Below are positions 1-64,000 of a stretch of DNA of 64,000 nucleotides, piece after piece. The position numbers and the translations under genes were made by a program. The stretch's first letter is position 1. Each line of letters begins with the position of its first letter. A model generated the notes under the pieces. That model was not told the DNA's origin and did not search any database. It was given only the letters and a program-made list of their open reading frames with translations. The DNA is from Streptomyces sp. NBC_00250 (GTDB taxonomy: Bacteria > Actinomycetota > Actinomycetes > Streptomycetales > Streptomycetaceae). The DNA lies in assembly GCF_036192275.1 (NCBI RefSeq), contig NZ_CP108088.1, positions 7,922,001 to 7,986,000 of the forward strand, written 5' to 3'.

Positions 1-1115
1 GACGACGGGGTGGGGGCCGTCGGCGTGTGGCCGGGCTCGGTGTCGAGACTGCGGCCGGTGTGGTGGAAGAAGACGTCGTCGAGCGTGGGCCGGGCCGCGG
101 AAGCGGCGTGTACGGCGATGCCGTGGCGTTGCAGTGCCGCGCAGAGGCGCGGAATCCATGTGCTGCCGTCCGGCACCCGCAGGGAGACTCCGCCGGCGTC
201 CGCGGTGACGGCCCGGTCCGGCGGAACGATGCCGCGCACGATCCGTAGCGCTGCCGGGTCGTCGCCCGTACGCAGGACCACCCGGTCGTCTCCGATCGCC
301 GCCTTCAGCGCGAGGGGCGTGCCCCGCGCCACCACACGGCCGCGGTCGATGATGGCGATGCGATCGCAGTGCTCCGCCTCCTCCAGGTAGTGGGTGGTGA
401 CGAAGAGCGTGCTGCCGTCACGGTCGCGCAGCGCGCGCAGATGCTCCCAGACCCGGGCACGGGCGTGCGGGTCGAGGCCGGTGGTCGGCTCGTCCAGGAA
501 CAGCACCCGGGGGGAGTGCAGCAGGGCCCGGGCGATCTCCAGGCGCCGCCGCATGCCCCCCGACAGGGTGCGTACGGGGGAGCGCCGCCGGTCGGTCAGC
601 CCGGCCGTCTCGAGTACCTCCGCGCCGCGCGAGCGGGCACGGCGGCCGGACAGCCCGTAGAGGCGTGCGTGGATGAACAGGTTCTGTTCGGCTGTCAGGT
701 CCGCATCCAGAGCACTGTGCTGGAAGAGCATGCCGACGCGTCGCCGTACCTCGTGGGGCCGACCGAGCACGTCGACGCCGGCGACGGTGGCCTGACCGGC
801 GGTGGGTCGGGCCAGGGCACACAGGACGGCGATGGTGGTGGACTTCCCGGCGCCGTTGGGCCCGAGGAAGGCGAACGTCTCGCCCTGCGGCACGTCCAGG
901 TCCACGCCGCGCACGGCGAGGGTGGTCGTGCCGTGCGGGCCCGGATAGCTCTTGACCAGGCCGCGCGTGCTGATGGCGTACCCGGGCTCGGGAACGTGAT
1001 GGGCGACGGCCGTGCCGGCGGCGGCCGTCCTGAGCGCTGTGGGGGCGAGGTCGTCGCCACCGGCGGTCGGTCGCACGGGGTCTGGTCGGTCCTCTTCACC
1101 GGCGGGTAGCTGCAT
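1..1115 (-). CDS. venT: Lantibiotic exporter ABC ATPase (VenT-like), partial
   Basis: This is the ATP-binding subunit of an ABC exporter, expected to work with a membrane permease (VenH) that lies beyond the left edge. Reading down from ATG at 1115 gives at least 371 residues with no stop before position 1, so the C-terminus is outside the window. Walker A GPNGAGKST is at residues 85-93, followed by signature LSGGMRRRLEIA, Walker B VLFLDEPTTGLD and the H-loop TTHYLEEAEHCD. This is the DrrA/CcmA-like drug and peptide export subfamily. AGAGGA precedes the start by about 9 nt. It is the third gene of the lanthipeptide operon in transcription order, after venL and venA, and is separated from venA by a strong hairpin. 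The role in export of the mature peptide is inferred from position and family. Confidence 0.88.
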   Translation of the reverse strand, partial: MQLPAGEEDRPDPVRPTAGGDDLAPTALRTAAAGTAVAHHVPEPGYAISTRGLVKSYPGPHGTTTLAVRGVDLDVPQGETFAFLGPNGAGKSTTIAVLCALARPTAGQATVAGVDVLGRPHEVRRRVGMLFQHSALDADLTAEQNLFIHARLYGLSGRRARSRGAEVLETAGLTDRRRSPVRTLSGGMRRRLEIARALLHSPRVLFLDEPTTGLDPHARARVWEHLRALRDRDGSTLFVTTHYLEEAEHCDRIAIIDRGRVVARGTPLALKAAIGDDRVVLRTGDDPAALRIVRGIVPPDRAVTADAGGVSLRVPDGSTWIPRLCAALQRHGIAVHAASAARPTLDDVFFHHTGRSLDTEPGHTPTAPTPS

Positions 1116-1151
1116 GCGGTCGGGTCCTCTTCTACGGGTTCGCCCTGGGAA

Positions 1152-1192
1152 CATCCGGTCGGCGGCTTCCCGGGTGGGCCGCCGACCGGATG
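1152..1192 (-). terminator. Strong hairpin between venA and venT
   Basis: A perfect 15-bp inverted repeat (arms 1152-1166 and 1178-1192, beginning CATCCGGTCGG, 11-nt loop) lies 14 nt after the venA stop codon and 36 nt before the venT start. There is no U tract. In RiPP operons such a hairpin commonly acts as a partial terminator or 3' stabiliser, letting precursor mRNA exceed mRNA for the exporter. That role is inferred here. Confidence 0.75.
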
Positions 1193-1205
1193 GTGGGTGC
1201 CTGTC

Positions 1206-1361
1206 CTACGCGCAGCTGATGCCGATACAGACCGTGTTGAGGAGGGTCAGCAGGCCGACGCACTCACACGTCGCCGCGAACGGTGCTGCGTCGACACCGA
1301 CCGGGTCGGTCTCCGGAAGGGCGTGGAGGTGGGCCAGCAGTTCGATGTCGTTGTTCTCCAT
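1206..1361 (-). CDS. venA: Class IV lanthipeptide precursor (venezuelin-like)
   Basis: This 51-residue precursor starts MENNDIELLAHLHALPETDP, a typical acidic, leucine-containing leader. It ends in a Thr/Ser/Cys-rich core whose last part is TCECVGLLTLLNTVCIGISC followed by Ala. The Cys residues are 32, 34, 45 and 50, and Thr31, Thr39, Thr43 and Ser49 can be dehydrated, so up to four thioether rings are possible. AAGGAG lies 6 nt before the ATG. It sits 45 nt downstream of venL and upstream of venT, matching the venezuelin locus. From memory it differs from the venezuelin precursor at only one or two leader or early-core positions, which I cannot verify here. Maturation would be dehydration by the VenL kinase and lyase domains, then cyclisation, leader removal and export. 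Confidence 0.95.
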   Translation of the reverse strand: MENNDIELLAHLHALPETDPVGVDAAPFAATCECVGLLTLLNTVCIGISCA

Positions 1362-1406
1362 GGGCTTCTCCTTCGTTCTGTGAGCCGGCGGCTGACGTGC
1401 TGCCGC

Positions 1407-4136
1407 TCAGACCGGCTGCTGGACCATCCAGTGCCGGGGGTCTGCGTGACGGATCCGCAGGAGGAAGGCCAGGATTCCGGCGGATCCGTCGCTCCAGCTG
1501 GTCGAGACGTCCCCGTACTCGTTGGGGAAGACCACCTGGGCATGGCGGTGGGCCCTCTCGCCGAGGATGAGGCGGGCCAGGTCCTCGGCCATGGTCCGGT
1601 GGACCGGGTCGCCCGTGGCGTCGGCCATGTCGAGGAGGAAGTCGCCGTTGCCCGCAAGGCCGTGGCACTGGGCCAGGGCGGCGCGGGAGGCGCGCTCCGT
1701 GACGGCGTACGTACTGCGGCGGGCGAGGTCGCCGAACCTTTCGTCCCCGGTGGCCTGCCACAGCCGGACGAGGAAGGTACCGATGCCCGCCGCGCCGTGG
1801 CACCAGTACGGGGCCGTGGGCAGGTCCGCGGACCGGGCGGGCCACTGGGCGGCCTCGCCGGTGAGTACGGCGCAGTCCAGCACGTGCTCACCGGCCTCCA
1901 CCGCGAGGTCCATGTGCTCCGGGCGCCCCGAGACCCCAGCGGCGGCGAGGAGGAAGCAGCCGATGCCGGCCGTGCCGTGGGCGAAACCGAGGTAGCGTGT
2001 GCCGCCCTCCGAGGAGGCGGCTTCCGCGGGCACCGGCCAGCCCACTCCGGACCGGTCGCGCCGCGCCGCGGCGACCAGCCGGTCGGCCGCGTCGACGACC
2101 AGTTCGGCGAAGCGCGGATCACCGGTGCGGTGCCACAGGTGGACCGCGGCAAGCCCGCTCCCCGCGCTGCCGTGGGTGATGTCGTGATGGGGCGTCGACT
2201 GTTGCGGGGCCAGTGCCAGGGCCGACGCATGGTCAGTGAGCCCCTGGTCGTCCACGGCGTGCCCGGCGTCGTACAGCGCCCAGGCGGTACCGCGTCCACC
2301 GAAGTGCAGGCCGGGACGTGGGGAGCGGAGATCGGTGCGGCTCGCGATCCAGTGGCCCGCGGTGGAGATCAGCTCGGGCAGCCGGTCGTCGCCGGTGAGT
2401 TCCCAGTAGCGTGTCAGGACGGCCAGGACACCGGCCGCGCCCTGCTGCACGGTGCAGGGGTCGGCCTCCCCGGCCGTGGTGGACACGGGCCACAGTCGGC
2501 GCTCGTCCGCGGGACTCATCGAAGCGATGAGATGGTCCACGATCCCGGCCACCGCATCGTCCACACTCCCGGTGACCGCCTCGTGCCGGCCCCCACTCCG
2601 GCCGTCCTCGCGGCGGTCGCTGCGCGGAGTGCGTGGGGCGGAGCGGTTCCGTGGCAGCGACCGGCCCGCCTTCCGGAGGGCCTCGCGCGCGCGGGCAGGG
2701 TCCCACCGCTCGGCGGGGGCGTCCTTCATCAGCCCGAGAACCATCTCCGTGAGGCCGCCCGGCAGTCGAAGCGGCCCCGTGCACGCGGTGAGCCATGCGG
2801 CGAGCCGCTGCTCGGCGGCCCTGGTGGCGGGCTCCTCGGGCAGCAGGTTCGGTACCTTCCCGGCCAGCACGAAGCACGCGGTGGCACCGAGGCTGTAGTA
2901 GTCGCCCGTCGGGCTGACGGGCGCGTCCTCCAGGCGCTCGGGGGCACTGAAACCGGGGGTTCCCAGCCGGGTCGGCAGGGCGGCCTCGCCTTCCAGGACG
3001 GCGAGTTCGAGGTCGATGAGGCGCAGCCCTCCGTCCGGACGGACCATGACGTTGCCGGGTGTGAAATCCCTCAGGACGCAGCCTCGCGCGTGCGCCGCCG
3101 CGACCAGGTCCACCAGACGCCCGACCTGCGCCCGCGCGTCGACGCGGTAGCGATCCGCTCCGACGTCGCGGAAATGCTCGGCGACCCAGGTACGCAGAGG
3201 GACGCCCGGCACTTCCTCCTGGGCCAGGAAGAGGTGCTCGCCGTGCTCGAACAACGCCAGCGGTTCCGGAGCCAGCCCCGTGCCCTTGAGCTTCTCCAAC
3301 GTCCGTGCCTCGGTGCGCAGCCAGTCACGGACGTCGCGGCCGGAGGCGTCGGCCTCCACGTGCGGCCGGGCCTCCTTGATCACCACGAGGGCACCCGTAC
3401 GGACGTCGCTGCCCCGGTAGACGCCGCCCTTGTTGGTGTGCCGGATCGCCTCCCGTACCGCGAAGCGGCCACCGAGCAGCACCGGAGCACCCGCCCCTTC
3501 GGCCTCCGCCACCCGGCCCGCCGCGCGTGGGGCGCCGGGAACCGTGGAGGGGAAGGGGCAGACCGCCCAAGAGGGCGGAGAGTACTGGCCGGTGCGCCTG
3601 TCCTCCACGGGGTTGCCGTCGGGGTCCTCGATGAACCACACCAGCAGGCCGTCGTCCGAGAGTCGCCTCCGGCCGACGAACGAGCCGTATCGGTAGTGCA
3701 CCAGCGACTTCACCGCGTACGGCTGGTCGGACAGGATCCGAGGACCGGCCAGCCCCGCCGTGGCCCCGTGCAGCTCGCGGGCGAGCCGGGCCGCCTCGAC
3801 GTCGGAGCGCGGGTAGACGGTGATGAACTTGCCCGAGCTTCCCCGGGGCGTGGCACGGGAGTTGAGCGCACTCACCCGGTCCAGCGACCGGGCGAACTTG
3901 AACGCCGACTCCTCCCGCAGCAACACCTCCAGCGCCTTTTCGAGGACGGCCGACGCGGAGGCGGCCGTCGCCGACAGATGAAGCTTCCACCCCTGCTCGC
4001 GCCGTGTCCCCGACCCGGGCGTGACACGGCACCACATCTCGTCCGAGTCGGTCGCCCAACGCGCGTCCGTACCCGTGGTGTGCAGCGCCTTGCGGAGAAG
4101 GCCTTCCAGTTCGACTTCGGTAACCTGGCTCGTCAT
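1407..4136 (-). CDS. venL: Class IV lanthionine synthetase LanL (lyase-kinase-cyclase)
   Basis: This 909-residue enzyme phosphorylates Ser/Thr of the precursor, eliminates phosphate to make dehydroamino acids, and adds Cys thiols to form lanthionines. Residues 1 to about 195 match the phospho-Ser/Thr lyase domain. A Ser/Thr kinase domain follows, with Lys254 in VVIKEARPH, Asp357 in the catalytic loop LRDFTPGNVMV, and LIDLE in place of DFG. The C-terminal LanC-like cyclase keeps the three zinc ligands Cys779 (YWCHGAAGIG) and Cys824-His825 (QCHGLAGNG), which separates class IV enzymes from zinc-free class III LanKC. The start MTSQVTEVELEG was chosen because GAGAAGGA precedes it; in-frame codons further upstream lack a site. 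venA follows after 45 nt. Product class is certain; identity with venezuelin synthetase is inferred. Confidence 0.95.
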   Translation of the reverse strand: MTSQVTEVELEGLLRKALHTTGTDARWATDSDEMWCRVTPGSGTRREQGWKLHLSATAASASAVLEKALEVLLREESAFKFARSLDRVSALNSRATPRGSSGKFITVYPRSDVEAARLARELHGATAGLAGPRILSDQPYAVKSLVHYRYGSFVGRRRLSDDGLLVWFIEDPDGNPVEDRRTGQYSPPSWAVCPFPSTVPGAPRAAGRVAEAEGAGAPVLLGGRFAVREAIRHTNKGGVYRGSDVRTGALVVIKEARPHVEADASGRDVRDWLRTEARTLEKLKGTGLAPEPLALFEHGEHLFLAQEEVPGVPLRTWVAEHFRDVGADRYRVDARAQVGRLVDLVAAAHARGCVLRDFTPGNVMVRPDGGLRLIDLELAVLEGEAALPTRLGTPGFSAPERLEDAPVSPTGDYYSLGATACFVLAGKVPNLLPEEPATRAAEQRLAAWLTACTGPLRLPGGLTEMVLGLMKDAPAERWDPARAREALRKAGRSLPRNRSAPRTPRSDRREDGRSGGRHEAVTGSVDDAVAGIVDHLIASMSPADERRLWPVSTTAGEADPCTVQQGAAGVLAVLTRYWELTGDDRLPELISTAGHWIASRTDLRSPRPGLHFGGRGTAWALYDAGHAVDDQGLTDHASALALAPQQSTPHHDITHGSAGSGLAAVHLWHRTGDPRFAELVVDAADRLVAAARRDRSGVGWPVPAEAASSEGGTRYLGFAHGTAGIGCFLLAAAGVSGRPEHMDLAVEAGEHVLDCAVLTGEAAQWPARSADLPTAPYWCHGAAGIGTFLVRLWQATGDERFGDLARRSTYAVTERASRAALAQCHGLAGNGDFLLDMADATGDPVHRTMAEDLARLILGERAHRHAQVVFPNEYGDVSTSWSDGSAGILAFLLRIRHADPRHWMVQQPV

Positions 4137-4470
4137 TCGCGTCCTTCTCGCCGGTGAGGTCCGCTGACCGGAACGTGCCCGACGGCATGACCGGACCAAC
4201 ACACCACCGCCCGTATTCACTTGATCCGGCGAGCGCACAGCGCGCCGGCGCGACTCACGGGTGCGCCCAGCGCAGAAACAGGCTCACGAATCTCCGACCC
4301 GGGACGCCTCCCACGCGCAGTGCCTGTGAGGCAGCCCCGTGGAGCACCCGCAGGTCGGAGCCGACGGGAAACGCGGCGGGCAACGAGCAATGAGCAACGA
4401 GAAAGCGGCGGGCAACGGGTAACGGGCACCGCGCAGCGAGCAAGTCGTCGCGCGGCCGCTGGTGTCTCCG
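4137..4470. other. Intergenic stretch without a convincing gene
   Basis: These 334 bases lie upstream of venL and downstream of the neighbouring SDR gene, both on the minus strand, so the lanthipeptide operon promoter should be here. Short purine-rich near-repeats of the type AACGAGCAATGAGCAACGAG and GGGCAACGGGTAACGGGC run from about 4380 to 4445. Possible reading frames here are low-complexity, Arg-rich and lack ribosome-binding sites. I could not assign a promoter. Confidence 0.6.
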
Positions 4471-5265
4471 CTACGGCAGGATCGAGTCGACGTACCCGCC
4501 GTCCACGCGCAGCGCGCCGCCGGTCGTGGCCGACGCGTACTCGGAGGCGAGGTACACCACCATGTGGGCGATCTCCTCGGGTTCGATGAGCCGCTGCAGC
4601 AGGGACTGCGGACGGTACTCGCGCATGAAGACGCGTTGTGCCTCGTCCCACGGCAGGGCCTGGTCCACCAGCTCGTACACGAACTGTTCCACGCCGCCCG
4701 TGTGCGTGGGCCCGGCGATGACGGAGTTCACGGTGACACCGGTCCCCGCCGCCTGCTTGGCGAAGCCGCGCGTGACCGCCAGAAGGGCTGTCTTGGACAT
4801 GCCGTAGTGGATCATCTCGGCGGGGATCACCACCGCCGAGTCGCTCGCGATGTTCTGGATCCGCCCCCAGCCGCGCTCGCTCATGCCGGGGAGGTACTGA
4901 CGGATGAGCCTCACCGCGGCCAGGACGTTCACCTCGAAGTAGCGCCGCCACTCGTCGTCGCTGATCTTCAGCGGGTCGGCCTCGCCGAAGATGCCGAGGT
5001 TGTTCACCAGGATGTCCACGTGCGGCAGCACCTCGGCGGCCAGCCGCGCGCCTTGCTCGGTGGCGACGTCGGCGACCACCGGAACCAGATCCGCGTCGGG
5101 GGCCTCGGCCCGCATGCTCGCGATGGCCTGCTCGACGCGTTCCTCGGTCCGCCCATTGACGCCGACGCGGGCTCCGGCCCGAGCCAGACCGGTGGCGATG
5201 GCGGCGCCGATCCCCTGGGTGGAGCCGGTGACCAGCGCGGTGCGTCGTGTCAGATCGATGAGCAT
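4471..5265 (-). CDS. SDR family oxidoreductase
   Basis: This 264-residue cytosolic protein is a classical short-chain dehydrogenase/reductase. It has the NAD(P)-binding motif TGSTQGIG near residue 14, the structural motif NNLG, the active-site Ser in NIASDSAVV, and Tyr/Lys in YGMSK. The C-terminus ends GGALRVDGGYVDSILP, typical of FabG-like members. ATG at 5265 is preceded by AAGGAG; an in-frame extension upstream is not SDR-like and was excluded. The substrate cannot be read from sequence. It is divergent from the next SDR gene, with 209 nt between them that should hold both promoters. It is not obviously part of the lanthipeptide operon, because 334 nt separate it from venL. Confidence 0.88.
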   Translation of the reverse strand: MLIDLTRRTALVTGSTQGIGAAIATGLARAGARVGVNGRTEERVEQAIASMRAEAPDADLVPVVADVATEQGARLAAEVLPHVDILVNNLGIFGEADPLKISDDEWRRYFEVNVLAAVRLIRQYLPGMSERGWGRIQNIASDSAVVIPAEMIHYGMSKTALLAVTRGFAKQAAGTGVTVNSVIAGPTHTGGVEQFVYELVDQALPWDEAQRVFMREYRPQSLLQRLIEPEEIAHMVVYLASEYASATTGGALRVDGGYVDSILP

Positions 5266-5474
5266 GGCCGGGCGGGCTCCTTGCAGAACTCGATGGATGC
5301 GTCGGTCACCACTTCCCGTCCCCTTTACCCGCACGGTGACAGAGAGCATCGGCAATCCCTGCATCACCCTTCGTACGGCCCACTCGGCGCGACACGACGG
5401 CGCGCCCGGGGAAGACATGGTGGCCGAACGGAGTTGACCTCCTTGTCGTTGCACGCGGAGGAGAAGGAGCCGTC

Positions 5475-6119
5475 ATGGCGGGAGCGTTGATCGTGGGGGC
5501 GGGGCCGGGGATAGGGCAGGCGGTGGCGCGGCGGTTCGCCCGGGAGGGGCTGCCGGTCGCCCTGATCGCGCGCACGAAGGAGACGGTGGTGGCGGCGGCC
5601 GAGTCCATCGGCCCTCTGGGGGTGCGGACCGTGCCCCTCACCGCCGACGCCGGCGACGAGACGGCCCTGCGCGCCGCCCTGGACACCGCCGCAGGTGAAC
5701 TCGGCGAACCGGACGTCGTGGTCTACAACGCGGCCGTCATCCGACCCGACGCCGTCGGTGAACTCTCGCTCCGCGACCACGCGGACACCTACGCGGTCAA
5801 CGTGCTCGGCGCCCTCACCGCCGCCGCACACATCCTGCCGGGGATGGCACGGCGCGGACGGGGAACCTTCGTCGTCACCGGCGGGATGCCCGAGATGAAG
5901 CCGCAGTACGTGAGTCTGTCCCTGGGCAAGGCCGGGGTGCGGGCTCTGGTCGAACTGCTCGACGCCGAGTACGGGCCGTCGGGTGTGCACGTCGCCACGG
6001 TCACCGTCGGCGGAGTCGTCGCACCCGGGACGGCGTACGACCCCGACGACATCGCCGAGCACTACTGGCGTCTGCACACCCAGCCGCACGACCAGTGGGA
6101 GCGCGAAGTGCTCCACTGA
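5475..6119 (+). CDS. SDR-fold protein lacking the catalytic Tyr
   Basis: This 214-residue protein has a clear Rossmann start (LIVGAGPGIGQAVARRF) and an NAG-like motif VYNAAV, so it belongs to the SDR fold. In the active-site region the usual Ser and Tyr-x-x-x-Lys are replaced: the strand reads VVTGG and the helix reads YVSLSLGKAGVRAL, where the residue four before Lys is Leu. A Tyr lies nearby but out of register, so redox activity may be lost or altered. GAGGAGAAGGAG lies just upstream of the ATG. It is divergent from the other SDR gene and convergent with the sulfatase gene. The 3' end of the coding sequence forms half of a long inverted repeat. Function is unknown. Confidence 0.82.
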   Translation: MAGALIVGAGPGIGQAVARRFAREGLPVALIARTKETVVAAAESIGPLGVRTVPLTADAGDETALRAALDTAAGELGEPDVVVYNAAVIRPDAVGELSLRDHADTYAVNVLGALTAAAHILPGMARRGRGTFVVTGGMPEMKPQYVSLSLGKAGVRALVELLDAEYGPSGVHVATVTVGGVVAPGTAYDPDDIAEHYWRLHTQPHDQWEREVLH

Positions 6120-6138
6120 GCGTGCGGCTGGGTGTGCA
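6073..6138. terminator. Two-part hairpin straddling the SDR stop codon
   Basis: A perfect 18-bp inverted repeat has arms 6073-6090 (TGCACACCCAGCCGCACG) and 6121-6138. An inner stem, CAGTGG at 6093-6098 with CCACTG at 6113-6118, sits inside the loop. The left arm encodes the last residues of the SDR-fold protein and the stop codon at 6117-6119 lies between the arms. It lies between convergent genes and is probably a bidirectional terminator. Confidence 0.75.
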
Positions 6139-6177
6139 CCGGGTTGCCGACCTGCCGGAAGCGCGGGCCGGCACGGC

Positions 6178-7581
6178 TCAGTAGCGGAGCAGCCCCGCGT
6201 CGATCCGCTCCCAGGCTGCCCGCAGCTCGCCGAGCCGCGCCGGCTCGAACGCTGCCCGGTCCGCCTGCTCGCGGGAGTCCTCGGACAGATGGAAGAGCTG
6301 GTCGCGGCCGGTCTTGCCCCGGTAGTACTTCCAGTCACCGCGGCGCAGCGCCCGCTCGCCCCGCACCCGCCAGAAGAGATCCCGCTCGGGCACGTCGGCG
6401 CCGCGGAGCAGGTGTCCGGCGAGGCTGGTGCCGTCGAGGGGGTACGCGGGATGGGGGCGGGCTCCGGCCAGGTCGAGCAGGGTCGCCGTCCAGTCGGGAG
6501 TGAACACCGGCAGGTCGCTGACCTGGCCGCCGTCGATCCTGGCGGGCCAGCGCAGGATCGAGGGGACGCGGATGCCGCCTTCCTGGAGCGAGCCCTTGTT
6601 CCCGGCGAGCGGCCAGTTGTAGGAGAAGCGCTCGCCGCCGTTGTCGCTGGCGAAGAAGACGAGCGTGTCCTGCTCCTGGCCGGAGCGCTTCAGCGCCTTG
6701 AGGACCTGCCCGATCGAGCGGTCGAGGTCCTCGACCATCTCCTTGTACTTGCTGACGGAGCCGCCGTCCTGGTGCCAGAGGGCGGAGCGGTCTCCGGCCT
6801 TGATGCGGCGGACGATCTCGTCGCTCGCCTCCTTGTCGCCGTCGGCGATCCAAGGCCAGTGCGGGGTGGTGAAGTTCAGGTTGAGCAGCCAGGGCTTGTC
6901 ATGGTCGCGGCTGACGTACTCGCCGGCCCGCTCGGTGAGGATCCGGGTGTAGTAGCGCAGGTCCTTGTACTCGGCATCGCCCTCGTAGAGGTCGTACTCG
7001 CCGCCGAGGCCGAGCTTGGAGTAGTACTCCAGGGCCCCGCCGAAGTTGCCGAAGAACTCGTCCCAGCCGGAGCGGGTGGGGGAGTAGTCGGGCAGGTAGC
7101 CGCAATGCCATTTGCCGATGAGGGCGGTGGCGTACCCGGAGTCCCGGAGGAGCGAGGCGAGCGTCGGATGCGTGGGTTCCAGGCCGACGGACTTGTCGGC
7201 GATCGGCTCGGCCAGCCCGCCCTTCGTACGGCCGGGATAGCGGCCGGTGTCGAGGCTGAAGCGGGTGGGGGAGCAGGTCGCGGAGCCGGAGTAGGCGTCG
7301 GTGAAGCGGACGCCCTCGCGGGAGAGACGGTCCAGGTGGGGGGTGCGGATGTGCGGGGAGCCGTACGAGGAGAGGTCGGCCCAGCCGAGGTCGTCGCCCA
7401 GGATGAAGAGGATGTTGGGCCGCCGTGAGTGGCGGCGCGGCTGCGCGGCTCGGAACGGCCGCTCCCGCGGGTCGGCGGCGGGGGCCGCTTGTGCGGCGGA
7501 CGCGGTGGCTCCGAGAGCGGCGGCGGCCGCGGCACCGGCGGCGACCCCGCCGAGGGCACGGCGGGACAGGGGCGTGGACAT
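6178..7581 (-). CDS. Tat-exported type I sulfatase (Cys-type)
   Basis: This 467-residue arylsulfatase-family enzyme hydrolyses sulfate esters outside the cytoplasm. The N-terminus MSTPLSRRALGG followed by an Ala-rich segment to about residue 32 is a Tat signal. The alkaline-phosphatase-fold metal site begins with NILFILGDDLGW (Asp63 and Asp64). The catalytic motif is Cys103-Ser-Pro-Thr-Arg, whose Cys must be oxidised to formylglycine by a generating enzyme not found in this window. A second metal motif, ASDNGGE, follows. ATG at 7581 is chosen because CTGGAG precedes it; a longer frame reaching 7998 is not protein-like. About 100 nt upstream lies a short Cys-containing leader ORF, suggesting control by cysteine or sulfur supply. 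The natural substrate is unknown. Confidence 0.92.
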   Translation of the reverse strand: MSTPLSRRALGGVAAGAAAAAALGATASAAQAAPAADPRERPFRAAQPRRHSRRPNILFILGDDLGWADLSSYGSPHIRTPHLDRLSREGVRFTDAYSGSATCSPTRFSLDTGRYPGRTKGGLAEPIADKSVGLEPTHPTLASLLRDSGYATALIGKWHCGYLPDYSPTRSGWDEFFGNFGGALEYYSKLGLGGEYDLYEGDAEYKDLRYYTRILTERAGEYVSRDHDKPWLLNLNFTTPHWPWIADGDKEASDEIVRRIKAGDRSALWHQDGGSVSKYKEMVEDLDRSIGQVLKALKRSGQEQDTLVFFASDNGGERFSYNWPLAGNKGSLQEGGIRVPSILRWPARIDGGQVSDLPVFTPDWTATLLDLAGARPHPAYPLDGTSLAGHLLRGADVPERDLFWRVRGERALRRGDWKYYRGKTGRDQLFHLSEDSREQADRAAFEPARLGELRAAWERIDAGLLRY

Positions 7582-7678
7582 ACGGGTCTCCAGGAGGGCG
7601 TGCAGGCATGCCTCCGAGGCCCGGCGGGCGGGGTGAGCGGAGGAAGCGTGGGTGCGGGGCGAGGGGGAATGCGACCGG

Positions 7679-7771
7679 TCAGGGGCAGCGACAGACAGCG
7701 CTCGCGACACGGACGAGGTCCACGTGTCGGCGCTGGACGCGGGTGACCGAGCGGTCACGCAGGGGCTGCAT
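7679..7771 (-). CDS. Putative Cys-responsive leader peptide upstream of sulfatase
   Basis: This 30-codon ORF ends RRHVDLVRVASAVCRCP. The RRHVDL...SA.C pattern is that of short leader peptides found upstream of sulfur-metabolism genes in many actinobacteria. It stops 97 nt before the sulfatase start. Cys codons at the end fit ribosome stalling when cysteinyl-tRNA is scarce, which would open expression of the sulfatase; that mechanism is inferred from related systems. I see no strong ribosome-binding site before the ATG at 7771, so leaderless translation or a different start is possible. A second copy of the motif precedes the other sulfatase gene in this window. Confidence 0.8.
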   Translation of the reverse strand: MQPLRDRSVTRVQRRHVDLVRVASAVCRCP

Positions 7772-7940
7772 GGGCCAGGAGTCTTGCCGAGACGGAGGGG
7801 GCCGTCAACGGCGTACGGGCAGGTCGACGCGCGTAGTTCGCATGATCGAAATGCCGGCGGACTCGCGGGATCTGCGTTCTGCGTGTCACGTCGCGCGCGG
7901 CTGTCGGCCCTGTTCCTTCTCCTACCGGTGTGGGCGGCGA

Positions 7941-7978
7941 CGCGTCGGGCGGAGCGGTCGCTCCGCTCCCGCCCGACG
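7941..7978 (-). terminator. Terminator hairpin after the NCS1 permease gene
   Basis: A GC-rich inverted repeat pairs GCGTCGGGCGG with CCGCCCGACGC (11 bp), then AGCGG with CCGCT across one bulged base, with a loop of about 5 nt. It starts 46 nt beyond the stop codon of the permease gene, and upstream of the sulfatase leader peptide. It has no U tract, as is usual in Streptomyces. Confidence 0.75.
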
Positions 7979-8023
7979 CCGCCGCCCTCGGGGCGCATGT
8001 CGCACCCGTTGGACGAGTACGGG

Positions 8024-9433
8024 TCAGCCCACGGGCGCAGTCATGTCGTCGGCTTCGCTGACGGCCGGGTGGACGGTCTCCGCGGGCGGGTTGGCCGTGC
8101 GCCGCACCCACAGCCAGTACAGGGCCGCGGTGACCACGAGCCCCACGATCCACGAGATGTCGGCTCCGTCGAGCCTCTTGGTGAGCGCGCCGGTGTACAG
8201 CTTGGTGGCCAGGAACGGGATCTGGACCGCGACCCCCACGACGTAGCAGGTGAGGGCGGTGACGTTCCAGCGGCCGTAGCGGCCGTCCGGGTCGTACAGG
8301 GCGGGGATGTCGACGCGTTCGCGGGAGACCAGGTAGTAGTCGACCAGGTTGATCGCACTCCACGGGGTGAACACCATCAGGATCAGGAGCACGAAGTTCT
8401 TGAAGTTGCTCAGGAAGTCGTCGCTGGCCGCCAGCGCGATGACCATCGACACCGCGGTGAAGCCGACGATGTAGGCGGCGCGCGCGGCGGCCGAGATGCG
8501 CGAGCGGCCGTCGAACGCGGTGACGGTGGTCAGGATCGACATGAAGCCGCCGTAGGCGTTGAGGCAGTTGACCGTCAGCTTGCCGACCACGATCACCAGG
8601 TAGATCAGGAAGGCGAGGGCCACGGGCCCGGCCAGGTCGCCGAGGAAGCCCACCTGGTCGCTGAGGAAGGTCTTGCCCGCGACGGCGGCGGTGAGCGCCC
8701 CCAGCGTCATGGCCCACTGGGAGCCGATGACCGAGCCGGCGAACGTGGACCAGAACGTCGCACGCGTACTGGTGTCGCGCGGCAGGTAGCGCGAGTAGTC
8801 GGCGACGTACGGGCCGAAGGTCAGCTGCCAGCCGGCGCCGAGCCCCACGGCGAGGAGGAAGGTCGCCGTCTCGAAGCCCTTGTTCCCGATGTGCGCGCCG
8901 ACGTCGTACTGCGTGAACAGCCGCACCAGCAGGTAGCCGAGGCCGAGTACGCCGACGACGGTGGCGATGCGGCCCGCGATGTGGATGAGGCGGTAGCCGG
9001 TGACCGCGACCACGGCGGTCAGCGCGCCGAAGATGAGGATGCCGGCGTCCGTGTTGTCGATGTGCAGCATCTCGGACAACGCCTGGCCGGCCAGGACGCT
9101 GCCGGTCGCGGCGAAGCCGAGGTACATCAGGATCACCAACAGCAGGGGCAGGACCGCCCCGTGGACGCCGAACTGGGCCCGGCTGGAGATCATCTGCGGG
9201 ACGCCGAGCCGCGGTCCCTGCGCGGAGTGCAGCGCCATCACGATGCCACCGAGCAGGTTGCCTAGCAGCAACGCGGGTATCGCCCACAGCGCGTCGGCGC
9301 CGAACACGACGGCCAGCGCGCCGTCGACGATGGCGGTGATCTGCATGTTGGCGCCGAACCACAAGGTGAACTGGCTACGCGGCGTGCCGTGCCGCTCGGC
9401 GTCGGGGATGACCTCGATGGTGCGAGTCTCCAT
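8024..9433 (-). CDS. NCS1-family nucleobase permease (cytosine/purine type)
   Basis: This 469-residue integral membrane protein has about twelve hydrophobic segments. It carries the signature of the nucleobase:cation symporter-1 family: an N-terminal SQFTLWFGANMQITAI block, GPRLGVPQMISSRAQFG, and an intracellular PRDTSTRATFW segment. Members take up cytosine, purines, allantoin, hydantoin or thiamine with Na+ or H+; the substrate here is not determined. Two starts are possible: ATG at 9433 with GGGGAG about 7 nt upstream (used here) and ATG at 9469, which would add MPVQHTPGERLS. No nucleobase catabolic gene adjoins it. A hairpin follows at 7941-7978. Confidence 0.88.
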   Translation of the reverse strand: METRTIEVIPDAERHGTPRSQFTLWFGANMQITAIVDGALAVVFGADALWAIPALLLGNLLGGIVMALHSAQGPRLGVPQMISSRAQFGVHGAVLPLLLVILMYLGFAATGSVLAGQALSEMLHIDNTDAGILIFGALTAVVAVTGYRLIHIAGRIATVVGVLGLGYLLVRLFTQYDVGAHIGNKGFETATFLLAVGLGAGWQLTFGPYVADYSRYLPRDTSTRATFWSTFAGSVIGSQWAMTLGALTAAVAGKTFLSDQVGFLGDLAGPVALAFLIYLVIVVGKLTVNCLNAYGGFMSILTTVTAFDGRSRISAAARAAYIVGFTAVSMVIALAASDDFLSNFKNFVLLILMVFTPWSAINLVDYYLVSRERVDIPALYDPDGRYGRWNVTALTCYVVGVAVQIPFLATKLYTGALTKRLDGADISWIVGLVVTAALYWLWVRRTANPPAETVHPAVSEADDMTAPVG

Positions 9434-9783
9434 CGAGAGTCGCTCCCCGGGGGTGTGCTGGACCGGCATGGTGGAGACCTCTCCCGCAGCGATTCCGGTG
9501 TGTCCGGGTGAAGCGCAGCCGTTGACAGTGCTGCGTGCGCCGAATCTCGCATAGGGTTGAACAGGTGGCAAGATCCTGAATGGAGAATTTCAAGACGGTC
9601 ACCCGCAGCCTGCGGCCGGCCCGCCGCACCGGTGCCGGCCATGAACACGGGGGAAGACCTGGACGATTGAGCCTCGTGCCGACCGAAGTCCCATGTCAGC
9701 ACCTGTTCTCACCCGTCCCGTGCTGAATCGGTGCTGACGGCAGCGCGTAGAACTCACGATCCCCCCACCGGAAAGGCCCCCTC
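9434..9783. other. Divergent intergenic region, no gene seen
   Basis: This 350-nt gap separates the divergent permease and 159-residue hypothetical genes and must carry both promoters. On the minus strand a TTGCCA (about 9570) stands 17 nt before GAGATT, a weak candidate promoter for the permease gene. Short frames here are not protein-like. I see no operator palindrome. Confidence 0.5.
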
Positions 9784-10263
9784 ATGCAGTTCGTCCTCGA
9801 TCCGCCCCGCGGCGTGGCCCCCGTCCAGCTGGGCATGACGCTGGACGAAACGGTCGCCGCGGTCTCGGCATGGGGCGCGCCACGGGTGTACCCGGCCGAC
9901 GCCGTGCGCGCCTTCGACCTGGTCTCCGTCGAGTACGACGGCATCGGCATCCAGGCGGCCCTCGAACGCGACCACCAGGTCACCGCCGTCACCATCTGGG
10001 GTCCGGACGAGGACGAGGACCCCGACGTCCAGGTCCTGCTGGACGGCCTCGACGTCTTCCGCGTCCCCGCCGACGAGATTCTCGCCCACGCGGCCCGGAA
10101 GGGCTGGCAGGTCGACAACGACGACCCACGAGCCCCCTCCATGCCCGGTGTCACGCTGGCCTTCACCCGGGACACCTCCCAGGAGGTGACGAGGGACGAG
10201 AACAGCCTGCCGGTCTACTTCACCTCCGTGCTCGTGGCCGACGAGAAATACCGGGAGAAGTGA
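9784..10263 (+). CDS. Hypothetical acidic protein
   Basis: This 159-residue protein is not recognised. It is acidic (DEDEDPD near residue 78), soluble, and has no signal peptide or membrane segment. Its beginning, LDPPRGVAPVQLGMTLDETVAAVSAWG, has the pattern of small proteins whose first strand leads into a Gly-Met turn (LGMTLDE), often annotated as conserved hypothetical or immunity-like in actinobacteria; that resemblance is weak. GGAAAGG precedes the ATG by about 8 nt. It stands alone between the divergent permease gene and the PP2C gene 258 nt downstream. Confidence 0.75.
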   Translation: MQFVLDPPRGVAPVQLGMTLDETVAAVSAWGAPRVYPADAVRAFDLVSVEYDGIGIQAALERDHQVTAVTIWGPDEDEDPDVQVLLDGLDVFRVPADEILAHAARKGWQVDNDDPRAPSMPGVTLAFTRDTSQEVTRDENSLPVYFTSVLVADEKYREK

Positions 10264-10402
10264 CGACGATCAGATGCCGGCAACCCTCGCGCCCTCCATG
10301 CGCCGACCTGCACAGATGACCGCAGAGGGTGGTCTGACCTGCGGCTTTGCTCTTTTCTGGAGCTTTCGCGGTGACGCTGCTCCGTGCAGTCGATGCTCCC
10401 TG

Positions 10403-10420
10403 GCCGCTCCCCGGAGCGGC
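10403..10420 (+). terminator. Possible short terminator hairpin
   Basis: GCCGCTCC (10403-10410) pairs perfectly with GGAGCGGC (10413-10420) across two bases. It lies about 140 nt after the hypothetical gene and 100 nt before the PP2C gene. The arms are short and the loop very tight, so the call is weak. Confidence 0.35.
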
Positions 10421-10521
10421 TTCGTTCTCCCCGGGTTCTCCGTTGATGACAGCCTGCCCCAGGACCGGAGCGGCGGGTGCCGTGGAGTGCGCGGCTTACT
10501 CCGGCGTAGGAGCCTGGTGGT

Positions 10522-11625
10522 GTGGTGAAGCCAAGGGAGACGGCGACCGGCGCGTACCGGCGGAGCTGGTTGCGAGGGGCCCCGCCGCCTCGCTGGGTGC
10601 GGGTCCTGCCCGTGCTGCTGCTCGTCGGGGTCGGTGCGGCCTCCCTCACCGAATCCGTTCCGGTGGACATCGGCTTCCTGCTCGGCGCGGTGCCTCCGCT
10701 GGCCGTTCTGGCCTACGGGCCGTTGGCCACGGCGTTCCTCGGTGCCGCGACGATCGGGCTGCTGACCGTTCCCCTCTTCCATCTGGACCAGCCCGGCAAC
10801 ACCGACCTCTTCACCCTCGGCTTCGTGGCGACCCTGAGCGTCTTCGTCTCCTTCGTACGGGGGCGCCGGGACGAGCAGCTCGACCTGGAACGTACCGTCG
10901 CCGAGACGGCCCAACGGGCCATCGTCCCGGATGTACGGCGGCGGGTCGGGCCCGTGTGCTGCGCGAGCCTGTACCGCGCCGCGGAGCGCGGCACGCTGGT
11001 GGGAGGCGATTTCTTCGACGTCCGGCCCGGCCCCCACGGGGTGCGGGCGGTCCTCGGCGACGTGCAGGGGCACGGTCTGTCGGCCGTCGCGACGGTCGCC
11101 TCCGTGATGGGTGCGTTCCGCGAGGCCGTGCTGGACGATGTGGACGCGGAGTCGATCGCGGCGCGGCTGGACCGCAGGCTCGTGGTCGACTCGGCGGGGA
11201 AGGAGCACGCGGAACTCTTCGCCACGGCCGTCCTCCTGGACTTCGCTCCGCGCGGGCGGCAGGTCCGCGTCCTGGCCTGCGGGCATCCTCCGCCGGTCCT
11301 GCTGCGCGGCGGAGCCGTGAGCACCCTGGAACTCGATCCCGGGCCGCCCCTGGGACTGGGCCTCGCCGACGTCATGCCCGGAACCGCCGCCACGGCGACG
11401 CTCCTGCCGGGGGACCGGCTGCTCCTGGCGTCGGACGGTGTCCTGGAGGCACGGGACGCCTCCGGCGCCTTCTACCCCTTCGTCGAGCGTCTGGCAGGGA
11501 TGACGGGTGTCGGCCTGGACGAGTTGCCCGACGAGATCTGGGCCGACCTGAGCGGCTTCGCCCCCAAGATCCAGGACGACGTCACGCTCCTGATCCTCAC
11601 CTTGGACGCCTCCGGGCCGGGCTGA
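10522..11625 (+). CDS. Membrane PP2C-type (SpoIIE-like) Ser/Thr phosphatase
   Basis: This 367-residue protein has about four hydrophobic segments in residues 25-115 (for example VRVLPVLLLVGVGAA and IGFLLGAVPPLAVLAYG). A SpoIIE/PP2C catalytic domain follows, with metal-binding motifs GGDFFDV, GDVQGHG, LASDGVLEA and QDDVTLLIL. It should dephosphorylate a Ser/Thr phosphoprotein, typically an anti-anti-sigma factor in partner-switching circuits controlling stress sigma factors. No GAF or PAS sensor domain is present, so the membrane part is the likely input. The start is GTG at 10522 with AGGAG about 9 nt upstream; the adjacent GTG at 10525 is an alternative. No sigma or anti-sigma gene lies nearby. 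Confidence 0.88.
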   Translation: MVKPRETATGAYRRSWLRGAPPPRWVRVLPVLLLVGVGAASLTESVPVDIGFLLGAVPPLAVLAYGPLATAFLGAATIGLLTVPLFHLDQPGNTDLFTLGFVATLSVFVSFVRGRRDEQLDLERTVAETAQRAIVPDVRRRVGPVCCASLYRAAERGTLVGGDFFDVRPGPHGVRAVLGDVQGHGLSAVATVASVMGAFREAVLDDVDAESIAARLDRRLVVDSAGKEHAELFATAVLLDFAPRGRQVRVLACGHPPPVLLRGGAVSTLELDPGPPLGLGLADVMPGTAATATLLPGDRLLLASDGVLEARDASGAFYPFVERLAGMTGVGLDELPDEIWADLSGFAPKIQDDVTLLILTLDASGPG

Positions 11626-11730
11626 CGAGACAGAGCCCCGGCCCCGCGAACGACCGGTCGGGAGCCCCGGCACCGGGCCGCGTCACCGGGGCGCACGCCT
11701 GGCACCGGGGAGGGCGCGGAGGAGTGTGCC

Positions 11731-13254
11731 TCACCGGCCCACCGGTAGGGGCTCGTCCCGACCGTGCCTGACCGGGGCGTTCCACCTCCGGGTGTACAGG
11801 CGTGCGAGCCGCAGTGCGGTGATGGAGGCGCCGGCGACGGTTGCCCCGCAGAAGGTGACGAACACGTCGGGTGTCCAGGTCCACAGGGCCCTGGGGCCGA
11901 TGAGGGTGAGAGCCGTGGTCAGGGCGATTGCGGGCAGGGTGCCGGCCAGGCACCACAGGACGGTCGGGAGGATCCGGAGGGCTGTGGGGCGGCGCAGCAG
12001 TCGAATGGAGTGGAAGGTCTCCAGCAGGAGACCGAGGGTCAGGGCGGTGAGGCCCCAGATGGTGACGGAGTAAGCCGCTGCGGAGGGCGCGTCGGTGGGG
12101 GTGTCGCCGCCGGCCAGGATGCGGGCGGCGCCGAAGCCGACCTCCATGACGGCCTCGTCGTGAAGGAGGCCGTGGAGGTTCTGCTGGAGGACGAGGGCGA
12201 TGTTCTGCTCGGGCAGGAGGAAGAGCATGGCGGAGTAGCCCGGTGTGGCGCCGGTGTGCCAGATCGCGGTGTCGAGCGGGGGCTTCAGGCCCCCGACGCG
12301 CCAGCCGAGTCCGTAGCCGGTGCCGGCGCCGGACGGGTGGAGACGGCCCGGTTCCCGCATGAGGCGGACGGACTCGGGAGTGAGAACCGTCGCCCCGTCG
12401 CCGGCCTTCCCCGATCGGAGCTGGAGGGAGGCGAAGGCGGCGAGGTCGTCGAGGTCCCCGCCGGTGTACCCGTAGGCGGCGCCCGCGTCGTCCACGCCGT
12501 CGACGATGGCGGACGGTACGCCCCACAGGAGTTGGTGTCCGGGCGGCAGGTCGCGCCGGCGGGCGGCTGCCCGGTCGGCGATCGCCCCGTCCATGCCGGC
12601 CGGTCCGAGGACACTCTTTCGGAGATGATCGGCGAAGGAGAGCCCCGTCGTGGACTCGACCACGGCGGCCAGTACGAGGTAGTTGGCACTGGTGTAGGCG
12701 TAGGTGCTGCCCGGTCGGCGGAGCGGCGTCACGTCGTCGAGGGCGGCGATGCGCTCCGCCGCACCCGGGCAGTCGGCGTCGACGCAGTCGGCGACCTCGA
12801 AGGTGGCTGACGCGGGGAGGCCCGCGGTCTGCGCGAGCAAGTGGCGGACCGTGACCTGAGAGGCGTGGTCCGTGCCGCCGAAGCGGAAGGCCGGAAGGTG
12901 GTCGACAACCCGGTCGTCGAGGCCGACGCGGCCGTCCTGGACGAGCGTCATCACGGCGCTCGCGGCGATCGGCTTCGCGACCGAGCCCCACAGGAACGGC
13001 GTTGCGGTCGTGACCCGTTCGCCGTGTCCGTCCGTACCCCAGGCGCGCGAGTGGACCGGCCCGTCGGGCCCGACCACGGCGTAGGCGAGTCCGGGTGTGC
13101 GGGTGGCCTCCATCCGCTCGCGCACGTAGGCGTCGATCGTCGCGAAGCGGCCGGACGGGGCGGCGTCGGCACCGGCTGCCGCCGGTGCCTGACCTAACGT
13201 CACGAGGCAGAGCAGGAGCGCGGCGGCGGCCACGCGTCGGAACGAGCTGGGCAT
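11731..13254 (-). CDS. Serine hydrolase, beta-lactamase class C family, membrane-anchored
   Basis: This 507-residue protein has a signal peptide (residues 1-28) and a beta-lactamase/DD-peptidase-fold domain with the nucleophile in Ser91-Val-Ala-Lys94. The Tyr motif reads YTSANY, where the usual Asn of YxN is Ser, and a late WHTGATPGY motif replaces KTG. About three C-terminal hydrophobic segments (from roughly residue 400, for example LTALTLGLLLETF) anchor it in the membrane with the catalytic domain outside. Such proteins act as DD-carboxypeptidases, esterases or peptidases; which one is not clear. It is divergent from a TetR gene, and two palindromes between them suggest that the regulator represses it. 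Confidence 0.88.
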   Translation of the reverse strand: MPSSFRRVAAAALLLCLVTLGQAPAAAGADAAPSGRFATIDAYVRERMEATRTPGLAYAVVGPDGPVHSRAWGTDGHGERVTTATPFLWGSVAKPIAASAVMTLVQDGRVGLDDRVVDHLPAFRFGGTDHASQVTVRHLLAQTAGLPASATFEVADCVDADCPGAAERIAALDDVTPLRRPGSTYAYTSANYLVLAAVVESTTGLSFADHLRKSVLGPAGMDGAIADRAAARRRDLPPGHQLLWGVPSAIVDGVDDAGAAYGYTGGDLDDLAAFASLQLRSGKAGDGATVLTPESVRLMREPGRLHPSGAGTGYGLGWRVGGLKPPLDTAIWHTGATPGYSAMLFLLPEQNIALVLQQNLHGLLHDEAVMEVGFGAARILAGGDTPTDAPSAAAYSVTIWGLTALTLGLLLETFHSIRLLRRPTALRILPTVLWCLAGTLPAIALTTALTLIGPRALWTWTPDVFVTFCGATVAGASITALRLARLYTRRWNAPVRHGRDEPLPVGR

Positions 13255-13285
13255 GGCGGTACTCGCCCTTTCGTCGGACGGAAGG

Positions 13286-13331
13286 ATAACCGTATGGAGA
13301 TACGGTTATAACCGTACGCTGGTACGGTTAT
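13286..13331. promoter_or_regulatory. Two overlapping palindromic operators for the TetR regulator
   Basis: Site 1 (13286-13309) is ATAACCGTAT, four bases, ATACGGTTAT. Site 2 (13308-13331) is ATAACCGTAC, four bases, GTACGGTTAT. Both are perfect 10-bp inverted repeats and they share two bases. They fill the gap between the serine hydrolase start (13254) and the tetR GTG (13335), so bound repressor would block both genes. Confidence 0.9.
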
Positions 13332-13334
13332 CAA

Positions 13335-13976
13335 GTGCCGAGAACCGCTGATCACGAGGAACGCCACCGCCAGATCGCCGACGCCGTAAGCCGGTTGATC
13401 GCGGAGCACGGGCTGGACGCCGTGACGGTCGCCCGCACGGCCGCCGCCGCGGGCATGTCCGTCGGGCTCGTCCAGCACTACTTCCGGAACAAGGACGAGA
13501 TGCTCCTCCACGCGTTCCGGCAGGTCTCGGCCTGTATCCGCGCTCGCGCCGAGCAGAGCATCAGGGACGGGGTCGAGCACAGGCGGCCGATCGCCCGGGT
13601 GATGGCCGAGGTGATGACCGAGTACATCCCCCTGGATGAGGCCCGCCGTGCCGAGTACCGGGTCGCCCGCGCGTTCGCCGGCCGTGCCCTCGATGCCCCC
13701 GCCCTCGCCGAGGTGGATACCGAGACCGCCCGGAAGCTGCGCGAGGACATCGCGCGGGCCGTCCACAACGGCAAAGAGTGCGGAGAGGTCGACGAGGGCC
13801 TGGACCCGGTGCCGGCCGCCGTGCGTCTGGCGGCTGTGATGGAAGGCCTCGCACTCCAGGTCTATCGCGAGCCCGACGGCGTCGCGGGAGTGCCTGCGGC
13901 CCGGTTGGTGGGACCCGTGCTCGACGCCGAACTCGCCGCCGTCTTCACCGGCGAGTGCCGCCAGTACGAGACGTGA
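13335..13976 (+). CDS. TetR-family transcriptional regulator
   Basis: This 213-residue DNA-binding repressor has an N-terminal helix-turn-helix (residues about 10-55, including VTVARTAAAAGMSVGLVQHYF and KDEMLLHAF) and an all-helical C-terminal ligand domain of the TetR_C type. The start GTG at 13335 lies four bases after the second operator half-site and no Shine-Dalgarno sequence precedes it, so the mRNA is probably leaderless. The paired palindromes at 13286-13331 make autoregulation and repression of the divergent serine hydrolase likely. The inducer is unknown. Confidence 0.92.
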   Translation: MPRTADHEERHRQIADAVSRLIAEHGLDAVTVARTAAAAGMSVGLVQHYFRNKDEMLLHAFRQVSACIRARAEQSIRDGVEHRRPIARVMAEVMTEYIPLDEARRAEYRVARAFAGRALDAPALAEVDTETARKLREDIARAVHNGKECGEVDEGLDPVPAAVRLAAVMEGLALQVYREPDGVAGVPAARLVGPVLDAELAAVFTGECRQYET

Positions 13977-14143
13977 GGGAGCCGGGTCCCCGGCCGAAGA
14001 GGTGCCCTCGGCAGTCTCCGACCGGAGAGGCGTCCTCGGCGACGGTCGGGGCGGGGGAACGCTCTCGGTTTTGGCGGACTTGATCCGGGAGCGCCGATCC
14101 GTCGGGGGCCCCGGGAGCCCCGGCTCCGGTGGCGGGCCCAATT

Positions 14144-14191
14144 CTGATGCATCGTCAAATGACGCTGTATCAGTTATTGACGGTTCATCGG
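14144..14191. promoter_or_regulatory. Triple TGACG-N3-YATCRG operator upstream of the LivK-type gene
   Basis: Three 14-bp elements fit TGACGNNNYATCRG: 14144-14157 (on the minus strand, TGACGATGCATCAG), 14160-14173 (TGACGCTGTATCAG) and 14178-14191 (TGACGGTTCATCGG). The second and third start 18 bp apart. They sit 41-88 bp before the transporter start codon. The binding protein is unknown; repeated spacing suggests a cooperative regulator. Confidence 0.7.
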
Positions 14192-14231
14192 TTCGGTCAC
14201 AGAATGCGGTCACCCGACGGAGGGATCGCTT

Positions 14232-15479
14232 GTGCCTCGACCGTTGCGCGTCATCGCCGCCACCTTCGCCCTGCTCCTCGTCACTGCCTGCAACTCCGCC
14301 TCCAGCGGCGGAAGCGGCTCCTCCTCCGTACGCGGAGTCACCGCCGACACGATCAAGGTCGGCGGCATCGTCTCCATGACGACCGCCAGCGGCTATTCCA
14401 AGAAGGACACCGACCTCGGCGCCCGGGCCCGCTACGACCGGGCCAACGCCGAGGGTGGGATCAACGGGCGGAAGATCGAGTACCTGGGGGCCGAGGACGA
14501 CGGCCAGGACCCCGGCAGGAACCTGGCAGCGGCCCGCAAACTCGTCCAGCAGGACAAGGTCTTCGCCGTTTCCCCCATGAGCTCGGTGACCTTCGCCGGG
14601 GCCGACTTCCTCGACGCCCAGAAGGTCCCGACGGTGGGTTGGGGCACGCTCCCCTCGTTCTGCGGGCCGGCGCACCTCTACGGCTTCAACGGCTGCCTCG
14701 TCCCGACGCCCGGCGGCACGCTCAACCAGACCTGGCCCGAGGGCCTCGCGGCCGTCCTCGGCGGCGCGCGCGGCAAGTCGGTCGCGCTGATCGCCGGCGA
14801 CAACGACGCCGGCAAGTTCGGCATCCGCACCTTCACCCAGGGCTTCAAGGCGGCCGGCTTCCAGGTCGCCTACGCCAAGGCCGTGGTGCCGGCGACCTCG
14901 ATGCCGAGCGACTGGTCGGCGTACACCAAGGAGATCCTCCGCTCGGGCCCCGGCGGCGGCGCACCCGACGCCGTGATCTCGGTGATGCAGACGCCGTACA
15001 ACATCGGTCTGTTCACCGCGCTCAAGCGGTCCGGCTACAAGGGCGTCATCTCCGACCCGACGGACTACGACCCCGGGCTGCTCGCGAAGGACGCGACGAA
15101 GCAGGCCCTCGACGGGGTGCACGTGCTGCTGCAGTTCCAGCCCTTCGAGGCGGACACCCCCGCGATGCGGCAGTTCAAGGCCGACATCGAGAAGGCCGCC
15201 GGGGGCAAGGACATACCCCTCAACATGCACATGATGACGGGGTACATGAGCGCCGACCTCTTCCTCGCGATCGCCGGGAAGGCCGGCAAGGACCTGACCG
15301 TCGAGTCCTTCCAGAAGGCCGCCGCCGGGTTCGCCGACACCGGGACCCTCGTGGGCGACCGCGCCGAGCCCAAGGGGCAGAAGGAGAGCTTCGGCTGCGG
15401 GGCGCTCGTCCGACTGAGGAACGGGCGGTACGAGGTGGCGGTGCCGTTCAAGTGCTATCCGCCGATCCCCTTCGGCTGA
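14232..15479 (+). CDS. ABC importer substrate-binding lipoprotein (LivK type)
   Basis: This 415-residue lipoprotein has the lipobox LLLVTAC with Cys20, followed by a Ser/Gly-rich tether. It then shows a type I periplasmic-binding-protein fold typical of branched-chain amino acid importers (TIKVGGIVSMTT, DDGQDPGRNLAAARKL). Start GTG at 14232 has GGAGGG upstream. It is the first gene of a three-gene operon with the fused permease/ATPase 12 nt downstream and a LivG-like ATPase. Substrates of this family include amino acids, amides, urea and aromatic acids; binding residues here are not diagnostic. The repeated operator upstream indicates substrate-linked control. Confidence 0.9.
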   Translation: MPRPLRVIAATFALLLVTACNSASSGGSGSSSVRGVTADTIKVGGIVSMTTASGYSKKDTDLGARARYDRANAEGGINGRKIEYLGAEDDGQDPGRNLAAARKLVQQDKVFAVSPMSSVTFAGADFLDAQKVPTVGWGTLPSFCGPAHLYGFNGCLVPTPGGTLNQTWPEGLAAVLGGARGKSVALIAGDNDAGKFGIRTFTQGFKAAGFQVAYAKAVVPATSMPSDWSAYTKEILRSGPGGGAPDAVISVMQTPYNIGLFTALKRSGYKGVISDPTDYDPGLLAKDATKQALDGVHVLLQFQPFEADTPAMRQFKADIEKAAGGKDIPLNMHMMTGYMSADLFLAIAGKAGKDLTVESFQKAAAGFADTGTLVGDRAEPKGQKESFGCGALVRLRNGRYEVAVPFKCYPPIPFG

Positions 15480-15491
15480 GGGGCGCGCCAC

Positions 15492-18371
15492 GTGGGTGAC
15501 CTGCTGGGCTTCGTCCTGAGCGGGCTGGTCTCGGGCGCGCTGTACGCGCTGCTCGCGACCGGCCTCGTGCTGTCCTACTCCGCCTCCGGGCTCTTCAACT
15601 TCGCACACGGCGCAACGGCCTATCTGTGCGCGCTGGCGTTCTACGAGCTCCACTCCGGCTTCGGCTGGCCGGCCGTCCCCACCGCTCTCCTCCTGGTGTT
15701 CGTGGTGGCGCCCGGTCTCGGCTGGGGCTTGGACCGGCTGATGTTCAGAAAACTGGCCAAGGTCGGCGAGACCGCGCAGATCGTGGCCACCATCGGTCTG
15801 CTGGTCGCGCTGCCCGCGGCCGGACTGTGGTCGGTCGAACTCCTGGAGCGGGCGGGCGCCCCGGTCCTGCCCGCCGAGAACCAGTTCGGGCTGCCGGGCG
15901 TCGGGCCGAGCCCCGCGGTGTCCTGGCAGCCGCTCGACGGTGTCGGCATCGACTCCGACCAGCTGATCACCTGGATCGCCACCGCCCTCGCGGCGGCCGG
16001 CCTGTGGGTCCTGATGCGGCGCACCCGGCTCGGCCTGCTGCTGCGGGCGGCGGTCGACAACCGCGCGCTGACCGAGCTGCGCGGCATCAGCGCGGACCGG
16101 ATGTCCTCGACCGCGTGGATGCTGTCGTCCGGTCTCGCCGGCCTCGCCGGTGTCCTCGCGACCCCGCTGCTCGGGCTCTCCGCGCACGACTACACGCTGT
16201 TCCTGTTCGTCTCGGCCACCGCGGCGGTCCTCGGACGCTTCGCGTCGGTGCCGCTCGCCTTCGCGGGCGGCCTCGGGCTCGGGGTGCTGCAGAACCTGGT
16301 GGCGGGATACGCGTCGTTCGCCGACGGCATCACCGGCTTCCGTACCGCCGTACCGTTCCTCATCCTCTTCGCCGGCCTCGTCGTCCTCGCACAGCGTCGG
16401 CGCGCGGCGGGCACGGCGGCCGCGGACCCACCGCCGGTGGACTATCTCGCCGGGAAGGGGTGGGGCCGCCGCTGGGGCGCGTGGGTGGTCGCCGGCGCGC
16501 TCCTGGGCGCGGCGTTCTACACCGTCACCACCCCCTTCTGGAGCGGGATCCTGACCCAAGGGCTCGCGATCGGGCTCGTGTTCATGTCGTTCACGGTGGT
16601 CACCGGCCTCGGCGCGATGGTGTCCCTCGCCCAGGCGACGTTCGTGACCGGCGCCGCCCTGGTCGCGGGGCTGCTGATGAGCCACGGCTGGCCCTTCGTC
16701 GCCGCCGCGGCGGTCGGCACGGCGGCGGCGGCCCTGCTCGGCGCGGTGGTCGCGCTGCCCGCCCTGCGACTGGGGGGCAGATCACTGGCGCTGGCGACCC
16801 TGGCGCTCGCCTTCCTGGCGGACCAGGTGCTCTTCCAGCTCGGGTGGCTGCGCAACGGCGACACGGGGTGGGAGATCCCGCGTCCGGTGGCCGGACCCGT
16901 GGACCTGGGCGACGACCGGGCCATGGGGCTGGCGCTCGTGCTGCTCAGCGGGGTGCTCGTCGCTGCGCTGACCTGGCTGCGCGGCTCCCGCTGGGGCCGG
17001 GCCATGCTGGCGGTCCGCTCGGCCCCGGAGGCCGCCGCGGCGTCGGGGGTGTCGGTGGTACGGACGAAGCTCCTGCTGTTCACGGTGTCGGCGGGCCTCG
17101 CGGGCTTCGGAGGGGTGCTCTACGCCTCGTACAACACCAGGATCACGGCGACGGACTTCACGGCGATGACGGGCCTGGTGTGGCTGGCGGTCGTCGTCGC
17201 GGCGGGGGTGCGCAGGCCGCAGTTCGCGGTGGTGGCGGGGCTGGTCTTCGCGGTGGTCCCGCACCTGATGGCGACGTACGTGACGGAGTCCGCGCATCTG
17301 CCGGTGATCCTCTTCGGCCTGGCGGGGCTCGCGCTGGCCAACGACCCGGACGGCTACTGCGCAGCACTGCCGTCGAGGCGAGCGGCCCGGCGCGCCGTGA
17401 AACGGGGGGCTACGGCGTGGGGGGCGGTGGCACGACCGGCCGCGCCGAGGACCTCGCCCCTCAAGGAGCGGGGGGACCCACAAGTCCCGGAACAGGCGGC
17501 AAGCCCCCGGCGCCCGGAAGGCGGCGGCGGCACGCCACAACGCATCGCCGGAGGCACCGCTCGGGTCGGCGACGGCCCCTCCGAGCCGCACCTCGCGTCG
17601 CGGACGTCCGAGTCGTACGTGGGCGGCGCCGGGGGCATCGCCCCCGCGTCGGGCGGCGGACCCGGCGAGGCGCCGAACGCGCTCGAACTGAGCGGCGTCC
17701 ACGCCGGGTACGGTGGCGCGCCGGTGCTGCACGGCGTGGATCTCGTGGTGCGCGGGGGCGAGGTGCTGGTGCTGCTCGGGCCCAACGGGGCCGGGAAATC
17801 CACCCTCTGCCGGGTCGCGGCGGGCCTGCTGCGGCCGGCCGGTGGTCTCGTGCGGGTGGGCGGTGAGGACGCCACCCGCGACGTGGCGGTCACCCGGGCC
17901 CGTCGGGGGGTGCGGCTGGCTCCCGAGGGGCGGGGGATCTTCGCCGGGCTGTCGATCGAGGAGAACCTGACCCTGCAGCTGCCGGGAGCGGAGGACCGGG
18001 ACGCCGTGTACGCCCGGTTCCCCACGCTCGCCGCCCGCCGTGCCGTCGCCGCCGGATCCCTGTCGGGCGGCGAACAGCAGCTTCTCGCCCTCGCCCCGCT
18101 CCTCCAGCGGCCACCGGCGGTCCTCGTCGCCGACGAACCGTCCCTCGGCCTCGCGCCGCTCGTCGTGGACGAGGTCTTCCGCCTCCTGACCGAACTACGC
18201 GACCACGGAACCGGGTTGGTCCTCGTGGAGGAGAAGGCGGCCGAGGTGCTCGGCATCGCCGACACCGTCGCGTACCTCGCACAGGGCGAGATCGCCTGGT
18301 CCGGGCCACGGTCCGAGGTGGACCGGGACCGGCTCGCCGAGGCCTACCTGGGGACGGGAGTCCGCCGATGA
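15492..18371 (+). CDS. LivH-LivM-LivF fusion: two permease domains plus ATPase
   Basis: This 959-residue polypeptide combines three components that are normally separate. Residues 1-300 are a LivH-type permease (YALLATGLVLSYSASGLFNFAHGA). Residues about 325-625 are a LivM-type permease (FMSFTVVTGLGAMVSLAQATF, then an ASGVSVVRTKLLLF coupling segment). A low-complexity linker spans roughly 630-720. A LivF-type ATPase follows, with Walker A GPNGAGKST at 763-771, signature LSGGEQQLLALAPLL from 857, and VLVADEPSLGLAP. The GTG start follows the binding-protein gene by 12 nt, and the stop overlaps the start of the LivG-like gene (ATGA). With the partner ATPase the importer is complete. The linker composition suggests fusion by loss of a stop codon between permease and ATPase genes. 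Confidence 0.9.
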   Translation: MGDLLGFVLSGLVSGALYALLATGLVLSYSASGLFNFAHGATAYLCALAFYELHSGFGWPAVPTALLLVFVVAPGLGWGLDRLMFRKLAKVGETAQIVATIGLLVALPAAGLWSVELLERAGAPVLPAENQFGLPGVGPSPAVSWQPLDGVGIDSDQLITWIATALAAAGLWVLMRRTRLGLLLRAAVDNRALTELRGISADRMSSTAWMLSSGLAGLAGVLATPLLGLSAHDYTLFLFVSATAAVLGRFASVPLAFAGGLGLGVLQNLVAGYASFADGITGFRTAVPFLILFAGLVVLAQRRRAAGTAAADPPPVDYLAGKGWGRRWGAWVVAGALLGAAFYTVTTPFWSGILTQGLAIGLVFMSFTVVTGLGAMVSLAQATFVTGAALVAGLLMSHGWPFVAAAAVGTAAAALLGAVVALPALRLGGRSLALATLALAFLADQVLFQLGWLRNGDTGWEIPRPVAGPVDLGDDRAMGLALVLLSGVLVAALTWLRGSRWGRAMLAVRSAPEAAAASGVSVVRTKLLLFTVSAGLAGFGGVLYASYNTRITATDFTAMTGLVWLAVVVAAGVRRPQFAVVAGLVFAVVPHLMATYVTESAHLPVILFGLAGLALANDPDGYCAALPSRRAARRAVKRGATAWGAVARPAAPRTSPLKERGDPQVPEQAASPRRPEGGGGTPQRIAGGTARVGDGPSEPHLASRTSESYVGGAGGIAPASGGGPGEAPNALELSGVHAGYGGAPVLHGVDLVVRGGEVLVLLGPNGAGKSTLCRVAAGLLRPAGGLVRVGGEDATRDVAVTRARRGVRLAPEGRGIFAGLSIEENLTLQLPGAEDRDAVYARFPTLAARRAVAAGSLSGGEQQLLALAPLLQRPPAVLVADEPSLGLAPLVVDEVFRLLTELRDHGTGLVLVEEKAAEVLGIADTVAYLAQGEIAWSGPRSEVDRDRLAEAYLGTGVRR

Positions 18372-19132
18372 GCCACCCTCTGCTCCGGGCGAGCGGGATA
18401 GACGTCCGCTTCGGCGGCGTCCACGCCCTGCGCGACGTGACCGTCTCCGTCGGCCCCGGTGAGATCTGCGGTCTCATCGGCCCGAACGGAGCGGGGAAGA
18501 CGACGTTCTTCGATGTGGTGTCGGGGATACGGAGGCCGGACGCGGGGACGGTCGCGTACGACGGCACGGACATCACCCGACGATCTCCCGTCTGGCGAGG
18601 TCGGCACGGCATCCGCCGTACGTTCCAACGCCAGCAGCTCTTCGGTCAGTTGACCGTCGCGGACAATCTCGTCGTGGCACAGGACTGGCGGGGTGGAGTA
18701 CGGCCCGCCGCGCGCCGCCGTCGGGAGCGGGCCGCCGCCGTGCTCCACGAGTGCGGGCTCGACGCACTCGCCGACTCGTACGCGGGTGGCCTGCCCGTCG
18801 GACAGGCCCGCATGGTCGAGCTGGCCCGCGCGCTCGCCGATCCGCCCCGGATCCTGCTCCTGGACGAGCCCGCATCCGGCACGACCGCCGAGGAGCGCCG
18901 CAAACTGGCCGCCGTCATACGGCACATGGCCGACGAGGAGAACTGCGCGGTGCTGCTCGTCGAGCACGACGTCGCCTTCGTGATGGAGCTGTGTTCACGT
19001 GTGGTGGTGCTCGACCTCGGCCGGGTTCTCGCCGAAGGAACGCCGGCCGCGGTCCACGCCGACCCGGCGGTGCGGGAGGCGTACCTCGGCGCGGGGCCGG
19101 GGAGCACGGAAAGCGATCACCCTGGTCGTTGA
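18368..19132 (+). CDS. ABC importer ATPase, LivG type
   Basis: This 254-residue ATP-binding subunit has Walker A GPNGAGKTT, the Gln-loop region RTFQRQQLFGQLTVADNLVVAQ, signature GLPVGQARMVELARAL (LSGGQ replaced by LPVGQ), Walker B ILLLDEPASG, and VEHDVAFVMELC. It overlaps the preceding gene by four bases, so the two are translationally coupled and should form the heteromeric nucleotide-binding pair of the importer. After this gene 233 nt separate it from an unrelated methyltransferase gene. Confidence 0.9.
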   Translation: MSHPLLRASGIDVRFGGVHALRDVTVSVGPGEICGLIGPNGAGKTTFFDVVSGIRRPDAGTVAYDGTDITRRSPVWRGRHGIRRTFQRQQLFGQLTVADNLVVAQDWRGGVRPAARRRRERAAAVLHECGLDALADSYAGGLPVGQARMVELARALADPPRILLLDEPASGTTAEERRKLAAVIRHMADEENCAVLLVEHDVAFVMELCSRVVVLDLGRVLAEGTPAAVHADPAVREAYLGAGPGSTESDHPGR

Positions 19133-19365
19133 CGCCGGGGAGGCGGGCTGCCGCGCCATCGGCACCGCCTCGATCCACGAGGGCCTGGACCAGGCCGATC
19201 CGACTCCTTCCCTCCTACCGGGCGCTGGGACCGCGCTTCCCGATACCACCGTCCGCACCCCGGCCTCGGCGTACCCCGGCGCGTGCGTCCTTTCGGGTCG
19301 GGTGGGGCGGGGCGCCGTCGACAGGGGTGGCTCGGGGCGTCAGACTGTTCGCGGAGGTGACGCGG

Positions 19366-20190
19366 GTGGTGGAACCGGTGGAAATGCGGGCTGCTGTTCG
19401 GGAGACGTACGGTCCGGCCGACCTCAGTTCGGTCCCGGTGTTCGCCGGAGGGTTCATCAACTTCGGGTACTGGCGCTCGATCGACCTCGCCGGGCCGCTC
19501 ACCGTCGACGACCGGGTCCGCAGCCAGGAGGACCTGTACCGGCAGGTGCTCGACGCCGCCGGCCCCCTCGCCGGCCGACGGATCGTCGAGGTCGGCTGTG
19601 GGCTCGGGGTCGGCTGCGCGCTCGCCCTGCGCGAGTACCGACCGGAGCAGGTGACCGGTATGGACATCCATCCGCAACAGCTGGACCGCGCCCGCCAGGC
19701 CAACGCGGACCTGCTGGAAGCCTCGCCGTCGGGGCTCCGGTTCGTCCGTGGTGCGGCGGAGGGGATGCCGTTCGGTGACGGCGAGTTCGATGGTGTCTAC
19801 AGCGTCGAGGCCGCCCAGCACTTCGACGACATGGTCGCCTTCACCCAGGAGGCGGCCCGGGTGCTGCGGCCCGGCGGGCGGGTGGTCGTCGCCAGCTTCT
19901 TCACCCCGGACGACGACCCGGACCACGGAGCCCGGCTCGCGTCGTACCTGGAGACGTTCGCCGACGGGCTGGACATCGCGCGTCCCGTCACGCTCGTGAC
20001 CGACGCGTTCACCCGGGCGGGCCTGACGGACGCGGAGGCCGTGTCCATCGGGCCGGACGTGTGGCAGGGCTGGGACCGCTGGCTGTCCGACCAGTGGAAG
20101 CCGGGCACATGGCCGCGTAACTTCCTGAAGGCCTACGAGCAGGGCAACCTCGACTACTACATCGTCACGGCCACCCGCCCGCAGGCCTGA
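19366..20190 (+). CDS. SAM-dependent methyltransferase (class I)
   Basis: This 274-residue enzyme carries motif I VEVGCGLGVGCALAL, an acidic loop TGMDIHPQQLDRARQ, AEGMPFGDGEFDGVYSVEAAQHFDD, and RVLRPGGRVVVASFFTP, all standard for class I Rossmann-fold methyltransferases of the UbiE/sterol-C-methyltransferase-like group. The N-terminal FINFGYW block is common in O- and C-methyltransferases acting on small natural products. GTG at 19366 is chosen because GGAGG lies 8 nt upstream; ATG at 19384 is an alternative. No biosynthetic genes flank it, so its substrate is open. Its stop codon lies inside a 31-bp tandem duplication. Confidence 0.85.
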   Translation: MVEPVEMRAAVRETYGPADLSSVPVFAGGFINFGYWRSIDLAGPLTVDDRVRSQEDLYRQVLDAAGPLAGRRIVEVGCGLGVGCALALREYRPEQVTGMDIHPQQLDRARQANADLLEASPSGLRFVRGAAEGMPFGDGEFDGVYSVEAAQHFDDMVAFTQEAARVLRPGGRVVVASFFTPDDDPDHGARLASYLETFADGLDIARPVTLVTDAFTRAGLTDAEAVSIGPDVWQGWDRWLSDQWKPGTWPRNFLKAYEQGNLDYYIVTATRPQA

Positions 20191-20225
20191 TCCCAGGTCC
20201 CGGGACCGCCCGCAGGCCTGATCCC
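20175..20225 (+). repeat. 31-bp-period duplication across the methyltransferase stop codon
   Basis: The 20 bases CCGCCCGCAGGCCTGATCCC occur at 20175-20194 and again at 20206-20225. The first copy contains the last codons and TGA of the methyltransferase gene, so the second carries a duplicated stop region in non-coding DNA. A degenerate third CCTGATCCCGG lies near 20268. Confidence 0.85.
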
Positions 20226-20292
20226 GGGTCCGGGCGCAGAGCTGGTCAAGGAACCCTGGCACAGACCTGATCCCGGAACCCGGATCAGCCGT

Positions 20293-20324
20293 CGCGCGCC
20301 CCCGCCGCCCAAGAGGGGCGCGCG
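20293..20324 (+). terminator. Terminator hairpin after the methyltransferase gene
   Basis: CGCGCGCCCC (20293-20302) pairs perfectly with GGGGCGCGCG (20315-20324) across a 12-nt loop. It lies about 100 nt after the methyltransferase stop and before the dehydrogenase gene on the same strand. Confidence 0.7.
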
Positions 20325-20481
20325 CTTGGCCTATACCAATTGCTCGACTCCCCGTAGTCTCCTCCGTGGCCAGCGGTACCCCTTCCCCCACCCCGGTTGC
20401 GTGCTGGCGCGGGCGACGCCGACCCCACACACTGCCCCGAGCAGCCGGGTTCCCCCATTCGCCGCCTCCAGGAGGATCACG

Positions 20482-21672
20482 GTGAACGTTCGCACGAGAA
20501 GCTCGGCGATCATCTGCACCCTCGGTCTCGTCACCTCCCTCGCCCTCGCCACGGCCTTCGCGGAGGACGGTGGCGCCCGACAGCCGGTCGCGAAGGCCGC
20601 TCAGGTCGCTCCGGTCGCAAAGGCGGCCGAGGCCGCGAAGGTCGCGAAGATCACGCTCACCCCTGTCGCCACGGCGCGCAATCCGATCGCCGGTGCCGCC
20701 GGTCCCGGTGGCACGATCTGGATCGCGGAACGGGCGGGTACGGTACGGGTGTTGGGTGCCCATGGGCTCGGCGAGCCGGTGCTCGACATCTCCGCCGAGA
20801 CCACCACTGACGGTGAACGCGGCCTCCTCGGCATCGCGTTCGACAACGCACGCACGCACCTCTACATCTCGTACACGAATCTCGAAGGCACCAGCACCAT
20901 CGACGAGTTCGCCGTACGGAAGGGCAAGCTCCGGCCGGAGACCCGGCGCACCGTCCTCACCCAGACGCAGCCGTACGCGAACCACAACGGCGGCGACATC
21001 AAGTTCGGGCCCGACGGATACCTCTACGTCGCGTTCGGAGACGGAGGCGCGGGCGGCGACCCGCACGGCAACGGCCAGAACCTCGACACACTGCTGGGCA
21101 AGTTGCTGCGCATCGACCCGCGCGGAGGCAAGCCGTACGCGATCCCCTCGGACAACCCCTTCGTCGACGACCCGGACGCGAAGGACGAGATCTGGGCGTA
21201 CGGGCTGCGCAACCCGTGGCGGTTCTCGTTCGACTCGCGCACGGGTGACCTGCTGATCGGTGACGTCGGCCAGAACGACTGGGAGGAGATCGACTGGGCG
21301 CCCGCGAGGAGCAAGGGCGGCGAGAACTACGGCTGGTCCCGGATGGAGGGCACCCACCCCTTCCGGGGCGGCACGGAGCCCGCGAACCACGTGCGCCCGA
21401 TCCACGAGTACGCCCGCACCGGCCTCGGCTGCGCGGTGACCGGCGGGTTCGTCTACCGGGGGAGCGCGATCCCGGCCCTCAAGGGGCAGTACGTGTTCAG
21501 CGACTACTGCGACGGCACCATCCGTTCCCTCGCGCTGAAGAACGGCAAGGTGACCGGGGTGAACGACCTCGTCGTCAACGGTGGCGAAGTCATCTCGTTC
21601 GTGGAGGGCCGTGCGGGCGAGCTGTACGTCCTCGCGCTGGGCGGCGACATCGCCCGCATCGACCCGGCGTAG
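20482..21672 (+). CDS. Secreted PQQ-dependent sugar dehydrogenase family protein
   Basis: This 396-residue exported protein belongs to the soluble glucose/sorbosone dehydrogenase beta-propeller family. The N-terminus has a short signal (SSAIICTLGLVTSLALATAFA). Family blocks include ERGLLGIAFD, NHNGGDIKFGPDGYLYVAFG, GGDPHGNGQNLDTLLGKLLRID, DEIWAYGLRNPWRFSFD and GDVGQNDWEEID. Members oxidise sugars using PQQ; no PQQ biosynthesis genes are in the window, and many actinobacterial members have no proven activity. GTG at 20482 follows AGGAGG by 6 nt; the frame is open further upstream to 20326 but lacks a site there. It is followed 129 nt later by another secreted propeller-like protein gene. Confidence 0.87.
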   Translation: MNVRTRSSAIICTLGLVTSLALATAFAEDGGARQPVAKAAQVAPVAKAAEAAKVAKITLTPVATARNPIAGAAGPGGTIWIAERAGTVRVLGAHGLGEPVLDISAETTTDGERGLLGIAFDNARTHLYISYTNLEGTSTIDEFAVRKGKLRPETRRTVLTQTQPYANHNGGDIKFGPDGYLYVAFGDGGAGGDPHGNGQNLDTLLGKLLRIDPRGGKPYAIPSDNPFVDDPDAKDEIWAYGLRNPWRFSFDSRTGDLLIGDVGQNDWEEIDWAPARSKGGENYGWSRMEGTHPFRGGTEPANHVRPIHEYARTGLGCAVTGGFVYRGSAIPALKGQYVFSDYCDGTIRSLALKNGKVTGVNDLVVNGGEVISFVEGRAGELYVLALGGDIARIDPA

Positions 21673-21801
21673 CCGACGAGCGCCGTGCCGTCCGGCGTTC
21701 GACGGGCGTTCACATGACAACAGGTCGGACGCCGACCGGCGTTCGGCGGTGGGCGTGAGTCTCGTGACGCCCCTTCGCCACTCTCTCAGGACGGACCCGC
21801 C

Positions 21802-23229
21802 GTGCTCGTAGTACGCGCTCCCCGGGGGCGCCACCGCCTCGCCCCGATCCGCCTCGCCGTCGCCGGTGTCTCGCTGTTCGCCGCCGCGACGCTGGCCGCC
21901 CCGGCCGCGCACGCCGCCCCGGCGGACGACATCCGCATCAACGAGGTGGTGACCACCGGCAGCGTCGACGACTCGATCGAGCTGTTCAACAAGGGCACGG
22001 CCGCGGTCGACATCTCCGGCTGGATCCTCAAGGACGACGACGCGAGCCACACGTTCGCGGTCCCGTCCGGGACCACGCTCGCACCGGGGACGGCGCGCGC
22101 GTTCGCCGTGGCCGCGGCGTTCGGCCTCGGTTCCAGTGACAAGGCCCGCCTCTACCTGCCGGGCGGCAGCACCCTCGTCGACAGCTACAGCTGGAGCGCC
22201 CACTCGGCTCCGTCCTGGTCGCGCTGCCCCGACGGCACGGGCGCCTTCAAGAAGGCGGCCCTGACGCTGGGCGCGCCGAACGACTGCGGTTCCGGGGGCG
22301 GTACGGGCCCGGCGTCCTGGCCCGGCGGCAGCTCGGTGACGACGGCCGACGGGTCCGACGTCTTCGGCGAGGACCTCAGCGGCCTGTACCAGGAGGGCTC
22401 CGTCCTCTGGGCCGCACAGAACTCCGGCACGCTGTGGCGCCTGGTCCGCGACGGCTCCGGCGGCTGGCGTCCGGACACCGCCGACGGCTGGACCTCCGGC
22501 AAGTCGCTGCGCTACCCCGGCGGGAGCGGCAGCCCCGACAGCGAGGCCGTCACCCTGACCGCCGCCGGCGCCGCGGGCGGCGCGTACGTCGCGACCGAGC
22601 GCAACGGCGACGCCTCCGGCACCAGCCGCCTGTCCGTCCTCCGCTACGAGGTCGCCACCGGCACCGGCAGCGCCCTGACCGCCACGAAGGAGTGGAACCT
22701 GACCGCCGGTCTGCCGGCCGTGGGCTCCAACCTCGGCTTCGAGGCGATCACCTGGATCCCCGACACCACCCTCGTCGCGGCCGGCTTCAAGGACGAGTCG
22801 ACCGGCGCGGCCTATGACCCGAACCGGTACGGCACGCACACCGGCGGCGTGTTCCTGCTCGGCGTGGAGGGCACCGGCGCGGTCCACGCGTACGTCCTCC
22901 AGGACAGCGGCACCGCCACCCGCGTCGCCACGATCGCGAGCGGCATGGCCGGCGTGATGGAGCTCCAGTGGGAGCCGCAGGCCGCCCGCTTGTGGACGGT
23001 CTGCGACGACACCTGCGGGGGCCGGCACGGGACGATGAAGATCGGCAGCTCGGGCACGTTCGCCCCGGCCGCCACCTACCAGCGCCCGAGCGGCATGCCC
23101 GACCTCAACAACGAGGGCTTCGCCGTATCCGGCGCCGACGAGTGCGTCGGCGGCACCAAGCCCGTGTACTGGGCGGACGACAGCAACACCAGCGGCCACG
23201 CGCTGCGCAGGGGCACCGTCGACTGCTGA
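21802..23229 (+). CDS. Secreted lamin-tail-domain protein with propeller-like C-terminus
   Basis: This 475-residue secreted protein has a signal peptide ending near AHAAPA (about residue 40). A lamin tail domain follows (IRINEVVTTGSVDDSIELFN, DISGWILKDDD, about 44-160). A larger region has repeated strand patterns (VLWAAQNSGTLWRLV, GGAYVATERNGD, LGFEAITWIPD, NEGFAV) that resembles SdiA-regulated or phytase-like beta-propellers. Paired Cys residues (for example 462-510 region, CDDTCGG) suggest disulfides. Lamin tail domains in bacteria usually bring exported enzymes to surfaces or DNA. No catalytic motif is recognised. It may share a secretion role with the preceding PQQ-type enzyme. Confidence 0.8.
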   Translation: MLVVRAPRGRHRLAPIRLAVAGVSLFAAATLAAPAAHAAPADDIRINEVVTTGSVDDSIELFNKGTAAVDISGWILKDDDASHTFAVPSGTTLAPGTARAFAVAAAFGLGSSDKARLYLPGGSTLVDSYSWSAHSAPSWSRCPDGTGAFKKAALTLGAPNDCGSGGGTGPASWPGGSSVTTADGSDVFGEDLSGLYQEGSVLWAAQNSGTLWRLVRDGSGGWRPDTADGWTSGKSLRYPGGSGSPDSEAVTLTAAGAAGGAYVATERNGDASGTSRLSVLRYEVATGTGSALTATKEWNLTAGLPAVGSNLGFEAITWIPDTTLVAAGFKDESTGAAYDPNRYGTHTGGVFLLGVEGTGAVHAYVLQDSGTATRVATIASGMAGVMELQWEPQAARLWTVCDDTCGGRHGTMKIGSSGTFAPAATYQRPSGMPDLNNEGFAVSGADECVGGTKPVYWADDSNTSGHALRRGTVDC

Positions 23230-23421
23230 GCCTCGACATGTCGGCCGGCCTCCAGCATCAACTGCCCCACGTTCGTCCCGGGGGATACCGGGCAGAGGGC
23301 GCCCCTGGGCCTGGACGGCTTCAAGGCCTGCGGGCCGCCGCGACGACCCGCGTCGCGGTCGGCCTCACGGGCGACCAGGTCCAGGCTGTCGGCCGGCGGA
23401 CCGGCCACGCTGCACAGTGGC

Positions 23422-23703
23422 TCAGCGGTATTCGCAGAGGTAGGCGGTCTCGACCGCGACCTTGAGCTGGAACGTGCTGTTGCCCGGGACCTTGAAGTGG
23501 CCACCAGCGGCGAAGGTCTCCCAATCCGCGGCGTCAGGCAGCTTGACGGTCAGGGCGCCACTGACCACGTGCATGATTTCCGGGGCGGCGGTACCGAACT
23601 CGTACTCGCCGGGAGCCATGACACCGATGGTCGCCGGGCCTTGCTCCTGGGTGAAGGCGATCGACTTGACCGTGCCATCGAAGTATTCGTTGACCTTGAA
23701 CAC
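23422..23703 (-). CDS. ppnP: Pyrimidine/purine nucleoside phosphorylase PpnP
   Basis: This 93-residue cupin matches the length and sequence pattern of PpnP (formerly DUF1255/YaiE): [37 protein letters not shown], and the ending YLCEYR. The family phosphorolyses many nucleosides to a base and pentose 1-phosphate in the cytosol. GTG at 23703 is preceded by AGGAGG at 6 nt; an in-frame extension to 23838 is Arg-rich and not family-like. It is a single gene, divergent from nothing obvious, and followed in the same direction by no gene. Confidence 0.92.
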
Positions 23704-23839
23704 GGGAATCCTCCTGGAAGGCGAGCGGACAGGGGAGGCCGACTCGTCGCGCGCTGGTTGCGGTACGGAGAGTCTATGGGCCGTGATCAACGACCTCGGC
23801 CCGGCTGTCCGGCAGCGGCGCGCGGTCCCGCCGTGCATG

Positions 23840-25024
23840 TCACCCGTCCTTGAGGAGGGCGCAGGCGAAGTCCTCCTGGACGGTGCGCAGCAGGGCGAGC
23901 AGGGCGGGCTTGTTGCTGGGGCTGGTCTGGGTGTTGATGGAGAAGGTCAGGGAGCGGGTGCCGTCGGGGGTGGTGGCGGCGAGCTGGGTGTAGCCGGCGG
24001 TGTTCCCGGTGTGGCCGTAGAGCACGCCGCAGCGGGTGGTGTACTGGAAGATCGCCAGCCCGGCGGCGTTCGTGCCGGGTCCCGGCGGCTCGGAGGAGTC
24101 GCCGGGGCGGAAGGCGAGTTGCGCCTCGCGGGTCCGGTCCGAGAGCAGCGCGGGGCCGCCGTACGCGCGAATGAAGGCGCCGAGGTCTCTGGGGGTGGAG
24201 ACGATGCCGCCCGAGGCCCAGGCTCCGGACGCGCCGAAGGTCTCGCTCACGTCCTCGGGCGCGGCCGGCGGGGCGACCGCGTAGCCGTGCAGGAAGGGCC
24301 GCGGGAGCCGGTAGCCCAGCGGGAGGCTGGTGCGGCGCAGGCCCAGGGGCCGGTTCACGAGCTCGTCGAGGAGCTTCTCGTACGGGCGGCCGGTCGCGGC
24401 CTCCGCCATGAGCGCGACCGCGATGTTGTCGGAGTTGGAGTACTCGTACAGGGAACCGGGGCGGAAGAGCAGCGGTTTGTCGGCGACGAAGTCCAGGAGC
24501 CGGCGCGGGTCGAAGACGTGGCGGGGGTCGGCGATGAGGATGGCCCTGAATTCGGGGTCGGCGGAGTAGTCGGGCAGGCCGCTGGTGTGTGCCAGGAGCT
24601 GGCGCAGCGTCACCGCACCCCAGGCCGCGGGCTGTCCCGGTAGCCGTTCGGCGATGGTGTCGTCGAGGGAGAGTCGGCCCTGATCGACGAGCCGGAGGGC
24701 GACGGCGCCGCTGAACGCCTTGGCGGCGCTGGCGATCCGCATGTGGTCGTCGGGGCGCGGCGGGCGGCCGGTGGCGATGTCGCCGACGCCGGCGGTGTAC
24801 ACCTGCGTACGGTCACCCTTGGTGAGCAGGGCGATCACCCCGGGCGGCCCGTCGTCCTGGGCCACGAGCCGGTCCAGCTGCCGCTGCAGGCGCTGGTCGT
24901 GCCGCGGCGGGCCGCCGTCGGTGGCCTGCGCGGGCTGGAGCAGCGTCGCGCTGAGTGCGGCGGCGGTGAGTGCGGTGGCGGACAGTGCGGTGCGCAGGCG
25001 GCGGCCGCGGGTGCGGGTGGGCAC
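23840..25024 (-). CDS. Secreted serine hydrolase / D-Ala-D-Ala carboxypeptidase-like
   Basis: This 394-residue exported protein has a signal peptide (residues 1-35) and the full active-site set of penicillin-binding class C-type enzymes: Ser99-Ala-Ala-Lys102, the YSN motif in YEYSNSDN, and GHTGNTAGY. The pattern is that of the Streptomyces R61 DD-carboxypeptidase group. It probably trims cell-wall peptides or hydrolyses D-amino-acid peptides or esters. Unlike the serine hydrolase at 11731-13254 it has no C-terminal membrane helices. It lies alone on the minus strand, upstream of ppnP, with a 537-nt non-coding gap before it. Confidence 0.9.
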
Positions 25025-25561
25025 GTGCGGATCTCCCTGGGTGCGGTGGGCGGCGGGCCTGCGCCCCGGCCCTGAGCCGGGCCGCGAGACCCGATCGGGG
25101 CATCTGCCTGCCTAGCAGGCCGGGAGCCGTACGGCTTCGCGGCACGCCCCGACCAGGGCCGGTCGGCGGACGTGCCTCACCGATACGGGCGTCACCCGAC
25201 CCGCGCGTACACGCGTCACCCGACCCGCGCGTACACGCGTCACGCACCCCGTGGGCACGCGCGGCCCACAGCCCGTGGGCACGCGCGGCCCACAGCCCCT
25301 GTCGCGGGCTGAGCCACGGCTCGCCCGCAGCCGGATCGACCGCCCGTGAGGTGGTCGTGGTCCATGCCGAGCCCTTCGCCGATCCCCCCGGCCGACGGGC
25401 GGCGAACGCGGGCGGCGCGGGGGCTCGTGACGGTGGCGAGAGCGTCGGCGGAACGCGTACGAGCCGCGCCGCAGGCACAGTCGGCCGACGGGGAGGACCT
25501 TCCCTCGGGGCCTTCACATGCGTCCCGTCGCCAGGGGTACCGGCCGCAGCCCCCCGAAGGG
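25025..25561. other. 537-nt gap with tandem repeats, no gene seen
   Basis: This gap lies between two minus-strand genes (serine hydrolase and DHFR-like). Its left part should hold the serine hydrolase promoter. The centre holds two adjacent 24-bp duplications. Reading frames crossing it are Arg/Pro-rich, overlap real genes in other frames, and are not credible. Confidence 0.6.
25189..25298. repeat. Two different 24-bp tandem duplications side by side
   Basis: Unit A (begins GCGTCACCCGACCCGCGC) occupies 25189-25212 and 25213-25236, with a partial third copy after it. Unit B (begins GTGGGCACGCGCGGCCC) occupies 25251-25274 and 25275-25298. Copies are identical within each pair. They look like recent replication-slippage products in non-coding DNA. 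Confidence 0.9.
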
Positions 25562-26134
25562 TCAGGGCGCAGCCTGGCGCGCCACGCGGTAGCGGAGGTA
25601 GACGACTCGTGAGTTGAAGGTGCGGGTCTCGACGAGTTCGAGATCCACCTGGCGCTCGTGGCGGGGGAAGAACGGAGTGCCACCGCCGACCAGGACCGGG
25701 TAGACCATGATCTGGTACTCGTCGATCAGACCCGACGCGGCCGCCTCGGCGGCGAGAGCCGCGCCGCCGATCGCGATGTCGCCCTCTCCCGGCTCGGCCC
25801 GCAACCGCTCGATCTCCTCCGCCAGGCCGCCGGAGGCCAGGCGGGCATGGCCCTGTACCGTCGACAGCGTGGTGGAGAACACCACCTTGGGGAGCGGGTT
25901 CCAGAGCGCGGCCCACTCGCGCTCCGCGTCGTCGAGTGAATCCTGGTCGGCGGTCTCCCAGTACAGCATCGTCTCGTACAGCCGTCGTCCCAACAGATGG
26001 ACGCCGACTCCCCGGATCTCGTCGATCCAGAAACGAAAGACCCCGTCGTCGGGCGCCGTCCAGTCGAAGCCGCCGTCCGGCCCGACGATGTAGCCGTCAA
26101 GTGAGGTGCCCATCGAGTAGGTCACGCTGCGCAT
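25562..26134 (-). CDS. Dihydrofolate reductase-like (RibD C-terminal) protein
   Basis: This 190-residue cytosolic protein has the DHFR/RibD C-terminal fold: YSMGTSLDGYIVGPDGGFDW at the start, GVHLLGRRLYETMLYW, IAIGGAALAAEAAASGLIDEYQIMVYPVLVGGGTPFF. These stand-alone reductase-domain proteins are common in actinobacteria and presumably reduce pterin- or flavin-like substrates with NADPH; true DHFR activity is not implied. The gene is 58 nt downstream of the methyltransferase gene on the same strand, so the two could be co-transcribed. Confidence 0.88.
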   Translation of the reverse strand: MRSVTYSMGTSLDGYIVGPDGGFDWTAPDDGVFRFWIDEIRGVGVHLLGRRLYETMLYWETADQDSLDDAEREWAALWNPLPKVVFSTTLSTVQGHARLASGGLAEEIERLRAEPGEGDIAIGGAALAAEAAASGLIDEYQIMVYPVLVGGGTPFFPRHERQVDLELVETRTFNSRVVYLRYRVARQAAP

Positions 26135-26192
26135 CAGAGGTCCTCCTCGGGAACGGGTTCGACACTGTGCCCGTTGGCCGCCGCCGGCGGAC

Positions 26193-26924
26193 TCAACGGG
26201 AGTGAATTCGCAGCAAGGTGTGTCCGGCCACGTCCTCGGTCACACCCCAGAGGGTGGGGTGGGTGGTCAGGCGTTCGGCGAGGGTGTCGCGCAGGACATC
26301 GGCGGAGCCCCAGGTTCCGTACAGTTTGCTCTCGGTGAGTACGACCGGCTTGAGGCCGGCGTTGAGGACCGCCTCCCAGGTGGCCGCCGCGACACCCGGG
26401 GTGTGGGGGCTGCGGAAGTCGTCGAGGGAGACCACTCCGTCGCTGGTCAACAGCTCGCGGGCAGAGGCGATGTCGGCGCGGACGTGGTGGTACAGGTGCG
26501 AGGCGTCGATGTGCACGAAGCGGCAGCTGCGGGCGGGCACATGGCCGGTGATCTCGGAGGAGGACCCCTGGATCACGGTGGGAAGCCGACGGTGGAAGCG
26601 CAGATAGTTGGCCTCGAACACCTGGCGGGTCAGGGTCGGGTAGTACACCCGCATCTCGGTGGCCGTGGAGTCGTCGGGGGCCTCGCCCGCGTCGAACAGG
26701 TCGCAGACGGTGAACCGCTCGCCTTCGGAGGCGTGGTAGCCGATGAGGATGGCGCTCTTGCCCTTGTAGACGCCGAGTTCCAGCAGGTCGCCGCGGATGC
26801 CGTGGTCCCGCTGATGGGTCAGGAGCCAGTCGAAGAGGAACCGGTCGGCGTCGAAGAACCATCCCTCGACCTCGTCGAGCCGGTCTGGCGTGAGCAGGGG
26901 CGGGGCGGTGTCCTGTGCGGTCAT
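26193..26924 (-). CDS. Class I methyltransferase (Methyltransf_24/TylF-like)
   Basis: This 243-residue protein has a cofactor motif DLLELGVYKGKSAILIGYH, the acidic FTVCDLFDAGEA, and VHIDASHLYHHVRADIASA followed by VSLDDFRSPHTPG. The order matches metal-dependent O-methyltransferases of the TylF/macrocin group and related class I proteins, where DAS-H and DD coordinate the metal. The substrate is unknown. ATG at 26924 begins MTAQDTAPP. The DHFR-like gene follows in the same direction. Confidence 0.82.
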   Translation of the reverse strand: MTAQDTAPPLLTPDRLDEVEGWFFDADRFLFDWLLTHQRDHGIRGDLLELGVYKGKSAILIGYHASEGERFTVCDLFDAGEAPDDSTATEMRVYYPTLTRQVFEANYLRFHRRLPTVIQGSSSEITGHVPARSCRFVHIDASHLYHHVRADIASARELLTSDGVVSLDDFRSPHTPGVAAATWEAVLNAGLKPVVLTESKLYGTWGSADVLRDTLAERLTTHPTLWGVTEDVAGHTLLRIHSR

Positions 26925-27363
26925 GACGGGTCCTCATGTGTGCGGGCGGGGCGGTCCACTCCCGGGCAGGCGTAGCCCGTGGCGGGCATGCGCGGGAGCC
27001 GGGTGTACGCCGTAAGGGCGGCCCGAGACTACGTTCCCCACCAGTGCCCCCGTTCGTATCGCTTCCCCGCCACGCACGACGTCCACACGACAGGCGTAAT
27101 CCCACGCCGGGTCCAGATCCAGGGCCCGGCTCGTGGCTGCCCGGTGCCCCTCGCGGCTGCCGGGCCGCGATCGGCCTGCCGGGCCGGCCACCGATCTCTG
27201 GATCGAGCAGAGGTGAAAGAGGTGAACCTCGTCGCCCGGGTGATCTCCCCACGCGACGAGAAGGGCTCGATCGACGGCCCGGCTCACCGCCTCAGGAATC
27301 GGGGCGCAGCCGGGGAGCGGGACAGCCGGGTGGGCTGATCAGCGCGGACAGCAGCGAGGCGTG
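26925..27363. other. 439-nt gap, no gene seen
   Basis: It lies upstream of the methyltransferase gene and downstream of the small hypothetical gene, both on the minus strand. Open frames here are short and have atypical composition, without ribosome-binding sites. No hairpin or operator stood out. Confidence 0.5.
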
Positions 27364-27774
27364 TCACCGGACAACAGTGATCTCCGGAAGCGACCGCTCC
27401 CATTCACCCAGTTCTGCGACGAGAACCCGGCGGGCCAACCGGCGGGCCTCAGCCCACCCCTCGTCGGTGGACAAGGCATCCCTCGTCCACCGATCGTGAT
27501 TCTCACCCCCGCTCATCCCGCTGAGGATCACGTCGATCCCCTCCAGATCAGCCATCACTCCGCTGGTGAGCCGGCCCTGGGCCACGAGCTCGTCGGCCAA
27601 GCCGAAGGCATGATCGAAGTCCAGAGCGATCTCGTCCGTCACCACGCCGTGCCTGTCCAACCAGGCAGCCTGGATCTGGGCATCAGCCGCCAACACGGTC
27701 AGCGACTCGATCAGCAGACGGCGACGGAACGAAGCATCAGGAGTCTCCACACGACGATCGTTGCACGGAGCCAT
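27364..27774 (-). CDS. Hypothetical helical protein
   Basis: This 136-residue protein is not recognised. From MAPCNDRRVETPDASF onward it is acidic and predicted helical (RRLLIESLTVLAADAQIQAAWL, DEIALDFDHAFGLADELVAQGRL, WAEARRLARRVLVAELGEWERSL), without signal or membrane segment. The size and composition resemble small immunity-like or regulatory proteins, but no family is claimed. The ATG at 27774 follows GGAGG very closely; the frame is open further upstream through a minisatellite, so the start is uncertain. It shares its strand with the two dioxygenase genes, about 190 nt downstream of the second. Confidence 0.65.
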   Translation of the reverse strand: MAPCNDRRVETPDASFRRRLLIESLTVLAADAQIQAAWLDRHGVVTDEIALDFDHAFGLADELVAQGRLTSGVMADLEGIDVILSGMSGGENHDRWTRDALSTDEGWAEARRLARRVLVAELGEWERSLPEITVVR

Positions 27775-27782
27775 CTCCTCCA

Positions 27783-27883
27783 CGCGCCCCAGCACCCACG
27801 CGCCCGAGCACCCAAGCGCCCCAGCATCCACGCGCCCCAGCACCCACGGGCCGAGCACCCAAGCGCCCCAGCCGAGCACCCGA
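27783..27883. repeat. 16-bp minisatellite, about six copies
   Basis: Units of the form CGCGCCCCAGCACCCA start at 27783, 27799, 27815 and 27831 (16 bp each). A 15-bp variant starts at 27847 and a longer degenerate unit at 27862. The array ends 9 bp from the chosen start of the hypothetical gene on the minus strand. Copies differ by one to three bases and there are no unique spacers, so it is not CRISPR. Confidence 0.85.
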
Positions 27884-27967
27884 GGCGGGTGATGCGCAGG
27901 CCGGGCAGTCCAAAGCCTCGGCAGAAGAACGGCCCGACCTCCAGGAGACTTGAGTCCGCCCTCTAGG

Positions 27968-28738
27968 TCAGACGGGCGGCGTGAGGTCGCTCTCGCTGAC
28001 GGTGTACGTCAGCGGGGGGTAGACGAAGTCCGTTTCGTTGTTCTCACGGCGCCGCAGTTGGTAAAACTCGCGCCGCTGCTCGTCGTTGGCCGAGACGAGG
28101 CGCGTACCCTGCGGGAGGTATGCATGTCCGTCGCGAAACCGAACGAAGGTCTTCGACGTTCGAAACGTCACGCCCAGCCATTGGTTGTCCGCCGTTGGGA
28201 CGGGCGTGTCGAGTACGATCTTGTGCCTGAGTCGCCGATTCGAGTCGACGGAGAACACGACGATACCGTCGTGGGCGAGGGGGATCTCGAACTGTTCACC
28301 ACCGGGCGCCTTCGACTCGAAGATCAGCTTCCGCGGCGGGCTCGCTTCGGGGTGCTGATAGCAGGAGAAGACGGCGATGAACGACTCGTCGGCCAGATCG
28401 AGGGCTTGGTCGGAATGGCTGCCCATGGTTCTGTAAGCGTTCGTGTAGTTCTCGATGAGGGCGTTGTTGAAGCCGATCGGAATCCCGGCGCGTTCTTGAA
28501 TCTGCTGCGCCAGCCGTTCGTGCACCGCCTGGAAACGCTGCGTCGGGATGCCGTATCGAGTGGTCGTCCGTACGAGAGGCGCGCCGGCTTCCTCGTCGAT
28601 CTTGGTGAGGGTGGCGCCTCGTCGGCCCTTCCCTACGTCTTCCAGGCGAGCCGACGCGGACAGCTCCGCAAAGAGATTCTCCTGGGTCGGCAAGGAGTAC
28701 GAGAGGATCTCGTCCGAAATCCTAGATTCGGGGGGCAA
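27968..28738 (-). CDS. AlkB-fold 2OG-Fe(II) dioxygenase-like protein
   Basis: This 256-residue protein shows the 2-oxoglutarate/Fe(II) double-stranded beta-helix pattern of the AlkB group. It has NNALIENYTNAYRTMGSHSD with metal ligands His108-x-Asp110, FSVDSNRRLRHKI with the third ligand His172, and Arg193 in VTFRTSK, 21 residues later, as the likely 2OG anchor. AlkB proteins repair alkylated nucleic acids, but distant relatives hydroxylate other substrates, so the substrate is open. The start is TTG at 28738, with GGAG six bases before it, inside the end of the upstream gene (17-base overlap), showing translational coupling. GC is about 60% in the lines I counted, lower than the flanks. Confidence 0.72.
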   Translation of the reverse strand: MPPESRISDEILSYSLPTQENLFAELSASARLEDVGKGRRGATLTKIDEEAGAPLVRTTTRYGIPTQRFQAVHERLAQQIQERAGIPIGFNNALIENYTNAYRTMGSHSDQALDLADESFIAVFSCYQHPEASPPRKLIFESKAPGGEQFEIPLAHDGIVVFSVDSNRRLRHKIVLDTPVPTADNQWLGVTFRTSKTFVRFRDGHAYLPQGTRLVSANDEQRREFYQLRRRENNETDFVYPPLTYTVSESDLTPPV

Positions 28739-29963
28739 TGTAGTCTCCCGTGTTCATGCTGAAGAGAAACTTGTCGCCGTAGTCGATGAAGGACGAGGTC
28801 CTGTTCTCCTCGGCGTACAGCCTGCGCAGCTCGTTCATTCCGTCCGGTGTGGGTGGCCCCAACTTCACGAGTTCTCCGGCCATTTTGAGGAACGTGTGGT
28901 CGTTCTTGTGAACGGCTTCGGCGCTCGAACAGCGCACCACGTATCCCAGGCGGGTCGGGAGCAACTCGGCGTCCAGGGTTGAGGGCCGGATCTCGTGTGT
29001 GTACAGGCGGTTGGTGGACAGCGGCATGAAGAACACGGAGCCGGGGTACAGAGTCAGCGTGAATTGCGAGGGGAGCGCGACCCCGTCGCGTTCTGCGGCC
29101 GGTTCCTTGAGGCGGAAATGGAGTCTGGTCAGCCCGCTGGCACCCTTCACGCCGTGGTCGAAGGTGTCTTCGGCCAGGGGCTGCAGGTTGTCGAGCCCGT
29201 CATAGAAGGTACAGAAGGCCATGATCCCATTGACGGGCATGTCCTTGGTCTTGTCGGCATGGGCCGAGATCTTGGCCTTGGACTGCTTGCGCTCGGTCGT
29301 GGCAAGGGTGTTGTGATACGTCTGGGCGAGCACGTGATTCAGCGGCGCCTGGTTCCGGAAGACGGTGGCCGCCTCGCGGTTCAGAGCCTCGACGATGTGC
29401 GTGTCGGTGGGGCGAAAGCTCTCGGTCGGCCCCGAGAGATTCGTGGAGCACCGGAGCAGACGGAAATGTAGTTCGTCGCCGTCTTGTGTGACGGGCGTCA
29501 GGTAGATCCCGCTGCGATGGGCTGTTCCAGGCTTGGTGGACTCCGTCAGGGACTGGAACGCGTGCTCCGCGTGGATCCGTCCGAAGTGATCGACTCCGAG
29601 GTCGAAAAAGCGGCGGTAGTACACGCCGGCGCCGTGTATGCGGAGGGGAACTCGGCCGAGGTCGACGAGGGTCCAGAGCCTGTCGACTTCCTCGTGGTAA
29701 CCGTGTGACAGTTCCCGGATGACGAATACCCTGGCCGCCGCACGCAGTTGGTGGTCGCTGATGGCCGATACGTCGCCACAGAGATAGACAGTCTTCTGCG
29801 CGAGGTCGGCCGAACCGGAAGCAAGGTCCTCCAGCGTGATGGTGGACCCGAAAAAGTCCCTGATCAAGTTCCTGATCACGTCGTTGTCTTGCAACGTCGA
29901 AGGCGTCACCAAGATGGTGCTCGTATCCTCGATGCAGGCCTCTGCCAGCTCTGTTGTGTCCAT
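28722..29963 (-). CDS. Second AlkB-fold 2OG-Fe(II) dioxygenase-like protein
   Basis: This protein of about 413 residues has the same ligand pattern as its neighbour, set later in a longer chain. It shows KISAHADKTKDMP with His235-x-Asp237, RLYTHEIRPS with His323, and RLGYVVRCS with Arg344, 21 residues after His323 as in the partner. Residues 1-200 form an additional domain that I do not recognise (LVTPSTLQDNDVIRNLIRDF, RVFVIRELSHGYHEEVDRLW). The start at 29963 (MDTTELAEAC) is a judgement; in-frame starts at about 30020 and 30077 exist but none has a good ribosome-binding site. It is the first gene of the pair and overlaps the second. Lower GC than the flanks suggests acquisition by transfer. 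Confidence 0.7.
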   Translation of the reverse strand: MDTTELAEACIEDTSTILVTPSTLQDNDVIRNLIRDFFGSTITLEDLASGSADLAQKTVYLCGDVSAISDHQLRAAARVFVIRELSHGYHEEVDRLWTLVDLGRVPLRIHGAGVYYRRFFDLGVDHFGRIHAEHAFQSLTESTKPGTAHRSGIYLTPVTQDGDELHFRLLRCSTNLSGPTESFRPTDTHIVEALNREAATVFRNQAPLNHVLAQTYHNTLATTERKQSKAKISAHADKTKDMPVNGIMAFCTFYDGLDNLQPLAEDTFDHGVKGASGLTRLHFRLKEPAAERDGVALPSQFTLTLYPGSVFFMPLSTNRLYTHEIRPSTLDAELLPTRLGYVVRCSSAEAVHKNDHTFLKMAGELVKLGPPTPDGMNELRRLYAEENRTSSFIDYGDKFLFSMNTGDYIAPRI

Positions 29964-30452
29964 CAAGCCGTACCTGCCCTTCGCACTCTGATGCACGACC
30001 CGCGGAGCCGTGGACATGGAAACGGCCCGCACACTTTCATTCGCCTTGCGAGGCGCGAACGAAAGGAGACGGACCATTGAATCTTGATGATCTCACGGGG
30101 TACTGCGGCGGGCAACGGACTTGCTGTGCAGGCGGTGTGCGGAGCCGCTCGGCGAGGTCGCGAGGTCGCGAGGCCTGGCGGACGGGCGGACGGCCCGCGT
30201 TGGGCGGGCTGTATCGGTCGGTGGTCCTGGTGGTGGCCCGCTGATGCGTACGGGAGGCGACCCGTGGTGGCGGTCTAAGGCGAGGTGCGCGCGTTGCGGT
30301 CTCTCTCCCCCCCCCGTGCGCATCGGCCGCGCTCTCCAAAGAATCTTCCCGGCTCCGGTCACATCTTCGTGTGCCGCTCCGTCAGTGCTGTGAAGACGCC
30401 AACCCGGCCGACACACAAGCCGCATGCACGTCGCGATACAAGGAGAGCAGCC
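29964..30452. other. Divergent gap upstream of the dioxygenase pair
   Basis: This 489-nt region separates the minus-strand dioxygenase pair from the plus-strand CMD-fold gene, and both promoters should lie here. The dioxygenase frame continues open to 30077, so part may be coding. A run of nine C at about 30307 and Arg/Gly-rich spurious frames are the only other items seen. Confidence 0.45.
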
Positions 30453-30941
30453 ATGACGAACACCTCTATCTCCCGGATGCCCGACCCTTCCGAGTTCGTG
30501 CCCGAGCTGAAGGACGTCAGTGCCGCCCTGTTCCGGGCGACGGGGAACCGCTCGGTGCCGCGCACCACGATGAGTCTCGTCCACCTGCGCGCCGGGCAGA
30601 TCGTCGGCAACACGTACCTGACGATCCTGAACACCGGTTTCCTGCGCAAGGCCGGGGAGTCCGAGGCGCGCATCACGGCCGTCTCCTCCTGGCAGGACGC
30701 CCCGTACTTCACGGACGCCGAGCGCGCCGCCCTCGCTCTCGTGGAGGCCACCCTCCAGCCCGCCCCGCACGGCAGGGAGCGCGTCTCCGACGAGCTGTAC
30801 GCCGAGGTGGCCAGGCACTACGACGAGAAGGCACTGGCCACCCTCACCATCGCGATCGGCCAGATCAACTTCTTCATCGCCCTGGCCGTCATCGGCAAGC
30901 CCCAGCCCGTGGACTCCCTCGCCGACCAGCAGTGGGACTGA
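30453..30941 (+). CDS. Carboxymuconolactone decarboxylase-fold protein without CxxC
   Basis: This 162-residue protein aligns by eye with AhpD-like carboxymuconolactone decarboxylase family proteins: SLVHLRAGQIVGNTYL, FLRKAGESEARITAVSSWQ, FTDAERAALALVEA and YDEKALATLTIAIGQINFFI are family landmarks. Active members have CxxC and a His in the stretch after the glycine. Here the positions read Gly52-Asn53-Thr-Tyr-Leu56 and Asn60, so both Cys and the His are missing and peroxidase activity is not expected. AAGGAG lies upstream of ATG at 30453. It probably keeps the oligomeric fold for another role. It stands alone between the dioxygenase pair and the CHAT operon. Confidence 0.85.
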   Translation: MTNTSISRMPDPSEFVPELKDVSAALFRATGNRSVPRTTMSLVHLRAGQIVGNTYLTILNTGFLRKAGESEARITAVSSWQDAPYFTDAERAALALVEATLQPAPHGRERVSDELYAEVARHYDEKALATLTIAIGQINFFIALAVIGKPQPVDSLADQQWD

Positions 30942-31122
30942 CCCCCGCCCGTCCCGTCCCCTCGATGCACGCGGATGCCGGCGGGGTGCTGCTCTCGACG
31001 GCGTAGGAGTGCATCGCCGTCCGGAGACCTGCGGTTGCCACGATCGGGTGACAGGGTTCGTGGGGCCGAATCTCGCGGCGGTGGGCCCCTAGCCTGGTTG
31101 TCGATCTACTTCCACGCGGGGG

Positions 31123-34100
31123 ATGAGTGCGATGCGGCTGCCCAGCCGAGAGCGGCTCCGGCGCTACGAGGACATCCAGGCCCAACCCACAGGCCTGCAC
31201 GATCGCTGGTGGCGCGCGGTCCGGCTGGCCGGGGCCGCCGTACCGCTGTTGATCGTGGTCCGGTCGGGGCAGCCGGACTCGGGGGCCGGCTCCGACGTCC
31301 TGCGGTTGCTCCTCGCCGGGCTCATCCTGTTGCGGGCGGGAATCGGCGAACGGCGCATGCGTGCGATCAGCCGGGCGGCGAGGCGTGGGCGGTGCCGCAG
31401 CGAGGCCGCGCTCCTGTGGACGGGGACCGGTCTTGCGGCGCTGCTGCCGTCGGGCAGAGCGACACCTGACCTGTGGGAGGTGGTTCTGTGCGCGGTGCTG
31501 GCCTCCGCGGTCACCCTCTTCGGCTGCCTGTACGAGTTCCGGACGTGGCCGCAGGTGAGGGGAGTGTCGTCGTTCTGGGTACGGGGCTTCGGCCGCCTTC
31601 GGACCGGATTCTGCTACGGCTGGATTCCGGCGCTGATCGCCGTGGTACAGCCGGACGCGGTCGTCCTCCTGCCCGCGGCGACGGCCATGACCGTCCTGGA
31701 GATCGGCTTCGCCCTCGGCGCATGGCGGGCCGGCGACTGGGCCTTGCGCGCTGATGCCGCGGTCGAGCTTCTGACGACGCGGATCGCCCGCGACCGTTTC
31801 CCCCTGGGTCTCTACGCCATCGCCCGCGAGCGATGGTGGGAAACGGCGACACGGCCACCGCACCGGCCCGACCTGGCACTGTGGGAACTGTGGCTGCGCC
31901 ATCGTGAACTGCTGTCCTCCCGCAAGGGATACGACCTGGTGCCGATGGTCTGGCGGCCCTTGAGCGCCGTTCCCACCTCGGAGGGGGAGCCGTGGATCAG
32001 CGCCGCCGAGGCATCCGCGGAGTCGCTGCGCCGGCTGTGCCACCAGCACATCGGACGGGACTCCGTCCAGCGCCGTGAACTGTCGACCACGGCGCGGATC
32101 GTCACTGCGATGACCGCGATGGCACGAGCGGAAGTGAGCTGCTCCTCGGGTGAGTTCGACTACGCGCTCCGCAACCGCCGTTACGCCGCCGAGCTGTACG
32201 CCGCCGCCGGCCTCCACGGCAACGCGGCAGCTGCTCGTTGCCTCGCGGCAGATGTGCTGGTCTTCGATCTGCAACGGCCGGAGGAAGCCGTAGGAGAGGT
32301 GGAACAGGTCGCCGACCGGCCCGATCTGCCCAGGGCGGTGGCCTGTCTCGCCCTGGTGCTGAAGGCGGTGGCAGGAGACAGGGCGGCCGGCCTGGCGGCC
32401 GCCCGCATGATGCCGCTCGACCTCCGGTCCGCCAAGGGACTGTTCGACGAGCTGCCGACCTGGCTGCCCTTCGGCAGCCACTATCACCAGGAGATCGCCT
32501 TCGTACGGCTGGTCGAGCAGCGCTTCGCCACCATGGCCGAGACCCTCGGCCCCGGACTTCCCGCCCAGACCCGGACGCGCAGCATGTACACCTCGTTCCT
32601 GGATCTCTACGAGATGCCCGCCGCCCATGATCTGCGTCAGGCGCTGCAACGCGCGCGTGAGTCCTTGGAGAGCGGCTCGACCGGCGTGGCGGGCACGGGC
32701 GCGCCAGCCACCGGCGCGCCAGGCACCGGCGTGCCAGACGTCGCCGTGCCTGGCATCGCCTCGCCTGGAACCCACGTGCCAGGCATCTCCGCGCCGGTCA
32801 CCGCCGCCTCGGACCTCGCCGCGCGCGCCATCGCCGAAGAGGTGGTCGCTGCCGCCCGTTCCCTCGGCGACCTGCCGCACGAGGCGGAGGCCCGTCGCCT
32901 GCTGGCTCGGATCGCCGAGGCGGAGCACCGGTGGGCGGATCTCACCACCGAACTTCTGGCCGTCGTGGATCTCGTCGAGCGGATGCGGGAACGGGTCAGT
33001 GACGGCGACACCCGGATCGACCTGGACCTCTCACCCTCCTGCGCGCAGCTGATCGAACTCGTCGTCGACGGGCGGGCCCCGCACCTCGGCCCGGCCCAGG
33101 CGGTCGAGCTGGCCGAACGCAGCCGCTCCCGTCTACTCCTTGAGGTGTTCGGTTCCTCCGTAGATCCGGAACTTCCGGTGCGGCTGGCGAATCTGCGTGA
33201 GCGGGAACGGGGGATGGAGCAAGGGCGCGTACGGGAGGGCGTCCTCCCGCAGCCGGGAGGCACCGACTTCGCGCACCGGGACATCCACCCCGCCCATCAG
33301 CGTCGGTACCGGGCGGCGCGCGAAACGGTCTGGGCGGAGCTGGAGGCGTCCGGGCCGCTCGGCGCGGCGTACGTCAGACACCGGCGGGGAGAACCCGCCA
33401 CGTTCGAGGAGCTGCGCGCTGTTCTCCCGCCGGGCGTGGTGCTCTGCGAACTCGTCCGCCGCGGCTCGCGGATGCTGGTGCTCGTGGTGCGTGCCGACCG
33501 GCCGGCGCCGGCTGCTTTCGCGGTCCCGCTGGACGAGGACCCCGACCTGTTGCAGCTGCCCGCACCGGCCGGTCCGGCTCGTTGGGGGAAGCCTCTGTGG
33601 CTCCTTGCCCGGGCGGTGGCCCAGCATTCCGCACCGGGGGAGACCGTGTGGCTGGTGCCCGACGGGTCCCTGCACGACCTGCCCCTGCACGCGGTGGAGG
33701 TGGCCGGGGTTCCGCTCGGCGAGCGCAATCCGCTCTGCGTCACGCCCAGCGCGTCGCTCCTGCGGCACCGGCTCGGCCGGGACGCGACCTCGGGCGTCCG
33801 GCGGGCGCTGGTCATGGCCGACCCGGACGGAGACCTGCCGCACGCCCGGGCAGAGGCTCATCTCATCGGCTCCCTCCTGCCGCAGGCCGAGGTGCACACC
33901 GGTGGGTCCGCGACCCGCCGCCTGCTTCTCGAACGGCTGGGTTCGGAGCCGTACGACGTGCTCCACCTCGCCTGCCACTACGGGGTCGACCGGGCCCAGC
34001 CCTCCGGGTCGGCGGTCCGTCTTGCCGATGGGCGACTGACCGTCGAGGACTTCCTCTCCGTGCGGCTCGACGCCTCCCTGGTCGTCGTGAGCGGATGCGA

Positions 34101-34620
34101 GACCGGGGCCCAGCAGAACCGGAAGGGCAACGAACTGATCGGCCTCACCAGGGCCCTGCTGCATGCCGGGGCCAGAGCCGTGGTCGTCAGCCAGTGGGCG
34201 GTCAACGACGTCTCCACCGCCTTGCTGATGACCGGCCTCTACCGGGAGCTCGGGAGTGGGCGACCCGTCGCGGCGGCTCTGTCCACGGCGCGCGGTGAGG
34301 TCCGGACGATGAGCTTCCGCGACGCGGTGGTGCAGTGCGAGCGGCTCCGGAAGCTGTCGGCCAACCGGCCGATCGCCGTTCGGCTGGGTCATGACCTCGC
34401 CCAATTGCGACTGCGGGCCGGTGACGCGGCAGGGGCCCTGGCGGAGATCGAGAGACTGCTGGCGGACACCGGCCACGGCACCGACGAACACCAGGCCCTG
34501 ACCAACTTGAGGCGACAGGCCCGGTTCCAGCACGGCCGGCTGCGCGCCGACTACTCGCTGCCCGCCTTCGCCGCCCCGTTCTTCTGGGCCCCCTTCACCC
34601 TGGTAGGAGACTGGCGATGA
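31123..34620 (+). CDS. Membrane-anchored CHAT-domain (caspase-like) protease
   Basis: This 1165-residue protein has several N-terminal hydrophobic segments (about residues 30-200, e.g. LAGAAVPLLIVV, VLLPAATAMTVLEIGFALGAW). A helical, TPR-like middle follows (about 250-510). Seven pentapeptides ending in Pro occupy residues 524-558, then more helices. A C-terminal CHAT peptidase domain (about 785-1163) has the catalytic dyad His952 in LHLACHYG and Cys992 in VSGCETG, and closes with FFWAPFTLVGDW. About 85 residues of helical, TPR-like sequence are inserted before that closing motif. CHAT proteases cleave partner proteins and serve in programmed cell death and defence systems. ATG at 31132 is an alternative start. 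The gene overlaps the next by four bases (ATGA), so a coupled three-gene operon is likely. Confidence 0.85.
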   Translation: MSAMRLPSRERLRRYEDIQAQPTGLHDRWWRAVRLAGAAVPLLIVVRSGQPDSGAGSDVLRLLLAGLILLRAGIGERRMRAISRAARRGRCRSEAALLWTGTGLAALLPSGRATPDLWEVVLCAVLASAVTLFGCLYEFRTWPQVRGVSSFWVRGFGRLRTGFCYGWIPALIAVVQPDAVVLLPAATAMTVLEIGFALGAWRAGDWALRADAAVELLTTRIARDRFPLGLYAIARERWWETATRPPHRPDLALWELWLRHRELLSSRKGYDLVPMVWRPLSAVPTSEGEPWISAAEASAESLRRLCHQHIGRDSVQRRELSTTARIVTAMTAMARAEVSCSSGEFDYALRNRRYAAELYAAAGLHGNAAAARCLAADVLVFDLQRPEEAVGEVEQVADRPDLPRAVACLALVLKAVAGDRAAGLAAARMMPLDLRSAKGLFDELPTWLPFGSHYHQEIAFVRLVEQRFATMAETLGPGLPAQTRTRSMYTSFLDLYEMPAAHDLRQALQRARESLESGSTGVAGTGAPATGAPGTGVPDVAVPGIASPGTHVPGISAPVTAASDLAARAIAEEVVAAARSLGDLPHEAEARRLLARIAEAEHRWADLTTELLAVVDLVERMRERVSDGDTRIDLDLSPSCAQLIELVVDGRAPHLGPAQAVELAERSRSRLLLEVFGSSVDPELPVRLANLRERERGMEQGRVREGVLPQPGGTDFAHRDIHPAHQRRYRAARETVWAELEASGPLGAAYVRHRRGEPATFEELRAVLPPGVVLCELVRRGSRMLVLVVRADRPAPAAFAVPLDEDPDLLQLPAPAGPARWGKPLWLLARAVAQHSAPGETVWLVPDGSLHDLPLHAVEVAGVPLGERNPLCVTPSASLLRHRLGRDATSGVRRALVMADPDGDLPHARAEAHLIGSLLPQAEVHTGGSATRRLLLERLGSEPYDVLHLACHYGVDRAQPSGSAVRLADGRLTVEDFLSVRLDASLVVVSGCETGAQQNRKGNELIGLTRALLHAGARAVVVSQWAVNDVSTALLMTGLYRELGSGRPVAAALSTARGEVRTMSFRDAVVQCERLRKLSANRPIAVRLGHDLAQLRLRAGDAAGALAEIERLLADTGHGTDEHQALTNLRRQARFQHGRLRADYSLPAFAAPFFWAPFTLVGDWR

Positions 34621-35123
34621 CACTCGGCGAACTGCCCCTGGCTCCCGTCACCCCGTTGTCCGAAGCCGCGGCGGACGGCGGCTACGTCATGACGATGGAC
34701 GCGGAGGGCTGGCCCACCGCACTCGGCAGGCTCGACAACGCGGACGCAGGGCTTCCCCCGGCCGTGCTGCTGCCCGCACCGATGACCATGGTGGCGTTGT
34801 GCACCGGCGGTGCACTCGATCTGCTGGCCCTCAACCCCTACGGTGCGCTGGTCCATGACGGCGGTCGCACTCTGGGTGTGCTGGAACAGCACACCGTCTC
34901 CGCGTACTTGGTCACCCTGTCCGCCCGTGGCACGCTGCGGAACGACGTTCCGTCGCCCCTGGACTCCGTCCTCGCAGGTGCCTACGCCACCCCCGTCGCG
35001 CGTGTCGTCTGCCGCTGCGGCCTGCTCACCACCCTGACCGAGTACGACCCCGACTTCCCGCCGGCCTGCCCCGGGTCCGGAGCCGAGGCCACACCGCATC
35101 CGCTGGCCATCAGGGCGGAGTGA
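34617..35123 (+). CDS. Hypothetical protein coupled to the CHAT protease
   Basis: This 168-residue protein is not recognised. It is soluble, rich in short hydrophobic strands (VLLPAPMTMVALCTGGALDLLAL, HTVSAYLVTLSARG), and has a C-terminal Cys cluster (VCRCGLL and PPACPG) that could bind metal. It starts inside the CHAT stop codon (ATGA overlap) and is followed three bases later by a membrane protein gene. The close packing suggests it is a regulator, substrate or binding partner of the protease; this is inference from position only. Confidence 0.75.
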   Translation: MTLGELPLAPVTPLSEAAADGGYVMTMDAEGWPTALGRLDNADAGLPPAVLLPAPMTMVALCTGGALDLLALNPYGALVHDGGRTLGVLEQHTVSAYLVTLSARGTLRNDVPSPLDSVLAGAYATPVARVVCRCGLLTTLTEYDPDFPPACPGSGAEATPHPLAIRAE

Positions 35124-35126
35124 CCG

Positions 35127-36131
35127 GTGTTCACCACGACGCTGGGCGAGGCGGCCCAGTTCGCGGGCCGCCGGTTCGTCCGGGTCGCGCTGCTGCCCAG
35201 CCTCGTCTTCTGCTCCCTGCTGGGCGTCGTCGCGTTGGTCGGCGGAGAGCAGCCTCCCAGCGCCCTTCTGCGTACCTGGAGGGCCCAACCCGTCGAGTTC
35301 AAGGCACTGCTGGTGGGAGGGTTCCTGACCGCTGTGCTGCTCGTCTCCGCGTTCCTGGACTCGGCCCAGTCCGCCGTACTGAGGTACGCCGAAGGGTACT
35401 GGGGCCACCTCGCGGACCGGTCGCTCGGCCGGTTCGGACGCCGTTGTCACCGGCTGCGGTTGTTGAGGTCCGCCGACGTATCGCCACAGCACCTCTACCC
35501 ACCGAGGTCACGACTGCACGAGGTGCGGCCGACCCGCCTGGGGAACATTCTCAAGGCCGCGGAGCTGTACCCACAGCTGCGCTACGGAATCGATGCCGTA
35601 CTCGTCTGGCCCCGTCTGTTCCCCCTGCTCCCGGAAGGGTTGGCCGGAGCGCTGGCGACGGCGCGCGCGGAGCTGTCCGCGCTCCTGACCCGTGCCGTTC
35701 TCGCCTGCGCCTTCGCCGTACTCGGCGCCGCCTGGGTGGCGATCCGGAGCGGCCCGCCCACCCTGCTGCCGGCCTGCCTCTGGGGTGGTGTCCTGGTGGC
35801 CTGGACGTCCTACCGGGGCGCCCTGAACGCCGCGGTGGTGTACGGGCAGCACGTTCGGGTCGCCTTCGACCTGCACCGTCTGGATCTCCTGGAGGCGCTC
35901 GGCGAGGAGCGGCGCTCCGATCCGGAAGCGGAGCGGGAACGCTGGAAGCGGATCTGCCTGTTCTGGCACCGAGGGATTCCCCTGCATCACGAGACCCCGC
36001 CGGCCGAGAGTCCCCGGACGGCTCCCGACCTGCCCGTCGCACCGGCGGGCCGCGGCATCTCACTTACGCAACTGAGCTTGGCGGCTGCCGTCACCACCGG
36101 ACTCATGGGGGTCCTGACGCCGTACGTGTGA
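35127..36131 (+). CDS. Hypothetical membrane protein of the CHAT operon
   Basis: This 334-residue protein has about five hydrophobic segments: VALLPSLVFCSLLGVVALVG (about 20-40), FKALLVGGFLTAVLLVSAFL (about 58-78), ALLTRAVLACAFAVLGAAWV and LLPACLWGGVLVAW (about 185-225), and SLAAAVTTGLMGVL at the C-terminus. Basic cytosolic loops lie between (GRFGRRCHRLRLLRSADV). No family is recognised. GTG at 35127 follows the previous stop by three bases. With the membrane-anchored protease at the start of the operon, it may be an effector or scaffold in the same membrane complex, which is inferred. Confidence 0.75.
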   Translation: MFTTTLGEAAQFAGRRFVRVALLPSLVFCSLLGVVALVGGEQPPSALLRTWRAQPVEFKALLVGGFLTAVLLVSAFLDSAQSAVLRYAEGYWGHLADRSLGRFGRRCHRLRLLRSADVSPQHLYPPRSRLHEVRPTRLGNILKAAELYPQLRYGIDAVLVWPRLFPLLPEGLAGALATARAELSALLTRAVLACAFAVLGAAWVAIRSGPPTLLPACLWGGVLVAWTSYRGALNAAVVYGQHVRVAFDLHRLDLLEALGEERRSDPEAERERWKRICLFWHRGIPLHHETPPAESPRTAPDLPVAPAGRGISLTQLSLAAAVTTGLMGVLTPYV

Positions 36132-36244
36132 GGGCGGGGTTACGGGTCGGGCGCGCGGCTCACACGGATGGCCGATGCCCGATGCCGCGTCCCACCAGTA
36201 CGTTCACCGTGCCGATCTTGTGCACCCCCCACCGAGGAGTCACC

Positions 36245-36823
36245 GTGTCGCACCGTGTCCGGCTGCCCCGCTTCCTCCGCGCGCTCACCGGCGCCGCCCT
36301 GCTCGCCGTCGTCACCGTCGCACCCGCCTCGGCGGGTGGCGGCGTCGAGCTACGGCCGTCGATCTTCCCGCCCGACGGCCACGTCGGGCGGCTGGTGAAC
36401 GTGGGCACGGGCAAGTGCCTGGAGATCGCCGACGGTTCGCACGCGGACGGTGCCCGAGCACAGCAGTGGGACTGCGTGGGGGTGCGGCAGCAGTCCTGGC
36501 GATGGGAACTGAGGGGCATCTGGTACGACGAGTGGCAGCAGGAGCGCCACAACTACCGTCTGATCAACGTGGAGAGCGGCAAGTGCCTGGAGATCGCGGA
36601 CTTCTCGCATGCCGACGGCGCTCGTGCCCAGCAGTGGACGTGCGCCAACGTCGGCTCCCAGATCTGGGACTTCCCGTACGCCAGCTACCGGCGGACGATG
36701 ATCTACAACTTCCACAGCGGCAAGGCCCTGGAGATCGCCGACGGCTCGCGGGCCAACGGGGCCCGCGCGCAGCAGTGGCAGGTTCCCTACATCGTCCCGA
36801 ACCACATGCAGTGGGATTTCTGA
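36245..36823 (+). CDS. Secreted ricin-type beta-trefoil lectin-like protein
   Basis: This 192-residue protein has a signal peptide (RFLRALTGAALLAVVTVAPASAG) and a single RICIN domain. Three repeats, each with a KCLEIADGS- or KALEIADGS-like loop followed by ARAQQW, give the Q-x-W motifs of a beta-trefoil. Nothing else is attached, so it is a free carbohydrate-binding protein rather than a module of an enzyme. GTG at 36245 is preceded by GAGGAG. It lies between the CHAT operon and the large SGNH protein gene, in a group of exported proteins. The sugar ligand is unknown. Confidence 0.88.
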   Translation: MSHRVRLPRFLRALTGAALLAVVTVAPASAGGGVELRPSIFPPDGHVGRLVNVGTGKCLEIADGSHADGARAQQWDCVGVRQQSWRWELRGIWYDEWQQERHNYRLINVESGKCLEIADFSHADGARAQQWTCANVGSQIWDFPYASYRRTMIYNFHSGKALEIADGSRANGARAQQWQVPYIVPNHMQWDF

Positions 36824-36936
36824 AGCAACGGGTGTGGCGAGGACTCGCCACATGGCCACCCATGCGGGGGATGGCCAGCAGTGATTACGCTCCGTAACGT
36901 TCGGGGTGTTCACGCCGTCCGTCCCAGGAGGTCCCC

Positions 36937-39900
36937 ATGCGCCTGCTCGCCGCTGCCCTGGCATGCGCGGCCGCGATCGGACTCGTCGCGGCCACGACCC
37001 CCGAGCCCGCGCCCCGGAGCAGTCCACGGCCGGTCTCCGCGGAGCGAGCGGAGACCGGCGGGGACCTCGCATGGACCACCGCCGGTGATGCGGACGGCTT
37101 CCATGTCTTCGGCGCCCGGGAGTCGGAAGGGCACGACTGGCGCACCGTCACCTCACTGTCCGAACCCGGCATCGAGACCGACCGGTGGATCGGCAACGCC
37201 TGCCTGACGGCCTCCGGCCGCAGGCTCGTGGTCGTGTACGCCCCGAGGTCCTTCACGAACCGGCCGGAACTCTTCCTGCGCGGCGGGTTCACGGCGGTCG
37301 TGGACCTGGACACCGGAGCCGTGCGCAAACTTCCGGTGCGGACGACCCTCGCGTACTACAACCCCGGGTGCGGGGCCGGTGAAGAGGCCGTGCTCACACA
37401 GGCGGGCGACAGCGACCTCGGGAAGACCCGCCTGATGAGGCTGGACGCGGCCTCGGGCACCCTGGAGGCTCCGGTCACGGCGGCCGGTCAGCTCACGTCC
37501 GCCGTGCCGACGCCACAGGGGCTCGTCGCGGCCGGCGGCCCCCGACTGGTACGCGTGGACCCGGACGGCTCACTGCACACCCTGGCCCGCTCGACAGGCA
37601 CACCCTTCGAACTCCACCCCGACAACGAGGGCGGGGTGTGGTTCATGGACCGCACGCACGACCAGGTGCGCGTCCGACGCCACCACACCGACGGCACCCG
37701 CTCCTACGCCCTCGGCGCGACCGGACACGTGGGCCTCTCCCCGGGGGCGGGCGGCCGGGTGTTCCTGACGGGCCTTCCGAGCGAGAGGCGACTCCCGAAG
37801 AGCACCGTCCGCCCGGGAGCGGCGGAGGGCACGCTGCCGGCGACCGCGTCCTGGCTCGCCGTGCCGGCCACGGCGGACGCCTCCTCGGCAGGCGCGCTCG
37901 CGGTCGCCGACACCGAGTACGGCGAGGGGCGCCGGGCCGCCGGGCCGCGCATCACGACCGTGACCGCGCGCACCGGGCGACGGAGCGTGGAGGGTGTCCC
38001 CGACGAACGACGCGTGCCCGCCCTCCCGGAACAGGGTCATGCCCCGTCGCCCAGCACCAGGGCGCGTCCGCAGGCCGGGCCGCGCGCCCTCGAGGACCCC
38101 CACGACCCCGTCGACGTCGACCGCACCTGCTCCATCGCCCGGGGCGACGTCCGTACGCAGGTCTACCAACCGACCCCTCACCAGGTGGAGTGGGCCGCCG
38201 ACATGCTCGCCCAAGGGGGTCTCGACCTGGAGCGGCCGGCCGACTGGAAGGGCTCGGGCCTGCCCGCGTACGCGCCGCACCGCATGTTCCCGCCGGTTCC
38301 CCTCGCGGGCGGCGGACGGATCCCGGCGCAGATCCTGCTCGGCATCACGGCCCAGGAGTCCAACATGTGGCAGGCGTCCCGCCACACGGTGGAAGGGCTG
38401 ACCGGCAACCCGCTCATCGGGAACTACTACGGCATCCCGTTCAAGGTCGCCGCCGACGAGAACCAGTGGGACGTGGACTGGAAGCACGCCGACTGCGGCT
38501 ACGGCGTCACTCAGGTCACCGACGGCATGCGGATGGCCGGCCGGACGAAGCCCGATGAGGTCGCCCTGCCGCCCGACCAGCAGCGGGCCATCGCCGTGGA
38601 CTACGTCGCGAATCTCGCGGCGGCCGCCCGCATCCTGGCCGAGAAGTGGAACGAGCAGGCCGCGGCCGGCATGAGGGTCCACGACGGGGACCCGTCGCGC
38701 CTGGAGAACTGGTTCATGGCGATCTGGGCGTACAACAGCGGCTTCTACCCCAAGCAGGAAGCGGGCGAGCCGTGGGGGCTCGGCTGGCTGAACAACCCGG
38801 CCAACGCTCACTACCGCGAGAACCGGCTGCCGTTCCTCGACGGCCGGCCGGGCGACGCCTCGCACCCCCAGGAATGGCCCTACCCGGAGAAGGTCATGGG
38901 CTGGGCCGCGCACTCCATCGGCAAGACCACCGGCAACAACGGAGCCGGTTTCCAGCCCGCCTGGTGGAACACGAACGACCAGCGCGCCCAGGTCAAGCCG
39001 CCGCGGATGCTGTTCTGCCAGGTGAAGGCCAACGACTGCAACGGGCACCTCATGTTCGTCCCCGACGACCCGTCGGTCATGCCCACGAAGGCCGGGGAGA
39101 AGCCCGAACCGCCCAGCCACTGCGGGCACATCAACCCGGCCACAGGAAAGTACGACCTGAAGTGCTGGTGGCACGAGCCGGTGGCATGGAAGAAGGACTG
39201 CGCCACGGAGTGCGGCCACGAGAAGATCCGGTTCGACGCGGGAGAGCACTCGATTCCGCCCGACGTGGCGGTCCATCAGCCGAACTGCCAGGCCGAGGAC
39301 CTTCCCCAGGGAGTCCTGGTCGTGGACGACGTCCCCGCGGACGTGCCCGCCGTCACCCCCGCCGCGTGTCCGCGCCGTAGCGACGGCACGTTCACCTTCG
39401 ACTTCGCCAAGGACGGCCAGACCGGGGACTTCCTCTCCAAGGTCGACCTCCATCAGATCGGCGGAGGATTCGGCGGCCACTTCTGGTTCACCCACAGCCG
39501 GGCCGGGGCCCTCGGCGACCGTCTGAAGGTGACCGGGTGCTGGGAGCTCGGACGAGAGCTGGACGGCTGGGCCCGCGTCATGGTGCACATGCCGGATCAC
39601 GGCGCCCACACCCAACAGGCCGCGTACACCGTCCACACCGCGGACGGTCCGAAGCGCCGGACCCTGCTCCAGCGCACGGAGGAGAATCGTTGGGTGCCCC
39701 TCGGCGCCTTCCGGTTCACGGGGCGACCGCGCGTCGAGCTGACCTCCGTCACCGGCGGTGCGCCCGACGGGAAGGAGGACATCGCCTTCGACGCGATCGC
39801 GTTCCAACCCCTGCCGGGCAAGCCGCGGCACCAGGTCGTCACCCTCGGCGACTCCTTCGCGGCCGGCGAAGGCGCCTCGCCCATCACAGGGTCCAAGTAC

Positions 39901-40821
39901 TACCCCGAGTCCGACCGCATGGGCCTGACGGACTACCGCAACGCCTGCCACCGCTCGTACGCGGCGTGGTCCCGCAAGGCGCGTCTGCCGGACAGCCGTC
40001 ACACGCTCGGATACCGGACGGACGTCTGGGACCCGGACGTCGACGCGCACCTCCTGGCGTGCAGCGGGGCCCTCACACAGATGCTCCTGCCGATGGCCGC
40101 CCCTGGTCAGGAACCCGTACGCAATGCCTTCGGGCTGTCCGCCGAGGGCCAGCACCGCGAGCCCCCGCAGCTCGACAAGGGGTTCCTCGACGCGAACACC
40201 ACGCTGGTCCTGCTGTCCATCGGCGGTAACGACGCCGGGTTCACGGACATCTTCAAAACCTGCTTCGTCACCGTGGCCTGCCACGAGAACCTCGTCCTGA
40301 ACCTGGACGGCACGACGAGAAAGCGGATCACGGAGAAGGTGGCGCCCTCGGTGAAGACGGCCCTGCAAGAGATCGCCAAGGCCGCACCCAACGCCAAGAT
40401 CGTCGTCATGGGCTACGTGAAGCTGTTCACCGCCTCATGCGATGCCACGTCCCAGCCCGGCCAGACCGCCGCCCTCAACCCGGAGGCCGGAGAGGTCGAG
40501 TGGATGGGCGAGATCACGCTCCACCTGCGCGACGAGCTCGCCGGCGTGGTCAAGAACCTCCGCGAGTGGCCCGACCGGCTGGACGTCCACTTCACCGATC
40601 CGATCGACCGGTTCGGAGCACGAGGCGTGTGCGGGAACCCCGAGGCGGTCAACGCCGGCATTCCCAAGCCCACCCGCGGCGAGGGGGAGGAAGGCGGATT
40701 CCCCGGCCTCAACCCCCCGATGAGCCAGCAGTCCTTCCACCCCAACGAACTCGGCACGACCATCCTCGCCGACGCCCTCACCACCGACCTCCCGCTCTTC
40801 GGCTACCCCCGCGCCGGGTAG
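36937..40821 (+). CDS. Large secreted protein: propeller-like, transglycosylase-like and SGNH esterase domains
   Basis: This 1294-residue exported protein has a short signal (MRLLAAALACAAAIGLVAAT). A beta-strand-rich region of about residues 40-350 resembles a propeller. A lysozyme/transglycosylase-like region follows at about 420-640 (ILLGITAQESNMWQAS with candidate catalytic Glu474, and CGYGVTQVTDGMR). A golvesin/Xly-type binding domain sits around 800-955 (WVPLGAFRF and IAFDAIAFQPLP). The C-terminal SGNH hydrolase has VTLGDSFAAGEGA (Ser973), SIGGNDAGF and SFHPNE (His1268); the residue three before that His is Gln, not Asp. AGGAGG precedes the ATG. Likely substrates are cell-wall or surface polymers. 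Related large proteins occur in actinomycetes near secreted enzymes. Confidence 0.82.
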   Translation: MRLLAAALACAAAIGLVAATTPEPAPRSSPRPVSAERAETGGDLAWTTAGDADGFHVFGARESEGHDWRTVTSLSEPGIETDRWIGNACLTASGRRLVVVYAPRSFTNRPELFLRGGFTAVVDLDTGAVRKLPVRTTLAYYNPGCGAGEEAVLTQAGDSDLGKTRLMRLDAASGTLEAPVTAAGQLTSAVPTPQGLVAAGGPRLVRVDPDGSLHTLARSTGTPFELHPDNEGGVWFMDRTHDQVRVRRHHTDGTRSYALGATGHVGLSPGAGGRVFLTGLPSERRLPKSTVRPGAAEGTLPATASWLAVPATADASSAGALAVADTEYGEGRRAAGPRITTVTARTGRRSVEGVPDERRVPALPEQGHAPSPSTRARPQAGPRALEDPHDPVDVDRTCSIARGDVRTQVYQPTPHQVEWAADMLAQGGLDLERPADWKGSGLPAYAPHRMFPPVPLAGGGRIPAQILLGITAQESNMWQASRHTVEGLTGNPLIGNYYGIPFKVAADENQWDVDWKHADCGYGVTQVTDGMRMAGRTKPDEVALPPDQQRAIAVDYVANLAAAARILAEKWNEQAAAGMRVHDGDPSRLENWFMAIWAYNSGFYPKQEAGEPWGLGWLNNPANAHYRENRLPFLDGRPGDASHPQEWPYPEKVMGWAAHSIGKTTGNNGAGFQPAWWNTNDQRAQVKPPRMLFCQVKANDCNGHLMFVPDDPSVMPTKAGEKPEPPSHCGHINPATGKYDLKCWWHEPVAWKKDCATECGHEKIRFDAGEHSIPPDVAVHQPNCQAEDLPQGVLVVDDVPADVPAVTPAACPRRSDGTFTFDFAKDGQTGDFLSKVDLHQIGGGFGGHFWFTHSRAGALGDRLKVTGCWELGRELDGWARVMVHMPDHGAHTQQAAYTVHTADGPKRRTLLQRTEENRWVPLGAFRFTGRPRVELTSVTGGAPDGKEDIAFDAIAFQPLPGKPRHQVVTLGDSFAAGEGASPITGSKYYPESDRMGLTDYRNACHRSYAAWSRKARLPDSRHTLGYRTDVWDPDVDAHLLACSGALTQMLLPMAAPGQEPVRNAFGLSAEGQHREPPQLDKGFLDANTTLVLLSIGGNDAGFTDIFKTCFVTVACHENLVLNLDGTTRKRITEKVAPSVKTALQEIAKAAPNAKIVVMGYVKLFTASCDATSQPGQTAALNPEAGEVEWMGEITLHLRDELAGVVKNLREWPDRLDVHFTDPIDRFGARGVCGNPEAVNAGIPKPTRGEGEEGGFPGLNPPMSQQSFHPNELGTTILADALTTDLPLFGYPRAG

Positions 40822-40848
40822 GCCCGCAGAGCGAGGTCCCGAGCGCCA

Positions 40849-40873
40849 CGGGGCGGGACGCCGTTCCGCCCCG
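40849..40873 (+). terminator. Terminator hairpin after the SGNH gene
   Basis: CGGGGCGG (40849-40856) pairs with CCGCCCCG (40866-40873) over a 9-nt loop, about 28 nt after the stop codon and before the ABM gene on the same strand. Confidence 0.55.
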
Positions 40874-40922
40874 ATCGGCGCGTAGAGTAGGCGCGGGCGC
40901 GGTGTGATCATGAGGAGTATGG

Positions 40923-41495
40923 GTGACCGCCGTCAGCCTTGAGCAAGCCACCGTCCCCGCCGACACCGGCGAGGTGACCCTCCTGATAGCCCGCCGGGTG
41001 GAGCCCGGCTACGAGGCCGCGTTCGAGCTGTGGGCGAAGGGCATCCTCGACAGCGCCGCCGCCTTCCCCGGGCACCTGGGATACGGCCTCTTCCGCTCCT
41101 CCGGCGGCGACGCCCCGTGGTTCCTCGTCCACCGCTTCCGGGACGCGGAAGCATGCCGGGCCTGGCAGGAGTCGCCCGAGCGGGCGGCCTGGTTCGCCGA
41201 CTGCCGGGGGCACCATCACACGGAGGTCGCCCGGCGCCAACTGACCGGCATGGAGACCTGGTTCACCAAGCCGGGCTCGACACGGCCCGCTCCGCCCCGG
41301 TGGAAGATGGCGATCAGCGCGACCCTGGCGATCTATCCGATCTCCGTGCTCGGCAGTCTCTTCCTCGTACCACGCCTGACCATGCTCCCGGTCCTGCTCA
41401 GCAGTGCGGTCGTGGCCTGCGTCTTCAACGTGCTGATGACCTACGTGGCGATGCCCACGGTGAGCCGACTCCTGCGCGGCTGGCTCACCCCCTAG
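40923..41495 (+). CDS. Antibiotic biosynthesis monooxygenase-like protein with membrane tail
   Basis: This 190-residue protein has a ferredoxin-like ABM domain at residues about 15-115 (VTLLIARRVEPGYEAAFELWAKG, HLGYGLFRS, WFLVHRFRDAEACRAWQES). Two hydrophobic helices follow (ATLAIYPISVLGSLFLVP and LLSSAVVACVFNVLMTYVAM). This soluble-plus-membrane layout is found in actinobacterial proteins annotated as ABM; catalytic activity is not shown and the domain can act as a heme or small-molecule binder. GTG at 40923 has GAGGAG about 6 nt upstream. The sulfatase leader peptide gene begins 62 nt after it. Confidence 0.85.
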   Translation: MTAVSLEQATVPADTGEVTLLIARRVEPGYEAAFELWAKGILDSAAAFPGHLGYGLFRSSGGDAPWFLVHRFRDAEACRAWQESPERAAWFADCRGHHHTEVARRQLTGMETWFTKPGSTRPAPPRWKMAISATLAIYPISVLGSLFLVPRLTMLPVLLSSAVVACVFNVLMTYVAMPTVSRLLRGWLTP

Positions 41496-41557
41496 GGATG
41501 TCATGCCGACACAGGGTCCGTCATTTCATCTTCCGTATATGGAAACGGAGTTGGGGC

Positions 41558-41662
41558 ATGCCTAGTGTCGTGCGCATGGCAACAGGAATCCTCACTGTGC
41601 GCCGTCACGTCGACCAGGGGCGCGCGGCGAGCGCCCTCTGTACGGTCGCCCGGGCGCGCTGA
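41558..41662 (+). CDS. Putative Cys-responsive leader peptide upstream of second sulfatase
   Basis: This 34-codon ORF contains VRRHVDQGRAASALC and ends TVARAR. It shares RRHVD-x-x-R-x-x-SA-x-C with the leader upstream of the first sulfatase (7679-7771). GGAG lies 7 nt before ATG at 41558; an internal ATG at 41576 is an alternative. The stop is 144 nt before the sulfatase start. By analogy with sulfur-gene leaders in actinobacteria, Cys-codon stalling would signal low cysteine and allow sulfatase expression; this mechanism is inferred. Confidence 0.82.
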   Translation: MPSVVRMATGILTVRRHVDQGRAASALCTVARAR

Positions 41663-41806
41663 ACGCCTCCTTCCCCGCGGGACTCCCACCCGGCGCCCTC
41701 GCCCGGGTCCCGCCGCACGCACTCTTCCCAGCATCCCGGCCGGCGGCTCGTAGCCGCCCGTCCGTCGCGCCCCCGTGCGCCGACGTACCCAGGAGGAACG
41801 CACACC

Positions 41807-43207
41807 ATGAGTGAGAACCGACGCCCACAGGTGAGCCGCCGCGGCTTCCTCGGCGGAGCCGCCGTCGCCGCCGCCACCGCGCTTCCCGGCCTCGCACAGA
41901 TCGCAGGAGCCGCCCCTGCCGCCGCCGCGGCCCGCCCGAACATCCTGCTCATCGTCACCGACGACCAGCCCAAGCAGACCGAGTGGGCCCTGCCCAAGAC
42001 CGTCGGCTGGCTCGCCGACCAGGGCGTGCGCTTCTCCAACGGTCATGTCACCACGCCGCTGTGCTCCCCCTCGCGCTCCAGCGTCTTCTCGGGACGGCAC
42101 GCCCACAACCACGGCGTGCGCAACAACAAGGCCTCGCACGAGCTCGACCAGAGCACCACCGTCCAGAGGTACCTCAAGCAGGCGGGATACCGCACCGGCC
42201 TGTTCGGCAAGTACCTCAACTCCTGGACCCTGGCCGACAATCCGCCGCACTTCGAGGAGTTCGCCCTCCTCCAGCCCGGATACGTGAACGCCCAATGGAA
42301 CGTCGACGGCACCGTCCAGGCGATCAACGGCTACACCACCACCATCATCAAGAACCGCACGCTGAACTTCCTCGACAAGGCCGCCACCGACACCAGGCCC
42401 TGGTTCGCGTACGTCACCCCGTACGCCTCCCACGGTCCGCGCACCCCCGAGGCGAAGTACGCGGGTACCGCCGTACCGGACTGGAACGGCAGGCCCTCGG
42501 TCTCCGAGGGCGACCGCAGTGACAAGCCGGCCTACATCCGGAACGCCACCGGCACCCTCGCCGACGGCCAGGCCATCCGTGCCGAGCAGCTGCGCACACT
42601 GCTCTCCGTCGACGACGCGGTGCAGGCGTTCAAGGACAAGCTCCAGGACCTGGGCCAGCTGGACAACACCCTCGTCATCTACATCGGCGACAACGGCTTC
42701 AGCTGGGGCGACCACGGCTGGACCGCCAAGTCGGTGCCCTACCGCCCGGCGCACGAGGTGCCGTTCTACCTCTCCTGGCCGGCCGGCGGACGAGGCTCGG
42801 GGACCGTGGACAACCGCGTCGTCGCGAACATCGACATCGCGCCGACGATCCTCGACGCGGCCGGCATCACCCCGGCCGCACCCCAGGACGGCCGGTCCCT
42901 GCTCTCCACCTACAGCCGCGACCACCTACTGGTGGAGTGGTGGAAGCAGGGCACCGGCACCGGCGGGGCGCCGACCTGGTCCTCGTACGTCGCCAAGGAC
43001 AAGCAGTACACGGAGTACTACGACCTGACGACCGACGGGAACGGGACGGTGTCCGGCACCGGCCAGGTGAAGTTCCGTGAGTACTACGACCTGACGAGCG
43101 ACCCGCACCAGCTGACCAACAAGCTCCACCAGGCCACGCCCGCCGAGGAGCAGGCCCTCGGCATTCCGGCCCTGGCCGCCCAGCTCGCCGCCGACCGCTT
43201 GTCCTGA
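41807..43207 (+). CDS. Tat-exported type I sulfatase (Cys-type)
   Basis: This 466-residue sulfatase has a Tat signal (SRRGFLGGAAVAAATALPGLA). The metal-site start is NILLIVTDDQPKQTEW. The formylglycine motif is Cys86-Ser-Pro-Ser-Arg, followed by SVFSGRHAHNHGVRNN, FGKYLNSW and IGDNGFSWGDHGW. This order is typical of N-acetylglucosamine-6-sulfatase or heparan-type members, although the substrate is not settled. AGGAGG lies about 9 nt before the ATG. It is only distantly similar to the sulfatase at 6178-7581, so the two are not recent duplicates, yet both have the same kind of leader peptide. No sulfatase-maturation gene is present in the window. Confidence 0.92.
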   Translation: MSENRRPQVSRRGFLGGAAVAAATALPGLAQIAGAAPAAAAARPNILLIVTDDQPKQTEWALPKTVGWLADQGVRFSNGHVTTPLCSPSRSSVFSGRHAHNHGVRNNKASHELDQSTTVQRYLKQAGYRTGLFGKYLNSWTLADNPPHFEEFALLQPGYVNAQWNVDGTVQAINGYTTTIIKNRTLNFLDKAATDTRPWFAYVTPYASHGPRTPEAKYAGTAVPDWNGRPSVSEGDRSDKPAYIRNATGTLADGQAIRAEQLRTLLSVDDAVQAFKDKLQDLGQLDNTLVIYIGDNGFSWGDHGWTAKSVPYRPAHEVPFYLSWPAGGRGSGTVDNRVVANIDIAPTILDAAGITPAAPQDGRSLLSTYSRDHLLVEWWKQGTGTGGAPTWSSYVAKDKQYTEYYDLTTDGNGTVSGTGQVKFREYYDLTSDPHQLTNKLHQATPAEEQALGIPALAAQLAADRLS

Positions 43208-43274
43208 CCCGCCCCACGACCGACGGCCCGCCACGACCGCCGCCGCCACGCCCCCCCATGACCACCGTCGGCCG

Positions 43275-43302
43275 GGCACCCGTGCGACCACGCACGGGTG
43301 CC
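43275..43302. terminator. Terminator hairpin between convergent genes
   Basis: GGCACCCGTGCG (43275-43286) pairs perfectly with CGCACGGGTGCC (43291-43302) across the four bases ACCA. It lies 67 nt after the sulfatase stop and upstream of the lipoprotein gene's 3' end, serving one or both. Confidence 0.75.
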
Positions 43303-43458
43303 GCGACCAGGAGCAGGCGGTGCTCGGGCGGCCGGCGAGTTCAACCCCAGAGGTCGCCGAGCGACCGGATCGTCGACTGAGGCCGGAAGAGCGTCTGCTT
43401 GACCCGCGTCCTTGGACCTCGCACGGCCGTCGGGCGGCACCGTGGGGCCGGGCGGGTG

Positions 43459-44049
43459 TCAGTCGGTGATGTACCAGTCGCTCTTGAGGTACTCCAGGGT
43501 GTAGCTGCCGAGGTCGCTGTCGGAGAAGGTCGCGGCGGACCTGACCGCTGCGGCCGGCATCTCGATCTTGCCGGGCCCGCGGACGACGATGCGCCGAGGG
43601 TCGACGGTCGCGGTCTGCAGGGCCTTCTTCTGCGCGGGGGAGATCATCTGGAAGACGGCGGTGTACGTCGATGTGCACGGGCCGAGTCCCTGGTCCTCTG
43701 CCTGCTTCGCGGCGGGCCCGGCCACTTCGCAGACCGTGTGGATGTCCTCATGGCCGAGGGCGTGGAGGTACTGCTCGTACCGCCGGATCGCGCCCTCCTC
43801 GGTCTTGGGCGAGGGCTGCTCGCCGGTCGAGGTGGCCGACGGCTTCTCGGTCCGAGCGGATGCGGATGGAGTGGTCGGTGCGGCCGGCGTGGTCGGCGGC
43901 TCTTCGGCCCGCGCGGACGCGGACGTGGACGTGGACGGCTGTGAAGGCTTCGCGCCGGCGCCCTCCGTCGAATCCGCCGGACCGCACGCGCACGCCACCA
44001 GCGCCACGCAGGCCGATACCGCCACGTTCACCATCGTGCGAGCTCGCAT
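43459..44049 (-). CDS. Hypothetical lipoprotein with Ser/Thr/Pro-rich tether
   Basis: This 196-residue protein has a lipoprotein signal (VSACVALVACACG; lipobox LVAC, Cys20). A low-complexity tether of Ser, Thr, Pro, Ala and Lys covers about residues 25-85. A globular domain of about 110 residues follows (IRRYEQYLHALGHEDIHTVCEVAG, PAQKKALQTATVDP, YTLEYLKSDWYITD) with two Cys that could pair. The domain resembles small NTF2-like or DUF4878-type lipoprotein domains by its helix-then-sheet order and terminal W-Y-I, but I do not claim a family. ATG at 44049 follows GGAGG; an upstream in-frame ATG was rejected. Confidence 0.8.
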   Translation of the reverse strand: MRARTMVNVAVSACVALVACACGPADSTEGAGAKPSQPSTSTSASARAEEPPTTPAAPTTPSASARTEKPSATSTGEQPSPKTEEGAIRRYEQYLHALGHEDIHTVCEVAGPAAKQAEDQGLGPCTSTYTAVFQMISPAQKKALQTATVDPRRIVVRGPGKIEMPAAAVRSAATFSDSDLGSYTLEYLKSDWYITD

Positions 44050-44290
44050 CCGGTTTCCTCCGGTCCCCTCGCCACCAGCCGACAACACATCAAGAGGTCA
44101 CGCAGGATACGGGGGAACGGTTCCCGGGCCGGAGGGGGCGGGCTGCCGGGTCGGCTAGCGGGCAGGCCGGTGCCGGGGTCCGGGCGACCTCCTCTCCGTA
44201 CGCGCCGATGGACGGGTGGTGGTCCTCGGCCACCAGTTCGTCGACGAGCGGCTCTGGATGAACCTCGGGTAACTGGTGGCCGCACAGGGG

Positions 44291-44321
44291 TTGTCAGTGC
44301 AATTTCACATTACTATGTTAC
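44291..44321 (+). promoter_or_regulatory. Collagenase promoter with shared operator
   Basis: TTGTCA (44291-44296), a 17-bp spacer and TATGTT (44314-44319) form a good housekeeping-type promoter. The spacer holds the element CAGTGCAATTTCACATTAC. The whole 31 bp differs by one base from the dppA promoter at 54587-54617, in the same orientation to its gene. The surrounding 44050-44419 gap has no other gene seen. Confidence 0.85.
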
Positions 44322-44419
44322 ACGTCACACGGTTCGATGAGCCTTCGTCAAACACCGTGCGCACCACAACAGTTCTCGTCACACCCCATTGACGTTCCCC
44401 CACCACTCATGGAGTTCTG

Positions 44420-46780
44420 TTGTCCATCCACAGACGTGTGCGTTCGTCCCTGCTCACCTCCGCCATCGCGGTGACCCTCCTGGCCTCCTCGGGCCAGACC
44501 GGGGCCTCGGCGGCCGACACGGACGCCCGCGCCACCGCTGTCCCCGCCGCGTCGACCGGCGCTCCGGCCCCCCGGGCCGATCACGGAACCAACCCGTTCG
44601 ACGAGGTGGAGCGCCTCGCCACCGCTCCCCGCAAGACCTTCGGCCCCGCGCCCGCCCCCGGGAGCCTCGCCACCGGGCGCGTCCCCGGCCGGGCCCCGGC
44701 CAAGGCCACCGCCGCGCGGACCTTCTCGGCCGACACCAAGACGACCGCAGCCGGCGTGCCCTGCACCCTCGACGGGATCACCGGGCTCGGCCCCGAGCAG
44801 TTCGCCGACTTCCTCGCCGACCCCGCCGTCCTCGCCGACGACTGTCTGCGCGGTCTCATCTGGACCTGGGACGCCCGGCTCACGCCCGTCATGTCGGACG
44901 CCCACGTCCAGGCCGTCGCCCGCCGAATATCCGGCCTGGCCGCCTCCCACGACGGCCGCAACTCCTCCCATCTGGAGGAGATGTTCACCTACCTGCACGC
45001 CGTCGCGTACCACGACTACTCCCGCGACGAGATCGACACCACCGACGCACCCACCGTGAACGCCGTCCGCCAGGCCGTCGCCGACTTCGGCAACGCGGCC
45101 CGCACCTTCGACGTCACGAAGAGCAATGCCGTCACCCTGCGCGAAGCCCTCTACGCGGCCAGCGCCCCCGGGCTGCGGCAGCACCAACTGGGCCTGATCA
45201 AGCGGGTCCTCGCCACCATGGACCCCTCGCACACCGCCACCCACCTCGACCCGTCCTGGGCAGGGGCCGCGCTCGCCGCGCTCTCCGTCAACTACCTGGG
45301 CGTCTACCCGGGCAACCAGGACGCCGCCTTCCAGGCCGCGGCCGCCGCCGACCCGGCGTACCGCGCCGTCTTCAAGGCCTTCGTCGGCTACGGCCACCTG
45401 AAGGGCACCGCCAACGACTGGGTCGCCCGCGACGCCCTCGGCGAGTACGGCCGCTTCGGTGAGATCCCCAGCCTGCGGACGGAGATCACCGCCGAGCTCG
45501 GCGGCCTGCTCGGCCAGGTCGTGACCACCTTCGGCCGCGGCAGCCAGCAGTGGGCCAAGATCGTCTCCTGGCTCAACTACTTCGACGCGTGCAAGCCGTA
45601 CGGCGTCTGCAAGGCGGACATCGAAGCGCAGATCTTCCCGTACACGTACACCTACGACAACGGGGCCATCAAGGTCCGCACGGGGCTCGACCGGGCCACC
45701 GTCGACCAGCTCTACTACGCGAGCAAGCAGGTCAAGGCGCAGTTCCACCGCGTCCTCGGCAGCGACCAGCCGCTCGCCGGCGACCCCAACACCACCCTCA
45801 CCATCGTCCTGTACGGCTCCCGGGCCGACTACGAGAACTACCACCCCATCCTGACCGGGATGGACACCAACAACGGCGGCATCTACATCGAGCGCGGTGC
45901 CACCTTCTACACCTACCAGCGCCGTGTCCCGCAGGACTCGTCCCTGACGCTCGAAGAGCTCTTCCGCCACGAGTACACCCACTACCTCAACGGCCGCTAC
46001 GCCGTCCCCGGCTTCTTCGGCGAGGGCCCCTGGTACCAGGGCGACCGCACCACCTTCATGGACGAGGGCACCGCCGAGTTCTTCGACGGCGCCACCCGCG
46101 ACGACGGCATCAAGGTCCGCAAGTCCCTGGTCCGCGGCGTCATCAACGACACGGCGGGCGGCGGCCCCCGGATGAACCTCCGGCAGATCCTCAACGCCAC
46201 CTACGACGGCGACGGCTTCCGCTTCTACAACTACGCGGGAACGTTCTTCGAGTTCCTCTGGAACGAGAAGCCCTCGCTGATCCGCGAGATGTACACCCAC
46301 CTGCGGAACAACGACGTGGCCGCGTACGACGCCTGGCGCGTCCGCCTCGGCAACGACGCGGGCCTCCAGAGCGACTACAACCGCTTCCTCGACGCCCAGA
46401 TCGCCAAGGTCGACACGCTCTACGTCCCCAACACCACGTTCACGCCCAACGCCCAGCTGCGCGACGCGGCCCTGGACACGGTGAAGTCCACCTTCGCCAC
46501 CGCCACCTACAACACCCCCGACTGTGTCGAGAAGGGCGAGCCGGGCAAGCGCCGGTTCGTCTGCACCGGCCGGATCACCGCCAACCTGTCCAACTGGGGC
46601 AGCCCGGACCAGAACTTCAAGGACATGTCCGAGACGGTCGACTACTTCATCCTCGACCGCGCGGGCGCCGCCTCGAACAACCTGGCCGACATGAACTGCT
46701 CCTTCGGGCCGATCGACATCTGGTCCACCAGGGTCGCCGGCACGTCGAGTTTCAGCTGTGAGGGCCCCCTCCGCAGCTGA
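44420..46780 (+). CDS. Secreted M9-family collagenase
   Basis: This 786-residue exported zinc protease belongs to family M9 (Clostridium/Vibrio-type collagenases). It has a signal peptide (about residues 1-35), an M9 N-terminal activator domain with HEAT-like helices (about 110-400), and the catalytic domain with His517-Glu-Tyr-Thr-His521. Glu549 follows 28 residues after the second His, in MDEGTAEFF, the spacing of ColG-type enzymes. FGEGPWYQGDRTTFMDEG is a family block. No PKD or collagen-binding domain follows; the last part contains Cys pairs. The start is TTG at 44420. It should cut triple-helical collagen or gelatin to small hydroxyproline-rich peptides. The shared promoter with dppA places it in the hydroxyproline regulon. 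Confidence 0.93.
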   Translation: MSIHRRVRSSLLTSAIAVTLLASSGQTGASAADTDARATAVPAASTGAPAPRADHGTNPFDEVERLATAPRKTFGPAPAPGSLATGRVPGRAPAKATAARTFSADTKTTAAGVPCTLDGITGLGPEQFADFLADPAVLADDCLRGLIWTWDARLTPVMSDAHVQAVARRISGLAASHDGRNSSHLEEMFTYLHAVAYHDYSRDEIDTTDAPTVNAVRQAVADFGNAARTFDVTKSNAVTLREALYAASAPGLRQHQLGLIKRVLATMDPSHTATHLDPSWAGAALAALSVNYLGVYPGNQDAAFQAAAAADPAYRAVFKAFVGYGHLKGTANDWVARDALGEYGRFGEIPSLRTEITAELGGLLGQVVTTFGRGSQQWAKIVSWLNYFDACKPYGVCKADIEAQIFPYTYTYDNGAIKVRTGLDRATVDQLYYASKQVKAQFHRVLGSDQPLAGDPNTTLTIVLYGSRADYENYHPILTGMDTNNGGIYIERGATFYTYQRRVPQDSSLTLEELFRHEYTHYLNGRYAVPGFFGEGPWYQGDRTTFMDEGTAEFFDGATRDDGIKVRKSLVRGVINDTAGGGPRMNLRQILNATYDGDGFRFYNYAGTFFEFLWNEKPSLIREMYTHLRNNDVAAYDAWRVRLGNDAGLQSDYNRFLDAQIAKVDTLYVPNTTFTPNAQLRDAALDTVKSTFATATYNTPDCVEKGEPGKRRFVCTGRITANLSNWGSPDQNFKDMSETVDYFILDRAGAASNNLADMNCSFGPIDIWSTRVAGTSSFSCEGPLRS

Positions 46781-46790
46781 CCCACCCCGT

Positions 46791-46826
46791 CCGGGCCGGT
46801 CCCTCCATGCGGAGGGACCGGCCCGG
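46791..46826 (+). terminator. 16-bp perfect hairpin after the collagenase gene
   Basis: Arms 46791-46806 (CCGGGCCGGTCCCTCC) and 46811-46826 pair fully across four bases. The hairpin starts 10 nt after the collagenase stop and ends 37 nt before the epimerase start, so it should terminate most collagenase transcripts or protect their 3' end, leaving the next two genes on read-through or their own promoter. Confidence 0.82.
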
Positions 46827-46863
46827 CGCACACCCCGAACCACCTTCCCGGAGGCCGTACTTC

Positions 46864-47850
46864 GTGAGCACCACCCCGCACACGGTCCGCACCACCGACT
46901 ACCACACCGCAGGCGAACCCTTCCGGATCGTCGACGAGGACCTGCCCCCGATCCCGGGCGACACCGTCGCCGAGCGCCGCGCCACCGCCCTCACGACCGG
47001 CGGATCGGGCACGGATCCGCGACCGGGCCCCCTCGACGACCTGCGCCGCCTCCTGTCCCGGGAGCCGCGCGGGCACGCGGGCATGTACGGCGGCTTCATC
47101 GTGCCGCCCGACGACGACGGCGCCCACTTCGGCGTGCTGTTCTGGCACAAGGACGGCTACTCCACCGCCTGCGGCCACGGCACGATGGCCCTCGGCGCCT
47201 GGGCCGTCGACACGGGGCGCGTCCCGGCTCCCGCCGACGGCGACGTCTCCGTGCGGATCGACGTGCCCTCCGGACGCGTCACCGCCGCCGTGCACCGCGC
47301 GGACGGCCGCACCACCGGCGTCACCTTCCGCAACGTCCCGACCCGCATCGTCGCCCGAGACGTCAAGGTGACCACCACGCTCGGCACCGTCGACGCCGAC
47401 CTCGCCCACTCCGGCGCCCTCTACGTCTCCGTCGCCGCCCGCGACCTCGGCCTCGACGTCTCCGTGCCCGCCCTGCCCGAACTCGTCCGAGCCGGACGGG
47501 AGATCCGCGCCGCGCTCCCCGCGCACGACGTGTACGGCGTCATCCTGTACGAGGAGCTCCCCGACGCCCCCGAAGGGCTCCACCAGCGCAACGTCACCGT
47601 CTTCGCCGACGGGCAGATCGACCGCTCACCCTGCGGCTCGGGCACCTCCGCCCGCCTCGCCCTGCTCGGCGACGACGGACGCCTCGCCGTCGGGGACACC
47701 CTGCGGCACGAGTCCGTCGTCGGCACCCTCTTCACCGGCCGCCTCCTCACGGCGGGCATCACCGAAGTCAGCGGAACCACCCACCGCACCGGCACCCACG
47801 CCTTCGTCCTCGACCCTGACGACGAGCTGGGAGCGGGGTTCCTCCTGTGA
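46864..47850 (+). CDS. Proline racemase superfamily enzyme (first copy)
   Basis: This 328-residue cytosolic enzyme has both catalytic Cys of racemase/epimerase-type members: Cys103 in STACGHGTMALG and Cys257 in DRSPCGSGTSAR. trans-3-Hydroxyproline dehydratases usually carry Thr at the second position, so sequence favours a racemase or epimerase acting on proline or hydroxyproline. Its coupling (GTGA overlap) to a Delta1-pyrroline-2-carboxylate reductase-like gene fits the trans-3-hydroxyproline route instead, so the assignment is open. GTG at 46864 follows GGAGG by 9 nt. A second family member, at 58793-59797, is the better candidate for 4-hydroxyproline 2-epimerase. Confidence 0.88.
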   Translation: MSTTPHTVRTTDYHTAGEPFRIVDEDLPPIPGDTVAERRATALTTGGSGTDPRPGPLDDLRRLLSREPRGHAGMYGGFIVPPDDDGAHFGVLFWHKDGYSTACGHGTMALGAWAVDTGRVPAPADGDVSVRIDVPSGRVTAAVHRADGRTTGVTFRNVPTRIVARDVKVTTTLGTVDADLAHSGALYVSVAARDLGLDVSVPALPELVRAGREIRAALPAHDVYGVILYEELPDAPEGLHQRNVTVFADGQIDRSPCGSGTSARLALLGDDGRLAVGDTLRHESVVGTLFTGRLLTAGITEVSGTTHRTGTHAFVLDPDDELGAGFLL

Positions 47851-48782
47851 GCCCGCCCCTCTTCCTCGACGCCGCGACCATGGCCCGCCTCATGGGTCCC
47901 GCGGCGGTGACCGACGTCCTCGCCGACGTCCTGCGGGCCGGACTCGACCCCGACGCCGGACCGCCCCGCTCGGCCGTTCCCGTCCCCGCCGGTGAACTCC
48001 TCCTGATGCCCGCGGCCTTCGGCTCCTTCGCGGGCGTCAAGGTCGCCGGAGTCGCCCCCGGCAACCCCGCGCGCGGTCTGCCCCGCATCACCGGCTCCTA
48101 CCTCCTGCTCGACGGCGCCGACCTCCGGCCGCTCGCCCTCCTCGACGGGGCCGCGCTCACCGAGCTCCGCACGCCGGCCGTCTCCGCCCTCGCGGTCCGC
48201 GCGCTGACACCGGCCGACCGGCCCCTGCGCCTCGTCCTCTTCGGGGCGGGGCCCCAGGCGTACGGTCACCTGGAGGCCGTCCTCGCCGTCCGCGAGGTCG
48301 CCGAGACCGTCGTCGTCGCACGCGAGCCGGTCGGCGGACGTGCCCTCGCCGGGTACGCGCGCACCCTCGGCGTCCTCGCCCGCACCGGCACGCCCGACGA
48401 GGTGGCCAAGGCCGATCTCGTCGTCTGCTGCACCACGGCGCGGGAACCGCTCTTCGACGGAACCCTGGTGGCGCCCGGCGCCACCGTCGTCGCCGGCGGT
48501 TCGCACGAGCCGACCGCCCGCGAGACCGACAGCGCGCTCGTCGTCCGCTCCGAGGTCTACGTCGAGGCGCGGACCGCCGCGCTGCGGGAGGCGGGTGACC
48601 TCCTCGTCCCGCTGTCCGAGGGGGTGATCGGGGCCGACCACATCGCGGGCGACCTCGCCGACCTGGTGACCGGTCGCCGGCAACCGTCGGGCGGACGTCC
48701 GCGCTTCTTCAAGAGCGTGGGCATGGCCTGGGAGGACCTCGCCGTCGCCACCGCCCTGTATCGGGCCGCCCGTTCGGCCTGA
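47847..48782 (+). CDS. Ornithine cyclodeaminase/mu-crystallin family reductase
   Basis: This 311-residue protein of the OCD/mu-crystallin family has the Rossmann motif LVLFGAGPQAYGHLEAVLAV, LLDGAALTELRTPAVSALAV (the family's substrate-site Arg), and CCTTAREPLFDG. In hydroxyproline clusters such proteins act as Delta1-pyrroline-2-carboxylate reductases, making L-proline with NAD(P)H. That is the most likely role here because the gene overlaps a proline-racemase-family gene by four bases. The final hairpin at 48792 separates it from the convergent dpp operon. True ornithine cyclodeaminase activity is less likely from context. Confidence 0.85.
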   Translation: MSPPLFLDAATMARLMGPAAVTDVLADVLRAGLDPDAGPPRSAVPVPAGELLLMPAAFGSFAGVKVAGVAPGNPARGLPRITGSYLLLDGADLRPLALLDGAALTELRTPAVSALAVRALTPADRPLRLVLFGAGPQAYGHLEAVLAVREVAETVVVAREPVGGRALAGYARTLGVLARTGTPDEVAKADLVVCCTTAREPLFDGTLVAPGATVVAGGSHEPTARETDSALVVRSEVYVEARTAALREAGDLLVPLSEGVIGADHIAGDLADLVTGRRQPSGGRPRFFKSVGMAWEDLAVATALYRAARSA

Positions 48783-48791
48783 GGACACCGG

Positions 48792-48825
48792 CGCCCCGGT
48801 CCCGCGCGCACGCGGGACCGGGGCG
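48792..48825. terminator. Bidirectional terminator between convergent operons
   Basis: CGCCCCGGTCCCGCG (48792-48806) pairs perfectly over 15 bp with 48811-48825 across CGCA. It occupies nearly all of the 52-nt gap between the reductase gene and dppF, which converge. Confidence 0.85.
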
Positions 48826-48834
48826 TTCGCGTGC

Positions 48835-49818
48835 TCAGACGTCCTCGGGGAAGTGGCAGGCGACCTCACGCGCCTCGCCCGGCACGAGGGTCCGCAGCGG
48901 CGGTGCCTCGGCACGGCAGATCTCCCGCGCCTTGGGGCAGCGCGGGTGGAAGGTGCAGCCCGGCGGGGGAGCGGCGGGACTCGGCGGGTCGCCGAGCAGG
49001 GTGATCCGCTCGCGACTCCGTTCGGCCGCCGGGTCCGGCAGGGGTACGGCGGACAGCAGCGCCCTCGTATAGGGGTGGGCAGGGGCGGCGTACACCCTCT
49101 CCTTGGCGCCGATCTCCACGATCCGGCCCAGGTACATCACGGCCACCCGGTCGCAGACCCGCTTCACGACGGAGAGGTCGTGGGCGATGAAGAGATAGGC
49201 GAGGCCGAGTTCGCGCTGGAGCCGCTCCATCAGATTGACGATCTGCGCCTGTACGGAGACGTCGAGGGCGGAGACCGGTTCGTCGGCCACCACGAGCCGG
49301 GGGTCGGTGGCCAGGGCGCGGGCGATGCCGATGCGCTGTGCCTGTCCGCCGGAGAATTCGTGGGGGTAGCGGTCGATGTGCTCCGGGATGAGGCCGACCA
49401 GTTCCATCAGCTCCACGGCCCGCTTGCGTGCTTCGGTCGCCGTGCCGCCCTGTACGAGGAGCGGGTCGGCGATGATCCGGGCCACGGTCTGCCGGGGGTT
49501 GAGGGAGGAGTGGGGGTCCTGGAAGACCATCTGGAGGTCGCGGCGCAGCGGCTTGAGCGCCCGCTGTGACAGATGGCTGATGTCCCTTCCCTCGTACGAG
49601 ACGGAGCCGGCGGTGGGTTCCAGGAGCCGCACGATCGTGCGGCCCGTGGTCGACTTGCCGCAGCCGGACTCGCCGACGAGGCCCAGGGTCTCGCCCGCCG
49701 CCACGTCGAAGCCGATGCCGTCGACGGCCCGGATCGGGGCCGAGCCCCTGCGGCGGCCCGGGAACGTGATCGTGAGGTCCCGTACGCGGAGGAGGGGCGG
49801 TGAGGGGGTCGTGGTCAT
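48835..49818 (-). CDS. dppF: Peptide ABC importer ATPase DppF
   Basis: This 327-residue ATP-binding subunit of an oligopeptide/dipeptide importer has Walker [13 protein letters not shown], the DppF-type [15 protein letters not shown] signature, Walker [19 protein letters not shown], and the C-terminal oligo/dipeptide-binding domain ([17 protein letters not shown] and the Cys motif [14 protein letters not shown]) that binds a 4Fe-4S cluster in some members. It overlaps dppD by four bases. Last gene of the dppACBDF operon; forms a heterodimer with DppD. Confidence 0.93.
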
Positions 49819-50819
49819 GGGGCGACGCCTTCGTACGCGGGGAAGTGGCAGGCGGCCGGGTGTCCGTCCGGGCCGCCGAGGGAGGGGCGTTCGGTGGCGC
49901 AGCGGGTCCGCTCCTCCTCGGAGCCGACGGCGGCGCGGGGACAGCGGGGTGCGAACGCGCAGCCCGGTGCGGGTTCGAGCAGCGACGGCGGGCTGCCCGG
50001 GATGGCCCGCAGCGGGGCGTCGTCGGGGTCGTCGAGGCGGGGCAGCGAGTCGAGCAGACCACGGGTGTACGGATGGGCGGGGGAGGCGAACAGGGCGTCC
50101 ACGGGCGCGTGTTCGGCGGCCCGGCCGCCGTACATGACGAGCACGTCGTGGGCGACCCGGGCGACCACCCCCAGGTCGTGCGTGATCATGACCACGGAGA
50201 GTCCCCGCTCCTGCTGGAGGCGGGCGATCAGCTCCAGGATCTGGGCCTGGACGGTGACGTCGAGCGCGGTGGTGGGTTCGTCGGCGATGAGGAGGTCGGG
50301 TTCGCAGACGAGGGCCATCGCGATCATCACCCGCTGGCGCATGCCGCCTGAGAACTGGTGGGGGTACTCGCCGGCCCGGCGCCGCGGTTCGGGGATGCCG
50401 ACCTCGGCGAGTGCCTCGACGGCCCGCTCGCGGGCGGCGGCCCGGCGTGAGCCGAAGTGGACCCGGTGGTGCTCCGCGACCTGTTCGCCGACGGTGTAGT
50501 AGGGGTGGAGGCTGGACAGCGGGTCCTGGAAGATCATCGCCATCCGCCGGCCGCGGAGCCCGTTCAGCTCGCGGTCGGAGAGACCGAGCAGTTCCTGCCC
50601 GTCCAGGGTGACGGAGCCGGTGACCTCGGCGCCCGTGTGCAGGCCCATGACGGCGAGGGAGGTGACCGACTTGCCGGAGCCGGACTCGCCCACGATGCCG
50701 AGGGTCCGGCCGGGCAGCACGTCGAAGGCGAGGGAGTCGACGGCCCGGACGGGGCCGCGCTTCGTCGGGAAGGTGACCGTGAGGTCCCGTACCGACAGGA
50801 GGGGGGCGGAGTCGCCCAT
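49815..50819 (-). CDS. dppD: Peptide ABC importer ATPase DppD
   Basis: This 334-residue ATP-binding subunit has Walker [44 protein letters not shown] and the oligopeptide C-terminal Cys pattern ([10 protein letters not shown]). The start ATG at 50819 ([13 protein letters not shown]) shares its A with the TGA of dppB (TGATG). The reading frame is open further upstream across dppB but that part is not protein-like. Its partner is DppF. The importer would bring in peptides released by the collagenase. Confidence 0.93.
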
Positions 50820-51805
50820 CAGTACCTCACTCGCGGGTCGACGACGGCGTACAGGAGGTCGACGGCCAGGTTGGCGACGACGATGAAGGTGGCGGCGAGC
50901 AGCGTCACCCCGAGGATGACCGGCTGGTCCCCGGTCGACAGGGCGCCGTAGAAGAGCCGTCCTATGCCGGGCAGCCCGAAGATGGACTCGGTGATGACGG
51001 CGCCCGCGAGGAGCCCGCCGAGGTCCATCCCGAAGATCGTCAGGATCGGTGTCATCCCGGCGCGCAGACCGTGCTTGACGACCACGGTGCGGCGCGGCAG
51101 CCCCTTGGCGCGGGCGGTGCGGATGTACGGCTCCGCCATGGACTCGATCATCGAGTTCCGGCTCTGCCGCGCGTACATGGCGGCATAGAGGAGGGCGAGC
51201 GCCAGCCAGGGGAGCAGCAGGTTGGAGGCCCAGGAGAGGGGGTCGCTGCCGAAGGGCACGTACTGCGGGTAGGGGAGCAGGCCCGTGACCCGGATCAGCC
51301 CGTAGATGAGCATCACCGAGGTGAAGTAGACGGGGAGCGAGGCGGCGGCGACCGCGCCGACCATCAGGACGCGGTCGGTGAGCGTGTCCTTGCGGAGTGC
51401 GGCGGTGACGCCCGCGGAGAGGCCGAGGAGCAGCCAGATCGCGGCGGCGCCGACGGCCAGGGACGCGGAGACCGGCAGCCGGTCGACGAGGAGGTCCCAC
51501 ACGCCCTCGCTGTTCTCGTAGGAGTAACCGAGGCACGGGAAGTCGCAGCGCAGTGCGTACTGGCCGGTGCCCAGCGTGCGGCCGGTGAAGATGCCGGTGA
51601 CGAAGTCGGCGAACTGCCGCCACAGCGGGGCGTCCAGGCCCATGTTGGCGCGGATGGCCTCCAGGCGTTCGGTGCTGCACGACTTGCCGCAGGCCGCGGC
51701 GGCGGGGTCGGAGGGCAGGACGTAGAAGACGGCGAAGGTGACGGCGGCGATGGCGACGAGCACGCCGAGCACGCCGAGGAGGCGCCGGCCGAGGTAGAGG
51801 ATCAC
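50819..51805 (-). CDS. dppB: Peptide ABC importer permease DppB
   Basis: This 328-residue inner membrane permease has six predicted helices, an N-terminal [20 protein letters not shown] helix, a long extracellular segment with paired Cys (ACGKSC and RCDFPCLG), and the coupling motif [23 protein letters not shown] at 51805 overlaps the dppC stop (ATGA). Cys pairs in the outer loop are common in actinobacterial DppB. Confidence 0.93.
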
Positions 51806-52779
51806 GCGCCGCCTCCCCTCGGGTCGAGGACGTCGCGCAGTGCGTCGCCGAGCAGGGTGAAGGCGAGCACGGTGAGGAAGAGACAGAGGCTCGGGACGGC
51901 GAAGTACATGGGGTCCGTCTCGTAGTAGGCGACGCTCTCGGCGATCATCTGGCCCCAGGAGGGCGTCGGCGGGCGGACGCCGACGCCGAGGTAGCTGAGG
52001 GCGGCCTCGGTGGCGATCATGCCGGGGACGATCAGCGTCGTGTACGCGATGACGGGCCCGGCGACGCCCGGGAGGATGTCGCGGACGAGGATGCGCAAGG
52101 GGCCGGAGCCGCCGACGCGGGCGGCGTCGACGTACTCGCGGTGCTTGAGCGAGAGGGTCTGGCCGCGGACGATCCGGGCGATGCCGGGCCAGCCGAAGAG
52201 GCCGATGACCGCGGTCATGAGGACGATCCGGTTGACGTCCCGGGCCACCGACATCATCGCGATCATGAAGATGAGGGAGGGGAAGGACATCGTGAGGTCC
52301 ATCAGCCGGGAGAGCGCGGTGTCGGTGCGGCCGCCGAAGTAGCCGGCGGCGATGCCGGCCGCCGTCCCCGCGACGACGACGATCGCCGTCGCGGAGAAGG
52401 CGATGAGCAGCGAGACCTGGGCGCCGTGCACGACCCGGGCGAACAGGTCGCGGCCGGTGACGGGTTCGACGCCGAGCCAGTGCTCCGCCGAGACGCCGCC
52501 GAGCGGCCCGATGGGCAGTCCGCCGAGGTATGGGTCGACGGCGCTCTTGTCGAACTCGTCAGGGCCCCAGCCGCCGAGCGCGCCGATCAGCGGGGCGGCC
52601 GCGGCGAGGAGAGCGAAGAAGGCGACCACGCCGAGGGAGAGGCGGGCGGCCGGGCGGCGGCGCAGTTCGGCACGGACGAGCTGCCAGGGGCCGTGGGCCG
52701 CGCGGGCGGGAGGTGGTGAGGCCGAGGTCACGGGGGACGGCCGGGTGGTCGGCACGGGGGACGGTGGAGTGGTGGTCAC
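51802..52779 (-). CDS. dppC: Peptide ABC importer permease DppC
   Basis: This 325-residue permease has an N-terminal Pro/Thr/Ser-rich tail, helix LSLGVVAFFALLAAAAPLI, the DppC-type loop LGVEPVTGRDLFARVVHGAQVSL, and coupling motif YVDAARVGGSGPLRILVRDI. GTG at 52779 lies 8 nt after the dppA stop with a TGAGG site overlapping it. It pairs with DppB to form the channel. Confidence 0.92.
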   Translation of the reverse strand: MTTTPPSPVPTTRPSPVTSASPPPARAAHGPWQLVRAELRRRPAARLSLGVVAFFALLAAAAPLIGALGGWGPDEFDKSAVDPYLGGLPIGPLGGVSAEHWLGVEPVTGRDLFARVVHGAQVSLLIAFSATAIVVVAGTAAGIAAGYFGGRTDTALSRLMDLTMSFPSLIFMIAMMSVARDVNRIVLMTAVIGLFGWPGIARIVRGQTLSLKHREYVDAARVGGSGPLRILVRDILPGVAGPVIAYTTLIVPGMIATEAALSYLGVGVRPPTPSWGQMIAESVAYYETDPMYFAVPSLCLFLTVLAFTLLGDALRDVLDPRGGGA

Positions 52780-52787
52780 GTTCGGCC

Positions 52788-54530
52788 TCAGTTCCCGCTC
52801 TTCGAGGGGTCCTTGAGGCCGACGGTGGCGTAGTCGAGCTGGCCGCCGAAGGAGGTGTGGCCGAAGGCGCCGGCGATGTTGGTGCCGATGAGGAGGGGCT
52901 TGCGCTCGACGACGACGGGCGCGGTGGGCGCCTTGGCGAGGATCTTTCCGTCGAGTTCCCGCCAGGCCTTGGCGGCCTGGGTGGCGTCTGCCATCGCCGC
53001 GATCTCGTCCATGCGCTTCATCGTTGCGTCGTCGCGGAAGAGCGAGTGGTTGCCGGAGTTGCCCTTCTCCTTGATGAAGCGGCCGTCGAACACGAACGGC
53101 AGGAACGTGGAGCCCGAGGGGTAGTCGGGGCACCAGCCGGTGTAGACGAGGTCGGTGCGGTTCTTGGTGTCGCCGATCGTGTCGTAGAAGGCGGAGGGGT
53201 CGACGGTCTCGATGGTGACCTTGATCCCGGCTCGGCCGAGGGACTGCTGGACGGCCTCGCCGACGGCCTTGTCGCCGTTGGAGACGGTGATGCGGGTGGT
53301 GAAGCCGTCCGCCTTGCCCGCCTCCTTGAGCAGCTCCTTCGCCTTGGGCACGTCGCCGGTGAGCGGGATGCCGAGGGTGTCGGGCTGCTTGCCGCCGAAG
53401 AGGAAGCCGGGCATGAGCGCGGTGGCCGGGTCGTTGAGGGCGGGTCCGCCGGAGGCGGTGAGGACGGCCTCGCGGTCCAGCGCGTACTGCACGGCTTGGC
53501 GGACCTTGACGTCGTCGAAGGGCGCGCGCCCGGTGTGCATCTGCACCATCTCGGTACAGCTGGTCGACTCGGCGAGGAGGCGGGCCTTGATGTCCGGCTT
53601 GGTGAGCACCTTGGGGGTGGACTCCGGGCGGAGCTTGTCCCAGGGGACGGCGGAGGCGTCGGGGCCGGTCGCGGCGATGAGCCGGTCGTCGATCTGGTTG
53701 GCCTTGAGGCCCATGGTGACGACGACCTTGTCCGGGTACGCCTTGCGCACCTGGTCGGTCTTCGGGTCCCAGTGGGTGTTGCGGACGAGGACCAGCTGCT
53801 TGTCGCGGGCGTAGGAGTCGATCTTGTACGGGCCCGAGGAGAAGGGCCGGTTGTCGTACTGCGGGCCCTTGTCCTGGGCCGGGGGCACGGGCGCGAAGGT
53901 GGGCAGCGTGGCGGCGAAGGGGAACTCGGCGAAGGGCGTGCGGAGTTCGAAGACGATCGTGCGGTCGTCGGGGGTCTTCACGGAGGCGAGGTGCTTGCCG
54001 CCCGCCGGGCCCTGGTAGCCCTCGGCGCCGGCGAGGTAGCGGGCCGCGTAGTCGGGGCCGCCGGGCAGGTCGGGGGAGAAGGACCGCTCCACGTTGTGCT
54101 TGATGTCCCGCGAGGTGATCGGCGTGCCGTCCTCGTACTTCAGTCCCGGCTTGAGCTTGAAGGTCCAGGTTCTGGCGCCGTCGGAGGAGGTGCCGAGGCT
54201 CTCCGCGAGGTCGGGGACCAGTTCGCCGCCCTTGGCGCCGGGTTCCGCCTTGTAGGTGACGAGGGTGCGGTAGAGCAGGCGGGTGCCGAAGTCCATGTCG
54301 CCCATCACCCAGTTGCGGGCCGGGTCGAGATGGGTGAAGTCCTGGTTGGACAGGACGGTGAGGGTGCCGCCCTTCTGCGGGGTGCCGCCGAGGACCGCCC
54401 CGGCGTTGGCGGCCGCGGGGTTCTTGCCGTTCCGGGCGCCCCCGGACGTGTCTCCGCCGGAGCAGCCGGTCGCGGCGAGGGCCAGGGTCGTCACCAGGGC
54501 CGTGGCCAGGGTGCGCGTGCGCTTGTTCAT
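52788..54530 (-). CDS. dppA: Peptide ABC importer substrate-binding lipoprotein DppA
   Basis: This 580-residue lipoprotein has a signal ending at LALAATGCSGG (lipobox Cys23) and the extended SBP family 5 fold: GGTLTVLSNQDFTHLDPAR, LVPDLAESLGTSSDGARTWTFKL, IDDRLIAATGPDASAV and YTGWCPDYPSGSTFLP. Family members bind di- to oligopeptides. It is the first gene of the operon, behind the shared 31-bp promoter/operator at 54587-54617 that also precedes the collagenase, which argues for collagen-derived peptides as ligands. Ligand preference cannot be read directly. Confidence 0.92.
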   Translation of the reverse strand: MNKRTRTLATALVTTLALAATGCSGGDTSGGARNGKNPAAANAGAVLGGTPQKGGTLTVLSNQDFTHLDPARNWVMGDMDFGTRLLYRTLVTYKAEPGAKGGELVPDLAESLGTSSDGARTWTFKLKPGLKYEDGTPITSRDIKHNVERSFSPDLPGGPDYAARYLAGAEGYQGPAGGKHLASVKTPDDRTIVFELRTPFAEFPFAATLPTFAPVPPAQDKGPQYDNRPFSSGPYKIDSYARDKQLVLVRNTHWDPKTDQVRKAYPDKVVVTMGLKANQIDDRLIAATGPDASAVPWDKLRPESTPKVLTKPDIKARLLAESTSCTEMVQMHTGRAPFDDVKVRQAVQYALDREAVLTASGGPALNDPATALMPGFLFGGKQPDTLGIPLTGDVPKAKELLKEAGKADGFTTRITVSNGDKAVGEAVQQSLGRAGIKVTIETVDPSAFYDTIGDTKNRTDLVYTGWCPDYPSGSTFLPFVFDGRFIKEKGNSGNHSLFRDDATMKRMDEIAAMADATQAAKAWRELDGKILAKAPTAPVVVERKPLLIGTNIAGAFGHTSFGGQLDYATVGLKDPSKSGN

Positions 54531-54586
54531 ACGGGGTCACTCCGGGGAGCAGTCGGACAGCGCCTGAGGCAGCTGGAATGTGACCG

Positions 54587-54617
54587 GTAACATAGTAATG
54601 TGAAATTGTACTGACAA
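54587..54617 (-). promoter_or_regulatory. dppA promoter with shared operator
   Basis: On the minus strand this reads TTGTCA, 17 bp, TATGTT, with CAGTACAATTTCACATTAC between and around them. It matches the collagenase promoter (44291-44321) at 30 of 31 positions, in the same orientation and at a similar distance (57 nt to the dppA ATG). Confidence 0.85.
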
Positions 54618-54700
54618 GGTGTCGGGTCGGCCGTTACCCATCCGTGTCCGGAAGGCGGTCGGGGGCGACAGGGGGTGGTCGGGGCCTTGGCAAGGCAAGT

Positions 54701-54719
54701 GCAATGTGAAATATTACTG
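54701..54719 (+). promoter_or_regulatory. Third operator copy at the dehydrogenase operon start
   Basis: On the minus strand this 19-mer reads CAGTAATATTTCACATTGC, sharing 15 of 19 positions with the collagenase and dppA operators (consensus CAGTNNNATTTCACATTNC). It ends three bases before the GTG start at 54722. A -10-like TATTAC (54712-54717) lies within it, so transcription may start at the GTG and be leaderless. Confidence 0.75.
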
Positions 54720-54721
54720 CC

Positions 54722-55879
54722 GTGCCCACGAGAGAAACCTCGGACGTCATCGTCATCGGCGCCGGCGTCGTCGGTGCCGCCTGCGCCTACTACGCGGCCC
54801 TCGCCGGCCTCTCCGTCACCGTCGTCGACCGAGGTTACGTCGCGGGCGGCACGACCGGAGCCGGTGAGGGCAACCTCCTGGTCTCCGACAAGGAACCCGG
54901 CCCCGAACTCGAACTCGCCCTCCTCTCCACCGCGCTGTGGACCGAACTCGCCGACAGGCTCCCGCCCGCCGTCGAGTACGAGGCCAAGGGCGGCTTGGTC
55001 GTCGCCTCCGGCGAGACGGGACTGCGCGCCCTGCGGGAGTTCGCGGCCCGCCAGGAGAAAGCGGGTGTCGTCACGCACGAGGTGCCCGGTGACCGGCTCC
55101 ACGACCTGGAGCCCCACCTCGCACCGGGCCTCACCGGCGGCGTCCACTACCCCCAGGACGCCCAGGTGATGCCCGCCCATGCCGCCGCGCAGCTCCTCCG
55201 AGCCGCCGGCGACCGGGTCCGCCTCGCGCCGGGCGAGGAGGTCACCGGCCTCCTCACCGGCGCGGGCGGAGCGGTCCGCGGCGTGCGGACCACCACCCGC
55301 GAACTCCACGCCCCGTACGTCGTGAACGCCGCGGGCACCTGGGGCGGCGCCCTCGCCGCCCTCGCCGGGGTCCACCTGCCCGTCCTGCCCCGCCGAGGCT
55401 TCGTCCTCGTCACCGAACCCCTGCCGCGCGTCGTCCGCCACAAGGTGTACGCCGCCGACTACGTGGCCGACGTGGCCAGCGGCTCCGCCGCCCTCCAGAC
55501 CTCGGCCGTCGTCGAGGGCACCCCTGCCGGACCCGTCCTCATCGGCGCCAGCCGCGAGCGCGTCGGCTTCGACCGGACGCTCTCCACCGAGGTCCTGCGC
55601 CGCCTCGCCGCCGGGGCCACCGCACTGTTCCCCGTACTCGGCACCGTACGGGCGATCCGGACCTACCCCGGCTTCCGCCCCTACCTGCCCGATCATCTGC
55701 CCGCCATCGGGCCCGACCCGCGGGTCCCCGGACTGTTGCACGCCTGCGGCCACGAAGGCGCCGGAATCGGGCTCGCGCCGGTGACGGGACGGATCGTCGC
55801 GGCCTGCATCACCGGCGACGAACCTCCCCTCGACCTCCACCCGTTCCGACCCGAGCGCTTCGACGCCACCGCACACTGA
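54722..55879 (+). CDS. FAD-dependent amine oxidoreductase, D-hydroxyproline dehydrogenase subunit
   Basis: This 385-residue DAO-family flavoprotein has the FAD motif VIVIGAGVVGAACAYYAALAGL, then GGTTGAGEGNLLVSDKEPG, LPVLPRRGFVLVTEP and LPAIGPDPRVPGLLHACGHEGAGIGLAPVTGR. With the following 2Fe-2S and NAD(P)/FAD proteins it matches the three-part hydroxyproline or opine dehydrogenases of hydroxyproline clusters, which oxidise cis-4-hydroxy-D-proline to Delta1-pyrroline-4-hydroxy-2-carboxylate. The start is GTG at 54722 with no Shine-Dalgarno and a promoter directly upstream, so it is probably leaderless. The next gene begins 32 nt later. Confidence 0.88.
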   Translation: MPTRETSDVIVIGAGVVGAACAYYAALAGLSVTVVDRGYVAGGTTGAGEGNLLVSDKEPGPELELALLSTALWTELADRLPPAVEYEAKGGLVVASGETGLRALREFAARQEKAGVVTHEVPGDRLHDLEPHLAPGLTGGVHYPQDAQVMPAHAAAQLLRAAGDRVRLAPGEEVTGLLTGAGGAVRGVRTTTRELHAPYVVNAAGTWGGALAALAGVHLPVLPRRGFVLVTEPLPRVVRHKVYAADYVADVASGSAALQTSAVVEGTPAGPVLIGASRERVGFDRTLSTEVLRRLAAGATALFPVLGTVRAIRTYPGFRPYLPDHLPAIGPDPRVPGLLHACGHEGAGIGLAPVTGRIVAACITGDEPPLDLHPFRPERFDATAH

Positions 55880-55911
55880 GGCGCGCACCCACCGTCACGA
55901 GAGGAGGGCCC

Positions 55912-56226
55912 GTGGCCCGCACCCCCATCGGCCTCGTCGGGGCACAGCCCGATCCGCCGTTCGAGATCACCTTCGACGGCCGGCCCGTCCCCGCCCTGCC
56001 CGGCCAGACCCTCGCCGCCGCCCTGTGGGGCGCGGGCATCCTGGCCTGGCGCACCACCCGGGACGGAGGGCGCCCGCGCGGCGCGTTCTGCGGCATCGGC
56101 CAGTGCTACGACTGCCTCGCCACCGTCAACGGAGAGCCCAACCGCCGCGCCTGTCTGGTCCCGGCCCGCCCCGGCGACGCGATCACCACCCAGGAAGGGC
56201 ACGGCCATGACCGCCTCGGCGTCTGA
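55912..56226 (+). CDS. Small 2Fe-2S subunit of the dehydrogenase
   Basis: This 104-residue protein has the plant-type ferredoxin Cys pattern CGIGQCYDC and a later Cys in RRACLVPARPGD, matching small (2Fe-2S)-binding subunits of proline, hydroxyproline and opine dehydrogenases (HcnA/SoxA-like). AGGAGG lies just before GTG at 55912. It overlaps the next gene by 20 bases. It should carry electrons between the two flavoprotein subunits. Confidence 0.9.
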   Translation: MARTPIGLVGAQPDPPFEITFDGRPVPALPGQTLAAALWGAGILAWRTTRDGGRPRGAFCGIGQCYDCLATVNGEPNRRACLVPARPGDAITTQEGHGHDRLGV

Positions 56227-57808
56227 ACCCGACGACGTGGCCGGGCCTCCCTCGGCGTCCGAACCGAAGGGCTCGGCCGGGACCGTCGCCGACTCCCTGC
56301 CCGACGCGGCTCGACGCTCGGACGTGTCGTACGACCTCGTGGTCGTCGGCGCGGGCTCCGCCGGACTCGCCGGAGCCGTCGCCGCCTCCGAACTCGGCCT
56401 CTCCGTCGCCCTGTTGGACTCATCGACCCAGCCCGGCGGGCAGTTCTACCGGCACCCGGCACCCACCCTGGGCGCGGTACGGCCCGAGGCCCTCCACCAT
56501 GACTGGTCCGCCTTCGCCGACCTGCGCCGACGCCTGGACGCGAGCGGCGTCGACCACCTGACCGGACATCATGTGTGGTCCGTCGCGAAGGAGACCGACG
56601 GAACATGGACGGCGCACGCGCTCACCGGCGCGGACGGAAGCGCGGACGCGCCCGTCCGGATCGGGGCGCGTGCCCTGCTGCTCGCCACCGGCGCCTACGA
56701 GCGCCAACTGCCCTTTCCCGGCTGGACCCTGCCCGGCGTCGTGGGCGCCGGGGGAGCGCAGGCCATGCTCAAGTCCGGGCTCGTACTGCCCGGCCGGCGC
56801 ATCGTCGTGGCCGGCAGCGGCCCGCTGCTGCTCGCCGTCGCCTCGTCGCTCGCCTCGGCCGGCGCACGGGTGCCGGCGGTGGTCGAGGCGGCGGGATACC
56901 TGCGGTACGGGCGCACCCCCCGCGCGCTCGTCACCAACCCGCGCAAGGCGGTCGAGGCCCTCGTCCACGCCGCCGCGCTGGCCCGTCACCGGGTGCCCGT
57001 ACGGCTCCGCAGCGCGGTGACCGAGGTGCACGGCACCGACCGGGTGGAGGCCGTCACGGTGAGCCGACTGGACCGCGACTGGCGGCCCGTACGGGGGACG
57101 GGCCGCCGGATCGCCTGCGACGCCCTCGCGGTCGGACACGGCCTCGTGCCCCAGATCGAGCTTGCCGTGGCGGTCGGCTGCAGCACCCGCGCGCTGCCCG
57201 ACGGCACCCTGGGGCTCGCCCTGGACGCACTCCAGGAGAGCTCGGTCCCCGGCCTGTGGGCCGCGGGCGAGACCGGAGGCGTCGGCGGTGCGGAACTCGC
57301 TCGCGCCGAGGGAGAGTTGGCTGGCCGGGCGATCGCCGCGCGGCTCCTCGGCCGCCGTACCGGAGTCGGCGCGACCGCCGGACTCCGGCGGCGCCGGGAC
57401 CGCATGCGCGCCTTCGCCGACGTCATGTCCGCCGCGCACGCCCCCGGCCCCGGCTGGACCGGGTGGCTGACCGACGACACGGACGTGTGCCGCTGCGAGG
57501 AGGTCCCGGCGGGCCGGGTCCGCGAGGCGGTCGCCGAGCTCGGCGCGCGAGACGCCCGGACCGTCAAACTCCTCACCCGGGCCGGCATGGGGTGGTGCCA
57601 GGGCCGGATGTGCGGCACCGCCGTGTCGTGCCTCGCCGCCGACGGAGCCACCCCTGAACCACCGTCCGAGCGACGTCCGTTCGCCGTTCCCGTCCCGCTG
57701 GCGGTGTTGGCCGCGCTCGACGGACCGCTGGACCCGACCCCCGCGTCCGACGGTCCGCCGGACCCGATCCCCGCGTCCGACGGTCCGACCGACCCAGTCC
57801 CTTCCTGA
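56207..57808 (+). CDS. NAD(P)/FAD-dependent subunit with BFD-like Fe-S domain
   Basis: This 533-residue flavoprotein has FAD motif VVVGAGSAGLAGAVAASELG, PGGQFYRHPAP, NAD(P) motif RRIVVAGSGPLLLAVASSL, and a C-terminal BFD-like 2Fe-2S domain with CRCEEV and GWCQGRMCG. It is the large alpha subunit of HcnB/OoxA-type dehydrogenases. Its first 40 residues (SEPDDVAGPPSASEPKGSAG) are an unusual low-complexity extension, and the last 30 consist of Asp-Gly-Pro-Pro repeats from a DNA tandem duplication. It works with the DAO and small subunits. Confidence 0.88.
   Translation: MTASASEPDDVAGPPSASEPKGSAGTVADSLPDAARRSDVSYDLVVVGAGSAGLAGAVAASELGLSVALLDSSTQPGGQFYRHPAPTLGAVRPEALHHDWSAFADLRRRLDASGVDHLTGHHVWSVAKETDGTWTAHALTGADGSADAPVRIGARALLLATGAYERQLPFPGWTLPGVVGAGGAQAMLKSGLVLPGRRIVVAGSGPLLLAVASSLASAGARVPAVVEAAGYLRYGRTPRALVTNPRKAVEALVHAAALARHRVPVRLRSAVTEVHGTDRVEAVTVSRLDRDWRPVRGTGRRIACDALAVGHGLVPQIELAVAVGCSTRALPDGTLGLALDALQESSVPGLWAAGETGGVGGAELARAEGELAGRAIAARLLGRRTGVGATAGLRRRRDRMRAFADVMSAAHAPGPGWTGWLTDDTDVCRCEEVPAGRVREAVAELGARDARTVKLLTRAGMGWCQGRMCGTAVSCLAADGATPEPPSERRPFAVPVPLAVLAALDGPLDPTPASDGPPDPIPASDGPTDPVPS
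57719..57805 (+). repeat. 30-bp in-frame tandem repeat at the gene end
   Basis: Units start at 57719 (GACGGACCGCTGGACCCGAC), 57749 and 57779; the third is shortened and ends at the stop. Each 30-bp unit encodes ten residues of the type DGPPDPIPAS, lengthening the C-terminal tail of the dehydrogenase subunit. Confidence 0.88.
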
Positions 57809-57838
57809 GACGTCACACACCATCGAAAGGTCGTCGAG

Positions 57839-58747
57839 ATGAACACCACCACCTGGACCACCGACCGCCCCTGGCGCGGCATCATGGTCGCCACCACCCT
57901 GCCGTTCAAGGAAGACCTCTCCGTCGACTACGACGCCTACGCCGAGCACGTGGCCTGGCTGATCGCCAACGGCTGTGACGGCGTCGTCCCGAACGGCTCC
58001 CTCGGCGAGTACCAGACCCTCACCGCCGACGAGCGCGCCCGGGTCGTCCGCACCGCCGTCGAGGCCGCGGGCGACGGCGCGCGGGTCATGCCGGGTGTCG
58101 CCGCCTACGGCAGCGCCGAGTCCCGCCGCTGGGCCGAGCAGGCCGCCGAGGCCGGCTGCGGCTCCGTCCTGCTCCTGCCGCCCAACGCGTACCGCGCCGA
58201 CGAGCGTTCCGTGATCGCCCACTACGCGGAGGTGGCCGGGGTCGGCATCCCGGTCGTCGCGTACAACAACCCCATCGACACCAAGGTCGACCTCGTCCCG
58301 AGCCTGCTGGCGAAGCTGCACGCCGACGGCAGCATCGTCGCCGTCAAGGAGTTCAGCGGCGACGTCCGCAGGGCCTACGAGATCGCCGAACTCGCCCCGG
58401 AACTCGACCTGCTCATCGGCGCCGACGACGTCCTCCTGGAGCTGGCCCTGGCCGGTGCGGTCGGCTGGATCGCCGGCTACCCCAACGCCCTCCCCGCGAG
58501 CTGCGCCGAGCTGTACCGCGCCGCCGTGGCGGGCGACCTGGCCACCGCCCGGCCGCTCTACTCCTCCCTGCACTCCCTGCTGCGCTGGGACTCCAAGGTC
58601 GAGTTCGTCCAGTGCATCAAGCTCTCCATGGACATCGCCGGGAGGCGCGGCGGCCCCACCCGCCCCCCGCGCCTCCCCCTCACCGGTGCGACCGAGACCG
58701 CCGTGCGTACCGCCACGGAGAAGGCCGTGGCCGACGGCCACCGCTGA
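57839..58747 (+). CDS. DHDPS/NAL-family enzyme, likely hydroxyproline-pathway deaminase
   Basis: This 302-residue (beta/alpha)8 aldolase-family protein has the Schiff-base Lys170 in AVKEFSGD and Tyr142 in AYNNP, plus PNGSLGEYQTLTADER. In hydroxyproline clusters this family acts as Delta1-pyrroline-4-hydroxy-2-carboxylate deaminase, giving 2-oxoglutarate semialdehyde. Dihydrodipicolinate synthase function is unlikely here because it sits between the D-hydroxyproline dehydrogenase and epimerase genes. GAAAGG precedes the ATG at 57839. The next gene starts 45 nt later. Confidence 0.9.
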   Translation: MNTTTWTTDRPWRGIMVATTLPFKEDLSVDYDAYAEHVAWLIANGCDGVVPNGSLGEYQTLTADERARVVRTAVEAAGDGARVMPGVAAYGSAESRRWAEQAAEAGCGSVLLLPPNAYRADERSVIAHYAEVAGVGIPVVAYNNPIDTKVDLVPSLLAKLHADGSIVAVKEFSGDVRRAYEIAELAPELDLLIGADDVLLELALAGAVGWIAGYPNALPASCAELYRAAVAGDLATARPLYSSLHSLLRWDSKVEFVQCIKLSMDIAGRRGGPTRPPRLPLTGATETAVRTATEKAVADGHR

Positions 58748-58792
58748 CCGGACCCACCGACCGGACTCACCGACCGGACCGAAAGGAACTCC

Positions 58793-59797
58793 GTGCGTAC
58801 GCGTCATGTCTTCCACGCAGTCGACTCCCACACCGAGGGAATGCCCACCCGGGTCATCACCGGAGGTGTGGGCGTGATCCCCGGGGCCACCATGGCCGAG
58901 CGCAGGCTCCACTTCATCGAGCACCTCGACCACCTCAGGACGCTCCTCATGTTCGAGCCGCGCGGGCACGCGGCGATGAGCGGCGCCATCCTCCAGCCGC
59001 CCACCCGCCCCGACGCCGACTACGGAGTCCTCTACATCGAGGTGTCGGGCCTCCTGCCGATGTGCGGCCACGGCACCATCGGCGTCGCCACCGTCCTCGT
59101 CGAGACCGGGATGGTGCCCGTCGTCGAACCGGTCACCACCGTCCGCCTGGACACCCCCGCGGGTCTCGTCTCCGTCGACGTCCAGGTGGAGGACGGCGCG
59201 GCGACGTCCGCCACCTTCACCAACGTGCCCGCCTTCTGCGTGGGCCTGGACCGCGCGGTGGACGTCCCCGGATTCGGCAAGGTCACCTACGACCTCGCCT
59301 TCGGCGGCAACTTCTACGCCTTCGTCTCCCTCGACGACCTCGGGCTGCCGTTCGACCGCGACCGCAAGGACGACCTCCTCGCCGCCGGACTCGCGATCAT
59401 GGACGCGATCAACGCCTCCCCGGACCGACCCGTGCACCCCAGTCAGCCCGAGATCGCCGGACTCAAACACGTCTACCTCACGGCGCCCGGCTCCGACGCC
59501 GCACACTCGCGGCACGCGATGGCCATCCACCCCGGCTGGTTCGACCGTTCCCCGTGCGGCACCGGGACCAGCGCACGCATGGCGCAACTCCACGCACGGG
59601 GCGAACTCCCCCTCGACCGCGACTTCGTCAACGAGTCCTTCATCGGCACCCGGTTCACCGGCCGGCTCACCGCCGGGACGGAGGTCGGCGGCCTGCCCGC
59701 CGTCGTCCCCACCGTCACCGGCCGCGCCTGGATCACCGGCACCGCCCAGTACTTCCTCGACCCGGACGACCCCTTCCCCGGAGGCTTCCTCCTGTGA
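58793..59797 (+). CDS. 4-hydroxyproline 2-epimerase
   Basis: This 334-residue proline racemase superfamily enzyme has catalytic Cys91 in LLPMCGHGTIGVAT and Cys255 in DRSPCGTGTSARMAQ. The MCGHGT and SPCGTGTSA pair and length match 4-hydroxyproline epimerases, which interconvert trans-4-hydroxy-L-proline and cis-4-hydroxy-D-proline as the first step of the pathway. GTG at 58793 follows GAAAGGA. It overlaps the aldehyde dehydrogenase gene by four bases. Proline racemase activity is the alternative. Confidence 0.92.
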   Translation: MRTRHVFHAVDSHTEGMPTRVITGGVGVIPGATMAERRLHFIEHLDHLRTLLMFEPRGHAAMSGAILQPPTRPDADYGVLYIEVSGLLPMCGHGTIGVATVLVETGMVPVVEPVTTVRLDTPAGLVSVDVQVEDGAATSATFTNVPAFCVGLDRAVDVPGFGKVTYDLAFGGNFYAFVSLDDLGLPFDRDRKDDLLAAGLAIMDAINASPDRPVHPSQPEIAGLKHVYLTAPGSDAAHSRHAMAIHPGWFDRSPCGTGTSARMAQLHARGELPLDRDFVNESFIGTRFTGRLTAGTEVGGLPAVVPTVTGRAWITGTAQYFLDPDDPFPGGFLL

Positions 59798-61179
59798 TCA
59801 CCGACCTGTCCACCCTCGTCTCCCGCAACCCGGCCGACCCGACCGACGTGCTCGTCAGCCTCCCGGCCCCCGGCGCCTTCGCGGCCGCCGACGCCGTCGA
59901 GCGGGCCCGCGCCGCCCAGCCCGGCTGGCTGCGCGCCGGAGCAGCCGCCCGCTCGGCCGCGCTCGGCGCCGTCGCCGCCGGCCTGGAGGCCGCGGCCGAC
60001 GAACTCGCCGCCCTCGCCGTACGCGAGGTCGGCAAGCCCCTCACCGAGGCCAGGGCCGAGATCGCGCGCACCGTCGCGATCTGGCGCTACTACGCCCAGG
60101 CGCCCTTCGAGCCCACCGGCACCGTCCACGAGACCGCGGCAGGACCCGGACTGCTCCTCAACCGGCGCCGCCCCCACGGCGTGGCCGGGCTCGTCACTCC
60201 CTGGAACTTCCCGTTCGCCATCCCCAGCTGGAAAGCCGCCCCGGCACTCGCGGTGGGCAACACGGTCGTCCTCAAACCTGCCCCCGAAGCCACCGCGTGC
60301 GCCCAGCGACTCGCCGAGATCGTCCGACAGGCCCTGCCCGAGCACGTGTTCGCCGTCCTGCCGGGCGGCCCCACCGAGGGCAACGCCCTCGTCTCCGCCG
60401 CCGACGTCGTCTCCTTCACCGGCTCCACCCCCGTGGGCCGGGCCGTCGTCCGCGCGGCGACCGCGCGGGGCGTACCCGCGCAGGCCGAGATGGGCGGCCT
60501 GAACGCGGCGATCGTCCTGCCCGACGCGGACATCGGGCGGGCCGCGGCCCACATCGCGGCCGCCGTCGCCGGGTTCGCGGGCCAGAAGTGCACCGCCACC
60601 AGCCGGATCGTCGCGGTCGGAGCCGCCCTCGACCCCCTGCGCGAAGCCCTCTCCGAGGCGTTCCGGGCCGTCCGGGTCGGAGACCCCGCCGATCCGGAGA
60701 CGGTGTGCGGGCCGCTCGTCCAGGAGAGCGCGCGCGAGCGGGTCGTCGAGGCCTGGCAGGGGCTCCCCGTCCTCGCCGGCGCCACCGCACCGACGACACC
60801 CGGCTGGTACGCGGCCCCGACCCTGGTCGAGAAGGTCCCGCCGGGGCACCGACTGCTCAACGAGGAGGTCTTCGGACCCATCGCCGCCCTGCTCCCCGCC
60901 GACGACCTCGCCCACGCGGTACGGATCACCAACTCGGTGCCGTACGGCCTCGTCACCTCGGTCCACACGGCCGACCTCGACACCGCCCTGTACGGACTCG
61001 ACCTCCTCGACACCGGCATGATCCGGATCAACGCCCCGTCCACCGGCGTCGACTTCCACCTGCCGTTCGGCGGGGCCAAGCAGTCCGGTCACGGCCCGCG
61101 CGAGCAGGGCAGGGCGGCTCTCGAGTTCTACACGTCCTCCCGGACGTACACCCTGGCACCCGCGGGCGCAGCGACGTGA
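59794..61179 (+). CDS. Aldehyde dehydrogenase, likely 2-oxoglutarate semialdehyde dehydrogenase
   Basis: This 461-residue NAD(P)-dependent aldehyde dehydrogenase has Asn138 in TPWNFPFAIPSWK, Lys161 in VVLKPAP, SFTGSTPVG, Glu232 in EMGGLNAAIV and nucleophile Cys266 in GQKCTATSR. In context it should oxidise 2-oxoglutarate semialdehyde to 2-oxoglutarate, the last step of hydroxyproline breakdown. The GTG start overlaps the epimerase stop (GTGA). A frame open to 58612 is antisense-like noise over the epimerase gene. The GntR gene begins 47 nt later. Confidence 0.92.
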   Translation: MITDLSTLVSRNPADPTDVLVSLPAPGAFAAADAVERARAAQPGWLRAGAAARSAALGAVAAGLEAAADELAALAVREVGKPLTEARAEIARTVAIWRYYAQAPFEPTGTVHETAAGPGLLLNRRRPHGVAGLVTPWNFPFAIPSWKAAPALAVGNTVVLKPAPEATACAQRLAEIVRQALPEHVFAVLPGGPTEGNALVSAADVVSFTGSTPVGRAVVRAATARGVPAQAEMGGLNAAIVLPDADIGRAAAHIAAAVAGFAGQKCTATSRIVAVGAALDPLREALSEAFRAVRVGDPADPETVCGPLVQESARERVVEAWQGLPVLAGATAPTTPGWYAAPTLVEKVPPGHRLLNEEVFGPIAALLPADDLAHAVRITNSVPYGLVTSVHTADLDTALYGLDLLDTGMIRINAPSTGVDFHLPFGGAKQSGHGPREQGRAALEFYTSSRTYTLAPAGAAT

Positions 61180-61226
61180 CATCGTACGGTGGTGACCGAG
61201 AACGAACCGAAGGGATCACCACCGCC

Positions 61227-61907
61227 ATGGGGCACCTGACCCACCGCGACCTGAACGCTTCCCGCGAGCGGCTGCGCGACCAGGTCGCCCATGCCCTGCG
61301 CGCCGCCCTGATCTCCGGCGAGCTGCGGCCCGGCGTGGTGTACTCGGCCCCCACTCTGGCCGAGGACTTCGGGATCTCCGCCACCCCCGTACGCGAGGCG
61401 ATGCTCGACCTGGCTCGCGAAGGGCTGGTCGAGCCCGTCCGCAACAAGGGGTTCCGGGTCACCGAGGTCGACGAACGCGACCTCGACCAGTACACCGAGA
61501 TCCGCGCGCTCATCGAGATCCCGACGGTCGGCCGCGTCACCCGGTCCGCCACTCGCGAGGACCTGGAGGCGCTGCGGCCGGTGGCCGTGGAGATCGTGCG
61601 CGCCGCCCGCGAGCACGACCTCATCGGCTACCTGGAGGCCGACCGGCTCTTCCACCTCACCCTGCTCGGCCTCGCGGGCAACGAACGCCTCGTCGAGACC
61701 GTCGGCGATCTGCGCAAGCGGTCGCGCCTGTACGGGCTCACCGCCCTGGACGAGAGCGGCGACCTCATTCCGTCGGCCGAGGAGCACCTGGAGCTCCTCG
61801 ACCTGATGCTCGCCGGGGACGCCGAGGGCGCGGAGGCGTGCATGACCCGACACCTGGGGCACGTCCGTTCCCTCTGGGCCAAGAGCGAGGGACCGGCCGA
61901 AGGCTAG
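61227..61907 (+). CDS. GntR-family regulator (FCD domain)
   Basis: This 226-residue FadR-subfamily regulator has an N-terminal winged helix (HALRAALISGELRPGVVYSA, LAEDFGISATPVREAMLDLAREGLV) and an FCD effector domain with the metal-binding His pattern (DRLFHLTLLGLAGN, EHLELLDLMLAGD, CMTRHLGH). It is the last gene of the dehydrogenase operon and is the obvious candidate to bind the CAGTNNNATTTCACATTNC sites upstream of the collagenase, dppA and dehydrogenase genes. The effector is probably hydroxyproline or a pathway intermediate, which is inferred. Confidence 0.9.
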   Translation: MGHLTHRDLNASRERLRDQVAHALRAALISGELRPGVVYSAPTLAEDFGISATPVREAMLDLAREGLVEPVRNKGFRVTEVDERDLDQYTEIRALIEIPTVGRVTRSATREDLEALRPVAVEIVRAAREHDLIGYLEADRLFHLTLLGLAGNERLVETVGDLRKRSRLYGLTALDESGDLIPSAEEHLELLDLMLAGDAEGAEACMTRHLGHVRSLWAKSEGPAEG

Positions 61908-61934
61908 GCCGTGCCCGTGGGAATCATGGCGGGA

Positions 61935-61969
61935 CAGCACACCGGCGCGGCTACCGCGCCGGTGTGCTG
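61935..61969. terminator. 16-bp bidirectional terminator
   Basis: CAGCACACCGGCGCGG (61935-61950) pairs perfectly with 61954-61969 around CTA. Those three loop bases are the stop codon of the convergent lacI-type gene, so the hairpin serves both that gene and the gntR operon. Confidence 0.85.
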
Positions 61970-62979
61970 CCGCGTACGACCGGTTCCGCCGGGAGCAGCA
62001 GCCCACTCGTAGGAGTGGCCTCGGGGTCCTCGACGGCGGTGATCAGCCGGGTGACGAGGGCGTGGGCGATGGCGGACAGGGGCAGCCGCACGCTGGTGAG
62101 GGCGGGCTGGATCAGTGTGCAGTGCGGCAGGTCGTTGAAGCCGGCGACGGCGACGTCGACTCCGACGGTGAGGCTGGCCGCACGGACGGCGTGGTAGGCG
62201 GCGAGGGCGAGCCAGTCGTTCGCGCACACCAGGGCGGTCGGGCGGTCGGGGCCGACGAGCAGGCGCTGCAGGGCCTGGGAGAGCGCGGCCGGATCGTCGT
62301 CGGGCACACCGACCTCGAAGGCGCCGTCGGGTGCCGCGGCCGCGGCCTGCTGCAGGCCGGCCCGCCGGTCGGCGAGCCAGGGCAGCGAGGCCGCGGAGTT
62401 CACGTAACAGATCCTGCGGTGGCCCTGCTCGAGCAGGAGGCCGACCAGGGCTGCCGTGGCGGCCGCGGAGTCGATGTCCACCCAGTTCTGCGGGCGGCCG
62501 GGGGCCGTGCGGCCGAAGGCGGCGAACGGGAAGCCGGCCTCGGCGAGCACGTCGACGCGGGGGTCGTCGTGCACCACGTCCGAGAGGACGAACCCGTCGA
62601 CCTGCCGTGCCGCGATCAGCCCGTTGAAGGACTTGGCGACCGCCGCGATGCCCTGCTGGGGGTCGCAGCGGAACAGCAGGATGCGGTGGCCGACGGCGTC
62701 GGCGGCGCTCACCAGCGCCTGGAGGAAGCCGCCCATCAGGGGATTGGGGTCGGCGGGGTTGTCGACGGGGGCGGGATAGCCGATGACCTTGCGGGTGCCG
62801 GTGCGCAGACTGCGGGCGGACTGATCGGGCTGGTAGCCGAGTTCGTCGATGGCGGCGGTGACCCGGGCGAGGGTGGTGGCGCGCAGCCGGTGGGGGGCGT
62901 TGAGGGCGTTCGAGACGGTCTGGCGGGAGACTCCCGCGGCGCGTGCGACGTCCTCGATGGTCACCTGTCGAGCGGTCAT
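61951..62979 (-). CDS. LacI-family transcriptional regulator
   Basis: This 342-residue repressor has the LacI HTH and hinge (TIEDVARAAGVSRQTVSNALNAPHRL) and a periplasmic-binding-like sugar domain (KVIGYPAPVDNPADPNPLMGGF, GFVLSDVVHDDPRV, DWLALAAYHAVRA). It lies 68 nt downstream of the glycosidase gene on the same strand and probably controls it in response to a sugar. Its terminator overlaps the stop codon. Confidence 0.93.
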   Translation of the reverse strand: MTARQVTIEDVARAAGVSRQTVSNALNAPHRLRATTLARVTAAIDELGYQPDQSARSLRTGTRKVIGYPAPVDNPADPNPLMGGFLQALVSAADAVGHRILLFRCDPQQGIAAVAKSFNGLIAARQVDGFVLSDVVHDDPRVDVLAEAGFPFAAFGRTAPGRPQNWVDIDSAAATAALVGLLLEQGHRRICYVNSAASLPWLADRRAGLQQAAAAAPDGAFEVGVPDDDPAALSQALQRLLVGPDRPTALVCANDWLALAAYHAVRAASLTVGVDVAVAGFNDLPHCTLIQPALTSVRLPLSAIAHALVTRLITAVEDPEATPTSGLLLPAEPVVRGSTPAR

Positions 62980-63004
62980 CGTTCCTCTGGGGGCGGTGGT
63001 CGGA

Positions 63005-63039
63005 GGGGCTGGGGACGGCGGACGGCCGTCCCCGGCCCC
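63005..63039 (-). terminator. Terminator hairpin between glycosidase and lacI-type genes
   Basis: Arms 63005-63019 (GGGGCTGGGGACGGC) and 63025-63039 form a 15-bp stem with one G-U pair and a 5-nt loop. It lies 8 nt beyond the glycosidase stop and 25 nt before the lacI-type start on the minus strand. Confidence 0.75.
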
Positions 63040-63047
63040 TTCGTCGT

Positions 63048-64000
63048 TCAGTGCTCTCGGGTCAGGGTGAGCAGGCCGCCGGTCGGCACCGTCACCGGGT
63101 TCACCCCGGGGACGAGGTCGAGCACGGTCTCGGACAGGATCTCACCACCGCAGTCCTGTACGAGGGCGAGGGCCCGTTCCTGCCGGGTGGCCACGAGCAG
63201 CACCACGGGGTCGCGGTCCGCGTTGGCAACGAGCAGGGTCCCCGGGCCGTCCGTGCCGTCCCGGTCCGGGAGGGCGACGGGGAGCGGCGCGTAACGGGCG
63301 ACCACGGTGGTGCTGCCGTCGTCGGCGCGTACCTGGGGGTACCCGAGGTCCGGGCGGGCAGGTTCCAGATCGCCGAACTGGAGGACATCGGCGTGGCGGC
63401 GGAAGACGCCGAGCCAGAAGCGCAGGGCGGCGGACTGGCCGGGGGTCTGCGCGGCGAGGTCGACGGAGATCTGCGGCACCGAGAACAGCGCGTTGATCAG
63501 GTGGACGGCCACGGACTCGGGTGTCTCGGCGGAGTTCCACATGATCATGTCGGCGTGCACGGCGAGCGGTCCCGCGGTGAGCCGGCAGTCGACGATGCGC
63601 TGGCGGTTCTCGGCGGGGCTGAGCGGGCAGTCGGTGGCGCGGACCATGGTGGCGTACGGCCAGAGCCCGGGGCCGACGTACGGCTGACGATGCTCGACGA
63701 TCACGTCGGGCCGGGTGCGGCGCAGCCGGGCGTCGAGGTCGGAGAGCAGTCGGCGCACGCCTTCGTGGACGGTGTCGTGGTCCGCGCCGGCGGGCGCGGG
63801 CGGCGGGTCGGCGACGGCGAAGAGGTCGATGAAGTCGAGCTTCACGCCGTCCATGTCCCACTCCTCGACGGCGCGCGCGATCTTCTCGATCAGGTGGCCG
63901 CGGACCTCGGGGTGGCGGGGGTCGAGCACGGCCGCGTCCAGCTGCGGCATCTCGCGCAGGATCACGCCCTTGAAGCGATCCCAGGCGTCGTTGTGCCGGC
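63048..64000 (-). CDS. Glycoside hydrolase (GH36/clan D-like), partial
   Basis: This is the C-terminal 317 residues of a protein that continues beyond the right edge; the frame is open to position 64000 (reading DAWDRFKGVILREMP upstream of the first internal GTG). A TIM-barrel strand WDMDGVKLDFIDLF carries the likely nucleophile Asp of alpha-galactosidase-type clan D enzymes. ATMVRATDCP holds a candidate acid/base Asp. The C-terminal region is a beta-sandwich (TTVVARYAPLPVAL, GTLLVANADRDPVVL). The substrate is probably an alpha-galactoside or related sugar. It is followed by a LacI regulator that would sense the product. Confidence 0.78.
   Translation of the reverse strand, partial: RHNDAWDRFKGVILREMPQLDAAVLDPRHPEVRGHLIEKIARAVEEWDMDGVKLDFIDLFAVADPPPAPAGADHDTVHEGVRRLLSDLDARLRRTRPDVIVEHRQPYVGPGLWPYATMVRATDCPLSPAENRQRIVDCRLTAGPLAVHADMIMWNSAETPESVAVHLINALFSVPQISVDLAAQTPGQSAALRFWLGVFRRHADVLQFGDLEPARPDLGYPQVRADDGSTTVVARYAPLPVALPDRDGTDGPGTLLVANADRDPVVLLVATRQERALALVQDCGGEILSETVLDLVPGVNPVTVPTGGLLTLTREH

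Follow-up and report, generated by a model that had tools for sequence, protein, structure and literature searches.

A candidate HypR-controlled island for collagen and hydroxyproline scavenging in Streptomyces

A 17.5-kb segment of the Streptomyces sp. NBC_00250 genome (9.27 Mb) is best explained, with high confidence, as a HypR-controlled collagen-scavenging island. The segment spans positions 44420 to 61907 of the window, by which we mean the whole 64,000-nt stretch of DNA analyzed. Its gene content and operators, and the confinement of these operators to the island and their conservation in relatives, were observed directly; the switch and the pathway were known beforehand from related bacteria. 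New, as far as searched, is the presence of the whole system within 17.5 kb, where the Streptomyces coelicolor regulon is scattered, and a second proline racemase homologue paired with an OCD/mu-crystallin protein also looks new, beyond the published S. coelicolor pathway. Among the open-licence literature matches listed, we found no Streptomyces paper that treats the collagenase, importer, and hydroxyproline (Hyp) genes as one locus. Such a compact locus, frequent in Streptomyces, allows collagen degradation, peptide import, and hydroxyproline catabolism to be tested together and offers operators and a repressor of a published type.

Gene content and proposed working

The island comprises three transcription units: collagenase, racemase homologue, and OCD protein; peptide importer; and hydroxyproline operon, including the repressor gene (Table 1). 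All genes named in a preliminary description of this DNA are present within that span by Pfam-type profile matches, and the identities it gave are correct at the family level, with no equivalog cut-off reached (NCBIfam cut-offs were reached by 0 of 10 island proteins tested). The second proline racemase homologue and the OCD/mu-crystallin protein had been overlooked. The genome's only M9 collagenase gene and both of its proline racemase genes lie in the island. Neither a tRNA nor an Rfam match at gathering thresholds was found in the 64-kb window. The island contains no prolidase gene, the genome's eight Peptidase_M24 genes all being elsewhere; "complete," as the island had been called, is thus an overstatement.

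Table 1. Features of the island in window coordinates, with the evidence for each
Feature	Position	Strand	Evidence or remark
Collagenase promoter-operator	44291..44321	+	Sequence; putative -35 TTGTCA 44291-44296 and -10 TATGTT 44314-44319, hexamers by eye
Collagenase operator	44295-44313	+	Mostly inside 17-bp spacer between -35 and -10
Secreted M9 collagenase, clostridial ColH/ColG type	44420..46780	+	PF01752 166.6 bits, PF08453 41.5 bits
Second proline-racemase-superfamily protein	46807..47850	+	PF05544 234 bits
OCD/mu-crystallin protein	47847..48782	+	PF02423; best NCBIfam PRK06141 203.9 bits, below cut-off 322
OppF-type ATPase	48835..49818	-	ABC_tran, oligo_HPY
OppD-type ATPase	49815..50819	-	ABC_tran, oligo_HPY within ORF 49815-51680; start by eye
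OppB-type permease	50819..51805	-	BPD_transp_1_N, BPD_transp_1
OppC-type permease	51802..52779	-	BPD_transp_1, OppC_N; start by eye
Peptide-binding lipoprotein (SBP)	52788..54530	-	SBP_bac_5 246.5 bits; lipobox-like LAATGC
Importer promoter-operator	54587..54617 (operator 54595-54613)	-	Sequence, genome motif scan
Hydroxyproline-operon operator/-10 region	54701..54719	+	2 bp before GTG 54722
D-hydroxyproline dehydrogenase, DAO-type subunit	54722..55879	+	DAO 232 bits
D-hydroxyproline dehydrogenase, 2Fe-2S subunit	55912..56226	+	Fer2_4 91.7 bits
D-hydroxyproline dehydrogenase, Pyr_redox/BFD subunit	56207..57808	+	Pyr_redox_2, Fer2_BFD
DHDPS-type Pyr4H2C deaminase	57839..58747	+	PF00701 160.6 bits
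4-Hydroxyproline 2-epimerase (Cys-Cys)	58793..59797	+	PF05544 425 bits
Aldehyde dehydrogenase	59794..61179	+	Aldedh; top NCBIfam AlphKGSA_gudD 353.1 bits, below cut-off 770
GntR/FCD repressor, HypR-type	61227..61907	+	GntR (PF00392), FCD (PF07729), over cut-off

The collagenase, read from a TTG start, has a signal-peptide-like N terminus and an HEYTH zinc motif, both recognized by eye. Secretion signal, HEXXH...E zinc site, and M9 N-terminal and catalytic domains are all present, the N-terminal match (41.5 bits) being partial, and the best solved relatives are ColH and ColG (210 bits over residues 404 to 671). A domain profile search gave no C-terminal PKD/PPC match. Because these domains are absent and the N-terminal domain is matched only in part, it is uncertain that the enzyme attacks native collagen; a clostridial-type collagenase without accessory domains may also interest enzyme users.

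At the family level, the island encodes 4HypE, D-HypDH, Pyr4H2C deaminase, and KGSA dehydrogenase together. The epimerase scored 350.4 bits against PRK13971 (4-hydroxyproline epimerase; cut-off, 376). The top NCBIfam names for the dehydrogenase subunits are generic (ThiO and soxA), and we use the specific name by analogy, from the trio of subunits and a gene order like that of SCO6289 to SCO6291. The aldehyde dehydrogenase, judged by its sequence, is probably an alpha-ketoglutaric semialdehyde dehydrogenase.

We propose that, when no inducer is present, the HypR-type GntR/FCD protein would occupy three sites overlapping the promoters of the three units and that a hydroxyproline-derived signal would relieve this repression. 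The secreted ColH/ColG-type collagenase would then cut collagen outside the cell, the Opp-type importer would take up peptides (presumably those of collagen), and peptidases encoded outside the island would release free amino acids. From these, trans-4-Hyp would pass through the epimerase, the three-part D-Hyp dehydrogenase, the deaminase, and the semialdehyde dehydrogenase to 2-oxoglutarate, and trans-3-Hyp would be dehydrated by the racemase homologue and reduced by the OCD protein to proline.

A common operator on three transcription units

The collagenase and importer promoters are identical at 30 of the 31 bases compared; their hexamers, read by eye, are putative, and the dehydrogenase gene transcript is probably leaderless. 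Allowing up to two mismatches, a 19-bp pattern occurs at three sites in the 9.27-Mb genome, one before each island transcription unit; at up to three mismatches, the search returned these sites (0, 0, and 1 mismatch) and a single 3-mismatch site elsewhere. The reversed control pattern gave zero sites in 9.27 Mb, and with only one extra 3-mismatch site in the genome, a chance origin of the common operator is ruled out. At no more than one mismatch, each of the 10 genomes scanned that have the window layout holds exactly three copies, and each of the two with the compact layout holds two; in every case the copies share a single contig and a span of at most about 12.4 kb, and the reversed-pattern control was again zero.

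Conservation extends to the wider set of relatives with upstream DNA: 68 of 70 carry the promoter motif before col, all 30 carry the importer motif before sbp, and all 69 carry the short core ATGTGA(A/C)A before dao. In 52 relatives the dao core keeps a single spacing to the match start, and in 11 it lies 6 bp further away. A same-strand scan before gntR gave 0/48 because the gntR sites lie on the other strand. The preliminary description had placed the genes with shared operators under one operator; the sharing is real and conserved in relatives, but the operator exists as three copies on three transcription units. Gene content and these conserved common operators together back its reading of a co-regulated collagen/hydroxyproline scavenging system.

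Each predicted island site matches 10 of the 11 bases of a sequence to which HypR was shown to bind in EMSA or footprinting: TGCAATTTCAC and TACAATTTCAC pair with the HypR-bound TGCAATGTCAC and TACAATGTCAC, and TGCAATGTGAA pairs with the HypR-bound TGCAATGTGAC. An exact-pattern search for the published HypR motif found none in the island; putative HypR sites resembling TGC(A/C)ATGTCAC do occur there, are kept in relatives, and, at up to two mismatches, lie nowhere else in the genome. The exact pattern NTRCMATGTSACNN has three genome sites, one before a second hypR gene and two (L093 and L094) beside other ORFs. In S. coelicolor, the 2-oxoglutarate dehydrogenase gene SCO5281 is a HypR target (PMC6608401); such an extension of the regulon is weakly rejected here, by the exact-match NTRCMATGTSACNN scan only.

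A second proline racemase homologue paired with an OCD protein

The second homologue and its OCD partner most likely act on the minor collagen residue trans-3-Hyp, which would be dehydrated and then reduced to proline. The homologue, whose start is probably GTG 46864 by comparison with homologue P0001, has T3LHypD-like pocket words yet a Cys122/Cys276 catalytic pair. Both cysteines are invariant in 25 of 25 aligned sequences, and Cys-Cys was seen in every sequence examined. A gene for this homologue is also present in S. venezuelae ATCC 10712. Its motifs are ACGH and DRSPCGSG, where racemases and epimerases have MCGH and DRSPCGTG, with the Cys pair kept. The best NCBIfam match is TransHydProDhtase (NF045511) at 244.8 bits, below the cut-off of 540; NF047722 gave 106.7 bits (cut-off, 550). 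Given the Cys-Cys pair and the scores under cut-off, we reject an ordinary T3LHypD, and the protein fits neither described type, Cys-Thr (type I) or Ser-Thr (type II). The OCD protein, whose best solved relative is the delta1-pyrroline-2-carboxylate reductase 6t3e, is probably such a reductase. It adjoins the homologue in the window, in all 52 homologue-bearing loci among 62 scorable named loci, and in 8 of 10 further stretches beyond these.

Fold comparison left the function of the homologue unsettled: by Foldseek E-value, the Thermococcus litoralis T3LHypD (6r76) ranked first, and VIA-align placed the Trypanosoma cruzi proline racemase on top, the highest-scoring dehydratase and epimerase trailing it by no more than about 1.5 Z.

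The strongest alternative, to which we give a substantial though minority share of belief, is that the homologue is a racemase or epimerase acting on proline, 3-Hyp, or 4-Hyp and that the OCD protein recycles pyrroline-2-carboxylate from D-proline oxidation by the D-Hyp dehydrogenase. Against this, the closest solved relatives by sequence are two Cys-Thr dehydratases (211.7 and 189.4 bits), ahead of racemases (at most 164.5) and epimerases (at most 117.5), with the Ser-type dehydratase 4k7g at only 67.0 bits. The pocket words MYG, GYST-CGH, and FADG match the T. litoralis T3LHypD, and the closest solved relative of the partner is a Pyr2C reductase. In two loci (L083 and L084), moreover, the pair accompanies a collagenase although the retrieved DNA has no 4-Hyp genes. 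The homologue offers a clean way to test how the two catalytic residues of the superfamily set epimerase versus dehydratase chemistry.

Two HypR paralogues and a split epimerase

A second HypR paralogue is encoded at 2.41 Mb in the genome. Both paralogues have all 14 residues named for HypR in PMC6608401 (those for DNA contact, zinc binding, and the pocket), shifted throughout by +1. We infer that the island GntR, rather than the paralogue, acts at the three putative sites, and because the paralogue exists, the identity of the acting repressor is uncertain. That the second HypR is instead the main repressor of the island is unlikely in our judgment, even though the published HypR autoregulatory site TACAATGTCAC lies about 35 bp upstream of its gene, it resembles the gntR of most compact islands more than the island copy does, and one genome with the island layout (that of L015) yielded only the second HypR type. 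The island HypR is encoded in the island and kept at 92 to 100% in 11 of 12 entries, which correspond to 10 of 11 distinct genomes, and the island sites match the published motif inexactly, the exact-motif search having found none there.

The window layout is present in 11 genomes, each with one full-length epimerase gene, which sits in the island in six and outside it, beside the second hypR, in five; the second hypR is solitary in the other 6 of 11. The island-type repressor was not found in one of the five genomes with the epimerase outside. Even close relatives thus do not retain the island intact as seen here, and "self-contained," like "complete," claims too much. With one epimerase function divided between two loci among near relatives, duplication followed by reciprocal loss can be studied here in a tractable case.

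A broader scenario can be offered only tentatively, and we think it rather improbable as a whole: collagen-dedicated Streptomyces islands would use both hydroxyprolines; the second homologue would be a new Cys-Cys trans-3-Hyp dehydratase class (or other 3-Hyp-acting enzyme) travelling with collagenases; and in one lineage the island would have duplicated an older hypR-linked hydroxyproline operon, and reciprocal loss would then account for the pair of HypR repressors and the single epimerase gene.

Distribution and the link to collagen

We compiled 72 named loci, which are not independent since they were found by their collagenase and are closely related; a DAO-type dehydrogenase gene lies downstream of the collagenase in 60 of the 62 with at least 9 kb of downstream DNA. 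Among 121 sampled Streptomyces genomes, a 4-Hyp-epimerase-type gene lies within 25 kb of 22 of 38 collagenases of the island type, and no proline-racemase-family gene lies within that distance of 16 of 38 island-type and 44 of 54 canonical collagenases, some of them on short contigs. This proximity count leaves out three sub-cut-off M9 rows, most proline racemase rows in M9-less genomes, and fragments. A 4-Hyp-epimerase-type gene occurs anywhere in 71 of 73 M9-bearing versus 29 of 48 M9-less genomes, and the second homologue in 25 of 73 versus 0 of 48. The co-occurrence classes hold 102 places at 400 bits or more and 25 places at 229 to 292 bits; four places at 313 to 360 bits fall in neither (two in G007 and one each in G108 and G045, the latter two without M9). 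Given the relatedness of the genomes and the short contigs of some, the Fisher values (0.0048 for proximity and 4.8e-7 for co-occurrence) are only indicative.

That the island is instead used for hydroxyproline-rich proteins of plants or algae, or for free Hyp and proline peptides, with M9 as a general gelatinase or peptidase and collagen incidental, we consider improbable: the absence of C-terminal PKD/PPC-type domains, the occurrence of Hyp in plant and algal walls (PMC6608401), and the epimerase-type genes of those 29 M9-less genomes speak for it, and against it stand the closeness of the M9 catalytic part to ColH/ColG, the near-universal epimerase-type genes in M9-bearing genomes, the restriction of the second homologue to such genomes in the sample, and a different, canonical M9 class that also adjoins the same importer and racemase-homologue/OCD genes (L080, L081, and L084).

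Comparison with known systems

The preliminary description knew of no account of such a system, but two precede it: the S. coelicolor HypR regulon (PMC6608401, 2019) and a Colwellia cluster (PMC7883544, 2021). In S. coelicolor, HypR represses a collagenase and the hydroxyproline operon via sites near-identical to those of the island, L-Hyp induces the regulon (PMC6608401), and the epimerase homologue is needed for growth on L-Hyp. The island resembles that regulon (SCO6289 to SCO6294, SCO5912, and SCO5281) in its repressor type, near-identical operator, and M9 collagenase, and in the order of the three-part dehydrogenase, deaminase, and epimerase genes. The S. coelicolor genes are scattered, whereas here all lie within 17.5 kb. 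The published regulon table has neither an Opp importer nor a racemase-homologue/OCD pair, both of which the island has; the S. coelicolor semialdehyde dehydrogenase candidate, SCO1871, sits elsewhere, whereas the island encodes its own; and the SCO5912 collagenase is listed with PKD/PPC domains, unlike that of the island (PMC6608401).

The collagen utilization gene cluster of Colwellia BB5, of about 21 kb, likewise groups M9 collagenase, transporter, 4-Hyp epimerase, D-Hyp dehydrogenase, deaminase, KGSA dehydrogenase, and pyrroline reductase/OCD genes, according to an excerpt of PMC7883544. That excerpt describes a gammaproteobacterium with MFS and TonB-dependent transport, a PutR-type regulator, and, unlike the island, prolyl peptidases and isomerases in the cluster; it reports no common operator, whereas the island has one.

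Excerpts of PMC4113996 describe neighborhoods in which 4HypE and t3HypD genes adjoin, with DAAO, DHDPS, ALDH, and OCD partners, as in the island, and report that S. lividans grows on t4Hyp; collagen is mentioned 0 times in the text of that article, unlike the collagenase-linked island. The t3HypDs whose catalytic pair is stated in these excerpts are Cys-Thr or Ser-Thr, in contrast to the Cys-Cys second homologue; clusters 5 and 12, assayed there as t3HypD with pairs not stated, may include a Cys-Cys t3HypD. The solved Cys-Thr dehydratases, its closest solved relatives by sequence, have Thr at the second catalytic position (Thr273 in the human enzyme, according to an excerpt of PMC9309405), where the second homologue has Cys.

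Gene content of the island

The collagenase-hydroxyproline (Hyp) island lies in a window at 7.92-7.99 Mb on a 9.16-Mb contig of the 9.27-Mb genome, and the gene coordinates in the preliminary description proved exact, with Pfam support for each gene. Its named genes were likewise confirmed, and its list left out the second proline-racemase homologue and the OCD gene. NCBIfam cut-offs were reached by none of the 10 island proteins scanned, and the specific enzyme names used here are predictions from families, gene order, and precedent. To call the island complete, as that description did, is too strong because prolidase-type peptidases are encoded elsewhere: all 8 Peptidase_M24 genes in the genome, a family that comprises prolidases and also other aminopeptidases, lie outside it.

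Features of the island and its neighborhood (window coordinates)
Feature	Position	Strand	Support and remarks
Large ORF	36937-40821		Beyond sulfatase gene; weak Golvesin_C/GDSL matches
Low-GC stretch, 2 kb	28001-30000		0.62 vs about 0.72; no Pfam match in ORFs tested
CHAT-domain protein	31123-34620		Near low-GC stretch
Sulfatase	41807-43207		Upstream of collagenase; SGSH_C-like C-terminus
Collagenase	44420-46780	+	Pfam
Second proline-racemase homologue	46807-47850	+	Pfam
OCD-family reductase	47847-48782	+	Pfam
oppF, oppD, oppB, oppC, SBP (in that order)	48835-54530	-	Pfam; convergent with collagenase-racemase homologue-OCD group
DAO, Fer2_4, Pyr_redox/BFD, DHDPS, 4-Hyp epimerase, aldehyde dehydrogenase, GntR-FCD (in that order)	54722-61907	+	Pfam; divergent from importer genes
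30-bp tandem repeat, 2.8 copies	57711-57795		3' end of Pyr_redox/BFD gene; encodes Pro/Asp-rich tail

Among sequences of solved structures, those closest to the catalytic part of the collagenase are ColH and ColG of clostridia, with 210 bits across residues 404-671, against 97.5 bits for the top-scoring member of the other solved group, presumably the Vibrio/Grimontia type. HEYTH and a signal-like N-terminus are seen in the sequence, and Pfam matches comprise only the catalytic domain and part of the N-terminal domain. In an evenly drawn sample of 121 Streptomyces genomes, 73 carried an M9 gene, and two score classes were evident, canonical (54 places, at least 330 bits) and island type (38 places, 140-180 bits).

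Synteny across Streptomyces

Using the collagenase as query, we retrieved 72 named loci (71 records from Streptomyces and 1 from Microtetraspora) and scored for layout the 62 whose sequence extends 9 kb or more past the collagenase. A DAO gene lies downstream in 60 of these, 47 of which share the compact layout col-dao-fer2-pyr-dhdps-hypE-(t3h-ocd)-gntR (col, collagenase; hypE, 4-Hyp epimerase; t3h, second racemase homologue), followed by a peptide-binding protein (sbp) match in 17. The compact group includes four loci lacking both racemase homologue and OCD gene and three with an OCD gene and no racemase-homologue match. The window layout with opp accounts for 10 of the 60 and a similar one without opp for 2; the remaining DAO-bearing locus is one of three outside those layouts. 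The 10-kb flanks of the named loci do not reach the window-layout epimerase, and its position was taken from an 11-genome racemase-family search. Among the 121 genomes, a 4-Hyp-epimerase-type gene lies within 25 kb of 22/38 island-type and 8/54 canonical collagenases; the joining of collagenase and Hyp genes is thus frequent, not universal.

At three Streptomyces loci (L080, L081, and L084), a canonical M9 collagenase, 25-27% identical to that of the island, is adjoined by the racemase-homologue/OCD pair and by an importer 65-81% identical to the island importer. This pairing with a different M9 class points to more than one origin or exchange of the association.

Operators and promoters

The importer and collagenase promoters are identical at 30 of 31 bases (TTGTCA-N17-TATGTT), the spacer holding most of the operator, and a third operator copy lies 2 bp upstream of the dehydrogenase start codon. 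Across the whole genome, the 19-bp pattern with up to three mismatches matched the three island sites and one three-mismatch site, and a reversed control pattern matched none. With at most one mismatch, a slightly wider pattern occurs exactly three times per genome in 10/10 window-layout genomes and twice in 2/2 compact-layout genomes, always on one contig and within about 12.4 kb (control, 0). Among those of the 72 named loci with upstream DNA, the promoter motif precedes col in 68/70 and sbp in 30/30, a short operator core precedes dao in 69/69, and the col promoter is nearly invariant across about 31 bases. Such a distribution is what a repressor with an island-confined regulon would leave.

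At 54701-54722, the operator/-10 region stops 2 bp ahead of the GTG start, a distance constant in 52/69 relatives. The mRNA of the hydroxyproline operon is probably leaderless.

Two hypR loci

All 14 residues named for the S. coelicolor repressor HypR (PMC6608401) are present in the island GntR/FCD regulator at a constant +1 offset. That paper reports that the HypR footprint covers TACAATGTCAC, that EMSA-positive sites include TGCAATGTCAC and TGCAATGTGAC, that hypR deletion derepresses SCO6289, SCO5912 (collagenase), and SCO5281, that the promoters of both hypR and SCO6289 are inducible by L-Hyp, and that deletion of SCO6293 (epimerase gene) prevents growth on L-Hyp. It also reports that binding of HypR to DNA in vitro was changed by neither L-Hyp nor D-Hyp (PMC6608401).

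Searching our genome with the published HypR motif located a second HypR-type GntR at 2.41 Mb (G000:C1:2413353-2414015; loci L092 and L110), 79% identical to the island copy, with TACAATGTCAC about 35 bp upstream. A search for HypR copies covered 12 sampled genomes of window layout, 11 of them distinct (the G004 and G129 loci are identical); both copies occur in 11 of the 12 (10 genomes) and the second type alone in one, that of locus L015. The published site lies ahead of 12/12 second-type loci (11 distinct), and three site patterns scanned in the roughly 1.5-kb flanks of all 11 island-type loci (10 distinct) were not found.

The second hypR is solitary in 6/11 genomes, ours included, and adjoins 4-Hyp epimerase and DHDPS genes in 5/11 (L107, L111, L114, L116, and L117), in the order of S. 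coelicolor SCO6292-6294. In all 11, the search for proline-racemase-family places of at least 420 bits gave a single one per genome (one full-length epimerase gene). It is located in the island in six genomes and beside the second hypR in five, two of which (G126 and G128) hold short epimerase-type fragments near the island. The aminotransferase-side flank of the second hypR is alignable between our genome and four of those five. We infer that the hypR-linked operon is the older one and that the island holds a copy, with parts lost reciprocally.

Relation to known systems

In Streptomyces, PMC6608401 had already placed Hyp catabolism and a secreted collagenase under the control of a single repressor, and PMC7883544 describes a 21-kb Colwellia collagen utilization cluster that combines collagenase and transport functions with the breakdown of Hyp and proline. 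Judged against the open-licence literature, what is new is the Streptomyces form in which one locus also includes the importer and semialdehyde dehydrogenase, the confined three-site regulon of the island, the tie between the Cys-Cys homologue/OCD pair and collagenases, and the two-locus hypR arrangement.
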